64,000 nt of DNA from Sipunculus nudus (lineage: Eukaryota; Annelida; Sipuncula; Golfingiida; Sipunculidae). The position numbers and the translations under genes were made by a program. Below, in pieces: positions 1 to 64,000 of the stretch (its first letter is position 1; the number at the start of each line of letters is the position of its first letter). A model generated the notes under the pieces. The model saw only the letters and a list, made by a program, of their open reading frames with translations. It had not been told where the DNA came from and ran no database searches. The stretch covers positions 28,444,714 through 28,508,713 of the forward strand of contig CM049320.1 of assembly GCA_026874595.1 (NCBI GenBank), written 5' to 3'.

Positions 1-1062
1 AGTCCTGATTTGCCTACCATGATATTGCATTACAGGAAATCATTTAATTTTGATCGAAGGGTTAAAATAATTAAACCGCAAAGAATGACCTGCCCTGAGG
101 GTACAACAATTATAAACGGTGCTCTGCGTGATAAGTAAGCAGAAGCACTTTCCTTTCGCTTGAGTGATTGTACATTAAGTCCCTTTCCGACAGTTTGTCA
201 CTTGGTGAAACGTTTATTTTGTGTACTTATAATTTGGAAAATATTTTTTCTTTTCCAACAAGTTTTACTATTTGTTAACGAAATGGTTACATTGTTTACT
301 TATCGTTCAGAGAAAGCCGTATAATTTTTTTTTCTGTCAGATTTCTGACCTATTAAAAGTACTAAGAATAATGAAGAAAATTGTCAATTTGATACAACGG
401 TATGACTAAACTGAAAAACCCTGTTTATCAAGGATCATGTCACAAGATGACATAGTAAATATTCAAGTTGACGTTTATGAAACACTTGCATTTAATATAC
501 ATTATACATGGATAGTATTCTAAGAATTTGTAACATATCTTTCAATTTGGGAATCCCTGCCAACGCATGCCAATATTCTCATTGTAATTAAAAAATTAAT
601 ACATACTAAACTCCCTGTTAACGTTTAGCCTGCCTGTTATATTTTTGTAATAATGACAATATTAATACATATTTAACTCCCTGTTTACATTTAGCTTTCT
701 CTAATGGAAGCCGTAATTACGGAATTTCATGTCGTAGATCTTGGGGTCTGTTATCTCGCTAATAGTTTGATCCTTGTCCCATCAGAATTTTAAACTGGGG
801 ATCGCACTTTATTTTGGAATATACACTTTTATGAGTGTGTGCAATTTAATTATCTATAATTTAATTCCATTTTTGCATAGTAAAGTTTTGTGTTAATCAG
901 AGACATGGAACAAATGCAAAAACGATCGGGGACATTTACTTAAAAGACACAGTTTCTTATTTCTGTGTTCATGGCTACACGATGAAAGATCGTAGCTTTT
1001 CCAGAAATGTAACATGCACCGCCGATAGAACATGCAGTTCAAGTCCGGCTCATTTTAACTTG
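1..1062 (+). pseudogene. Broken copy of the cysteine-rich/sushi/TM family (copy A)
   Basis: Two relics of the family that is intact further right. Positions 1-134 match the fourth coding exon of the other copies (conserved block with RMTCP and a GTAAGC donor). Relative to copy E it has a 1-nt deletion that breaks the frame near position 20 and has lost the cysteine of the VNC motif. Positions 881-1062 match the sushi exon (acceptor TAG, GTNAKTIGD, NVTCTAD). Here the conserved Trp is Cys, the last Cys is Phe, and the exon is 182 nt instead of 180, so the phase is wrong. I see no exon 5 between them and no membrane exon after it. The window starts inside the relic, so upstream exons may lie outside. 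It is closest in wording to copies B and E. Confidence 0.75.
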
Positions 1063-2710
1063 GTAAACAGGCTATATCCATCACGTTAAGTTTCGTTCCG
1101 ATGAGCATGACGGAAAATAATGATTGATGCAGAAAGAACGAAAACAGTCCCCATATGTTTTGCTATATTTGAGAAACTGTTTGGTACAATTGTAATTAAA
1201 CGATATACGCTCTCATTAGTCTGATTCTTGGCCTTCTATCAGAAATTGAGTTTTCAGACTAAAGAGAGAGGGAATCGGATGTTTAAAATTTGGAACTCGA
1301 TGATCAATGCGATAACCTGATCTCTATGGTCTGATTACTTTTCTGATAACACTACGTTTTTCTGTACGCACCCTGGTGTTTAGACCGAGAATACCTAGGT
1401 ATATAATGCATCGGCCACACACAAAAATTCTGGAACGACTGCAATGGATAACCTCTGCATAAGGAGCGAACACTTCAAGTATAAGTGGGAAATACCACAA
1501 GTTACTGAGTGTGTGAGAGAGAGCGAGAGATAGTGTTTCTTTGTGCAATAAACTTGTTGATTTTCATCATCTACATATGTGACACAGTGAGAAAACCACA
1601 TGTAACATGAACAGGATAAAAAAGACAGACCGCACGAAATTGATTAAATTATATTCATCTTATTTATTTTCCTTCCCATGCATCTGTTTTGGTTGTACTT
1701 ATACAACATAGAAAATAAAAAGACACATAAACATTCAAAATTTCACTAAATTTAAATCATGGAAAGGCAGAAAAAATTAATATGTCGAGCTTTTCATTTA
1801 ATTCCTTAAGCCGATTTAAGCTGTTTTGTCTATACGGATCTTATCTGTTATACTTTTAATTGCTTAACTGATCAATTATGCAGGCTTTGTGTGGGCTATG
1901 TTTATTTAAAGCTGTGACTAAAAACCAATAATTGAATGCAGCAATATAAATTTAAATTCTGAACACAGTGGGACCTTGAGCCTTCGAAAACACTACTCGT
2001 CCATAACAAAAAACTGTGACCGCATCATTACGCATGCGGTTTATTAGTCTGAATAAAGCATTAACTGAAAATGATTGAAAGTCTAACTAGTCTTATCTCT
2101 GTTTTTTCATAATAATGCTGTTCTTGTTAACCTTTTACAACCAACAAACTCGCATAGTCTATTTCTTCCTACCAACAGCAGCAGGTGAGTTTTTATATTC
2201 ATGTTGTACGGTTGAAATACACAATACAATTATTACCATGATATGTAAGCAGTAATTGTTGATGCTATCATGCGATATTAACAGAATACTAGATGACCTT
2301 GAGTCTGATGGATAACATGTCTCCGACATGTTCACCTGATACAATAATATTATTATACATTTCTAATCTCGTAAAATGGTCCTTGCATTCATAGGATTTC
2401 AGATTTAACGTAGTCGCTTGTATGTATTCTTTGCTAGCAAAAATATCTGAAGATCGTAAGGGCCTAAGGAACTTCAGAATAGAATATATGTGTCATAGTA
2501 AAAGAGGTATTGTGCTCTAATACTATCACGGTTGTATACTTATGTTTATTTGTAACAGGCTTGATGATTCACTGGTCTCCAATCCCTATTATATTGACAT
2601 GCTTCTTCCTGTGCTGGAATTCAATATGACAGTGAAAAGAAAGATTAGAACATAAGTAAAAAAAGTTGAACGAATCTATTGAAAACCATATATATTAAGA
2701 ATGTGGTTGT
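1063..2710. other. Non-coding interval, nothing recognised
   Basis: AT-rich sequence between the pseudogene and copy B. Short open frames here have no recognisable domain. I looked for the missing membrane exon of copy A and did not find it. Confidence 0.5.
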
Positions 2711-3314
2711 TTAACGGTGAGCAACCGTGCAACCAGTCCTTTTCAAAACATATAAGCCAAACCCTACGCATAAAACACTAATAATCAAAATACCCAATGC
2801 AACACCTATTCCAATCACTAAATTGTAATTTGCTCTTTCTTCTTTCCCGATCCACTGAGCTTCTTTGTTTGAAGAGCCACCTGGTGGCACAGTCATCACT
2901 TCGGACGTCCGTTCTGAAATGGTAGTGAACATTAAAGGGTTAATCATCTTAACAAAAATTAAACTCTATCCAAATTATTCAAAGATTTTTTTATAAGAAT
3001 ATTTAACATGTATAATTACGTATTTTTAAAATAAATGCTCCACGTTTAAAATATCTCGTTGACTTGAATTGGCAATTTTGTACCATTACACTGAGCTGGC
3101 TTTGAGCTCCAGGTTCTGTTGGCGGTGCATGTTATGTTTTTAGATATGCTACCATCAGTCATCGTGTGCCCAGGATTACAAGTATAAAACACGGTGTCAT
3201 TAAGGTAGAAGTCTCCAAATGTTTCCGCATTTGTTCCGTTCCCCGGATGTCCACAATAATTTACTAGATAGTATGAGATAAATAGAAGTCACACACATGG
3301 ATTAGACATTCATA

Positions 3315-3350
<36 letters not shown>

Positions 3351-5077
3351 TATATGTTAAATCGATATTACTGATAGGAAAACGATGCATCTATTACGAA
3401 GGTAACAAACCTCTAAGCTTAGACCCCATTTGTGTCCGGAACTAAAAAGTATCAATAATAGAGGTATGCACCTAAGGGGTAGCTTTCATTGGCTATTTTA
3501 TATCACTATTACACAAATATAACAAGCAACGTTCAGCATTACTGTGTGGTATTTAATACACGTATAAATAACATTCATTCTGGATACATATGGATGCCCC
3601 CGTGTTATATTATGTATTTTATGTAAGATGCAGGTGTTTCATAATACTTACACTGACATCTGATCTGCATTGTGCAGTACTTTGTTGTATGACATGTTCC
3701 TAAACAAACAGGTCCTCTTCGTTTAGCCACGGCGGAGATTATACTGTTGTAACTATAAAACGTGTTACTCTTTATTGTTATTTATAGATAAAGAAAAAAA
3801 TATGTCCTATGTATGGCGTAGTTTAATTGTGTGCTGAAACCGTTTGATTGGTAAAAAGCTGTTCCCGTGTTGGATATAATGTATATAATATTATATCTTT
3901 GTTTTCAAAGAAAAGAGCAAAATAAATAAATCCCAAAGAAAATGAAATCACATTTATATGTGCACATCATAAGTGGTCCATTGATATGACATATATTAAT
4001 ACACCTCACAGCTACATATACCACATAAACAGAAAGATATGTAATCTTTTAGAACCAATGGAGGTGTGTGTACTTACTAGTCATGCAGTGCACAGTTGAC
4101 AATTGATGTACCATGCGGACAGGTCATTCTATGTGGTTTAGTTGTCTTAATCCTTATATCAATATTAACATATTTCCTGTTATCTGCTGTCACAGGCACG
4201 CATGTAAGGATAGACTAAAACCATGCATAACAGAAGATAGAACACAAAACTTTGAAAAATATTTGATAAGAATTTCAATATTTTAGGCATTAATATAAAC
4301 TTGCAATATTTCTTAGCTCTGCTTTACCCTACCTTCACTTAAACAAGGAGTGCCGAAACTGTGATCTTAGATTAATGTTTGGAAACCTTAAACGTGCGTG
4401 ATGAAATTCTAGGAGAAAACATTTTTTTATAAGGGCATTATTCATGATTGAGCCTAGAAAAAAAAAATCAAAAACATTCCGATCGCTTTTAAACTCTTTC
4501 AACTTAACTTTCACAAACTTAAACTGCTTCATTACACGTTGTGACAGCTTTCGGTAGCCAGTTATTTAATTTAATTGTCAGATCATGAAAAATGTGGCAA
4601 TAAAAACGTTTGTCTAACGACTCGATATATGCTTTGATCCCAACTATGCCTGTACCTTGACGGTGTAGTGAGTTTAAACGTACCTTAACACCAGCCGTGT
4701 TTGTGTGTTGGTTGAAGGACATGCAAGTGTCTTGAATGAATTTTGATCCGTCACATTGTATGCTACTGCAGCGGCATTCATGAGCGACATGTCCAGGTGG
4801 ACAGTTAGCTTTACTCTGAGCATCATTCTGACCACGTGACATTGGTCCATGGACTTCTGTTTAATACATTTCATTTCTCTATTAAAGTTTCATTGTCGCC
4901 AATAGGAGTCCAAAATTTCAAAACGGAAATTATTATATGTTCAATAAATACGATTATTTGCAAAGATTAGTACAGACGGTAATTGTATTACATTCATACA
5001 AGACTCATAAACCATTACTTGCCAACCACCTTCGCAGTCCATCCAAATTCGGCACAATCAGAAAATATAATCAGCAT
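2711..5077 (-). CDS. Two 6-Cys modules + sushi domain single-pass membrane protein (copy B)
   Basis: Predicted cell-surface protein of about 282 residues, function unknown. Exons on the minus strand: 5077-5023 (candidate signal exon, ATG at 5077, GC donor), 4856-4684, 4214-4078, 3752-3652, 3263-3084, 2913-2711. The last five have clean AG acceptors and GT donors, and their phases agree with the other copies. The second exon carries CPPGHVAHECRC and CDG; exons 3-4 carry TCVP, TCPHG, VNC, VCLGTC and IRCQ. The 180-nt sushi exon has YCGHPGNGT, ITCTAN, W and a closing C. The last exon has a Pro/Ser stalk, a Gly-rich helix (IGIGVALGILIISVLCVGFG) and a short basic tail. Exon 4 is one codon longer than in the paralogues. 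The first exon is the weak part: its signal peptide is poor and rests on alignment with copy E. It runs opposite to the other copies. Confidence 0.72.
3316..3348. repeat. (AT)n microsatellite
   Basis: Uninterrupted AT dinucleotide run in the intron of copy B between the sushi exon and the preceding exon. Confidence 0.9.
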
Positions 5078-5196
5078 TGCTTGACAAATACCGAAAATGA
5101 AACCCCGATATGCAGAAACCAATATCTAAAAGGAAGATGCTTTATATGTATATGCTTTTTATTTAACCTTTAAAGAGAAAGGTAGATAATATACTA

Positions 5197-5198
<2 letters not shown>

Positions 5199-5272
<74 letters not shown>
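5199..5272. repeat. (AT)n microsatellite, 37 units
   Basis: Perfect AT run just upstream of copy B. A second, shorter run lies at about 5521-5554. Apparent peptides of alternating Ile-Tyr read from such runs are artefacts. Confidence 0.92.
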
Positions 5273-5275
<3 letters not shown>

Positions 5276-5518
5276 CGAGCTTCGGTTTAACAGCACTTGA
5301 GGCATATTTATATGGTTTGTTGTTTAATATATGTAAATTTGTTTATATATTTGTTGAGGTAACAGTCTCCATGTTTATGCTCTCTTATCTTATTATTTAT
5401 CTAAGTATTAACATCTGTAGTGTTCCATTTAGGTTCGGGATTGAATGACTGATTCACGAACTCATGATTCACGAAGTCACGAACACACAGCTTCGCACAC
5501 AGAAGCCGGTTTAATATG

Positions 5519-5560
<42 letters not shown>

Positions 5561-6496
5561 TATATGCGTGTGTGTGCTTGTGTGTGTTTGTGTGTTCTAT
5601 GTAGACTATTAGAATATGTATAGATATAAAGCATAGATTACTTTGAATCAAATAAATGTACAATTGAACATTACCTTCTTGCTCTTTGAAAAAGGTTTTC
5701 TTACCATCATTGTATCAGCAATGGAATGGATACCACAAACTGATATCTTTTGTCATTTCGGAATATTAAAGCTGTGGCGCTGTCAATGGACCGTGGGAAC
5801 TCGTGTGTTTTTATCACTCATCCTTATAATTGCCACTATTGCTAGTTGTTAGCACAGCCAAATGAGGTCCAATATTAATACACAGGGTACATATTTGCTT
5901 ATGTCAAAGTGGCTGTTATCAGTGTTTTAGTCCATGTCTTGTAATAAAGCTTCTTCGCTACAGTTAAGAAAGATGTGAGGTCGATCAGTTTTATTGTACA
6001 GTATGGTGACTGAATTGACAGGTTAATAAGAACCTAGCTATAATCAGATAATTACTCTTTTGGTCCATTTCACGCGTCGCATATATTTATACAAAGATAT
6101 ACAAAACAAGAAGTAACTTGGAACAGTGAGTAACAAGTGCATGAAAAATGAAAAATTTCCGTATCGACAAGTAACTAGCTTCGTCTTCATGTTACGTTGT
6201 AGGGGCCTACATGTCACGGTCCCGTCTTCGTCTTCTTGTGACGTGTAGGGGCTAGAGCCCTGCGCGGTTCGGAATTTAGAGCACGCACCCGCCCTGCTAT
6301 TCAAACCATCAGCCCGCAACTACCCGCCCCGCAGTTGTCAAAACCCGCCCTGCACCGCCCCGCACCAAAAAAAAAATAAATCGACCGAGACCCGCCCCGC
6401 ACATTTAGCTCTCAGCCCGCATCCGCAGATGTGACCGTCAGTCTTCAGGTTCAAGATCGAGGAGTCCAAGATCTATGGATATGCACAATTTAAGGC

Positions 6497-7037
6497 TAGT
6501 CTGTCCATTAGTTTTAGACTTATTTCTTCACAGTACTGTTAAGTGATGGGGTATTAAAAGGCGCAAAAACAAGAAAAGTACAGACGATGGTACCACCCGT
6601 CAAAAGATTAAGCTATCCAAGATCTTCAGTCAATTTGATTTTTGGACCAATCCATGTATCCCTTATTGAAATACTTTATGATTTTGTATGGTTTTCACCA
6701 TATATGGCATTATTAAAGGTCTAGGCCACTTTAACAGCAAACTTCTTGTCCCCAGTTTAAATATACATCATCTGATAACTTATGTGTATGTATTTGCATA
6801 ATATGAAAGTAATCTGTCCATTGGATTTTGACTTATAGTACTGTTAAGTGGCAATGATTGGGATATTAAACGGTACGAAATCAAGAAAAGGATAATAGGT
6901 GGTGCCACCAGTTTCCGGTACATGACAACATACAAGATCTCTTCGTCAAGTTGATTTTTGGATCAATCCATGCAAGATTTCTTGAGATATTTAAGAATTT
7001 TTGTGATTTTCCACCAAAAATGGACCTATTAAAGGTC
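6497..7037 (+). repeat. Diverged tandem direct repeat, about 310-bp period
   Basis: Blocks 6497-6722 and about 6811-7037 align over their length. Shared words in the same order include CTGTCCATT, ACTGTTAAGTG, AACAAGAAAAG-like, TGATTTTTGGA, CAATCCATG and ATTAAAGGTCT. No coding potential is evident. Confidence 0.6.
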
Positions 7038-8214
7038 TCTTCAGCGGCGGCGCGACCGTGCTTAAACCGTAGTATCCGGACTTTGTCTGGGGATTCGTTT
7101 ACAAAATTCAACATATGAAGTTATAAAGCTAACAGTATAATTAACGTTTAACTATATTTCCCATGCTTATTGTATGTCGTTTGCTTTATATATGAGAGGC
7201 TAATCTTTCGCGAATTCTTGATTTAGAACTTTTCGCGAGTTTTTTCGCGTTTCCCCCTGAACCTTTAAAATCTAAGTAAAACAGTCTTTGTGTTAACTAT
7301 AAAATGAAAATAAGTTCTACAATGCCTCACTTTTTAGTGTTACAGTCATAATATTATATAGTTAAAGTCTACTACATATATTACAATAATCAAAATGTAT
7401 TTACATGGGCCAGTACCGATACCATGCCCAGATTAGACTGGTGGTTAATGAGCCATGTTTTCAAATGTGTGATAACTAGTTTGTGCAGATGCATCGTTAG
7501 TCATTTAATTCAATGGAGCATCTTATTATCGAGAATTTTACGTGTTGTTTCACATTCTCGAATATTGTGAAATTGAACCCTCGTGTACAATAGGTATCTT
7601 CAGTATGCTGCTAAACGGAGACATAAAAATAAAAACTCATGCATATACCAATCAATTTCTATAAAATTTGTATTCATAGAGGTACACTAATTGTCACTAG
7701 CTGCATTAGCTAGACGACAGTACTTGCGCACCACAGTACACACCTTTTAGTTGACAAAGAGTATAATTCTGTTCAGTGATGATCAGCTGATGAGCTGAAA
7801 GGGAAGGCTATGGAAGTGCAGAGGGAGTCATATCTATGTTTTGGTTGTGTACACAAGAATCGATAACAAATGAGCGCCATCCTCATTATCATATTCTGCT
7901 ATGCCAATACAGTCCTCTAAACTGGCCAGTGCCCTTTGCCTTATCCCTGGTTATAGCAGACCTCTATCTTTGTGAGTTATATAAAGCCATATCCTGCTGG
8001 TACCCTACGCAGTGACTAATAAAAGATGTATAATATTGGTACTATACCCTCATTCTGACAACATGCATGGTCCCCGCATTTTGTAAATCCATCTCAAAAC
8101 GAAATTTATATTCCACCGGTAAATTATAGTAATTCTGTAAACGAAATAACCAAAGGAACATAAACACTGCAGCACTGTACAATTAAGTAAATGCAATCAT
8201 CTCCTCCTATATAC

Positions 8215-8216
<2 letters not shown>

Positions 8217-8269
<53 letters not shown>
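8217..8269. repeat. (AT)n microsatellite
   Basis: Perfect AT dinucleotide run in intergenic sequence. Confidence 0.9.
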
Positions 8270-8272
<3 letters not shown>

Positions 8273-9405
8273 CTTATAATATACACGTGGCCACATATAT
8301 ACAAAGTAACTCAAACAATGAAATGTGATTTATGTATAACAGTCTATTAACAGTTGGAATTATTGGAGAAATGCATTTTATAAAACAAGTTTTTGGGCCA
8401 CAAGAACCCGCAAAAGAAGGTATGCAGCCCGCATAATTTTCAATATATAAAAATATGTACTTATTATATAACTTGTGTATGAGTTGATATTAGCTTATAT
8501 AAAATCAGATTGCTCCTTTGGTGCTTTTGGTGGTATTATAAAACAAATGATCCGTAGTTAAGTAACAATTAATGATAAGCAGACCCCTTCAACTTCGAAT
8601 ATGCTCATTCTGTTCTCTGATTATTTGCAGAATACAAACTGACGTATGTGTTATACTGGTACATCCTCTCTGGAGTAATATTTAATTGCAGATTTACCAT
8701 GTATGCCATCAATAAGATAAATATGTTTATTGCCACTCAAATAACGGTTTTGCAACGAAAAGTAAAATTGGCCGCCAGCTGGATTTTCAGACTCATAGGA
8801 TCTGTACAGTTGTAGTAGACTGTTTGCTTAGTCCATTGAGCCCTAGAGTTTTGCACACCATCCTACCCTTTATATTGATTGAGGACTGACAAAAGTTTAA
8901 GGGTGGTCATAACATATTTGCGACACCATTTTATATTTGGCATACATTAATCCTGTAATTATTTGAAAGCAAAAGAACACAGAGATAGACCTACAGGTCG
9001 ATGCATGTGTCTGCAAGGTCTTTTCGTGGACTCAGAATATGGGATCATCTGGACTATTTGTCAAGTACAGTAAATATTGGTTTGTATTCCGGAAATCACG
9101 CGGATAACACATGTGAACGGACTTAAAAGTGTCCCATCTTTCCAAATTCAAAGAATCAGCATGTATATATATATATATATATATATATTCTTTTGAAGAA
9201 ACAGCTACTAGAGTGATATATGATTGATTTCGTTGAAGATTTATTAACAAGGAATATTTACTGAAGACATTTATGGAAACTATTTATGGAAATCCCATCC
9301 AGTCAATCCTCTTTCAGAAATATAGCCATAAAAATGGGGACTGTTTCTTTCTTCTCTGTACCATTTGAGGTTTTCCGTAATATTCAGCAGGTTAAAATTT
9401 TTCGT

Positions 9406-11176
9406 TTAGAACCGAATCGCGTCACCCCAGTTCAAATACGCCATGACCTTTAACTCTAAATTCCAAACCAAATAAAACCTGGTTCGCCGTATTCCTCCTG
9501 TCCGGATGTAATATTGCATGGTCTGAGATAAACCACCTGCAGCAACAAATAGTCCAACTCCTTGTAGATTATTCTGTTGAATCTGAAATCAGGAAGCTCT
9601 ATTTCTTTAACAGAAACGTAGTTTTAGTTTGTAAGGTATGGAGAAAATGTTCATTTCCCTGCATCTGAAAAGAAACGTTTTGTTAAGCGTATTTCATGTG
9701 CGTTAAATGTCTCATAAAAGTTTGTAAATCTGCCAACGCTGAAGAAAAATAAAAAAATAGCAACATTTTGGATGAAACTTCAACTTGTAAGGTTTCAAGG
9801 GCTTGTTATGCATTTTGTACACATGGAATACTTATATTTTGAGCATTCTGGGCAGTCGTGTAGTCAATCTATCATAAGTCCAAAAGGTAAAAGGATGGGT
9901 CATGCATTCCTCATGTACAAACTTTGTGGCGACCTTGTTTTTTCGGAAGTGATGCAGAAATGTTAATGTATTGTAGCGCAATATGGCTCAAATTTTAACA
10001 CTAAATTGTTAATTTTTCTCAGCATCGGGATACCATCAGCATTTCCCGATATATTTCTTTCATTTAAAGGTATTTTTGTCGATTTGTTTACTTAACAATT
10101 GTCAATTTAATTTTTTATGTCTAAAATGGGAGGTGATAAAAATATTCACTCAGAGATTAACACATATGGGAAACCCCACACCTAATGTTCTTGGGGCCGT
10201 GTTTCATATGGCATGAAACAAAACGTTCTAGTATTCGAGCGAAGGAGATTTATATTCTAATTTTTGGTGAAATATATGTCTTTTTTCAATATATAGGTAT
10301 AAAAGGCGATAGCTGTAAAATCTCTGAAACCAGGACCGACTGTCTCAATAAAATGCACTGACTCCGCGTTTGATTTATTTGCAGTGTGTCAGTGTTAAAC
10401 AAATAACCGGACGATAGCATATCTAACAGAACGATTGGCAAGACTCAACAGGCATATCGAGGAATGCATCACGACGTTTTTCCATCATGTTGGATTCATA
10501 TTGTGGTGAACAGCCAATCAGCCACGAATGATAAATTATCACAAAAGAATATATATGAACTCACTACCCTAATTGAACCTCCGTCTCTATGGTAACAAGT
10601 CATTTCTTGTATCAAATAAACCGTGCATGTGTTCAAAAATGTAACAACCAATATGCAGCATTGAAACGGATTTTTTTCTCGCTCATGTAAGGTGAGAGAA
10701 AATCCCTTAAAAAGCTAACGACTGGTCTGGTCTCTGTTAAGTGACTGCATAGGCCATGAGGTGCTTTTAGAAATGACGAAAATATTTGCATTCTCTTAGA
10801 CACTCGGTAAAGGATGTTACGCCACTCTGACACGCTGGTCGTAGATTATCTAATGTCAGAGGGCCGAAATGGCGCTATGGTAATAAGCATCCATAAACGA
10901 AGATCCATTGACAAAAAAAAAAAAAAAACAATTATGAACATATGTATTTCATGTATTTTCCGTACGCATTAACATTACATGGAGGCTGAAGAAGAGGCTC
11001 ACGTTTGATGATGGTTTCAATATGAAGCTGCTGGTGAGGAGACCTAATTGCAACCAAGAAACTCTTTTCTTTCTTGCATGCTTCACTTGCCAGGTTCCAG
11101 CTTATGTTTTGCTGAATCGTCAGTCTGTATATTGAAAGTTTCCCAGTTGCTTCGATAAAGGCATGACCCCAGATAC
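9406..11176 (-). pseudogene. Decayed C-type lectin, two exons
   Basis: Minus-strand exon 11176-11003 (CTAG acceptor, GTGAGC donor, phase 1 to 1) encodes YRLTIQQNISWNLASEACKK followed by FLVAI and HIETII. This is the first half of a C-type lectin fold: the W..A...C helix and the strand after it. Exon 9536-9406 (TGCAG acceptor, phase 1) joins in frame and reads QYYIRTGGIRRTRFYLVWNL then AYLNWGD. This matches the WTGG, W and NW landmarks of the second half, then hits TAA. The N-terminal cysteines that normally pair at the start of the fold are missing. So are the WTGG tryptophan (Arg here) and everything after NWGD, including the closing Cys-Glu. The correct phase join shows a former gene; the losses suggest a pseudogene or a strongly truncated lectin. 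Confidence 0.58.
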
Positions 11177-13238
11177 CTAGAGATATATCTTGTGCAATAA
11201 ATGTCATTCCATTATATCATCCTATAAACATCAACCTGCAAACCGTAGAACTTAGCGTTTTCTTCACTATTTTATTTTTGCTCCTTTTTTGATGTTTATG
11301 TTTTATAGCTAAGGGAAAGTTTAAAAATCCTCCGAACGCCATTTCTTGAACAGCCGGGTGTGTAAAATTAGGGTTTTTACAATGTCTGAAATACCTAGTG
11401 ACTGACTAAATGTGATATTCGTCTCTCAATTTGAAAGTTAAGTTTTGACTAAAGAAAACTAAAAATTAATGAATCACAAAGTTATTTAATGAAATTTGAA
11501 AAGTAAAAATTAGTGAACTAATGTTAAACATAGTTTTTACCGAAATAAATTATTTTATTTTGGTCCCACATGTAGAGATGTAAATATCTATATACAACGT
11601 ATGTGCGTCGTACATTATGCATTTTAAAAATGAGTAAGGGGACTGCAATGTAAAGATCTAATTTGATAAGCCCAAAATGAAATCTTATTAAATTTATTAA
11701 TAATAATTTATGCTTTTATAGGTCTTACTCTACTGAACTTCAACTCCTGACGACACCGGCTTCATGGAAACCGGGCAACCTGTAAAAGAGTTTACTTTTC
11801 TAGTATACACATCTCTTCTGGTTATGCCTACATTCTTACCTTTATTTTGTTTATGATTACAATCCAACTAGCTGCTGTGTTTTTTTCGTACATTATTACC
11901 ATTTGTTTTGCTTTTATATTCATTATGACTATCTGTTGTTTTATTACATTGATTAATTCACTCTTATATTTTACCAAAGTCAAATTTATATAGCGTTATA
12001 TATTTAATGGAAATGATAAATGGCTATTTGTATTTACTAAACTTTCCTGTTGACATACTAAAATAATACCTACCATGTGTGTAGTCAAATATTATACACA
12101 CAGTGAGCTTCATTGAGTTTTGTTTTCTCTCATCCAGGATGGCACAGGTATTGCGGCAAAATGCCTATCTGTACACATGGAGGTAATTTTTGTTTCAAAC
12201 AGGCTAACATGCCGTCTTCCTATTTTTGCCATTGCTGATTCCTTGCTCAAATTAATATATCAAATTGAATATCTGATATGTCAAACGATATGGCTATAAA
12301 GCACCTTCAAATATTATCTTAATCTTATTCATTGCTATCATTTTTCAAGTTATTTCAGTGCATTTCTTATTTCCAATGTGTCCGTACACCTTTTTTGTTA
12401 CATGAAATAGATATCCGTCAGTGAATCCAAGAATAGTCATATACTTTATGATATAATTAACGAAATTATGGTGGCATCCGTTGAAACTCTCCTTTACTTT
12501 AAATAAATTGTAAGGTTAGTTTGATGGAGTGTCTATTTTCAATATATTTTGGAATGATTTTATTCAAAATAAAAATGGGTTCCTCTCATAATGCATAACT
12601 AAAATGATAAATACGTTCAGTTTTGTATTAAAGAGACAATAATAATATCATCACACTTGACACGTGGGACAAACAAATGATAAATATCCCAAAATACACC
12701 GGAGATGATTCTCCGTGCCTCATTGTGTAATCAAATCCATTCAGCAAGAGAGGAAGTATTTCTCATGTTATTTCTTCAAACACATTCAAAGGTACTTAAG
12801 ACGATATCCATCAAATAAAGAAATATATTCATAACTGACACATCGTAGAAGATGATGTTTTTTTACCGTCAGCCCTATAAAGTCCAGTATTGGCAGATGC
12901 GTCCAAATATATTGTGTCTGTGACTGAATACAAGAGGGAGTTTTGTTTAAAAAAGTAACCTCTCACTAAATTTTACTGTGTACTGGAACGTTGATATTGC
13001 CATATCGCTTAATTCAAATTATTAAGGTGAAGGTATTTGAATAGAAATAAAAGATATAATGATCCATTTCGTTACATTAATTGCTGAGTACAAAAGGTCA
13101 TCAAACTAATGAAGTGTATTATCATATTAAAAAAATATATTACTGGCATACACTGTATCAGTTTGTCATAAAGCCTGGGAAGACAAAGTTGAAGCTAATG
13201 CTTATATGTAATATAAATATACATGCAAACATAAAAGG
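11177..13238. other. Non-coding interval, nothing recognised
   Basis: AT-rich interval between the lectin relic and the first unit of the segmental duplication. No exon of the lectin (signal peptide or PAN part) could be placed here with confidence. Confidence 0.45.
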
Positions 13239-13676
13239 TATGCCATCGAACCATCGCTCACAGTATCTCAGTTGAACAGGAAATTGTTCTTTTTATATAC
13301 TGATAAAATATTCAGCTCAATAGGGAAAATATACAGATCAGAATTAATGAAGAAAGAAATATTTCTAGAAGAAAGCTTAAGAGGGAAACGATGGCGCTCG
13401 TGCACTGTAGTTAGGGACTTAGGTAAGATGTCATCAAATACTCCGTCCAAATCAGATCAAGACAATCGTAGACGATGATATTACAAGCCAAGGTATAAAA
13501 ACAGCAGTGTATTTATATATTTATATTAAACATCGTGTTGAAAAACGTCCAACAATATTGAAACGTAGACGGCCTCTATATGATTCAAATAATTTAAGAT
13601 TGACACATGATGTTTAGGATGAGATCGGAAGAACAATCGGCGTGTGATCAGATCACATTGATTATATATATGTGTG

Positions 13677-13717
<41 letters not shown>

Positions 13718-16700
13718 AAATATCAGTTTATGTCTGGATGTGCTACTATTCGTATAATTGTATCCCAATCAACGTGAAATAAGCAAATAAAGGTACCCTG
13801 GAAGTTCAACTTGTGTAATTGAACATTCGTCATTCATTTGGAACTTCAAGATATTGATTGATCCATTCATCCATGCTGATTTCGCTGTCACTCAATTGTC
13901 ATATACTAATGAACAAGCTGAAAGATGGAAGTCTTCCAATATTCAATTTAAACTGCAGTATGTATCCAATTACACCACACCCTTCTGCTTTAATACTACA
14001 TATTAGTATATTGTTATTTACCTGCTTCCTACCATTTGCGCGATTGTACAAGAGACATTTTACTGGAATATAAATAACACGTGTACCAATTATCACATTT
14101 TTAGTTTGAACATCCATATAGCGGAAAAACATAAATTGCATGCCATCTTTATGACAATATTAAATACAAAACCTTGCCACCAATATCCAATTACCAATAC
14201 AAATATATATTTTGAAGACGAGATGACATATGTCAGTTGTATCAAACCTGTACATACCTCATTTATCACGGCAATATTACCTATTCTCTCCTGATGCAGG
14301 TTTTAATTATGTATTTGTACTTTTCACACACGTTGTGAGAGCGTCCTAACCATTCTGCACCCGACGTTTGTTAATCTCTGAAAGACAAAATTGTTCAACA
14401 AACAATGAAGCAAGCTATTATCTTTCCAGATGGGACAAAGGTAACCTTAAACATAGATTTCTTCAATTTGTAGGTTTCTGAAAACTTGGTCTGTTATTTT
14501 TACCTTGGCACGTGATCTATACGGTCTGAAACAGAATATTCAATAATTATTTCTAAACCATTTCCAAAGTGTTAAATGTCCAAAAGCGCAGGGAAGGATT
14601 TTATATTGATATGAAGCTGCGCATTGAATAGCTGGTATAAAGAAAAATAAATGGTTACGTTTTCTTCATGTAAACAAATACACCTTAACCTATGCCTTTC
14701 TTTCTTTGGTTGTGATAGTTGACTTTTAAATTATATTAGGTCTTGTTCTGCATCTTGTATGCTTATCTACGGTACGGATCAGCTACGACTGGTAAATTAT
14801 TTTTCATTTTTTGTAACAATCCCACAATTCGAACAACACAAAAAACGATTACCCGTAACTCATACAAAGATATTTTCCAGTATATTTTTATTTTATGTTC
14901 AATGTCTGACAATGTAATGGTAAAGTTAATCTTGCCGTTTTTTTCGAATAGATGGGAGATAAAAATTATATAATTCTTGTAATGTTGATCATAAACATGC
15001 GTTGTCAAAAACAATAATATTACTCCAAATTGTCAAGCTTTTAAATATACCTCCATTGATCTAATGCATTTCCCTATACAGTTCAACACAAAACGCTTAA
15101 TGACGAACAACTGATATCATTAAGTGATCTTGTAAATAATTGAATATTATGTATTCTTCATTTAATTTTAATGTTTACCTATTAGCTTCATCAACATTTA
15201 GTTTCACATGCAAATAATGATGTGAGTGAACTTATCGCACAGAAATTATTGGACCATGGTCAGCTGGTCAAGGTGACGCCGAAAGTCGGGTTAACTGCCC
15301 GGATGGATATGTAGCGCAGCGCTGTCGTTGTAGCGTTAAACATTGTGATGGAGCAGAATTCTACAAGGATACTTGCATAGCTTTCAACGAAAATACAAAC
15401 CTAAAAGGAATACAGGTGGGTATTACGTCCACACATTCAGGTAAAAATAGGATTAATTAACCAATTCAGAGTCAATATATTATTGATCGTTATTATTATT
15501 TAGATAACAACCTTGGCGAACATTTTTGTTGTTGCAAGGTCCCGAGTAAATTTGTCTGTTTGATGAATCCTATGGACATATTCACCAACGTTTCCTTGTT
15601 GTATGAAACAACCAACGTTATTTACTAGCTGCAAGTGCCTAAGATGTAACAAGAATATTATGGTATTTTAAAAACAATGGTTTATGACGCTTTCTATAAT
15701 CTCCCGCCATTATAATGGAAACATCTTTATCGAGCAGGCCGTGCTGACATGTGCTATAGCGAAAGAAGACAACAGGAAATATGTTAATATTTATCGAATG
15801 CTGAGGACGACAAAACAACAAACACTGGTTTGTCCTCAGGGGACAAAAATCGTTAACTGCGTCATACTAGACTTGTAAGTGTCCTCTGGGGAGACTTTTT
15901 ACCTTTATGTATTAATATTTTGTAAATAACGAAAAAATATATATCATTTATTTAAACTAGAATACTTGACATAATCCCGTTTTCCAACGAAATTAAAATC
16001 ATAATACCAATATTTAGAATTCCATTATAATCTACCTTTGATGGAGGAAACCTCTGAAAGGGCATAAATTAAATGTTCATTTTGGTTTGTCTACAGTTTT
16101 GGCGGTTTATTCGCAGAGGATGGACTCACAGGAGGCGTATGTTCAGGAAAGTGTTACAAAACAACCAACTGCAAGTTGCAGATAAGATGTCAGCGTAAGC
16201 GTTCCAACTCAAATATTTTCACACAATTAAAATATGGCATATATGTTCCCATACACTAAATTATATTAATCGTTAATATAAATGTATTTATATTCCTTTC
16301 ATTTAAAATAGCATTTTTTTTATCATTTCTTGCTTGAAAGGATATTATCAAAAGTATGTAATACATGCCTGTGGACTAGTTAACCTTTCATGCTTCGCAT
16401 TAACCCATTATATAGCAGATGTAAGTTGACAGCAATTCCTGTCATAATCGTCCTAATTTCTGGGTTCTCTTTCTTTTTAAATACTTTCGCCTGGTTTCAT
16501 TTTTCTGTTACCTTTGACCTTGATTTTCACAGTTATGTGTCCATAAAACCAATTTTATTTTCATCTTTTTCCCGGAATATAAAAATGATTGAATCAGACT
16601 GAAAGATGCATTTAACACTCCACTACAAATTACCGAATGAAAAACGCAAGTTTAGAGATTTATGATTTTTATCATGTATTCCCTTTAAGTGACATATTGC

Positions 16701-19700
16701 GGTGATCCTGGAAATGGAACGAATGCGAGAAAGATTGGGGATTATTACTTAAATGACACAGTTTCATATTACTGTAATCCTGACCATGCCATGAGTGACG
16801 GAAGTGTCGCAAAGAATATTACATGCACCGCAAGCGGAGTTTGGGATTCCGACCCAGCCCAGTGTACTGGTATGCAACTAACATGGTATAAACGGTTTCA
16901 GCATCAACGTTTGATCCATACTCGGAAAAGAAATAATATTTATAATTGTTCGAAATAATTAATGTAAAATTCTTTGATATTAATGAAATAAAATTTGGAA
17001 TATAGGGAAAAACCACGACCCAATTTAATACCTTTATTCCGTTAACATTTCAGAAGAAGCGTCGGCAAGTCTCAGTCAGACTATTTCAGCAAAAGTTTTC
17101 AAGTTGAATCCTTCAAATCATGCTGCTGACGCCACTAAGCTGATCCAACAAACTACAATACATGTACCTAAAATGTTGAGGAACAGAGATTCGGTAAAGC
17201 CAGCAAGCAACAACATTGGCATTGCGATGGGTGTGCCGTTGGGTATTCTTTTCAGTATCTTTCTATGTATGGGGTTTGGTTTCTTTGCGTTGAAAGGGAA
17301 GGTACGGCCATGGACTCGCAGCTGAAACATCAAGGCCCTGAAAAAGAACGCTTGTCGTGGCAGACTTTGTGCTTTGCAGTAATTGTATACTAACTATTTC
17401 TTCCACCTCAATTATTAATTAAAGTCATTAACACGCACATCTACTGTTACATTTTTTTATTTATTAATCTTAATTAAAAAGCTGCTTTCGTTCATATTCT
17501 TTACATGAAGGAATAATACAATTATTGATTCGGTTTGCTTATATAAAACCAATAGCTGATAACCCCGGTAAACTAGCTTTTTATCGGGGGTGGGGGTGGG
17601 GGGGGGGGGGGGTCTGGGGTCAAAAGAGATGAGAAAGGTTGGCTCATTTATGTATTCTAATGTTTAAATAAAATATAAGTTTCAGTGCGCGAGGAAGCTT
17701 AACGATTGAAACGGTAAATGCATATCCCGTAAATAGCAGAAGCGAACCAAAAAAAAGGGGGGGGGGGGGGGAGCGGCTCCCCATTGTAGACCAATTTTTT
17801 CGGATTAGACCCTTTTTAGGTATTGTTATGTGACCCTCATTTTCCTTAATTCTGCATCTACCCTGAGTAGGCCTTCACAGTGTGCGTGCAAACTTTTGTC
17901 CGTAAGTAGATGGTAGATATAAAACGAAATTGAAAATTCTATTTAATGTGTTTGGTAGGAACTAAATTATGTATTCAAGATGGGGAATAACTAAAAGTAA
18001 GGTATAATATGTTTTATAGGGACCTAATGATAACTTTAAGGTTGAAAACCTCTCAACCTAGAATCAGTGTTTTGTGTGGAAAACCACTTGAAGTAAGAAA
18101 AAAAAAAGACTATCATTTATAAAATTATGATGGAAGAAATGAATGCCAAGGGATCTAGATTCACATGTTGTCACATTTACTGACCATGCAGGTGGGTCAG
18201 TGACTGTTTAAAACATGATTAAATGCTTCACTGACTGCTGGGGTTATTCATGTATAAAATAGACCCATAGCAGGCATTCCAGTCGTTGCCCAAAACAGTT
18301 GTTTTTTTGGTTATAACCACGTAATAAGAAAACCACGCTAAAATTACTTAACATAATGTATATCAACAATTGCTAATTCAAATTTCTGCGAGGTCCCTGT
18401 GGGAGCAATAACTTTTAAAATGAGGTATAGCACAATGTCATACACAACTGGACAGGTGTTAGATCACACTCTGCATATTCTTGATGCCTAGTATACCTTA
18501 TGTTGGGAAACCGACATTTCATTGGAATATTTATAAATTAATATCATAGACCGGTAGGACACCATTTTTTCTTGGATTAGAGGATCTTTGTACACAAGGT
18601 AAATTAACAGATGTTAACATAATGTATAATTGACATGCAGCTAAACATTTAACCCAGAACTGCCCTGGCTATAAAAAAAGTAAACTAAAACACAACACTT
18701 TGCTTCAGCTTTAATTGCAATGTCTGCATATATCTAAATTAAATTCACAAAAAAGTGATCCAGAATTTTTCAGTATATTTTCCTGGCATAGCTTGGTTCC
18801 TTTAAACTTGTTTATAATTTTATACTGCATAAGGGAGTGACTGATGATTTCAAAGTCACATAATAGTAAAGGATACCATTTCACAATATTGTAAACTGTT
18901 ACCTTCTAGAACAGTTTTACTTTGTTCTCAAGTCATTCTAGGGTAATTGCCAGTTGTTACTCAGTTTACAAACACCCTTAAAATGAATGCAGCTGCATAA
19001 AGAGGAGTAAAGTAATACTAATGACTAAAAGGCCTATAGAGTAATTAATATTAAAAAAATCTTAAAAACCTCGATGGATTGAACCAACGTTTTGACGGAC
19101 AACCCTTCATTAAATTTTTATAAAACAAGGGAAATCAAGGGATTCGTGTGAGCATTCCGCCACGTTTATTGTTTGCTTTTGTTAGCCTGACAGAAGCAGA
19201 GAGCTTAAGTAGATGCATGGGTAATGATGTAACCTCTGGTTATTTTCTTCAGTGGGGAAGTATGCGTCTTTCTTAATCTAGGTTCAAATATTGGTGATTT
19301 GGTTGATATGCTCGCATGTATAAGCATTTAAAGATTTTATACCACGATCATCCCCAAATGATTCTGATTCAATGAAGTCAAAACCCATAGTGAGGAGTTT
19401 TGCACATTACCAACGTACACGTACGATCATAATGATAGCTGAACCTACCTTTTTTTCAGTTATTTAAAAGGGGAAATATGGATTTAGTGTCACCATGTCT
19501 ATGTGAGGCCTCATTTCTTGACTTGAGTATATATAATTTGCCGCAGACGTGAGATCTTATGACAGGAACTAAGAATCATGCTATGCCTTAAGAGTAAATG
19601 TAATCAAGATATTTAAACGACCAGAGATTACTGGAATTAAAGAAGACTGACTAAGCAGAATATGAAGTAAATTATGTTATTTTGGTTTCCCTGGTTGTCC

Positions 19701-21293
19701 AAGCTCTTGCAATGAGTTTCGACTTTTCCCGATTTACTTATTGATTCGACCAGCCTTTGCTATCCATAACCTTTCCAATACAAAGAAACCATTCTTGGCG
19801 GCTGGTTTATAGACAAAGTGACAAAGTAACCGTTAAATTAATTTAATGTAAACGAATCACATAATATTTGTTAAGGCACGAACACAGAAATAATATATTA
19901 AAGCTAATTACCTATTACTATACTAGACAAATAAGCATGTCAAAAGAAATTTTAAATTTGTCCCGTCTTTGGGTAATATTTGCAAAATAAAATTTATCAT
20001 TATTTTATCAAGACATCTTGATACAAGTTGTTCAGGGTTACCGCCATCTCAGTATACAATGTCATGTACCAGACATCTGTGGCCCAAAATTCACTTTTTA
20101 CCCGGGACTGGCTTTTTATCCGCCTGGATATGTTGATAATGATCGCTTGTATTTCATTAAACATTGTGACATGGCAAGGTTTTTTTTACAAAACGCAAGC
20201 AAAGCGTGATTAAGGGTAGAAATAGAACCTAGGTGAAAAATGGATACTACTATAAGTGGCATTGAAACCCGTAAGTATGGCATTTGTCACTTTGTTTCGT
20301 GTGAGGTAGAACATTTAAGAGAGGAAATTTTGGATAGCGGTTTTCGCTGCGCTAGGTCGTGAAATACTGAATCAAACATATTCATTTTTTTAACATACTA
20401 GATTATTTTAAATGTTTAGAGCTCAATACCTAAAATCGTCACAAAATTCGTATTATGTCTTTCTACTGGAAATCAAGGCTGCTTTTGTTCGAAAGACTAG
20501 TCGCTTTATACTCTGATACTCTAAAACTATTTAAACTGTGAATAATTCCTTTTGGATACTTTCTCTATTATTAAGTGTTCACAACATGGATTGGGCAAGG
20601 CAATGCGCAAAGCTAGAAGACTTATCTGTTACCTTATCTGATTTATCCCACTAAATTCAATTAAAATTCTTGTGCTGGATGTAGAATTCCATGACCGTCG
20701 GGATAACACCTGTAGACGTTTGTATCAATGGGCTTGACAACTAGACCAACTCTGACATGACAGTCTGTTCGGGAAAGAATCATGACACAGGTTGAACACA
20801 CTGAAATCCCTGCGCCTATTCTAGTAGAACCTAGAAGGAGTTGGTACCTGAAACGCTAAAGTCATATATAAAAGCTCTGACATTTCATCGGTGAAGTAGC
20901 AACCGTTCCAGGTGGTTCTGTGGTCATCTGAACACACTATGGTCTAGGCGCAGACCGATTCGCAGTAGACATAAAAAAGATGCGGCATCGCAACGTGGCA
21001 ATATAAGTGTTCAGGTGTATTCAAGGCTGTGGAGTATTAACAAAAGTAACACATTCATAAGACCATTAAGTGACCTTAAGTGAATATCACATAATCCCTT
21101 AAGTCGAGCATCCCAGGATTACAAATACGTTTTTATACACCCTGGGTTTGTGTATTTATGTTTGTGTATATATATATATGAGTTAATGGTGTCTCTTCAA
21201 AACAAAGAAAACGAGTAAGTGTGAAGTAGTACTCTGATTTGAAATCATTTATGTCAACAGGGCTTCGTTATTAACCATATCATACAGGTCAAG
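13239..21293 (+). repeat. Segmental duplication, unit 1 (contains copy C)
   Basis: About 8.05 kb that aligns collinearly with 23751-35177. Both units start in GCCATCGA.CCATCGCTCA and end near CAGGTCAAG. Landmarks inside, in the same order: an (AT)n run, the 7-exon gene, a G-rich tract after the gene, TTTAATGTAAACGAATCACA (about 19841 and 33589), and a GTATTAACAAAAG block near the right end. The flanks are clearly diverged, so the duplication is not recent. Confidence 0.82.
14405..17325 (+). CDS. Two 6-Cys modules + sushi domain single-pass membrane protein (copy C)
   Basis: Predicted type I cell-surface protein of 315 residues, ligand unknown. Exons: 14405-14440, 14740-14791, 15243-15415, 15738-15874, 16097-16194, 16690-16869, 17054-17325. 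Every junction has AG/GT and compatible phase. Residues 1-29 form a signal peptide split over two exons (hydrophobic core VLFCILYAYL). Two 6-cysteine modules follow (CPDGYVAQRCRC, then VCPQGT..VNC and VCSGKC), then a sushi domain at about 167-225 (YCGDPGNGT, ITCTAS, W, QCTG). A Thr/Lys stalk and one helix at about 279-305 (IAMGVPLGILFSIFLCMGFG) complete it. The tail is only about 10 residues. Relative to copy D there is a 2-nt insertion just after the helix that changes frame and shortens the tail. Alternatively AAG|GTACGG there could be a splice donor to an unseen exon. Confidence 0.8.
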
Positions 21294-23750
21294 GTACACT
21301 CTTTGCTCTCATTTACTAACGTCCCTCAGAACAACTGGATCGGGATTAACAAAAGGTCAATATTTTGTAACCATATGTTTCAGATTCATGTCGACGAATG
21401 TGTTACCATGAGTTATTGTCGATATTGTCAATTTTTTTCTGCGACATTGTACCCATAAAATATCGCTTAAGAAAAAAGAACAAGTAAGATATATATTATA
21501 TATATATTATACATAACTATAATGAAACATAAAAGGGACGAACAAATTTCAGTGTAGTTCAAAACTTAAAACGGTTGTAAGTGTAACACTTAATTTAGCA
21601 AGTCAGTTCTTACAACTCATCCCCTTTTCTTCCGGGCAGCTCCTGCACTGGGGCTTACTGCATATTACCTTCGTAAATGTCATTCCCGTAACGTTGCTTT
21701 CCTGCAATTTCATTTCATAAAAAAATTCGAATTTCTTGTTTTATCTCTCTTTTATTACGCGAACACATACAAGAAAATGGGAAAACAATTTTAGATATAT
21801 GTCAGTGCCCGGGAAAAGTCACTGTTCAGGTGGTTTTGTTTCCCTTGTGTACATTTCAAAATATACATAAGTAGTAATTGGCAGTTTGCAAATGATATAA
21901 ATACAGTGTATAGGTCCACTCATTTAATTTGATGAGCTGTGTGTAGCATGCGTGTGTTGATCATAATGGTTCATCCAGAAAAGGTGGTATCAACCTTAAT
22001 CAGGTGGAATTTTGATGAGTACCTACTATTTCAAAGTGGTAATACGTTCATTATGGGCAAGCTAATATAACAAATAATCCATAAAGAGGGATCGACAGAC
22101 TATGTCGCTGGTGATGTATGTCATTACGGAAATAAGATAGTCAAGGTAAAACAACGTTTATTGCATTTGTGAATGTAGATGGTATCACAAAAAAAATAAA
22201 ATTGTGATAACTAAACATTAACTACAAATGTTACAAACCAAATCTTGCTTTTCGTGCCGATTTTTCCCCTGCAGATAAGATGCAGCCACTAAAGGTAGGA
22301 GGCCTTAACCTTTGACGTTTTAACATCCCCTTCAGAGGCTTGGAAAGTATAAAGTGGGGATACCTGCCTGCTTTCCTGCTAGATATATGGCACAGCAGCC
22401 CAATCATCCTGATCGAAGTATTATTAAACAATTCAAATGGGTGATTTCATGAGGTCATGCAGAAGGAAGCACATTTCCTTCGCTTATCATATTGGCGGTA
22501 ATAAATTTGTTCTATGTCTATGCCTGGATATAAATTTGAACAACATATGTAAACTCCAATCAAAGGAATATAAGAGAGACCTGTTTCCAATGTGAACTCA
22601 CTGGAGTCCTATGAAAACTTTACAGTTGTGCCGCAGGCAAACTGAAATGATTTTTTACAACTCGTGAAGTACAGTGTAAAATGATTAGTGGTGACATAAA
22701 CATTGAATTTGCCTCAATGGTGAGATAAAACAAAACAACCTACCTGACTAAAATTGGTTTACCTTCTTTTATCATGTGTATACACAGCTCCTCTTGTCAA
22801 ATGAATGGACCAATGTTAGATTTTAAGTGTATGACAAAATATGTTTTAGTAGGCTTATCTATTGTCCTTGCTACATACCGGGTATTTTATTCAATCCGTT
22901 ATTTTAGCTGCACCTGTAACATAGCCTGTTTGGCAACATAAACTTGGTCAATAATAAATTTATTGATATTTTAATCTTATGAATAATTCTCTATTTTTTA
23001 ATCATTATAGGAGTAGAAACATTTACATGGCACCATGAAATAATACAGAATATTCCTTAGGCTGCTGTATGGCAATATTTAATGTTTAATGGACTCTTTT
23101 GAAGTAACCAAAACTTTCATCTTAAATAGGCGATAAAACAAAGGTCTAAAATTATGAAATACGTCATCAGTGATATTAGGCTAGAAATCCGACATTCCTC
23201 TGTATATGTAATATTCATTTTACTTTTTCATATATATATATATATATATTTGTGGTCCCAACCACTTACCGGAAACTGGAGGATTACCTGATGTAGATGT
23301 TAAATGTGGTCGAAAGGGATTGATCTACATAATATAGCTTATCTTCAAACGGGCGAGTCTGATTGTATATACCTTGTATGCTAAATGTGGTACATATGTA
23401 GTCCATTGTAAGATACACAAATGGAATTAATTATTCTTATTTAGTTCGACTGAAAAGGCAGGGATTATAACCCTTGTCACTTAATATACACCTGTTATTA
23501 TATAAAGCTCAAATCTCATTCTTAAGAAAATGATAAGAAAGAAAATGGATGGCTTGTGTAATGTGGAAGAAAATTGAACTTTTCATATCAGATAAAAATA
23601 TCATAAAGTAAAGAGTACAAAATCTGCTTGCCACTCCTCTGATGGTGGTTAATGTACAGCGTAAGGAAATGTATGGTAGAACTTCTTATCTGGTCTCTAC
23701 TGTTATATAACTCTTTTCACGCGCGCACACACACACATATATATATATAT
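17326..23750. other. 3' flank of copy C, no gene seen
   Basis: Up to 21293 this is the right part of duplication unit 1; 21294-23750 is sequence not shared with unit 2. G-rich runs lie at about 17586-17612 and 17757-17771. Short open frames such as the one near 20018-20209 have stops in the paralogous copy near 33770 and no domain. Confidence 0.5.
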
Positions 23751-24361
23751 ACGCCATCGAGCCATCGCTCATAGTGTCTCAGTTGATCAGTTACTCAGAT
23801 TTATTTAGTAAAATATTGAGCTATCAAGGGAAATAGTACAGATAAAAAAGACGAAGTCAGCTAAACTTCACATTGTAGAATAAATTTTTCTAGAATAAAG
23901 ATTTAGTTAAGTATAAATTAAATTCTCCGTACGCTTAACCAGATTAAGACAGTCTCAGACGATGACATTGAAAGCCAAGGAAGAAAAACCTGTAATTTGA
24001 ATAAGCAGAAAAGGTTTTCTGGGGAAAATATGTTGATTCTTTATATAATTTTTCATTTCAACTTCCTCATTAATTTGAATGTTTAACAATGAATAATCAG
24101 ATAATTACACGATAATATTATCAGTATTTTAGGTATTTGAATCTTTTATTTGTGTTGTACAGATATTCAGGTATTAAGAATTACTAATTTCTAAAATCTA
24201 TGGTAGCTTAGAATGCGCTGGTGAAGGAGGGTACACCCAAACATTTTCCTTGTATTACTAAAGGTTGCAGAAATATCCAAATGTATTAAAGCTTTAACTA
24301 TTGATTAAAATATATGGTTAATTGACGTGCGATGTCACATTCATATGCATATATATAAATT

Positions 24362-24365
<4 letters not shown>

Positions 24366-24426
<61 letters not shown>
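24366..24426. repeat. (AT)n microsatellite
   Basis: Perfect AT run upstream of copy D; the counterpart in unit 1 is the shorter run at about 13679-13712, so repeat length differs between duplicates. Confidence 0.9.
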
Positions 24427-24428
<2 letters not shown>

Positions 24429-25117
24429 GCATTTGTTTTAATTGATAAATATGTAAACTTGATCTCATAATACCATCCGTATTCTTCAGGGAAACGAAGG
24501 TTTGCGTGAAACAGAACACAACTTATTTTCAAAGCAACGCGGAATAAATATTTCTGCAATAAGTGTACCCTGGAAATTCATCTTAATTACTTAAATAAAC
24601 ACCCATCATTTTTTGGAACTTTAAGATACTGATTCATTCACCTACGCTGATTTGGCGGTCACTTCAATGCATGTTATATACTAATTAAAAAGCTTAAATA
24701 GAATTTTCTTCCAATGTCAAATTTAAACAGCAGTATGCATCCAATAAAGTCTCACGATTTTGCTTATATACTATATATCTATATTTCGTCATTTTCCTAC
24801 ACCCTCCCACATGTGCGATTGTACCAAGGGGCATTATTCTGGAATATAAATAATACGTGTACAGATAATCACTTTATTAGTTAGGGAATTCACATAGTGG
24901 TATAAACATAAATTGTTTGCTATCAAAAGTAAATAATCACACACAAGGCTTGGCCATCAATATCCAATTATCAATACAAATATATGTCTTGAAAACTAGA
25001 TTACATATGTCAGTTGTGTCATTATATACCTTGAAATTGGACTTTTCACACATGTTCTAAGAGCGCCCTGCACCTGACGTTTGTTAGTCTGTTAAAAACA
25101 GAACTGTCTCACAAACA

Positions 25118-28100
25118 ATGAAGCAAGCGGTTTTCTTTCCACAGCTAAGAAAGGTAACATTAAACAATAATTTCCTCGATATCCTTATTTCTTCAAACTG
25201 TGCCTGTTATCTATACTTTGACACGTGTTCGATAGGTTCTGAAACAGAACATTTAATAATAATTTCCCAACCATTCCGAAAGTTTTAAAAAATCAAAGCA
25301 GAGAGAGGTTTTTTTATAGATATGGAGCTGCCCTGAGGATAAATAATGTATAGAATAAAGAAATGGTTACGTTTACTTCCTGGAAACAAATACACCTTGA
25401 TCTATGCCTTGCTTTGTTTTGATTGTAATTGCAGACTTTTTATTAGCTCAGCTGACTATAAGTCATCTGAGCTATAGTCGTTGTCCATTGTCCGTCGTCC
25501 GTCCGTCTGTCTGTCCGTCCGTCCGTCTGTCGGTCTGGATGTCCGTCCGTAAGACTGGCACGTTTCGACACCGTTGGACCTACGAATCTGAAATTCGGCA
25601 TACAGTTAGATGTCCCCAAAATCTCCTACCATGCCGAAAATTGGGTCAATAAGACTTTGTTCCTTCGAGATATTAAGGAAAAACCTCAATTTTTTATTAG
25701 AAATCTATTTTCACACTTCATGACTGCCTAATATCAAAACCACTTATCTGGTTTTCTTCATATTTACCATAAATTTTCCTCTTTATAGTTCCTATGTACA
25801 TGCCAGATATTAAGTCAGTATTATATAATTTAAAACAGTTATGGGCCCAAACATAATGGACTTTGTAAAAAAATCAGGAAGATATTTGGTCACTTAAGAC
25901 CAAAAGTGTTAAAGGTAGGGACTTTTTTCCAGTAATACAACTATAATTAATCAAAATTTAATTTTATACCAAAAATTAGATCATAATCTGTTAAATTTTT
26001 TAAAGGCAAAAATATAAAATTGGTACCTTAAATTTTGCCCAACTTTGGCCACGGCACATTTTTTTCCTGTAAGTACTGTGGTTTTAATTTTCACAGCATG
26101 TATTTATAAGGATTTAATCTGGTCAAATCTGATATTTGAAAATTAAAGCTGCAAAATTAGGCTAGTTATTGAATTTTTTGGAGGCTCTTGTTGTATTCCC
26201 TTACATTATCAAGCAGTCCACTTCGATGACTGTAGGTCATTCAGTGCACATCTCTATGCTCCCCAGGCTGTTGGCATAATTTTAGATGTCCCCAAAATCT
26301 CCTTACATACCGAAAATTGGGTCATTAGGACTTCGTTCCTTCGAGATATTAAGGAAAAAACTCCATTTTCCATAAAAAAAGCCATTGTTACACTTCAAGG
26401 CTGGCTTATATCAAAACCACTGATCTGTTTTTGATCGTATATAGTATTCACATTCGCTCATACATTTTCTATGAACTTACCAAAAATTAGGTCAGTATTG
26501 GGTATTATTTTGAAGTTATGGGCCAAAACATAATGCAATTTAAAAAAAAATCAGGAAATATATTTACTCACCTAACATGGGAATTGCTGAACCTAGAGAC
26601 TTTTTATCAGGAATATAACTTTATTTAATCAAGAGTCAATTGTTTACCCAAAATTAGATCTGAATTTTGCAAATTTTTCAAGTTATTAGCATAAATAAAA
26701 AATCAATACCTTTAATTTTGTCCATCTTTGGCACTGTTGATTCAATTTTCACAGCATATATACATAAGGATTTAATCTTTTAAAATCTGAAAGTTCAAAG
26801 AAATTGATTGGAAAGAATAGCTTTTATTAATGTTTTCATACACCATGTGAAGTGTTGTTTACATCTAGCCCACCTAGTAGTACAGCCTTCATTTGCATTA
26901 TATAAACCACCCCAGGCAGCTTGCCTTGGGTCAGCTTGGCCACTACCAGCAGGCTTCCCCTCTGCCCTGCACTCCCCCCCCCAATGGTGCATAAACTAGA
27001 TGAATGTTATTATTTATCTGTATTTGATGCATTCTTTTTCCAGGCTAAACTACATTTTAGATTTTGTTTTGTACCACCAGGGTTACAATGATTAAAGTGT
27101 ACATTTAATTGTGTCCACAAAGTGGTGTATTGCTATGAAAGTGTGGATGTTCATGAGATAAGTAATTCCTTACTTCAGAGGAGTAAAAACTTCACCAGGT
27201 GTGAAATTGACTATTAATTCCAGTAATAAATTAAAACTGGGATAGTAATTAGCACAATGATATTGTTTGTCCCTCATTCAACCAACAGTGTGTATACTTT
27301 ATTTGAAAAGATGTTTTATTTTATCAAATTTACTGAATCTTTTATTTTATTTTGGTGAATAAAATTAAGCATGTACTGAAAACTCCAATGTGCAAAACTT
27401 TTTAATAGTGATTCAAGAAATATTCTTGTAGATGCCATGTTGTGGCATTATTTTATTTTAAATCTTATGATTTAAAATAATAAAATATATGTGTATGCAT
27501 AATATGACCCAATATGAGCTACACTGGATATATGATGATTGCAACTTTTGCACCAATTCAAATATTTTAACTTATAGTTTCAGTTTTTTACTCTGTATAT
27601 ATAATGATTGCAACTTTTGCAACAATTCTAATATTTTAACTTATATTTTCAGGTTTTTTTTATTAAAAATTTATAAAACCTGTAAATAAAAAAAAATGAT
27701 TCAGATAAAAACTTCTTAATGGAAAAAGTGGATATGCTTAAAAAAAATAGGCTTATATATAAACTTAAATGCATTATTCCCTTGAAAGTGAAATAAAGGC
27801 ATTAGTCCATTCTGTCCACTTGCCTGTCCATCTGTAAATTTTCATATGCATTACAGTATCTCAAAACTTTTACTGTTTTTCTTCATGACAGTCATGTCAG
27901 AGTATTAGTTTGCAATCATATATTTAGAACTTTACTATAACCAAGTAGGAGGGCCCCTTTCCTCTTAGCTTTTCATATTCTTATATAAATGAAAAACATT
28001 ACAATACAATATTTCTACATCCACCTTCGTGCTGCCCTCACTTTTCCCTTCTCTGAACCCCATCCCAAAGTCAGCCTCAGTAAGCAAGAACAAGATGAAA

Positions 28101-31100
28101 CAGATATATTCATACTTTAATATATTGTATAACTATTCGTCCATAGGTACCTATGTACATGCCAGAAATTATGTCAATATTGTGTAATATGTAGACATAG
28201 TGGGCATCACAATAATGTACCTTGTCAAGACTAAAGAGATATTGTGTCATACAGTCACAAATTCATAAATCACTTCATCAGCATAGTTAATCATAACATC
28301 ATATCTGTCAAATTGAAAGCTTGCATTTACTGTTTTTCTTCATGACAGTCTTGTCAGAGTATTAGTTTGCAATCATATATTTAGAACTTTACTATAACCA
28401 AGTAGGAGGGCCCCTTTCCTCTTAGCTTTTCATATTCTTATATAAATGAAAAACATTACAATAGAATATTTCTACATCCACCTTCGTGCTGCCCTCACTT
28501 TTCCCTTCTCTGAACCCCATCCAAAAGTCAGCCTCAGTAAGCAAGAACAAGATGAATTAGATATATTCATACTTTAATATTTTGTATAACTATTCGTCCA
28601 TAGGTACCTATGTACATGCCAGAAATTATGTCAATATTGTGTAATATATAGACATAGTGGGCATCACAATAATGTACATTGTCAAGACTAAAGAGATATT
28701 GTGTCATACAGTCACAAATTCATAAATCACTTCATCAGCATAGTTAATCATAACATCATATCTGTCAAATTGAAAGCTTGCAGACTACCATACACTTTAG
28801 ATCCTTCAACAAATAGCCTTATCATCATTCTACTACTGCTTATTACTGCTGTCATTGCATTCATATTTGCTCAAATATATCACAATTTTCAACCCCTCCT
28901 AAATAAATAAAAAATAAACCACTATATTTGACTCTATTAATCCATCAGTCAGGTTATTTCATTTATCATTTACTCACATATTACATTACATTCCTTTATA
29001 ATAGCCCAACATGTCCATGATATTCATAAGCTTTATCGACTCGATATAGTATCACCATGGAGAAACATTAATAGTCCAATCACGATCAGCTGAGCGCCGT
29101 GAACCATGGGTCCCTTGTTTTATTTCAGGTGTTGTGCTGCATCCTATTCGCATATCTACGGTACGGATCAGCTTCGACGGGTAAATTATTTCATAATTAA
29201 ATTATATTATCATCATTAAGTGAACTTGTAAATAATTGAATAGTATATATTTTTCATTCATATTTAATGTTTACCTCTTAACCTCATTAATATTTAGTTT
29301 AATATGGCAAGTGTTGATACGACTGACCTGTTCGCACAGAAATACTTGGTTCAAGGTCAGCTGGGAAGAATGATGCCGAAAGTTGGGCAAACTGCCCGGA
29401 TGGATATGTAGCGCAAAGCTGTCTATGTAGCGTAACAAATTGTGATGGCGCCAAATTCGACAAAAATACTTGCAAGGCTTTTAACGAAATCACAAACCTA
29501 AGAGGAGTACAGGTATGTATGTCTTCCACACTTTAGGTTAAAATAGGAGTAATTGACCAATTCAGAGTCAATATATATAAATGTTATAATTATTACTCAG
29601 ATAAGAACCTTTGCGAACATTTTCTGTTGTTGGCAAGTTCCCATGGCAAAATGTCTCTACGGTGAATCCTTTAAACATATTCCTCAAGGTTACCTTGTAT
29701 CATGAAACAACCCACTTTATCTACCACTTGAAGCTTTCTATAATGGAAACATCCTGTTTGAGCAGGCCGTGCTGACATGTGTGGTAGCGAAAGAAGACAA
29801 CAGGAAATATGTCAATATTAATGGATGGGTGAAAACGAAAAAACGACAAACAATGGTCTGTCCTCGGGGGACAAAAATCGTTAACTGCGTCATACTAGAC
29901 CTGTACGTGTCTTTTTTTACTTTATGCCTTAATGTATAAATATTTTGTAAAAGAACGATGTATCATTTATTTAAACTAGAATTACTTTTCCTTACCTCGT
30001 TTTCCAACCGATAGAAATAATAATGTAATTAACTGAACCCTTTAAGGGGGATCAAAGTAAATGTTTTCGTTTGCCTGTAGTTTTGGCGGCACACTCACAG
30101 AGGCTGGTCTTAAAGGAGGCGTGTGTTCCGGAAAGTGTTACAAAGTTAACCACTGTCAGTTGCAGATAAGATGTCAGCGTAAGCGGTCAAACTCAAATAT
30201 TTTCACACAATTCAAATGATGCATATATCTTCCCATACACTATTTTATATTAAACGTTAATATAATTTGATATAAATAACTTTCATTTAAAATAACTTAT
30301 TTTATCTTTCCTTGCTTGTAAGGTAATTGTCAAAAAAGTGTAATAAATGCCTGTGCGTTAGCTAATCTCTCATAGTTAGCATTAACCCCTTATATAACAG
30401 GTGTAAGTTGAAACGACATTCCCTGTAATAATGGTTCTATTTCACGGGTTGGTTTTCGGTTTAAAAACTTGTATATATTTTCTTTAGCTTACGCCTGGTT
30501 CCATTCAATCTTTGACCTTTGACCTATGAGCTTGATTTTCACAGCTATGTGTGAATAAAGCCAATTTTATTTTTCTTCTGTTTCTCAGAGTATAGAGATA
30601 ATGAAATTAGACTGGAATACATTTTACAACCCACTACATATTGCCGTATAGAAAATGCGAGTTTTGAGAATTATAATATGATATTGTATTTGCTGCATAT
30701 TTCCCCCTAGTGGCATATTGCGGATATCCGGGAAATGGAACGAACGCGGAAAAGATTGGGGATTATTACTTGAATGACACAGTTTCTTATTACTGTAATC
30801 CTGACCGTGCCATGAGTGACGGAAGCGTCGCAAAGAATATTACATGCACAGCATACGGAGTTTGGGATTCCGACCCAGCCGAGTGTACTGGTATGCAAAC
30901 AACTTTAAATAAAGGGTTTCTGTTTTTAACGTTTGATAGAAGGCACAGTAATAATGTTCGATATCGGGGAAATTAAAATATAATTAATGATATATAAGTG
31001 AGAATAAAGGAAAACCACAACCCAATTTAAAACTTTTGATTGACATTTCAGTAGAAGCGTCGGCACTTTTCTTTAAGACTATTTCCGCGACAGTTTTCGG

Positions 31101-31395
31101 AATACATACTTCAAACGACGCTGGTGTCACCACTAAGCTTATCCAACAAACTACAATACCTGTACCTAAAATGTTAAGAAAAAGAGAATCGGTGAACCCA
31201 GGAAGCTTCAACTTTGGCATTGCAATTGGTGTCCCCCTTGGTATTCTTTTCACTGTATTGCTGTGTATGGGGATTGGATTCTTCGCGTTGAAAGGAGGTA
31301 CGGCCATTGACTTGCAGCTGAAAAATCATGGTTCTGAAAAAGAACACTTGTCGTGGCAGAATTGGCGTTATGCCTTACATCTCAATTATTTTTAA
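25118..31395 (+). CDS. Two 6-Cys modules + sushi domain single-pass membrane protein (copy D)
   Basis: Tandem duplicate of copy C, 339 residues. Exons: 25118-25153, 29129-29180, 29340-29512, 29766-29902, 30081-30178, 30711-30890, 31052-31395. The inner exon lengths (52, 173, 137, 98, 180) are identical to copy C and all splice signals are intact. Signal peptide: basic start (MKQAVFFPQLRK) then VLCCILFAYL. Modules: CPDGYVAQSCLC, CDGAKF, TCPRG-type C-x8-C, VCSGKC, IRCQ. Sushi domain about 167-225 (YCGYPGNGT, ITCTAY, W, ECTG). Helix about 279-305 (IAIGVPLGILFTVLLCMGIG) with small-xxx-small spacing. The tail is about 34 residues, acidic/basic mixed and ending YALHLNYF, much longer than in the other copies. 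Intron 1 is about 4 kb because of a repeat insertion. The second Cys of CRC is kept, but the Arg is Leu. No ITAM- or ITIM-like signature is evident in the tail. Confidence 0.8.
25445..29116 (+). mobile_element. 3.7 kb repeat/transposable element inserted in intron 1 of copy D
   Basis: Comparison with copy C shows that sequence continuous there (14725-14740) is split here. The insert begins with AGCTCAGCTGACTATAAG and ends near GGGTCCCTTG, flanked by TTTTATT on both sides, a likely target-site duplication. The first 70 nt contain an imperfect palindrome (CTCAGCTGACT/AGTCATCTGAG) and a CCGTCCGT run (25498-25555). Two diverged internal repeats start near 25610 and 26285 (CCCCAAAATCTCCT...). A second, inverted copy of the left part lies at about 53.8-55.39 kb. 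No transposase or reverse transcriptase frame is visible, so it is non-autonomous or decayed. Class is unknown; the terminal hairpin beside CTAA (reverse strand) is reminiscent of a Helitron 3' end, but the other copy lacks CTAA. Confidence 0.68.
27871..28782 (+). repeat. Near-identical 457-bp tandem duplication
   Basis: Copy 1 27871-28327 and copy 2 28328-28782 differ at only a few positions (for example GTCATGTCAG versus GTCTTGTCAG and CATCCCAAAG versus CATCCAAAAG). It lies inside the inserted element, is recent, and has no coding capacity. Confidence 0.88.
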
Positions 31396-31695
31396 AATTA
31401 TGACATGCACATCTACTGTTACAATTGTTTGATTTATTAATGTTGAAAAAGAATATTCGTTTATATACTTTAAACTGAAGAAAATAACAATTCATGATGC
31501 GGTGTTCCATATAAAAGTACTAGTCGTGGCAGACTTGGCGCTATGCCTTACATCTCAATTATTTTTAAAAATTATGACATGCACATCTACTGTTACAATT
31601 GTTTGATTTATTAATGTTGAAAAAGAATATTCGTTTATATACTTTAAACTGAAGAAAATAACAATTCGTGATGCGGTGTGCTATATAAAAGGGTG
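31350..31695 (+). repeat. 173-bp tandem duplication at the 3' end of copy D
   Basis: Block 31350-31522, which includes the last codons and stop of copy D, is repeated from 31523 with small changes (GTCGTGGCAGA.TTGGCG...CATGCACATCTACTG...). Copy C has a single counterpart at about 17357. It lies in the presumed 3' UTR. Confidence 0.8.
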
Positions 31696-34600
31696 GGGGT
31701 AGGGGACGTTAGAACGTATTAAAAGAAATGAGGAATGTTGGCTCATCTTTGTATACTTAAATGAAATAAAGATTTTCAGTAGGATTTTCAATAAATTATA
31801 TTCAAATATATTTTTACCTTAATTTTTTGGTGCGTTGCTCGTAGAAAGACATAGAAAATCTTGTCAGTGAGGATATTCACCTTTGTAAAACAGAATGGGA
31901 CTCTTAGGCATTCCGATTTTCGTAGATCTTTGACAGGATGCAATTATTATTATTGTTACACCTGTAAAAGACGCATCGATCTAAGGAAGATATGAAAGAT
32001 GAAATAAAGGTGTTTTTAGGCGAGGAAACTTAAATTAGAAAGGGGGGGGGGGTCCCATTTTCAGCCGTCGCAACCTTTTCTTAAGGATTTAAGACAATTT
32101 TTTTCCGGAGGAGAGACTCTTTTAAGGTTTCGTTTTTGAACCCTAATTTTCCTAAATCCTGCCCCCATCCATGAGTAGGCCTTCAAAGTGCGCGGTGATA
32201 TATAACACTTCAATTGACACCTAGTGTCTGCTGGTAGACAGTAGATGTAGAAATAAATAAAAAAAAATGAAAAGTCTAATTAATTTGTGTTCGAGGGAAA
32301 ACATTATGTATTCAAGGTTGAAATCATTAAAGGTAAGGAATAATGCGTTTTCTAGGGACTTAATGATGGAATTAAGGCGGGAAACTCTCAACTTAGAAAT
32401 GTTTTGTGGGCCCTATAAATCCCGTATTTAAAGCGGAAAACCAATAAAAGTAAGAAAACAGAGTTCCATTCACGAAATCGTGATAAAAGAAATCGATAAA
32501 AGAAATCGAGAGCCAAAAGATAGAGAGTCACATGTTCTTCACATTTTTTTTACCATGGAGGTAGACATGGTTTAATCCGTCATCGACCGTAGGGGTGTGT
32601 CATGTTCATACAAGACCTTAATCGTATTGGAGGCATTCCGGGCTTTGTCCAATCATCGGTCATTTTAGGTGGTAATCTCCACACAAATTTTACTCAAAAT
32701 AATGTCTTCATAAACAATTATTTATTCTCTCATCGGTGAGGTTACTGCGGGAGCAATAAACTTTAAAATAAGGTAAAGCACAGTGTCATACGCAACTTAA
32801 CAAGTTTTAGATTACACTCAGCATTACCTAGATGTGTCAGTGTATCTAACAGTAGGAAACTGACATTTTATTGGCACATTTATGAATAAATATCAGACAC
32901 CCATAGGTCAACATTTCCCTCCGTTGATTAAAGAATTTCTGAATATCAGGTAACTTAAAAGACGTTAACATATAAGGTATTCTGTGTAGCGATAGCTGTA
33001 AAAGATTTGAATAATTGATAAGCGGCTACACATTTATCCCAGAAATGTCCAGGCCTTCTCCAAAAGTACAATACAGCACTGATTCTGCCACCATGAAATC
33101 AAAGCCCCACGTGATGCGTTTAGCACATAACCCTGGGACATTTACGTTCATTATGATGCCTGGACCTACATTTTTCAGTTACGTAAACGGGAAATGTGTA
33201 TTTAGTGTCACGATGTCTATATCAAGCCTCATTTCTTGACTTGATTATAAACATCATACAGCTTGTCGTTGATAATACGTGAGCAGATACTTTGACATCT
33301 AATCACAGGAACAAATAATCACGGTATGCCATAAGAGTAAATATAATCAAGATATGTAAATGATCAGAGATTACTGGGAATAAAGAAGACTGACTAAGCG
33401 GTATAAAGTAAATTATATAATTTTGGCTTTCCGATGGTTTAAGCCCTTGAAATGAATTTCGACTTTCCCCGATTCACTTTTCAAGAGATCCACTCAGCCT
33501 GTGCTATACATAGCCTTTCTGAAACAAAGAAACCACTCTGGGCGGCTTTTTTATTCCTAAAATGACAAAGGTAACCATAAAACTTATTTAATGTAAACGA
33601 ATCACATATTATTTATTAAGGCACGTACAACGAAATAATATTAAAGCTGGTGTCTATTCCTGGTGTAATTACCCTTGTTACTATAATAGACAAACAAGCA
33701 TGTTAAAAAGAAACGTAAATATGTCTCGTCTTCGGGTGATATTTGCAAAGACTTCTTGATACCAGTTGCTCAGGGTTACCGCCATCTCAGTATACAGTAT
33801 GATGTACCAGACATCTGTGGCCCAAAATTGTTTGGGGCTGAAAATAATGCTTAAAAACCCCCTTGATATGCTGATAATGATCGCTGGTAATACAATAAAC
33901 ATAGTGACATGGCATGCAAAGCGTGATTTAGGGTAGAAGCAGAACCTAGGTGAATAAGTGGATACTACCATCAGACACGTCTGCATTCCTCAGGTCGTGA
34001 AAAACATACATACAACATCATTTAATTCTTTTAGAGCTGAATACCTAACATTTGTCACGAAATTCGCATTGTGCCCTTGGGCTGGAAATCAAGGCCGCAA
34101 CTGTTCAAAAGACCAGTCGCTTGATATATTGAAACTCTAATTAACTCCATTTGGATACGGTCTCTATCAAGAGCAATGGCGAATCCAGAAATTTAACAAC
34201 AGGTTGAGGGGGCGGGGGGATAGGAGCTAATACTGAATAAGCGGTTGATAGGTATTATGAAAACTAAGTTCCTAATTTTTCGTAATATAAATTTTATATA
34301 TATATATATATATATATAATTACGTAATATATTTCACTTTATGGAAAATATTAACAAAATCTAGAGCCATGATTTCATTAAAGTAAATTATCTTTACTTT
34401 AGGGAGGAGAGTATGGGAGGAGGAAATTCCTCGGTGTTATGAACCAGCAATGTTATAACGTAGGCACACCCTCTCTCAATATATAGATGGTATCCCGATG
34501 GAGTAAATCACGCAGCTGTTCATTAATACCCCTAACTCAAGAATTTGAAGGTAATAAACTTAGTAAGCTGATTACTGGAAAATAAAAACGAAATCTGAAA

Positions 34601-36219
34601 AAATGAAAATTTATGACAAATAAAGGGAAACGAACACAATAAAATGAGCTCAACGATGGGGGGGGGGGGGGGGCCTCTGGATCCGCCACTGAAGACACAG
34701 GTGGAAATTCCTGCGCCCATTCTTATAGAACCTAGGAGTAGGTGGTCCCGGAAACGCTATATATAAAATAAACGCCATATATAAAACATTTCAACATTTC
34801 ATCCGTCAAGAAGTAACCGTCCCAGAAGTTTTTGTGTTCATCTGTACACACTATGGTCTAGGCGCTGATCGATTCGCAATCGACCAATGTGGCATCGCAA
34901 CGTGGCAATATAAGTCTTCGGGTGTATTAAAAGCGGCGGAGTATTAACAAAAGCAGCACTTTTATTGGAACACTGGTCTTTAAGTGAATATCACATAATC
35001 CTTCAATTCGAGAATCCTAGTATTATAAATGCGTTTGTATTTTAATTTTGTGTATTTATACACGAGTTTATGATGTCACTTCAAAACCATGATAACGACT
35101 GGGTGTGAACAAGTAATGTGATTTGAAATATTTTATGTCAACAGGGATTCGTTATTAACCCTATGAAACAGGTCAAGTCGCAACCTTGTATCTTTTCTTT
35201 GATGGGATTGACTTAAAATATTGATCTGATAAGTGCTGCATCCTGGACAGAAGCCATAATGTCTCTGGCAGGTTTTCATTTTACACTAGTCGTTGCAAAT
35301 ACCAATATGTAAAGTGGAAAAACATGAGAGGCCATAGAATAGAATTGTTATTCTTGTCTATAAAGTTTTCCAGTTATCATTATTATGAGCATTTATACCG
35401 TTGATTGTTGGGACTGGATCGGACAGTAAGGGTATTTGGATCAGATGTTTCAAAAGAACAGATCATGATTACAATATAACTGATTTTGTACAATCATGTT
35501 TATAGTTGTCTTGGGAACTGTATGTTTCTCGCGTCAGATTGGCTGATTAAAAAGTATCCGGCTCCTGTTTTGATGAGAAGCACTCCACTGGAAGAACCAA
35601 TGGTGAAAATCTGTCCGGTTTCTCCCCAAAACTAACCTGACTTCCCGACGTAATGTGTTTCGTGCAATCTTATTATCTCATTTGAACACCGCCTGAACAA
35701 TTATCTCATCATGGAACTTACCAGTCGTGAACGCTATGAGGGCCCTTTTGTACTATGTCATTACCAGGCGAAAGGTCAGCTTGCCAAATCATCTCTAGGG
35801 TCTGAGATAATTACATGGAAATATCTTTCTTCACCGACCAACCAAAAAAAAAAAAAAAAAAAGAAACACATTCCAATAGAAAATTTGTTTTTCAGAGAAG
35901 CGACGGGTGGTTTCTTAATGGAGCGAACGAGGCCTCATAACCAAACTTTAAATTATCTGACAATCCGAGGGTAGGTAATCTGACATCCACTCAGTGCTAT
36001 AAATATTTGCATTATGTAATAAGAACAAATGTAATAAAATAATGTTAATGATTATTGATGGGTATAAATATAAGAATGGATTAAATTACTAGACCCTGGA
36101 TGTATCAAGTGTATAAATGTGATCGAGTACTTGCAGGTTCACACGGTGCCGCGTTAATCGACTCAACAGAAAAAAATACGCGATTCAATGTTTCCCATGA
36201 TGGTAAGAAAACCGTTTTA
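31396..36219. other. 3' flank of copy D and spacer to copy E
   Basis: To 35177 this is the right part of duplication unit 2. After that it is spacer with a poly-A run (35843-35860) and repeat blocks related to 36758-37017. Poly-G runs lie at 32042-32051 and 34658-34673. No gene was recognised. Confidence 0.5.
34172..34695. mobile_element. MITE-like element with GGCGGATCCAG-type ends
   Basis: The left end reads GCAATGGCGAATCCAGA. The right end, reversed, reads CAGTGGCGGATCCAGA. Comparison with unit 1 (about 20570-20790) shows that this block replaces or interrupts sequence that is different there. It contains an AT run at 34297-34317 and a G run near the right end. Related GGATCCA ends occur near 60278. 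Confidence 0.5.
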
Positions 36220-37017
36220 ATGCTGCCGAAGGTAAATCCAAAACGTACATGTATTATGTATCTAGGATGCCAAGGTTTCCTATAGTAATTACATCTACAC
36301 ATACATGTATATATATCTGTATATATATATGTTTTTTTTTAAACATGACACATTTTGTGTAATGCAGACACCCATATTACGTTTATGAGGAATATTCCTG
36401 GTTTCACATTATTTTCAGGAAGTGGTTGTTGTATTTCTAACGTGCTGCATATCGGGATTGGCCATGAGGACCCTTGGCAAGTGACGTTTTATCTAACCTC
36501 TGTATATATTTGTTCTATTCTATTGAATCTAGAAAATTATGAAAAATATTTACTAACTTTTAAAATTTCTAAAACTTTAAAATGATTAAAATTAAGCAAT
36601 ACCTATATAGGTCTAACAAAGTTGCCTCTTTGACCGGGGGTATGTTGCAAATTTCTTTGTCTCGAAAAATTAATGTCGAAAAAATAGAATCATATGGGTT
36701 TAATAATTCCAATGAAAAAAACAATGTGGAAAAATTTAATTTATCAAGCAGAAGTGCAGGAACCATCTCTAGGGTCTGTGAAAATGACATGGAAGTACCT
36801 TCTTTTACAGGCCAGCCACATAATAAATTAAATACATTCCAATAGGAGAGTTGTTTATAATAGCAATGATGGGTAATTTCTAAATGGAGCTAAAGAGGTC
36901 TCATTACCAACGTTAAAGTATTTGGTCCGACCATCCGAGGATAGGTAATCTGACATCCACTGATTGATACAAATATTTGCATTATGTAATAGGAACAAAT
37001 GTAATAAAAAATGTGAA
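35790..37017 (+). repeat. About 260-bp repeat present twice around the signal exons of copy E
   Basis: Blocks about 35790-36045 and 36758-37017 share TCTCTAGGGTCTG, ACATGGAA, GGTAATCTGACATCCACT and ATATTTGCATTATGTAATA in the same order. The second block is bounded by a near-perfect 39-bp direct repeat (36722-36760 and 37023-37061) that includes the splice acceptor of the next coding exon. Confidence 0.72.
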
Positions 37018-40000
37018 TAAACCAATGTGGAAAAATTAAATTTATCAAGCAGAAGTGCAGGGGCCACCATCCATGGGTTTGGATGATGCTGAGAGTGAGG
37101 CTGACTGTCCACCTGGGTATGTTGCACATAGTTGCCGCTGTGGCAGTACACAGTGTGATGGGGCCTTATTTTTCCAAAACACTTGCAAAGCCTTCAATCA
37201 ACTCGCCAACGTAGCTGGGGTTAAGGTATGTGTAAATAGATCATACAAACGTTTACACTGCAATATGAAATGACATGGCCCGGAAAAGCGTAAAATGTTT
37301 TGCAGCACTGAAGCCTTTTGACTCCCCGAAATTAATCAACCTTTTAACTGTTTGGATCATGGAACTTTAGTAAAATGATTACCTTTTGCTACTTTAGTAA
37401 AATGATTACCTTTTGTTCAGTCATGATGAATCTTCATTAAATAGACCTTCTGCCGGTATCCCACTTTTTATCTTTTGCAATGGTGTGCCTTATGTGTGTA
37501 ATACATCACACAACAGGCAATGAATGTGTACATCGAGCAGCCAAATTTCATGAAACGAAGCATCTAAATTATTTATATGTCACACCACTTGGGATGTGAA
37601 CTTCTAAGTTCTTTTAAGTCAGTTAAAATAACAGGCATACCAGTCATCAACACACCCAAAATAAAACTATAAGACAGTCGTAAAATAACAAAAATATATA
37701 ATAAATAAATGAATTACTTACAAATCTGGTGGGGGTGTCGTCAGCACAAATATAACAATATTCACGATAGTTCACAAAGTTCAACGGCTGTATCAACGGC
37801 TCATTCAACTGCAGTCTACTGTAGCCCTCTAGTTACCGGATACAGAACAAACGCACTCTGTTGCGAAATTCAGCACCATCTTAGTTCGCGTCAAGACAAG
37901 GTCCCCTTGCATGTTCCTGGGAGCGCGCACCATCTAAAGATTGCCTGTCCTTCGACAAACAACTGTCTCTGAGGTGCTTTACAAATCGAATATCAACAAG
38001 GTGGCCTACCACAGGCGTAGAATGTCAATAACCACTGAAGCGATCGCCCATCTCGACACACAGAAGATAGCAGACCAGCCGGTTGGACTGCTGAAGTACA
38101 CTCAGGTGACGCTACATTCACGAAGCTCTCCGGATATTTTTATGCTAGCCGGGATTCCCGCCTTATATGAGACTCATGACGCCATAACTCCCGCTAGACT
38201 TCTCCGCCTATCAACACTTCCATCCACGATGTCCGTTGTCAACACACATCAAACTGAACGGCAACACGCTCCCAGGGACGATTTTATGGGAAAATCCCCC
38301 CTCAACTAATTCGCAGACAAGACGTCGCCTATCAGACACAGTTCCTAAAAAGACCGTCATACAATATCGGTTCTCACGAGTATATGCTAAATAGAAATGT
38401 AACATCAAAGGCTGCATGCGGCGAATACTGATTGCTTAACTGCTTTGATATTTACATTAAATGAACCACTTGATCTTCCTAACTGGGTATCTCACGCTAA
38501 TGGCAAAACATGATATTACATAAAAGAATTAATAAAAACTTAGAAAACAAGTATCTGGTCATACTTCCTGTACGTAAATATAAAAAGTCAAAGTCCTCTG
38601 GTAAAATTATAAATTTTTTTATCAAGGTTCTGCTTTTCTCATATGTGAAACCTGATTTTTAACAGTCGGTCCTGACTTGCGTACCTATGGGATTGGATAA
38701 CAGGAAATATGTCAATATTGGCATAAAAGTCAATACCACTCAACCACAAAGAATGACCTGTCCTCAGGGGACAAGAATAGTCAACTGTGGTCTTCATGAC
38801 TTGTAGGTACACACATACTTATGTTGTATCTAAGAGATTGCATATTTAGTCCGTTTCAAAAGATATGAGACAATGCCGCTTAAGGGAACGCATTTAGAGT
38901 AATTATTAGTGTGACTAGTTTTGTATTAAGATATTACAGTGTAAAATATGTAACATATAATCAGCAGTTTTCAGATTTTTATTTCTTCATTATTGTCCAC
39001 CATGACCAAACTGGAAACTCATTATGATTAATCTTATTTTTTTAATACAAGTTACAACAGCATGATGTCAGGCGCTACACTGAAAGGCCATGTTTGTTTA
39101 GGGACATGCCATACAATAACGTACTGCACCATGCAGATTAGATGCCAGTGTAAGTATTCAAGCTTTGATTTATAAATTCTCTACTTATATTTATTAAACC
39201 AAATTCTGATTTACATATAAAAAAATTCATCATATACTTATGTTTATATGTGTTTGAAATAAATACAATGGTAATACATTCACAATTTCTGCTTGCGTAT
39301 ACTGTCATATAAATACATGTAGCAAACATTCTCTTTTCGAAAAGGAACTTTATTTTAACAATCCATTTTTTTTCGCCAAGTGGGCTTTTGTGGAGATCCG
39401 GGAAACGGAACAAATGCAGAAAAAATCGGGGACTACTACCTTTATGACAGGGTGTCCTATCACTGTTATACTGGCCACAGCTTGAGTGATGGAACCTTCG
39501 AGAAAAATATAACGTGTACCGTCAACAGAACTTGGAGTTCAGGTCCAGCTCAGTGTTATGGTATAATAACAAAGTGCAATTATGTAAATTGCCATTCTAC
39601 ATCACGTTTGATATATTAACGCTAAAATATTACATAAATTGATAACGGTAACATAAATACTGAAAACATTCTTATAACAAAGTTGTATATAAGATAAAAC
39701 ATAAAATTTGTGTGTATGATTTAAGGGCCGAGTCACATCTAAAATATGATTTTATTCAACCGACACAAGTGTCAGAAAATAAACGATGTGGCGATTAACT
39801 GCAACGTTTTATCATAAAAGAGTTGCGGTCTCTTTTCGAGATGTCTATCGCACACATAACGCACAATTAAGATTGACCAATATGGCCTTGTGATAGTGTT
39901 AAAAGCGTTATGAAACAAGCATTACGACCACTCAAATGTCGCAAAGGCTCTATCGCCAGGGGACAGTGTAAGACTATAATAATACGGTGACAAGATGATT

Positions 40001-40456
40001 AGCCGCCCGTTATAGACATTTTGCGTTCATTTACGGTTACCCATGACCATAGCAGTGTTACGGTTTTCTGTGGAGGGTATGTCTTCATCTCGCTGTCATA
40101 TGCAATCACCGGAAATTACCAGTAACCTGTTCGATCGTCTTACGGTTGCCCATGGCTTCCAAAAACTGAAAATCGTAACAAATCGTAATTTGCCGTATCT
40201 TCTAATGTGACTGGGTCTTTAGCTTTAAATTATTTTAACTGGTCTTTATTTTAAATTTTCAGAACAGACATCGATTGTGAAAAATGAGACCACAACTGAA
40301 CCTTCTAAAAATGGATGTCCCAGAATAAGAAATAGGAGTTATACTTTAATCATTGGGATAGGGGTTGCATTGGGTGTTCTTGTTACAAGTATGTTATTTA
40401 TGGGGGCTGCCTTGATGGTTTTGAAAGGGAGTGCTAATACAAATGCCCAACGTTGA
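36220..40456 (+). CDS. Two 6-Cys modules + sushi domain single-pass membrane protein (copy E)
   Basis: Predicted 283-residue surface protein. Exons: 36220-36231 (ATG CTG CCG AAG), 36419-36476, 37053-37225, 38666-38802, 39052-39149, 39381-39560, 40263-40456. Exons 3-7 are strongly supported by phase, splice sites and lengths shared with B, C and D. The first two are inferred: together they give a signal peptide (EVVVVFLTCCISGLA) that enters exon 3 in phase, using a GC donor (G|GCAAGT). Modules: CPPGYVAHSCRC, CDGALF, TCKAFN, LTCVP; then TCPQGTRIVNC, VCLGTC, YCTM, IRCQ. Sushi domain FCGDPGNGT, ITCTVN, W, QCYG. Helix at about 247-273 (IGIGVALGVLVTSMLFMGAA) and an 11-residue tail. The intron between exons 3 and 4 holds a GC-richer patch, and the one before the last exon holds a MITE. 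Confidence 0.75.
37725..38430. other. GC-richer patch in the third intron of copy E, possible element
   Basis: Base composition differs clearly from the surrounding AT-rich intron, and stop-free frames of up to 122 codons occur. An inverted pair (CCTGGGAGCGCG near 37917, CGCTCCCAGG near 38268) lies within it. No protein domain was recognised in either strand. It may be a foreign repeat or a retro-copied fragment. Confidence 0.35.
39721..40221. mobile_element. MITE, about 500 bp, in the last intron of copy E
   Basis: Terminal inverted repeats of about 22 bp with few mismatches: left TTAAGGGCCGAGTCACATCT, right (reversed) CTAAAGACCCAGTCACATTA. No open frame of note. Typical of a non-autonomous DNA transposon, superfamily not assigned. 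Confidence 0.62.
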
Positions 40457-40899
40457 AAGCGTTGAAATGGGATACGGTTCTGTTAACTGTACTATGGTGG
40501 TAAAACATGATGACTCTAAGATATAAACGTATGAAAACAAGTATGCACATGCTTATGCTAATCGGTATACCGTAAGTTTTAGTCACGGGATGAAATATAT
40601 ATTTTACCGGATGAATAATATTTTTGAAGACTTACATCATACCTCATTTATATTGCTTAATAAGAATTTTATTTGTACATTTAATTAAACAAATACTCTT
40701 ATTTATGTTTAAGGTATCATCAGGTGTGTTAGCTTAGAAATAAAAACAAGTGAACCATAGGTCATTACACTTATGCTTTATATCGCAAATGTTTGTTTTT
40801 CACCTTTGTTTCCAATTTCTTAAAATTTGAAAAACGAGTTGTTAAAGCATATCACTTCCTAATCTTAGGTATGGTTTCTCATGATATTACGACATGACT

Positions 40900-40949
<50 letters not shown>

Positions 40950-40953
<4 letters not shown>

Positions 40954-41024
40954 TGAAAAGGGTATACACAGAAAAGTGGTTCACTGCCAGTGAACCACTT
41001 TTCTGTGTATACCCTTTCCATCTG
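40950..41024. repeat. 75-nt near-perfect hairpin, unit 1
   Basis: The arm CAGATGAAAAGGGTATACAC... continues to TTCACTG, has a 2-nt loop (CC), and the second arm returns to CATCTG with one mismatch. RNA from either strand would fold into a 36-bp stem. It abuts the AT run. Confidence 0.85.
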
Positions 41025-41477
41025 TAAAACAATGAACCAGCATGGCTATTCATATATGTCATACAACGGATATTATATTGATCAATTACCAACATAAGAG
41101 CTAACTGCAAGGATTCTCTTAATCAGGAACTCTTTGGAGCAGTTTGTGCAAACTTTAAATGGCAACAGGAAAGGATGAATATTTATATGGTTTCAATGTA
41201 GCAGTTAAATGTTAATACTAAATTCGTCTGCTTATAAACTTGCAATACCTTTTCAACACTCTGCCAACCTAAATTTGTATAATGATGAATAAATATAAAA
41301 TCAGTCAATGCATAAATTAAGTAGAGAACTTTTCATTGCTTAAATTTACATTAATCTTGGTGATATATAACCTATATTTGGTAAGAGGTGGCTCCCCTGA
41401 TTGTGTACACAGTGTGTCCATTCTAATAAGGAAAAATGTTCAATAAATGCACTTCATGTCAGTTTTATCATCAAAAA

Positions 41478-41529
<52 letters not shown>

Positions 41530-41533
<4 letters not shown>

Positions 41534-41604
41534 TGAAAAGGGTATACACAGAAAAGTGGTTCACTGCCAGTGAACCACTTTTCTGTGTATACCCTTTCCA
41601 TCTG
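41530..41604. repeat. 75-nt near-perfect hairpin, unit 2
   Basis: Identical counterpart of the hairpin at 40950-41024, exactly 580 bp to the right. Confidence 0.85.
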
Positions 41605-42057
41605 TAAAACAATGAACCAGCATGGCTATTCATATATGTCATACAACGGATATTATATTGATCAATTACCAACATAAGAGCTAACTGCAAGGATTCTCTT
41701 AATCAGGAACTCTTTGGAGCAGTTTGTGCAAACTTTAAATGGCAACAGGAAAGGATGAATATTTATATGGTTTCAATGTAGCAGTTAAATGTTAATACTA
41801 AATTCGTCTGCTTATAAACTTGCAATACCTTTTCAACACTCTGCCAACCTTAATTTGTATAATGATTAATAAATATAAAATCAGTCAATGCATAAATTAA
41901 GTAGAGAACTTTTCATTGCTTAAATTTACATTAATCTTGGTGATATATAACCTATATTTGGTAAGAGGTGGCTCCCCTGATTGTGTACACAGTGTGTCCA
42001 TTCTAATAAGTAAAAATGTTCAATAAATGCACTTCATGTCAGTTTTATCATCAAAAA

Positions 42058-42104
<47 letters not shown>

Positions 42105-42108
<4 letters not shown>

Positions 42109-43113
42109 GGACCTCTATTTTCCGTATCTGGTTTTTCCAAAAATTCTTTTTGTCTTCTAATTATTCATTGGAGACCCGAAATATACCTCTATAAAAAGAT
42201 AGTAAAAGACATTCAGAATACATCTTTTTCTCAAATTATCGAATGTGATTACCATTATATATGGTTTAGAGCCGTCCACTCGCTAATGAGGAATATCGAA
42301 TGGCCCGATCAGCGCGTCTAATTAGGCTTGATGGGTTATTGAGAACTTTTGTTGCTAAGCCATCACGGTGCCTGAATTAATCCGATCAACTGTAGGTGTA
42401 CCGTCGTAGCACTGACCCTCTTGATTTGTCCCTTTGTAATAACCCGTATGTAAACTAAAAGTTTGGTAAGAATTCATCATGTTGAGCTTTTCAGTGTCAT
42501 CAATTTGGAATCTCTCTGGAATCGCAATTCCCAGTTCGGTTTCAGAGAATTAGAAGGTAAACTTTTCTGTGGCATGTCTGGCTGTGATTTTGACAATGGT
42601 TACTTACAATCCAGTTTAATTGTTCAGTGATTGTATCAATTAACTACTCCGGTATTTACATAACCTACGATCTTCACCTACGATGTTTAATGAACCATTT
42701 TGATCCAATGATATAACGGATTGTTAGCTGATTAGGTAAGCTGTTTGTGTATACGGAAACTTCTTATCTATTTTAAAATAGATTACAATGATTGTAAATT
42801 GTTCTCTGTTTATATATATTAAGATTAAGACATTTCTGGTAATAAGATAACATTTCTGGTAGGATGAGGATTTGCTTACTTTAGCATATTGTCATTATTG
42901 GAACATTGATATGCTCTTGTGTACTTCTAACAATAAAATACTTGTATAAGAATATGGTATACCTCGCATACCCGTAACCTCAAATTTCCGGACAAATTTT
43001 GTCCCACAAATATGTATAAATATAAATTATGTATGTATATATTATATTTATATTATATACATATTATATACATATACATATACATATATGCTTGTGGTTT
43101 ACCAAATTCTAAG

Positions 43114-43163
<50 letters not shown>

Positions 43164-44713
43164 CCACGAAGGTGCTGGGACTTTAGTTCGACTGTTTACT
43201 CAAATTGGTCTGACTAACGTAAATTTTCACATTCATTCGCCATATTTAAAAGTTCAACTTAGCAAATGAATGTAGAGGGAATTCCAAGTGTCGATTTTGA
43301 CGTCAATCTTAATAAGCGTACAGATGACTGTATATTGAAGATGTCCAGCCCCATGGTTAAAGCTATCCAAGAGGAACAAGTATTTACATTTAGAGTAAAC
43401 CCATGAAAAGTTTTAGAATTACGGCATTATATGAATATTTACTCATGATTTTAGTGAAAAATCAAAACCTGCAACAGAGAGTGGTCCATTTAATCAAAGG
43501 TTTGCTTGCTGACAGAGATTTGTGTTTAAATGATATTTCGATCTTGTGACGCTATGAAAGGTCACACTCAGAATGCTTTCAATCAGGTTTTTGCACTATA
43601 AACGGCAGAATATAGGTCACTGTGACCCGTATACGCTTCCCGAAGAGAAATTATGAGGACCCTTCATTATAAGCAAGAAGAGTATCTTAGTCAACCAGTT
43701 TCGAACTGTGCATCGTAAAAAATACCCACCACTACAGCTAACGAGCTAAAGAACACATATTGATTAGCAAATAAATAATAAAAATAAATAAACAATTATG
43801 TTCTCAAGAAAATCATTTAAATATTCAATCAATTCGCCAAGTGGTTTGTCAAATGGACCAAGAGACAGTATTGATGTTTATAAATTCTCTATAATTGTTA
43901 AGATTTATATAAATGACATATCTTCAGATCTTATTTATCATTGTTTCTTCGGGTTCAGTGAGTAAAATAGAATCGATAGAACTGGGTAAATTTACTGACA
44001 GGAATATTGATTCAGATGTCATCCCCTCATTTAAACTTATTGACAGAGTCTCCTGGCCTACCCGTGAAGATTAATTTTAATTAAGGCATGAACAGGTGTT
44101 CGCTTTGATGTAGAAATGCATTCAATTATACGAAATTCAATTTCCAATTTTATTGGTGTATTCAAAAGTGAGGCATGTAGGGAAAGTAGGCCATTCAGTG
44201 CTCTGTTCAATTTGTACATGAAACTTGAAAATTATCAGGAGGGAATATTGAAAATGTGTTGCGTAGGATAATATATATCATCTATGGCGATGATTGCCCT
44301 AACAGGTGACTTTTCTTTTTTTTATATGAACGTGCTGCTGCACACATATATGAAACTCTAATTTTAATTACATACATAATTCTTCCTTTAGATAATTATT
44401 TTCAGATATATACGTGACATAAAACCATGCATCGACGGTTTCACAAGTCGTTCTTCTTTCCAAATTAAATCTCAATTGAAGCTTTTACTCTTCCTTGTAT
44501 AACAAATATTATATCAGGAAAGAGTCAATTTTCCTTGTATAGTGTGTATAGAAATTAGCTTACTGCACATTTCAAGAGGCTATTAATAGAGATTGAATTA
44601 AGAGTTTATTCTTGATTTATCTGAAATTATGTTATTATATTTTATGTCATTCTGGTTTTCATAGTGTATTTATACTAAATTCCTGAAGGATCAAAGTATA
44701 TCCAAAGTTTCAG
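42105..44713. other. Non-coding interval upstream of the lectin gene
   Basis: Contains an AT run (43118-43160) and no recognised domain. The promoter and signal-peptide exon of the lectin at 44714-46977 should lie here, but I could not place them. Confidence 0.4.
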
Positions 44714-46977
44714 CTCTTTCATTCATCAATTTGTTTTTCATGAAAAAGAAAGTGTTAGTGACCGGGAGATTAGATACGTGCAATATAGGAACACGGAATC
44801 ACTGGGATATGTTATTAATATTATATACAAAGAGAAGATGGCCACAATTCTATGTCTTGCTCTTTGTGGGATCCAGAGATCACCCCCTTGTATAAGTGTT
44901 AATCGAAGGAAAAATGAATGTTATCTCCTGGGATCAGCATCTGTTGAACAAGAATTAGTAAACTCCACAGATACTCATCACTGGAAATGCAATGAAGGTA
45001 CTAAAGATGCATTTCTTACATAAACGTCCTAAACACGTTTTAAACAAATAACATCCTTATAGAATTAGAATATTAAATATGCGGCCTAATTTCCGTTGTT
45101 TTTTTTTTTTTTTTAATTTTTTCAATGAGACTTGTATTCTGACGTTACCACGTACGGAAGGCTGATATTACTTAAGTATATATCAGTTTTAAAAATCACA
45201 TATTCATTGTATACTGTTGTTTTGTTTATGGGTTTCATATAAATTATTTTGATTCTAGGCTGTCCGAGGGCTTCGGAAATAACCAAGAAGAACCGATGCC
45301 ACCGTGTACACCAAATACATGTACATATATGTGTGTGGGTGTTTTTGTGGGTGTTTGTAATTTCGTATTTATTAGGGCATTATTGTGTAAATTGAAATAA
45401 TTTATTGACATTAGAATTTATTGTTTTCTATATTCCATATAAAAGATCACTTAGCTCGGAGAATGAGGCATTGTTACAACTCTTTCACCAATGCAGTGAA
45501 CCAAAAACAAATATCTATCAGGTGAAAAGGGTTAAATGCGGGGATGTTTAATATAATTTTATATTTAATTCAACAAAATAGTCTAATGGAAATTCATATA
45601 CAATTGTAAATGCAACAATACAAAGCCAACTTTCAGTAGTTTCAAAATTTATGCGAAATATATATGTTCATAACATTGAAAGGAAATTTGCAACGAAACA
45701 TGGTAAAATTAAAAGTTATATGGAAAATGGGACAATATTTATAATAACTATAAGACTCAAATAAAATAAAAGATAATGTTTAGCCCAGTTTAATCCAGTC
45801 ATATTATTACCAACTAAACTTGCATTAAATATCGGAATATATATTCAGGAGTGAAAGAAATCAATCGCACATTTGATTTAGAAACATACTTTATTTTGTT
45901 ATGTCCTTCTATGTTATTGTAAAAGCATGTACTTGCATTTGTATTAAATGTATTTCTTTTCTTCAATATATATATATATATAACATTTATTGAAAGAGGA
46001 GATGCTTCACTAAATAGCTTTTCTTTCTAGAATGCCCTGCTGGGTGGAAGTATATTTTTCTGGATGGAGACGGTCGGTTTTCTTGTTATATGGTTAAAGT
46101 TTCTCCCCGGATTGTCTGGGGCGAAGCTGAGAAAAAATGCACCCCTTTGGAGGCCAAATTGATTGGGATTGAAACAATGAATGAACAGACTCACGTGGAG
46201 TGTTTCATGAAATCAAATGATTACCAAACCTTTGGTGAGTAATATTTCACAGTCGTATAATGGTAACTTAAAATTAAGAGTTGTCACAAATCATTAAGAA
46301 TAGGGAATTAATATACTAGATCAGCCTTTATAATATAAAATCTTACATTTTTCTTTCTTTATAGGTTTCAAAGGTACACATCCCTATTTAATATTACTTT
46401 TTATTAGAATTACGACTTTCCATATTACAATCAGATACCGCGTCTGATTAGTATTTCTCTCATACTATTTTCGCAATGGATACTTCAGTCTACCTCCACT
46501 ATAAAGGGTCACGATTTCTGTGAAGGAAATTGTTACAAGCAGAATATTTCTTCTTTTTACTTTGATTGGTCTATTCAGAGAAATTGGTATTTTTCATACT
46601 GGCATTTAGCTTACCATATACTATTATATTCAGTCTGTTACATGGTCTGACGAAATAATTGGCAAAAAATCATATTTTGCTGTACTAAATGTAAGTTTAT
46701 ATCTAACATGTTACCAATTTCAAACAAATTTGTAGATGATCTTACTGAAGACAGTGAGTACGGCTTCTGGACGGCTGGAAAACGAGTTATTCCTTATGTT
46801 TGGAACTTGGGCGAAGGACATCAGAATATGAAATATACAAATTGGCTTTCAGACAAAATTGACATTCCCAGTACTCGTATTCTCTTGGTTGTCACGAAAG
46901 GCTACCGCTGGCTAAACGTTAGGCCATACAACCAAAATGCGCTCGGGTATAAATGTGAACTTAAGAAACCAGTTTAA
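44714..46977 (+). CDS. PAN/Apple + C-type lectin domain protein, 5' incomplete
   Basis: Likely a secreted lectin-like protein. Exons: 44714-44997 (CAG acceptor, phase 1 exit), 46031-46234 (phase 1-1), 46736-46977 (stop TAA), with a possible 9-nt exon 46365-46373. The first exon has a PAN/Apple-type Cys pattern (ILCLALCGI, CISVNRRKNECYLLGS) ending HHWKCNE. The second starts CPAGWKYIF, then SCYMV, W..AEKKC and LIGIE, the first half of the C-type lectin fold. The third has FWTAGKR, YTNW, RWLNV and a closing YKCE. The inner cysteines (positions of ILLVV and the turn after RWLN) are both absent. EPN/QPD and WND motifs are also absent, so calcium-dependent sugar binding by the usual site is unlikely. 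The signal-peptide exon is not identified. A further possible short exon near 45260 (CPRASEITKKNRC) was not included. Confidence 0.7.
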
Positions 46978-47425
46978 AGGTATGACCTGGAGGACCAGAA
47001 ATAACCATATTCCTAAAAACAAGACTTTCACTACGCTACGCTGTTGGTCATTTAATGGTATCTGAACAAGGCGGATGGACAAATATTTGACATAACACCT
47101 GTTTCTGAAACAGGGTCACGAATCACACCAACGAGAGCGGATGTAGCGTGTTTGGAGCTGGATAGACAATGCGATAAAACGCTCCCATTGGTCTATTGAT
47201 AGCTGTTGTTTGCTCTGTTGGCACCCAGAAAATCTTGCTGCACAAAATAGCGGGTGCAAGAGAGGAGATTCGAGGGGCCTGGACTGCAATGTATAACGTG
47301 AGAAATGTATTAAATTATAAACTCAGTGGTTTCTAGAAAGGAATTAGTGTCTTTGTAGTGGTCAGTATCTTTACAATGTGTTAGTTTTTAAAAAAAGAGA
47401 AATCAGTGATCACTAAGCAGGACAC

Positions 47426-47431
<6 letters not shown>

Positions 47432-47476
<45 letters not shown>
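47432..47476. repeat. (AT)n microsatellite
   Basis: Perfect AT run downstream of the lectin gene. Confidence 0.9.
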
Positions 47477-47478
<2 letters not shown>

Positions 47479-47700
47479 CCAAGGGATTTGTGACATATCT
47501 AATTACAGGCTTGTTTGCATTGCACAAATAAAATTACAGATAAACCATTTACCCTTAAACTCACTTGATGCACTCCTCTCAGGAACGAAAAACCCAAAAT
47601 GATTAATATATGCCAAGGAAATTTTCTAAATGTCAAGAAGCAATTTGACTGTAGGGTAAATAATGTCGAGAATTTCGAGGATATGTTCGAGAATCTGTAT

Positions 47701-47876
47701 AATAACAATAACTTTTAAAAATTCTAATGTCATAATTATATTGTCAGTCGTTTTTAGAATTTTTTAAAAAGTTATTGTTATTATTGTGTTTTGCCTTGGT
47801 TAATGACTCAAAATAAAATATCATAATCATATTGTCAGTCGTCTTTTTATTTTGAGTTATTAACCAAGGCAAAACA
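47701..47876. repeat. Two adjacent hairpins sharing the same loop sequence
   Basis: Hairpin 1 has arms 47701-47726 and 47755-47782 (AATAACAATAACTTTT.. / ..AGTTATTGTTATT). Hairpin 2 has arms 47787-47818 and 47845-47876 (TGTTTTGCCTTGGTTAATGA.. and its complement). The stems are unrelated, but the loops agree at nearly every position: T.TCATAAT.ATATTGTC then AGTCGT. Confidence 0.8.
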
Positions 47877-50409
47877 CTGATAATTTTTCAGAATATATTT
47901 ATAAAAAGGTGCGAGTTTCTGTATGTATTCATTGTTAAAAAAAAATATTACGAAACACCTACAATCAATAAAAGACATACAAAATAGGTTTTTCTTCAAT
48001 AAAAAATGGTAAAATAGTAAAAGTGTCTGAGGAATACAGCTAAATATGCATGGATAGAAACTTTGAAAATGCTTGTCTGAAATATTTCCTTGTAACAACT
48101 TCCAAACAGAGGATGTGATCCGAGAAATCAATGTTACACTCCTATGTTACAAAATTTAGAGAATCTTTTTGGCTTTATGTTGTTTAGTTTACCGTCCCAT
48201 CGTAACGTACGTTGCACTGGAATTAATAAAGAAATATTGCATTCAAATTGTGTATTGAACTGTTAATGGCAGATTAAAAAATGTCAAATGCAGGCAAGAT
48301 TATTGCAGAATGCCCCCCCCCACCCCCGGCCTGTGGTGTATGCTATGCCAGAGACAGCAGTGTGTTTTTCACAAGAAAGTCGGTTAAATAAACAAAGAAA
48401 AGTTGATAGTGCAACCTTAAACATATGAGCTCATGGTGCGTGGTATTCAGATAATTAAATAAGAAAATTGAAGAAAATATTCTTCTGTGGAATTAGCAAA
48501 GGATACCTGTTTAGACAGCATGTATTTATTATTTATATATTGTAACATTTTAGGTGAACTATAATGTCAGAATTGCTTGATAAACGGCAAAAATAGCCAA
48601 AGTGAAGTTGGGTTACGCAACACATAGAAAACATTATAACCAAAGCATAGTGAATGTGAACAAAACTTGATTTATTCAAGCCCCTTGTCACAAATAAATA
48701 GTTTTCTACAAGCTCTTCTACAAGCTATAATGCTGAATAGTAGAAAATAAAGATACTACGCACACTCGAAACAGTGTGGAAAGCTGAAACGACATAATGG
48801 TACTGTATTTAATTTATATGATATATTGTGCTATCAGGATCCTGTTATTTGAATAAATGGGCGAGGTGAACACTATGATAACAGAGATTTGGGCACGCGT
48901 GCATTACATACAGGCTAAAATGTATGGTTATCAGGCACCTTCCGCGTCAATTTGAACCCCCCGCATCAAAAAAGATAATTTTGATTTTCATCTTTGAAGA
49001 AGATAAAAAAAAAAAAATTGATGTTTTCCTTTGTTAGTGCTTTTACCTTCTTTTAAAGTACAAAATGTTATAATCATGCTTTTCCATGATTATATGCCAT
49101 TTATCGAAACACACAAAAAAGGAAATACAAAAAAAAAGCCCGCCCGCACTGATTTCTTAAAAAGGTGCCTGAGAACCATACTTTTTTGCCTAAATAGACT
49201 TACCTTGATGTTAAATGGATCATATCGCACAATCAATGACAATTTTTCGCGAGAAAATATACCAGATAGAACTGTTATGACAAAAAAAAATAAATAAAAT
49301 TAAAATTAGAAAGACGCGAGGCAGGATCGCCATGACAGAATTGATTAAAGGAAAGCCAGGGCTGGGTTTTTGTACAATAAAAATGTGGAAAAACGAATTT
49401 ACAGCTTTGCTTTCAGAGAACTATTTTATAATATAATTTCCTAACCTGATTATATTCTGCACACAACACCTGGCCCATTTTGCTGCTGGACAAGTTGGGC
49501 AGAACAAAATATGTTGCTGATCTAAATCATTCGAATTACCACGCACTGGCTGGGTTGTTGACGGCAAAAATACGACACTAGATTTTGATATGTAACCACT
49601 TTACTCGAAAAATTTCCAAATAAAAACAAATAAAAAACTGACCTGTGAATAAAAATATTGTACAAATTTGTAAACTGCAATATTCTTTATTTTATTATTA
49701 TTCTAAATCCGTTTTCAACACTGGAAGAGAAAACGGGGACAGGAATTCAAGTTTGTTAGGTGTAAAGGGCAAAATCATAATGTACAAAAGAACAACCCTG
49801 TATCCCTTAAATAATAATAATACTTATTAAGAACAAGACGTTAGCTTCGCAATACATTGACATTATCACTTCAGATATGGAAGATTAGTTGTGTATATGT
49901 ACATGCGATTACCCTTATCTGATCATAAACATACATAGATTTATATAAACTGTAGTATGCACATACGCATTAATACCTGTCAGCAGCCGATAAACCTATA
50001 GCGACCCATGGCCCTAAGCTGGGTACGTAGTTTCACCCTATTACCAAAAACTAGCTTCGAACAAGATAAAGTTGTTTTGGAAATGTGCAAGAAATCAAAG
50101 GGACCATAATAGAAAAATACCCCTGCTTTTGAGTCGCAACAACCTTTTTGTTAGGGGTTTAAACCAATGGACCTGGGCCCGTCCCTTTCTGGATCAGGTG
50201 ACCATGTTTTGGCTGGGTGTTCCTAATACTCCTCATGACTTGAACACTCCCTTTCAAGAATCCTTTATCCGCTCCTGCCAGTGTATAACAAAGTGAGCTA
50301 ATAGGCTTTCTGTAAGTACTACAGAATGCAAGAAGTGTCTGTGATACCTCGTTAAACAGCTTGATGTAAATTAAGTGTTCATGTTACCAGGGAGCTAAAA
50401 TGTGGCACC
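47877..50409. other. Non-coding interval, nothing recognised
   Basis: AT-rich, with a C-rich run near 48312-48328 and scattered short open frames without domains. Confidence 0.45.
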
Positions 50410-51010
50410 ATATCGGCCCTCTGACAATATGAACAGCTTACTTTACTTTTAGTTCTGAAAAACGCATTATAAGGCCCCTTGTACGCTCTTTACACAGCGC
50501 TTTATCTTTAGGCCTACTTCCTATTTCGTAGGCGCTGTTTGTTTTGACCTCGTACCCTGAATTTCTACACCAGAGTGGAGCACTGTATTTTGGTCCAATC
50601 AGAAGACCCTGTGCTGGAAGACAAAACGGTTTACCAGCCAAGGGAGGAATACACGGAGCTAATGTTGGTCATTTCGTTTTGAGTGACATCTCATCGCCAC
50701 AACAACCGTTTGAACAGGCCACAGGCTCAGAGAGAATGGCCCCGCACGTGGTTTCCGGGCGGAGCCGGATGCCTGTCGAGTGTTTGTTGACTGGCATTTG
50801 GTTTGATGCTGGTCACATTAGCAGTCTTTCAGCAGACAGGCCCACCGCCTGATGTTTAAGTGCATCATAAACGGCCAAAGCAGGCATGGTGAAAATCAGT
50901 AACTTCTTTAGAAGCGCAAGATATCCGCTGCCTCGGGAGCGTAGGCCCCTTGAGGATGCAAATATTTTCGTAATTTTTGACAACGCCTCATGGCCTACAG
51001 GTACATTGTC
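50410..51010 (+). repeat. Dispersed repeat, copy 1 (inverted relative to 52550-53280)
   Basis: Aligns in reverse with 52550-53280. Matching pairs include CTGATTGGACCAAAATAC-like (reverse of about 50590) against CTGATTGGACAAAAATAC (about 53142), the ACGAGGTCA.AACAAACAGCG block, and CTTCTTTAGAAGCGCAAGAT against its complement near 52590. Richer in GC than its surroundings. No recognised protein. Confidence 0.7.
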
Positions 51011-51513
51011 TATTGACATAAATCAGACTAATCGTTAGCATTTTCAGTGTACTTGCTAACAATACCAAACATGAACGAGAAAAGTTCCGTTTTAACTCAG
51101 CATATTGGTAAACCCATCGTTCGTGCAATATCCGTACAAGTATAAATTTGGTGTTACGTGTTTGATCAAATGCTAAATCTTGCTATGGTTTACTATCTGA
51201 GGAATACAGAATATTCATTTTACGGTGCTTATCAAAGATATGTGCGGTTTTTGCAAAATATTGTTTACAGAACACGTCTTTGGCTGCCCAAAGAAAACTT
51301 GGTGTTAATGTGTTCTTATGATCTTACATTCAATATCCATTAAAACATTGTTTGATCCATTTATTTTGATTAAACTATTTGATGCGATCAGTAAGTCTCA
51401 ATGGGTGCTTGTGCTCTTTTTTTGATTAAAGACTGTTCATTATCTGTAATACATTGACCTTTACTATTTCGATATGAAAAATGTGTATTGTGTTTTCACT
51501 GGAAATGATTACA

Positions 51514-54500
51514 ACAAGGGACCCATGGGTCAGGCCGCTCAGCTGTTATATATGATCACAAAACATGATTTGGAAGAGGAGGTAAACAAATGCTGGTTTT
51601 GTGTAATAATATAAGCTGTATTATGAGTTTATGGTGTTTAACTCAAGTTATGTAAGATTTTGATATGATCCTTGGAGACAGGAAAGAGGATTGATGTCAT
51701 TTATATTATTTACAGTTGGAAACGGTGTTTTGACTTGGCCATATAACTTTATCTACATTGCAGTAGAATTATTTGACAAAAAAAATCTGTCCATAATCAG
51801 CCATGTTAATTATACTTTTTACAAATGTGTTAACTGTTATAATAATAACATATTATCCATACCCAAGAGTAGCACCAGCACAAATAATACAAGTTAAAAT
51901 ATTTATAAAAAATTAATAAAAAATATTGAGTCAAATATAATTTAAATTAAAAATTATAACAGTATCATCTGAACAGATTTTCTTAATAATATAATCAAAA
52001 TAAATGATTATTAAAATAATATTAAAGAATATATTTATGAATGCATTCATGAATACATTTTGAAATTATTTGCATTTTTATTCAAATACTCCCATTTTTA
52101 CCTGTATTTCTATTCTTATGCAAACAAAAATTATGGAGTATATATTTATATTCGCACTCAAATACATTTGCAAAGTATTCGCACCATGTCTGGTATTTAT
52201 TCAGTTTCAGCTGAACAAAGTTCTTGAGAATCCAGAATATACAAATTTCACATATTTAGATAATGATCATAAGTACCTGGCCTTATGGCTTTAATTATAT
52301 TCAAAGAATAAAACTATTATATTCACTTTGGACTACTTTCACATCAATCTACGCACTAGACATAGCAAGAGTCTTGTGACAATTATAAACATTACAGAAA
52401 TCATAATGTGAACTTGTCTAAGATCTAATTTTTTATCACATTCAAATATTTTTATTTTATTTATTAATTTATAAGAAGTCATCTTAGCTACGAAAACATT
52501 ATATGTGTAAAAAATAACCCATGGATAAGAACACCCTATAAATTATATATGGAGAAAACTAGAAGTTACGCTCCGAGACAGCGGAAATCTTGCGCTTCTA
52601 AAGAAGAACTGATTTTCACGCTGCCTGCTTTGCCCGTTTATGCTATATTTAGACACCAGATGGCGGTTCGTTGTCCGCTGAAAAAAAAACATGCGTATGA
52701 TGTGACAAGCAGCCAACCAGATGCCAATAAACAAACACTCGACAGGCATCCTGGCTCCGCCCATAGCTACGCTTCAAGCGCCGCTTGATTACAGTTTATG
52801 GTCGAATTTTAATTGCTCCTTCTGCATTCTCGCATCATCGACCGATTCGATTATGACATTATGACTGTGTTAGCGTAGCCATGTATCTATTGTCTGCAGA
52901 ACTGAAACCAGCCAGCGAGGTGTGCACGCAGCCTTTGTTGTTACGTTTAGTTTGAATTACAGCTCACTTGCCGGGCATCCTATGTGCCAAAGGCCCTAAA
53001 CAAACCGCATCTCGGGAATTATCTCGGAGCCTGTGGCCTGTTCAGACGGTTACCGGGGCGATGAGCTGTCACTCATAATGAAATTAACAACATTGGCTCC
53101 GTGTATTCCTCGCTTGGCTGTGTCTTCCAGCACAAGGTCTCATCTGATTGGACAAAAATACCGTGCTCCCCTCTGGTGTTGCAATTAAGGATACGAGGTC
53201 ATAACAAACAGCGCTTACGATCATGGTAGTAGGCCTATAGGTAAAGAGCTGTGTAAAGGGCGTAACTAGAAATGGGCAAGTTTAACTTTTTAACAGCAAT
53301 AAAGGAACCAGTTATATAAATTTTGATTAGTCTTGTGGCAGCTGATACAACCACGAGTCTTAATGTCATTAGCTAAACATATTGACGTCTTTAATCAGTA
53401 ATTGTTTGAGTAAAATTAAAAATTTTTGACATATTCTATTTTTTCATAAATTTTGAAATAAATATAAATAAACAAGCTGAAACACTTTTAAAACACTTTT
53501 AAAAGACCTAGAAATTTATATTAATGTTATCAAAGTCTGCATCTTTGTCTATCATTAATTTCCATATATTCATATAATCACTAATAGTAAAGAACAATGT
53601 AATTTAATTTTTTTTTCATTATCAAAATTGAAATGAAAAATACCATAGGTGACTCCATCGTGTTATTTGAAATACATTTTCATCGATCCATACAAAATCC
53701 ATAAAACATCAGTAATTACAAGGTAATTCCATGTTACACATCAACGATCAAATTCCTTTTCATTTAATTTTACTTAAAGTTGTTACTGTAGACTTATATA
53801 AATTAATGTATTGTTTATTGTTATGTTGTTGGTCAAGACAACTAATCCATGAGTAGGGTTGGACACCTGAATCAACTGGTGCCAGCCACAAGCTGCCTGG
53901 CTGACCCCTCGCCCCAAGCGTGTATATTTTGCCGAAAACGTCACAAGGTGACATACAGGTGACTGAAGAGGGGCTGGGTAGAGCATGGGTGCCACAGGTC
54001 TCATAAACATTAATAAAAGCTACAGTTTATGGCCAGTTTCTTTCAACTTTCAAAATTAACAAACTGAAATCCTTATGTATGCATGATGTGAAAATATATC
54101 AACAGTGCGTACAGCAAAATATCATGGCATGGTCAAAGTTGGGCAAAATTTAAGGTACTGATTTTATTTTTATGCTAATAAATTATAAAATTTGAAAAAT
54201 TCAGAACCAATTATGGATATACAATTGAATCTTGATTAAATAATGTTATATCCCAGACAAAAAATCTCTACCTTCAGCAATTTTTATTTTAAGGGAGTAA
54301 ATATATTTGATTTTTTACAAAGTGCATTATGTTTCGGGCCCATAAGTGAAAATAGTGACACAATTCTGACATCATTTCTGACCGTGTGCATGGAGAGTGT
54401 ATAGAAGAACGTGGATATTATATATGATCTAAGTCAGATCAGTGGTTTTGATATTGGGCATTCTTGAAGTGTAACAATGGGGGTTTTAATGGAAAATTGG

Positions 54501-55385
54501 AAGTTTTTTTCTTAATATCTCAAAGGAATGAAGCCCTAGTGACCGAAGTTATGGTATGGTAGGGGATTTGGGGGACATCTAACTGTATGCCAAATTTTGG
54601 CAGCTGAAAGCTGGCCCGGAAAGCTAGGGAACTGAGCTCTAGCAAACTGCATAACACTAGCTTAAAATAAAATATACTTTACACAGTGCTTGAAAACTTG
54701 AATAAAATCTAGTTTTTTGGATCAACTGGTTTCAAATTTCAGATGTTAACATATGAAATGCTTAATAAAACATGCTGTGAAAATTAAATCCACAGCATTT
54801 ACAGGAAAATATGTACCATGTTCAAATCTGGGCAAAATTTAAGGTACTGATTTTATATTTATGCTTATAACTTATAAAATTTGAAAAATTCAGATCTAAT
54901 TTTTGGTTTATAATTAAATCTTGATTAAATATAGTTACATACCTAAAAAAAGTCTCTAGATTCAGCAATTCTCAAAATAAGGGAGTAAATAAATTTCCTG
55001 AACTTTTACAAAGTGCATTATGTTCGGGCCAATAATTTTAAGAATTTAAAAAATATTGAAATAATTTCTGGTATGTACATAGGAAATATAAAGAATAATT
55101 AATATACTAAAATGTTTAATATCAGGTCAGTGGTTTTGACATTAGCCAGTTTTGAAGTGTAACAATGAGGTTTTAAGGGAAAATGGAGGTTTTTCCTTAA
55201 TATCTTGATGGGACGAAGTCTCATTCGACCAATTTTCGGTATGGTAGGAGGTTTGGGGGACATCTAATGGTATGCCAAATTTCAGATTTGTAGGTCCAAT
55301 GGTATCAAAACGTGCTAGTTTAACGGACGGACGGACGGACAGCGGACCACGACTATAGCTCAGATGACTTATAGTCAGCTGAGTT
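51514..55385 (-). mobile_element. Second, inverted copy of the 3.7 kb repeat family
   Basis: The right end carries the reverse complement of the 25445 terminus: a GGACGGACGG run, then CGACTATAGCTCAGATGACT and the partner palindrome arm. Two internal repeats (about 54460 and 55130) correspond to those at 25610 and 26285. The left limit is set by AAGGGACCCATGG..CA and CGCTCAGCTG near 51514-51545, the complement of the end near 29090-29116. Only 53.8-55.39 kb aligns well; the middle is diverged and includes the 52550-53280 repeat, so the left limit is less certain. Confidence 0.55.
52550..53280 (-). repeat. Dispersed repeat, copy 2 (inverted relative to 50410-51010)
   Basis: Counterpart of 50410-51010, apparently nested within the larger element at 51514-55385. 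The two copies form a large inverted pair with about 1.5 kb between them. Confidence 0.68.
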
Positions 55386-56222
55386 AAAAATGTGATAAGA
55401 AACGAACCACATAATAGGTATACAGGCATTAGTTTTAATAGTCTTGCGACAAATATACATCAATCATGCATATCGTTTTATAAATGAAACAAAGAGTTCT
55501 ATGGATAATTATTAACTGTCATTTCCTCATCATGAAATTAACTGACAGAAGCTATCAACTTGTGCTCATTACGAAACTTAGAAACATGACGAATCGATCA
55601 CAACATTCACTATATGTGTGACCTGTATCCCTTTCAACAATGAAAATCATGTATATTTCAATATATGGTCTTGATACAAAAACATTAATATCAGCCAATA
55701 AGTTGTGTTTTAGAAAATATTAACAAACTACCTGAAGTATACAACCAAACTAGAAACATAACTCTTCACTGTGGGTAGGAGTGACTAGTTTAGGACTTAC
55801 ATCTGTGGATCTAAAAACCTCTCTTGAAGCTCGGAGACTCCTGGGCAGGTTGGTGCAAAACGTTGTAACAGAAAAAAGCTAGCATTCCGTACATGTGTAT
55901 GCAGTAAGTATGCTAATGCGGAACGTACACAGCAATATCGGGGATACAGTAAAGCGCTGCAGGTAAAGAGAAATCATCTGTCGCAGGAATACCTAGTCTC
56001 GATAAAGACTGAAGTGACTGGGCTACTTCATGTAAATTAGCGTCAGGTCCCATGACAAAGGAATACCCTATCAATCACGTCAAAGTGTGAATTTTTCCGT
56101 CCGTTACCATGCGCATGCGTTTCAATTCACTACCGTGAGCGCACACTGCGCAGACTCAGACTCTCAAGAGTAAAATCGACCTCTGGCGGAAGGGTGCCGT
56201 GAACGATTCAAATGTGTTGCAA

Positions 56223-56286
<64 letters not shown>

Positions 56287-56549
56287 ATATAGATGTACTG
56301 CATACGCATATATGGAATCATTCCAAGTGAATAAAATGTGAACCCTAACTTCATATGCATACGTACTTTCCACGCACTTATAAGGAATGCTATCTTTTCC
56401 ATGTTGGAAACCAGATGTTGAATGATATCCCTGATGTATAACCTGCAGTTGAATGCATTATGGCGACGAGTGAAAAATCACCCAACCCCAATAAAGGATG
56501 ATTACTACAGCTGAAATTTAACAAAGAGAAGACCTGTAATTGATCACTT
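55386..56549. other. Non-coding interval with an (AT)n run
   Basis: Holds a perfect AT run at 56230-56282. No gene recognised. Confidence 0.5.
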
Positions 56550-56788
56550 CACAGGCGCTTGAATCCCTATTTATAATAAAGTTTTCATATCCCCAATATT
56601 CTTAGAGATACAATGATGAAATCAGGTCAAACGACATGGTGATTACGTGTTATCACTTGTGATATTACAAGTGATAACACGGTATAAACGTTTTATTATT
56701 TGGTCGTCTGACCTGATTTCATCGTAGTATCTCTTAAAACATTTGAGATATGTAGACTTAATAATAAATAGGGATTCAAGCGCCTGTG
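56550..56788. mobile_element. Fully palindromic 239-bp foldback MITE
   Basis: The terminal arm CACAGGCGCTTGAATCCCTA is matched at the right by its exact complement. The inverted symmetry continues inward (ATGATGAAATCAGGTCA against TGACCTGATTTCATCGT) to a centre reading GTTATCACTTG/CAAGTGATAAC. There is no coding capacity. Confidence 0.85.
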
Positions 56789-56902
56789 ATCAGTACAAAA
56801 CGCTTCATCATAACTGGTCTACAGATGCTGAGTGTGACAACTATATGTAACACTATATGGCAGCATGAAGTTCTGATGGCAACAGAGTACCCTATCTCAT
56901 CT

Positions 56903-57997
56903 ATTACCTTTTTCACACGGTAAATGCAATTCGGTTTCAACATGTTTTAAATACTAATTGAGTGTTCACACGGCAATCAAAACCGTTTTCAAATCGATTG
57001 GTCAAAAACCAGGGTTGCCTGCAGCCAACTAAAAATTCCCCTTGCTTTTCCTTTCTTTTGGTTTTCAAGGATAAACCTACATGCCAATTTCATATTCGGT
57101 CTTAAAAAATCATTTTAGAGCTAAATCCAACCTAAACTTTATAAGAAAAAATATTGAACACAAAAATCTCACATCAAAACCGGTATCTCAGTATGGAAAT
57201 ATAAAGGATATGCTTTAAAAAGCAGCAGGTTTATTACAGGGGCAATTAAAGTTATGTCCATTTCTGCAAAGAGTGGCGAATACTGTGAAACCCTTTTCTC
57301 ATCTGACTCTTGAATGTAGAGGGGAAAAGGGCGGGCATATTGAATGGGAGGTTGGGGAATGGAAATGTTTTTTTTTTAAATTATACCGAATGTTCTATGT
57401 ACTCCTAAATAGTGAATATTACATATTGACCCATCAATTATTGGTGGTAGTATATGTCATGTAGTTTATACCATGTATCTTGGCTCTCTATCATTAACCT
57501 AGATTTAAAAATTTAAAAGGAAACAAGACTTTTTAATCTGCAAACATACCACAACTTTACAAGAAATGCCAAACCCTTTTAACCTAAGGGTCACCCGCGA
57601 TCACATTAGCCATTAAAAATTCCCGAACTTATCCCTGACCTTGAAAAAAAAATTATTTTTCTGACTTTCCCTTGACTGCTGGCAACCCTGCGAACGTTTT
57701 GGATCAAGCCCAGGAGATGGATTCATACCGTTTTGAAGGTTTCATCCAGTGTCGTGTGCCGCTCAATTTGTATTTAAAACTGTTTAGACCTAGTTTTCAA
57801 GCTGCAACTAGGTCACAGCGCAAGCGCCATTGCTTGCGTCAGTACATATGATGTTACATTGTTCCACATGAGAAACGTACACTACATGTAATAATGCCAG
57901 TATGAACGCATAACCCGGATTTGAACAAACCGATTTGGCCAAACCGCTTTGTTCAAATCTTTTTGAGAACGTTTTTTGTGTGTGAAAGGGTTATAAT
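56903..57997. mobile_element. Possible DNA element with TTTCACAC ends, host of a nested insertion
   Basis: Left end ACCTTTTTCACACGG; the right end read in reverse is ATAACCCTTTCACACAC. The ends match only over about 12 bp, so this is tentative. The hAT-like element at 57010-57690 sits inside it. Confidence 0.32.
57010..57690. mobile_element. Non-autonomous hAT-like element
   Basis: Ends CAGGGTTGCCTGCAG and CTGCTGGCAACCCTG are inverted repeats with the CAGGG start typical of hAT transposons. It is 681 bp long and has no transposase frame. An 8-bp target duplication is not obvious, so the superfamily is inferred from the termini only. Confidence 0.6.
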
Positions 57998-59226
57998 AAA
58001 TCTCTCTATCTAAACACTCACACGTGTATATATCCTTTAATATCCTTATATTCATAATATACATGCCTATATCAAAATAAAAGAGTAAGATTATAAAAGT
58101 TAAACTTCTTGCAATATTTGTTTTTGTATATATTTTTTTATAATATCTCTGTAGCCACACCCAAGGTGACCTTCAAAAGAGACAAAAAAATTTAATCTTC
58201 TGGCAAACATGTCATGGGATGTAACTTGTGTTTTGTATTAAACAAATGACAAATTTGTTAAATGGCTTGTTATACATACAATTTGGTCTAAAGTATGTAA
58301 TATTATAAGTACTTCCAAAGTTTTAAAATCACATTTCTAAATGACTGGCAGTTGTCTGTTAAACACAATGTCTCCGCGGATGCTTTCAAAGCAAAATATA
58401 TACCACTCGCTTTTTCAAAAATGGATTCTACCATTACATTTACCTATGTGAATTTTGTGTTATCTCAAAGGGCCTACAATTGAACTTCAAGGGTGTAGGG
58501 GGATGACTCAGAGTGGGAGAGTAATCATAGTTGGGACAAATTTTTTTGTAAACATATATATATTTATATGAAGTACAACTAAGTATAAGGGTTACTTCTG
58601 AACCAGGTTTAGATATATAATATTTTGTCCAAAATTGTAATCATTAATATATTTAATTGTAATTATTCCCAAAAATTCCCAATCTATAAATAATTTCTCT
58701 GAAGAGAAGAGGCATGATTACTTTGACTCTCTCCCACTAGGGATGGGGGGGGGGGGGGGTAATATACCCTGATCCCCCCCCCCCCCCAACACACACACAC
58801 AAATGTATTGACGCCTCAGTGAATGGAATAAAACTGCATGTTGATCAAGCACAAATGTGACCAGAACAGAGTCATTGTTCAAGTATCGTTCACCAGATGT
58901 CACCCATGTACAATGTTGGAGATCACACAATCTATATTGTGGAATGCTGCTTCTTATTTGCGACCCTGTGAGAATAATATTCTGTCAAAATGAAATGCCA
59001 AAATTGTGAGATTTTCGGGAAATGTTTGCTATGAGTCAGCAGTGTATAGATTCAATATATGAAGCATTTAACTTGATGATGAAAACAAATGCTACTTTCA
59101 AAACACTTCTTAATTATATTAATATCTATACCTATTAATATATAACATTCACAAATACTATTGATTTAACTGTTAAGTGTTACAATATGGCAGACACCAC
59201 CCTGATGTTGGTCTTATATATGACAA

Positions 59227-59294
<68 letters not shown>

Positions 59295-59636
59295 ATAAAT
59301 AACAAGCAATCTAGTTATATGCATAATTAAGGCTCAGTATGAATTTGCAACAATGTATAATGACATGGCCAGCTTTAAAAAAATATTTATCTGTTTGTTA
59401 CTGGCAACATATAGCAATTACAAATGGAATAAATAACCCATGGTAACATCCAATGCACTTAAGCATTATTCACATGTATATATTACTGAGGATCATGACA
59501 GTTGGTATGGCAGAAACTTAGCTTATACTTAATTTTAATATATATATATACATAACACACCACACCACTGAACTGTATGCTACTTTCAAAAACTGTTCAA
59601 AAAGAAACCCTATTTTTTCCACTAACATTGCTTTGA
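57998..59636. other. Non-coding interval with G/C homopolymers and (AT)n
   Basis: Holds a G run (58745-58759) close to a C run (58773-58787), a short CA run and a long AT run (59236-59290). No gene recognised. Confidence 0.5.
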
Positions 59637-60118
59637 ATAATAGCCCCATTTACACACGTTTTTCTGGAGCATGCGCCAAGTCCCCAAAATGCGCCAGATT
59701 TCAAAGATTTTTCGTCTGGAGCGCGCTACATTTTGACCACCAGTTTGAGGCGGTTCCAGATTCTAGCGGGCACCAGACTGAGTCTGGCGCAGCCTACATT
59801 TGTGCTTCGAATGTGTAAACAGAAGTGGAGCACGCTACCTTTTCAGCGCGCTCCAGCAAGACTCCGCCGTCATGTGACTAGGATTTAGCCATGCCCGCTG
59901 GGGGAATCCAATCTAGATTGCAGTATTTATCTGCGTGTAAATGCAATGCAGCTTCTAGGCCAGGCCAAGTGCAGTGCGGCCTAACTTGACAGGGTAGCGC
60001 GCTCTTCATGGTCACTTGGTCCTGCACAGTGTAAATGCAAGTTAAAATGTAGCCCGCTCCACATTTTTCCGGACCAGTCTAGCGCGCCATATTTTTCCAT
60101 ATATAATTGGGGCTTATA
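59637..60118. mobile_element. Possible GC-rich MITE
   Basis: A block much richer in GCGC motifs than its surroundings (several AGCGCGC and GTGTAAATGCAA words). It is bounded by ATAGCCCCATTTACA on the left and, in reverse, ATAAGCCCCAATTATA on the right. The ends match over about 10 bp only. No protein domain. Confidence 0.38.
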
Positions 60119-60317
60119 TCTCAATGCTCTCAACCAACTACTTTTTTAGACAAAGCTTATGCATGACAGGGGTTTTTGGGGGGTTGAGACCCCCCCCCCC
60201 CTCCCTTGCTCTCAACCAACAACTTCTTTTTTAAACAATTTTTATGCATTACACCTGTTGACCCCTCCCTGTAAAAAATCCTGGATCCACGCCTGATGCA
60301 GGTATAAACATAAAGGG

Positions 60318-60486
60318 TGAAACCTGTGTAATAAGACCACTCATGGGACCGGTCAAAAGTGGTCTCAATTCACAGGTGATCTTATTAGACAGGTCCGTTA
60401 TAACAATTAAAAATGCTTTCAGTTCATTAAAGGGTGGTGTTGTTAGACGTGGTCTAATCAGACAGGGTGTCATTTAGACAGGTTCC
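60318..60486. mobile_element. Short MITE, about 169 bp
   Basis: Left end TGAAACCTGTGTAATAAGAC and right end in reverse GGAACCTGTCTAAATGACAC form imperfect inverted repeats, with GTGGTCT/AGACCAC-like words inside. No coding capacity. Confidence 0.5.
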
Positions 60487-61489
60487 GCTGTTATAAAAAA
60501 TAGTGATGCAAAAACAAGAAGGTGTGAAACAAAATCATCAACAACATATCCACTAACTTTAAGACAAGATCAATATAATATATCATTTCACTGGCATCTT
60601 TGGGCAAGCTTGTTACTCCAATGTTGCACTCCATGGGACAATGACAATGCTAAGAGATTGTATTGGCTGGTGAGACAAAATTGAAAATGACCTTTAAGCT
60701 GATGTGTATAATACAGCAGAATATATCACATGAGCATTCTGAGAGAAGAGATTAGTCGCTTTGTGCAGGGATATGACACAATAAACAGGCACACTTACAT
60801 GATATACTTATTCCTATACATTAAGACATATCCATAAATATTTATGCAAGTAAAAATGTACAAATAAGATGATACACTCTAATGTGCTTCCAAAAGAGAA
60901 GTGATATACTTGGTCAGGAACAGATACATCAGTGAATATACATGTGTTCATAATGTTATTGAAGACCCTAAAGGTGTGTTTCCATGTGCACATACATAAT
61001 AAATACATTTTATTCCTTATAAAGTGCAACATATAAAACAAGCTCAGCTTTATCAGATGAGCTTCACATAAAATAATACAAAAAAATCAAGGTAAAATAT
61101 ATTTCATCCATTAAAATAAAGCATGGTGTATAGATTAGGAATAGTAAAACTTGGTTAAAATATATCTTAAGATTATATTTAAAACCTGCTAAGCTGTTCT
61201 CTGACTTAACCTTACATGGTAGACTGTTCAATATGTTAACCAAACCTGAATTTAAGTCTGTTTAACAGTAGGTGCGTGTATATATGTGTGAACTGGCAGA
61301 CTTAAATATTTGTACAGTGGATCCAGCAGGCCTTCCACAAAGACCCTATGTGTGAAAAACGATCCTGTTGCGACTTTCACACATACGCATATATGCTGAG
61401 GACACATGGGAACACCAAGTTTACAAAATCATACGAGTGATTTTGCACACATAAATACATATACGCACACATGGAAACACCCCTTAATT

Positions 61490-62155
61490 CAGATGAACAA
61501 AAAGGATGGACTTAAAATCTGAATGAAGGCCTTGGAGAATAGATACAGGAACAAAATATTATTCAGGGCCTTAACTAAAGAAGGTGTACCTTGAGCCTGA
61601 TTCAAGGCCTTGACTCAGGGAATAGTTGCAGGACCTGACCGTGAATCAAAGCCTTCACTCAATTCACAAATGATAAATCTGACATTTTATAGTAGGCCTT
61701 CATTAAATGAACAAAGGAGCCTGAATCAGGGCCTTCACTAAGTAAGTAGATTGTAATGGACCTGGAACTTGAATCAAGGCCTTGATTCAGTGAAGAGATA
61801 ATGACGGGCCTGAGGCCTGAATCAAGGCCCTCTGTCAGTGTTCAGATTATGATTGACCCAGAGCCTAAATCTGAGCCTAAATCTGAATTGAAGCCTCTCA
61901 GTAAACAGATGATGATGGGTCTGGGGCCTGAATCAAGGCCTCCTCTTAGTGAACAGATAATGATGGGCCTGGGGCCTGAATCAAGGCCCTCTCTCAGTGA
62001 ACAGATGATGAATGACCTAGAGCTTGAATCTAGGCCTTCACTTGGTGATCAGATGATGACTGACCTAGAGCCTAAATCTAGGACTTCACCTGGTGAACAG
62101 ATTATGTTTTTGATATCTGAGATGGGACCTTCACTCAATATACAAATGACAGTTT
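61490..62155 (+). repeat. Minisatellite with a 48-bp (16-codon) unit
   Basis: Regular 48-bp units from about 61907 to 62099, with degenerate 48-60-bp relatives back to about 61490. The core is GGGCCTGAATCAAGGCC followed by TCAGTGAACAGATGATG. Because 48 is a multiple of three, the plus strand stays open from 61801 to 62160 and would read as 16-residue repeats (GLGPESRPSLSEQ). It lies just downstream of the SLC12A9-like stop codon, so it probably sits in or near that gene's 3' UTR. I do not call it a protein gene. Confidence 0.82.
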
Positions 62156-62233
62156 ATTGATAAAGGATTTCCACTGAATGGAATGACCATGTGACCTGTA
62201 CTGGATGAGGAGTCCTTAGTATTACAGTGATAT

Positions 62234-63587
62234 TTACAGAGTAGTGGAGGTGACAGTGTTCAGCCCGTGCACTAGGACAGTCGGTGGCAGATCTACTGTC
62301 AGAAGATCAAGATGATGGAGATAAGCATCCCTTGTCGATAGATCCTGCGGTGGTTTTGGGAGATACAGGAATGTCACAGCAGTGTTTCTACTATTCTTCC
62401 GTATAAGTTCGTTCATCCCATACATGTAGTCATCACACATGCCACTATTTCCCTCCGCAGCTGCAGTGTCCATTGTGTCATTTCGTCTTCCTCTGAGCAC
62501 TGCCAGCTGGTCGTCCCATACAACCAGTTCCACTTCTGCAGGGATTCTTAGCTGCGACAGAATCCCTTGTGCCTTTTTTTCTCGCTGGGTGACATTTTCA
62601 CTCGCTGAACTGACACATAAATGCACGCGAACTTGAGAACTGCTTTTCCAATGAGCAACCATGTTCAAAATACAGGCAAGCTGAAGCATGTACAGACAGG
62701 TTTTATCAATATAATTGGCAGTGGCAGGCTCAAAGAAGTTCACAGGCCAAACATCAATGAACATTCGCTCAGATGTCTGCTTGAATATATAATCCCGGTC
62801 GAGTCGGCTGAAGTTTCGACACAAGCAGATGTTCTTCTCCATACGTAACACATCAGAGATCATCTGAATATATTCTGATCTAGTCAGTAATTTTTCATCT
62901 TCTGGCCCTCTGACTGATGGAAAATTGCTCAGATGATCGGGGCTCTCAGATGGCGAGTTTGAATAAAACTGTACAAGTCTTCTTCTTCGTCTTGGTTGGA
63001 TGTTCGCCAAATCATCAGTTTGTTGTGAACTATCGTAAAATCCCATTATGATTGTATTTGGCTTCATACCTCCAAGACCGGAGAGTCTGATCAAATGATG
63101 CATCCCTTCTCTCAAAGTGTCTGACAATGTCAACTCCGTAAAGGCCTTGACCTTCAGATTTTCAATCAGCATCTGCCAGGCTCCTGTCTCCTGAAAACAC
63201 GGGTCCTCTTCTGAGTCCTCAAACCTTCCGATTTTTACATGGCCAAGTACATATAAACCTCCCTTTTTGATGTCATTGATAAATTGTATCAGCTGGCAGC
63301 ATGAGCGGGGGTTTGAGACTAAGAACAGCATTTGTGGTCTCCAGAATTTCACGCTGTTCTTACGGACATCTAGCATCAGAAGGTATTTGCGTACTTGGTG
63401 AAATATCAAAGCTTGACTGATGGAGCCCCAGTTGGCAGGAAACGCTCGTAAATGTAAGAGTATGATAAGGATGAGACAGACAGTGACAGCGACGGATCCG
63501 TAGATCGGGTTGACAAGGAAACACATGACCATGCTGCCAATGAGTCCAAACATGCAGGTGTACCAGGTGAAGAAATGGAAGGTCGGC
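62234..63587 (-). CDS. SLC12A9: SLC12A9-like transporter, last coding exon (gene incomplete)
   Basis: Encodes the C-terminal 450 residues of a solute carrier 12 family member; in vertebrates SLC12A9 is a cation-chloride-cotransporter relative (CIP1) that acts at membranes. The exon starts after a TTTTTTTACAG acceptor at 63588 (phase 2, completing an Arg codon) and ends at TAA (62236-62234). It begins RPTFHFFTWYTC, followed by two membrane segments (MFGLIGSMVMCFLVNPI and VAVTVCLILIILLHL). The long cytoplasmic domain shows family hallmarks: WGSISQALIFHQVRKYLLML, VKFWRPQMLFLVSNPRS, KKGGLYVLGHV, VKAFTELTLS, LSGLGGMKPNTIIMGFYD, VDVWPVNF and the closing TVLVHGL. Upstream exons for the transport core lie beyond 64000 or were not found. 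I see no frameshift or internal stop. The large single exon for the whole C-terminal domain is worth noting. Confidence 0.9.
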
Positions 63588-64000
63588 CTGTAAAAAAAGA
63601 ACTGCTCAATATAAATCAAATTCAATAATATAATTGACCTAATCATGAACTATACATGACCTAAATATTCATTCAGTGAATTATCATGAGCAGTGCAGTT
63701 CCGAGCAACCAATAAATTTTCCTTTGGCAACATGTACAGTCAATCACCTGACTAGCACAGTATTTTCATAATTTGGGCCTCTTTCCAAAACAGAACACAT
63801 GTAGCATGAGTACCAGAACATGTGTCTGCATGTTTTCCCTATTATATTTTAGAGAAAGGAGAGAGTATGCCAAAGATTGGAGGAGCTATTCCTCAGAGTG
63901 CCAAGTGAATAATAATTTTTTACCTGACACTGAATTTGTAGGAGTCAAAGAATCAAAATTTTGGGTGTATAACAAAAACCTTAGACTATCTTTGTTCAAA
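63588..64000 (-). other. Intron of the SLC12A9-like gene
   Basis: Sequence upstream of the last exon on the minus strand. A GTAAAA donor-like site exists near 63923, but the frame needed to join it contains a stop, so no exon is called here. Confidence 0.5.

Follow-up and report, generated by a model that had tools for sequence, protein, structure and literature searches.

Clustered, putatively receptor-like membrane proteins of Sipunculus nudus with a sushi domain and two modules distantly resembling those of resistin and PCSK9

Four genes, designated here as copies B, C, D and E, were found in a window of 64,000 nucleotides (the whole stretch of DNA analysed) from the genome of Sipunculus nudus. 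They probably belong to a family of single-pass membrane proteins of type I that has expanded in its lineage and that joins two modules distantly similar to resistin and to the C-terminal domain of PCSK9 to a sushi domain, with a putative role in recognition or adhesion at the cell surface. The genes have a common structure and cysteine pattern and encode a sushi domain and a hydrophobic helix; the family is large and evolves under purifying selection. A resistin/PCSK9-type beta-sandwich fold of the modules is suggested by profile comparisons.

The gene models confirmed the exon lengths and phases that the initial annotation had ascribed to all four genes. The module 1 exon of 173 nucleotides, the second exon of 137 and the sushi exon of 180 were each recovered in 4/4 copies, and the third exon has 98 nucleotides in C, D and E and 101 in B. 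Exons of B–E are bordered by AG acceptors and GT donors and have the same phases; the signal-peptide exon of copy E requires a GC donor (GCAAGT). The mature frame is uninterrupted from module 1 to a stop beyond the membrane helix in all four copies. The 5′ ends are incomplete in B, C and D and tentative in E; part of a signal peptide was read in C and D, and tentatively in E, but not in B. When the opening of module 1 was searched for in the window as a degenerate DNA pattern with up to three mismatches, three matches were obtained vs 0 in 100 shuffles. The four genes are located as follows.

2711..2913, minus strand: copy B, stalk, membrane helix, short tail and stop (gene model and alignment)
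3084..3263, minus strand: copy B, sushi exon, 180 (gene model and Pfam)
3652..3752, minus strand: copy B, module 2, second exon, 101 (gene model)
4078..4214, minus strand: copy B, module 1/2 exon, 137, carrying the last cysteine of module 1 plus the first half of module 2 (gene model)
4684..4856, minus strand: copy B, module 1 exon, 173 (gene model)
14740..14791, plus strand: copy C, signal-peptide exon, part (gene model; the upstream regions of C and D have a common block of 85% identity)
15243..15415, plus strand: copy C, module 1 exon, 173 (gene model)
15738..15874, plus strand: copy C, module 1/2 exon, 137 (gene model)
16097..16194, plus strand: copy C, module 2 exon, 98 (gene model)
16690..16869, plus strand: copy C, sushi exon, 180 (gene model and Pfam)
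17054..17325, plus strand: copy C, stalk, membrane helix, tail and stop (gene model)
29129..29180, plus strand: copy D, signal-peptide exon, part (gene model)
29340..29512, plus strand: copy D, module 1 exon, 173 (gene model)
29766..29902, plus strand: copy D, module 1/2 exon, 137 (gene model)
30081..30178, plus strand: copy D, module 2 exon, 98 (gene model)
30711..30890, plus strand: copy D, sushi exon, 180 (gene model and Pfam)
31052..31395, plus strand: copy D, stalk, membrane helix, tail and stop (gene model)
36188..36202, plus strand: copy E, start exon, tentative (gene model; 22-base block of 95% identity common to the upstream regions of B and E)
36419..36476, plus strand: copy E, signal-peptide exon, tentative, GC donor (gene model)
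37053..37225, plus strand: copy E, module 1 exon, 173 (gene model)
38666..38802, plus strand: copy E, module 1/2 exon, 137 (gene model)
39052..39149, plus strand: copy E, module 2 exon, 98 (gene model)
39381..39560, plus strand: copy E, sushi exon, 180 (gene model and Pfam)
40263..40456, plus strand: copy E, stalk, membrane helix, tail and stop (gene model)

Alignment of the four mature proteins revealed 12 invariant cysteines, which, as had been proposed, split into two sets of six, each opening with C-x8-C. In copy E numbering, these are residues 19, 28, 30, 35, 45 and 63 in module 1 and 90, 99, 119, 123, 129 and 135 in module 2. The opening is C-x8-C-x-C in module 1 of 24/24 aligned family members, and module 2 has C-x8-C without C-x-C. 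Because the two modules have the common C-x8-C opening and six cysteines each and both point to one fold group, they may be regarded as an internal repeat, but direct profile comparison of module 1 with module 2 gave only a weak likeness. The presence of a sushi domain and one membrane helix was borne out by a Pfam Sushi (PF00084) match in 4/4 copies (best E 8.2e-9; copy E scored 23.2 bits vs a cut-off of 20.7) and a helix read in 4/4. The sushi domain is followed by a Ser/Thr-rich stalk and then by the helix and a short tail of roughly 10–40 residues with no recognised signalling domain. A subtilisin-like protease domain is absent from all four gene models, as the initial annotation had stated, and its domain order with a two-module ectodomain is supported by these models and the four-protein alignment.

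The family is far larger than the four copies in the window. Matches to module 1 were found at 82 places on nine contigs of the same genome, and 69 of them fall in 20 clusters; the 33 places obtained in a third search, which included the most divergent module 1, are all among these 82. A sushi domain lies downstream in 19 of the 20 longer loci, and a plausible stalk, helix and short tail were recognised by eye in 13 of these 19. A long signalling part in the tails, which were also read by eye, was rejected. Thirty module 1 genes were seen (29 in L001–L030 and a second gene in L038), and the six cysteines of module 1 are invariant in the 24 that entered the alignment. Six were left out, either with unresolved splice sites (L006/L032, L007/L033, L020/L045 and the second L038 gene) or with the second exon start cut short by the script (L018/L043 and L023/L048). 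Five of the six retain all five cysteines expected in the module 1 exon, and the second gene of L038 is devoid of the fourth. For a 28-member alignment of module 1, seven rows were added and L012/L037, L019/L044 and L024/L049 were dropped. The six cysteines of module 2 are invariant in 13 aligned of 15 models having the second-half exon (X in the alignment rows denotes an unresolved split-codon residue). One module 2 cysteine is missing in each of L033 and L046, which are outside the 13-member alignments and inside one 15-member profile.

The initial annotation suggested a PCSK9-type fold for both modules and proposed a profile-profile comparison as a check. With the 24-member module 1 profile, PCSK9 module 3 was at the top of six outside targets with 11.4 bits, a score reached by 0/2000 cysteine-fixed shuffles (best shuffle 10.9), and the score against PCSK9 modules 2 and 3 together was reached by 2/1000 column shuffles. 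Four-sequence profiles gave weak scores for resistin and nothing for PCSK9; this comparison, which lacked the depth to connect even PCSK9 modules 2 and 3 with each other, is not counted as evidence. In the Pfam scan of 24 members, Resistin was the most frequent family, matching module 1 in 8/24 (best E 0.01, below cut-off), PCSK9_C3 matched 1/24 (E 0.045, below its cut-off of 26.7 bits), and two other families matched one member each. The Resistin (PF06954) cut-off of 25 bits was not reached in these searches, the highest score being 16 bits in a frame running into an intron. Pfam scans of B–E gave Resistin in one of four whole proteins (E 4.7) and in two of eight single modules. No match at E up to 1 was obtained with the Pfam Resistin and PCSK9_C3 models in the whole genome, and the second scan was silent in control genomes too.

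For module 2, the profile found four matches among 177,635 PDB sequences, the two best being resistin (E 0.067 and 0.11). The likeness to mouse resistin was reached by 0/2000 target shuffles and 0/1000 column shuffles, both cysteine-fixed. The score against PCSK9 was at chance level (reached by 320/1000 shuffles), and the Pfam scan of module 2 gave no Resistin or PCSK9 match in any of 13 members. Sequence likeness beyond cysteine spacing is thus seen for the best target of each module, other targets being weak or at chance. A PCSK9-type fold is suggested for module 1 by its comparison with PCSK9 module 3, but resistin is at least as close and module 2 has no more than chance similarity to PCSK9. 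The initial PCSK9 reading is partly supported: the comparisons link the ectodomain to the fold group to which the C-terminal domain of PCSK9 belongs, with all Pfam matches to Resistin and PCSK9_C3 being sub-threshold. According to the title of a 2007 report by Hampton et al., resistin and the C-terminal domain of PCSK9 reportedly share this structure.

The modules might instead be an independent small disulphide-rich domain that resembles resistin and PCSK9 convergently, in cysteine spacing only. This would agree with the position of every Resistin and PCSK9_C3 match under its curated cut-off, with the outcome of the four-sequence profiles and with the PDB searches, in which the 24- and 28-member profiles of module 1 matched nothing at E up to 10. 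Moreover, the lowest PDB E-value of any family query belonged to an unrelated-looking chain, 7a4a (an integrase-domain entry), matched by module 1 of copy E alone with E 0.0032. This entry was rejected because the match weakened to 0.23 with the four-copy profile and disappeared with 24 and 28 members; PDB searches with single copies and four-copy profiles yielded no usable match. We consider convergence unlikely, since the cysteine-fixed controls were not reached for module 1 against PCSK9 module 3 or for module 2 against mouse resistin, and open Pfam and PDB searches led to one fold group from two different modules.

From the N-terminus, after the predicted signal peptide, the protein would consist of two small disulphide-rich modules, probably distant relatives of those of resistin and PCSK9, followed by the sushi domain, the Ser/Thr-rich stalk, the helix and the short tail. 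The two modules would form a membrane-distal binding head, and the sushi domain and stalk would serve as a spacer keeping it off the membrane. By analogy with the layout of the reference domains, the core disulphides may be C19–C63 and C28–C45 in module 1 and C90–C135 and C99–C119 in module 2. Such proteins could be receptors for protein or glycan ligands in cell-surface recognition or adhesion, and, given their short tails, any signalling would depend on a partner chain.

IL-15R-alpha is a chain of sushi domain, stalk, helix and short tail. By analogy with it, the proteins studied might present ligands, with the sushi domain as the binding part and an additional head formed by the double module. 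The frequency of the sushi domain (19/20 loci) and of the stalk, helix and short tail (13/19) is compatible with this, and resistin itself is a secreted ligand. However, the modules sit outside the sushi domain in the domain order, and we find such a function rather improbable.

The recognition or adhesion receptors that we prefer differ from the known proteins having related modules. Resistins are small hormones that are secreted and carry a single domain of this kind behind a helical part, and PCSK9 combines a protease with three C-terminal six-cysteine modules and has no membrane helix. Resistin and resistin-like molecules (PF06954; PDB 1rfx, 1rgx and 1rh7) share the CP.G opening with C-x8-C with this family, and the C-x-C of resistin recurs in module 1. 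However, resistin sequences in the PDB end in a CC pair and contain over six cysteines, whereas aligned members of the family have six per module and no CC pair; resistin has one domain per protein, and here two modules occur in a membrane protein. With a sushi domain, a stalk and a membrane helix, the gene models also differ from a small secreted protein. The Cys/His-rich domain of PCSK9 (PF18463 and sister families) likewise contains repeated six-cysteine modules opening with C-x8-C, but the family studied has two modules instead of three, no protease, and a sushi domain and a helix.

In invertebrates, secreted transcripts from the defensive secretion of ribbon worms were assigned to the PCSK9 superfamily (PMC9132205), so that a PCSK9-type domain occurs there outside PCSK9, as it may here. 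Compared by description only, and as far as the consulted portion of that paper extends, they are putative defensive toxins, and a sushi/membrane architecture is not described. The GRC and PTC2 regions of Biomphalaria contain clusters of single-pass transmembrane genes thought to mediate recognition (PMC7494358, PMC5310918) and in this respect, again by description only, are like the family studied. In contrast, Grctm6 is presented in the consulted parts of these papers as having long parts on both sides of the membrane in which known domains are absent, and the word "sushi" is absent from both main texts. In the open-licence papers searched, no description of the present domain architecture was found.

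The family would add an uncharted receptor-like gene family and, if the fold is right, would give a receptor-like role to a module that is familiar chiefly from the metabolism of vertebrates. In the consulted portions of the literature, there is debate about the receptor of resistin and about the role of the C-terminal domain in PCSK9, and both proteins are linked to mammalian inflammation. A large membrane-bound invertebrate family with the same kind of module would offer an outside view of the original role of this fold, and its evolved role would become testable, since the double modules of many paralogues could be screened for ligands. It is conceivable, although we hold it to be unlikely, that the resistin/PCSK9 module goes back to an ancient recognition domain of animals. 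In this lineage the domain would have been duplicated, combined with a sushi domain and tethered to the membrane, and the resulting gene would have spread to some 80 loci as a clustered recognition repertoire; resistin and the PCSK9 tail would then have arisen in vertebrates from a binding domain of immune type.

The family members are under purifying selection with omega about 0.2 (0.208 or 0.171 for 24 sequences, depending on which of two codon-frequency models was used). In modules 1 and 2 of B–E, dN/dS was 0.14–0.42 in 6/6 pairs, these values being rough because dS was saturated (above 1) in four pairs. An arms race is not indicated by the low average omega over 24 sequences. A non-immune role in recognition at the gamete surface or between self and non-self, with which a large clustered family of divergent paralogues would agree as with any recognition role, is quite improbable in our opinion, as this omega is without the fast change typical of many gamete proteins. 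Both dN/dS and omega rejected pseudogene status for the family, except for copy A. The latter is a fifth, decayed copy across the left edge of the window, and its module 1 exon is just outside. Two remnants of it were recognised.

19..132, plus strand: copy A, module 1/2 exon remnant, without the second cysteine of module 2
393..452, plus strand: copy A, remnant of the second module 2 exon, without the third cysteine and with an in-frame stop directly after it

The family genes in the window, designated copies B to E, look real and are under constraint. Gene models were built by joining exons according to reading frame and splice sites, and the copies are placed as follows:

2711-4856, minus strand: copy B, model incomplete at its 5' end
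plus strand: copies C, D and E

The same structure, claimed in the initial annotation from exon lengths, 12 conserved cysteines, a sushi domain and one membrane helix, was recovered in all four copies. Most of module 1, the first six-cysteine unit of the ectodomain, is carried by a 173-base exon, and a 137-base exon supplies its last cysteine and begins module 2, of which it encodes the first half. Module 2 is completed by an exon of 98 bases in C, D and E and of 101 bases in B. Next come a 180-base exon encoding the sushi domain and a final exon for a stalk, a single hydrophobic helix and a short tail. Mature protein length is 260-310 residues, and 12 cysteines are constant in the alignment of the four copies. 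Signal-peptide exons were seen in C and D, for which no start codons were found; that of copy E is tentative and uses a GC donor. Upstream of copy D, two adjoining copies of a 457-base unit (27869-28782, plus strand) are 98% identical, and a duplication of about 260 bases (35787-36049 and 36761-37018, 77% identical) ends just upstream of the module-1 exon of copy E.

Across modules 1 and 2, dN/dS was 0.14-0.42 in all six copy pairs, values that are rough because dS exceeds 1 in four of them. A codon model with 24 family members and their tree gave omega of 0.208 (F3X4) or 0.171 (empirical frequencies). The stalk, helix and tail are less constrained (dN/dS 0.30-0.61 across five pairs, the sixth giving no finite value). 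A fifth copy, A, is decayed: its module 2 has lost the second and third cysteines and has a stop within the second half, and its module-1 exon, just outside the window, is incomplete within its open frame. Its remnants (positions 1-1200, plus strand; locus L051) include module 2 and, by eye, a sushi exon.

Among 24 spliced members, aligned from 30 genes seen, all six module-1 cysteines are invariant, as are all six of module 2 in a 13-member alignment. Pfam Resistin matched module 1 in 8 of the 24 (best E 0.01) and PCSK9_C3 in one (E 0.045); Chorion_S16 and Baculo_VP91_N were also found, in one member each. In the window, Resistin was matched by module 1 of two copies and module 2 of none, and by one of four copies when whole proteins were scanned (E 4.7). 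No PDB chain was matched by module-1 profiles of 24 or 28 members at E up to 10. A single-sequence search with module 1 of copy E gave 7a4a, an integrase-domain chain (E 0.0032), which was rejected as a relative when the match disappeared with deeper profiles. The module-2 profile, searched against 177,635 PDB sequences, gave four matches at E up to 10: resistin at the top (1rfx, E 0.067; 1rgx, E 0.11), both entries for the mouse protein, followed by tetranectin (E 0.61 and 1.3). A Pfam scan of the 13 module-2 members, three with a wrong last letter, contained no relevant match.

These likenesses were evaluated by permuting target letters (2000 shuffles per target) or alignment columns (1000 each) with cysteines kept fixed. 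The score of module 1 against PCSK9 module 3 (11.4 bits) was reached by none of 2000 target shuffles (best 10.9); the counts were 22 for human resistin, 25 for RELM-beta, 70 for mouse resistin, 364 for PCSK9 module 2 and 1012 for PCSK9 module 1. Module 2 scored 13.9 bits against mouse resistin, again matched by 0/2000 (best 8.7), with counts of 2 for RELM-beta, 4 for human resistin, 157 for PCSK9 module 3 and 891 for PCSK9 module 2. A 15-member module-2 profile gave 0, 5 and 40 of 2000 for mouse resistin, RELM-beta and human resistin, and 212, 638 and 1633 for PCSK9 modules 3, 2 and 1. In column shuffles, module 1 was equalled in 2/1000 for PCSK9 modules 2+3, 5/1000 for RELM-beta and 29/1000 for mouse resistin, and module 2 in 0/1000 for mouse resistin, 1/1000 for RELM-beta and 320/1000 for PCSK9 modules 2+3. 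Therefore, a single clear best relative in the resistin/PCSK9 fold group stands out for each module, different for the two, the others being weaker or at chance. The proposal of two PCSK9-like modules is partly supported, by module 1 and not by module 2. The proposed internal repeat keeps its six invariant cysteines per module, but likeness between the modules is weak (113, 482 and 367 of 2000 in one direction, 49 and 550 in the reverse). Judging from these comparisons, a resistin/PCSK9 fold common to both modules is likely rather than proven.

A search for the family covered the same genome (1.4265 Gb in 153 contigs). With the module-1 exon of copy E as query there were 74 matching places (E up to 0.01), and a second query also gave 74; their union comprises at least 82, of which 38 are on contig C15 and 25 on C10; a further search added nothing to the 82. 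These counts are lower bounds, and 69 of the 82 places fall into 20 clusters if loci no more than 150 kb apart are grouped together. Not all of them are intact, since four have stops inside the module-1 match and copy A is included. Twenty longer loci, chosen non-randomly from the 25 best matches, all contain module 1 as well as the first half of module 2; the short second half was found in 11 (E below 0.03), and 19 have a sushi domain further downstream. Reading these 19 by eye gave a Ser/Thr-rich stalk, helix and short tail that look plausible in 13, only implausible candidates in three and no candidate in three. Locus L035 (minus strand, 1004 and 1237) has two near-identical module-1 exons about 230 bases apart, a recent exon duplication. 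L052 and L053 represent a divergent module-1 subfamily with additional residues ahead of the fifth cysteine, and a second gene in L038 (plus strand, 8277) has a module 1 lacking the fourth cysteine.

The resemblance of the PCSK9 C-terminal domain to resistin is stated, with credit to Hampton et al. 2007, in two papers (PMC4474570, PMC5403857). Ribbon-worm transcripts are placed in the PCSK9 superfamily in another (PMC9132205), so the presence of a PCSK9-type domain in an invertebrate would not by itself be a novelty. Two further reports describe clustered genes for single-pass membrane proteins in snails (PMC7494358, PMC5310918). No account of a pair of such modules joined to a sushi domain and a membrane helix turned up in searches of an open-licence literature library. 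The fold group is known; the architecture and scale appear new, and the family falls outside the resistin and PCSK9 families by their own definitions.

The two disulphide-tied modules would form an outer head, kept away from the membrane by the sushi domain and stalk as a spacer, and the hydrophobic helix would be the anchor. Because the tails are so short, the proteins may act via adhesion, capture, shedding or a partner chain. Paralogues that lie in clusters and diverge in sequence while their cysteine framework stays fixed would suit a recognition repertoire, although the average omega, being low, offers no direct evidence of an arms race.

Elsewhere in the window, open frames resembling C-type lectin exons by eye (46018-46239 and 46651-46977, plus strand) gave no Pfam match at E up to 0.01, and the minus strand at 62237-63649 encodes part of an SLC12-type cation-chloride cotransporter (Pfam SLC12, E 2e-24).
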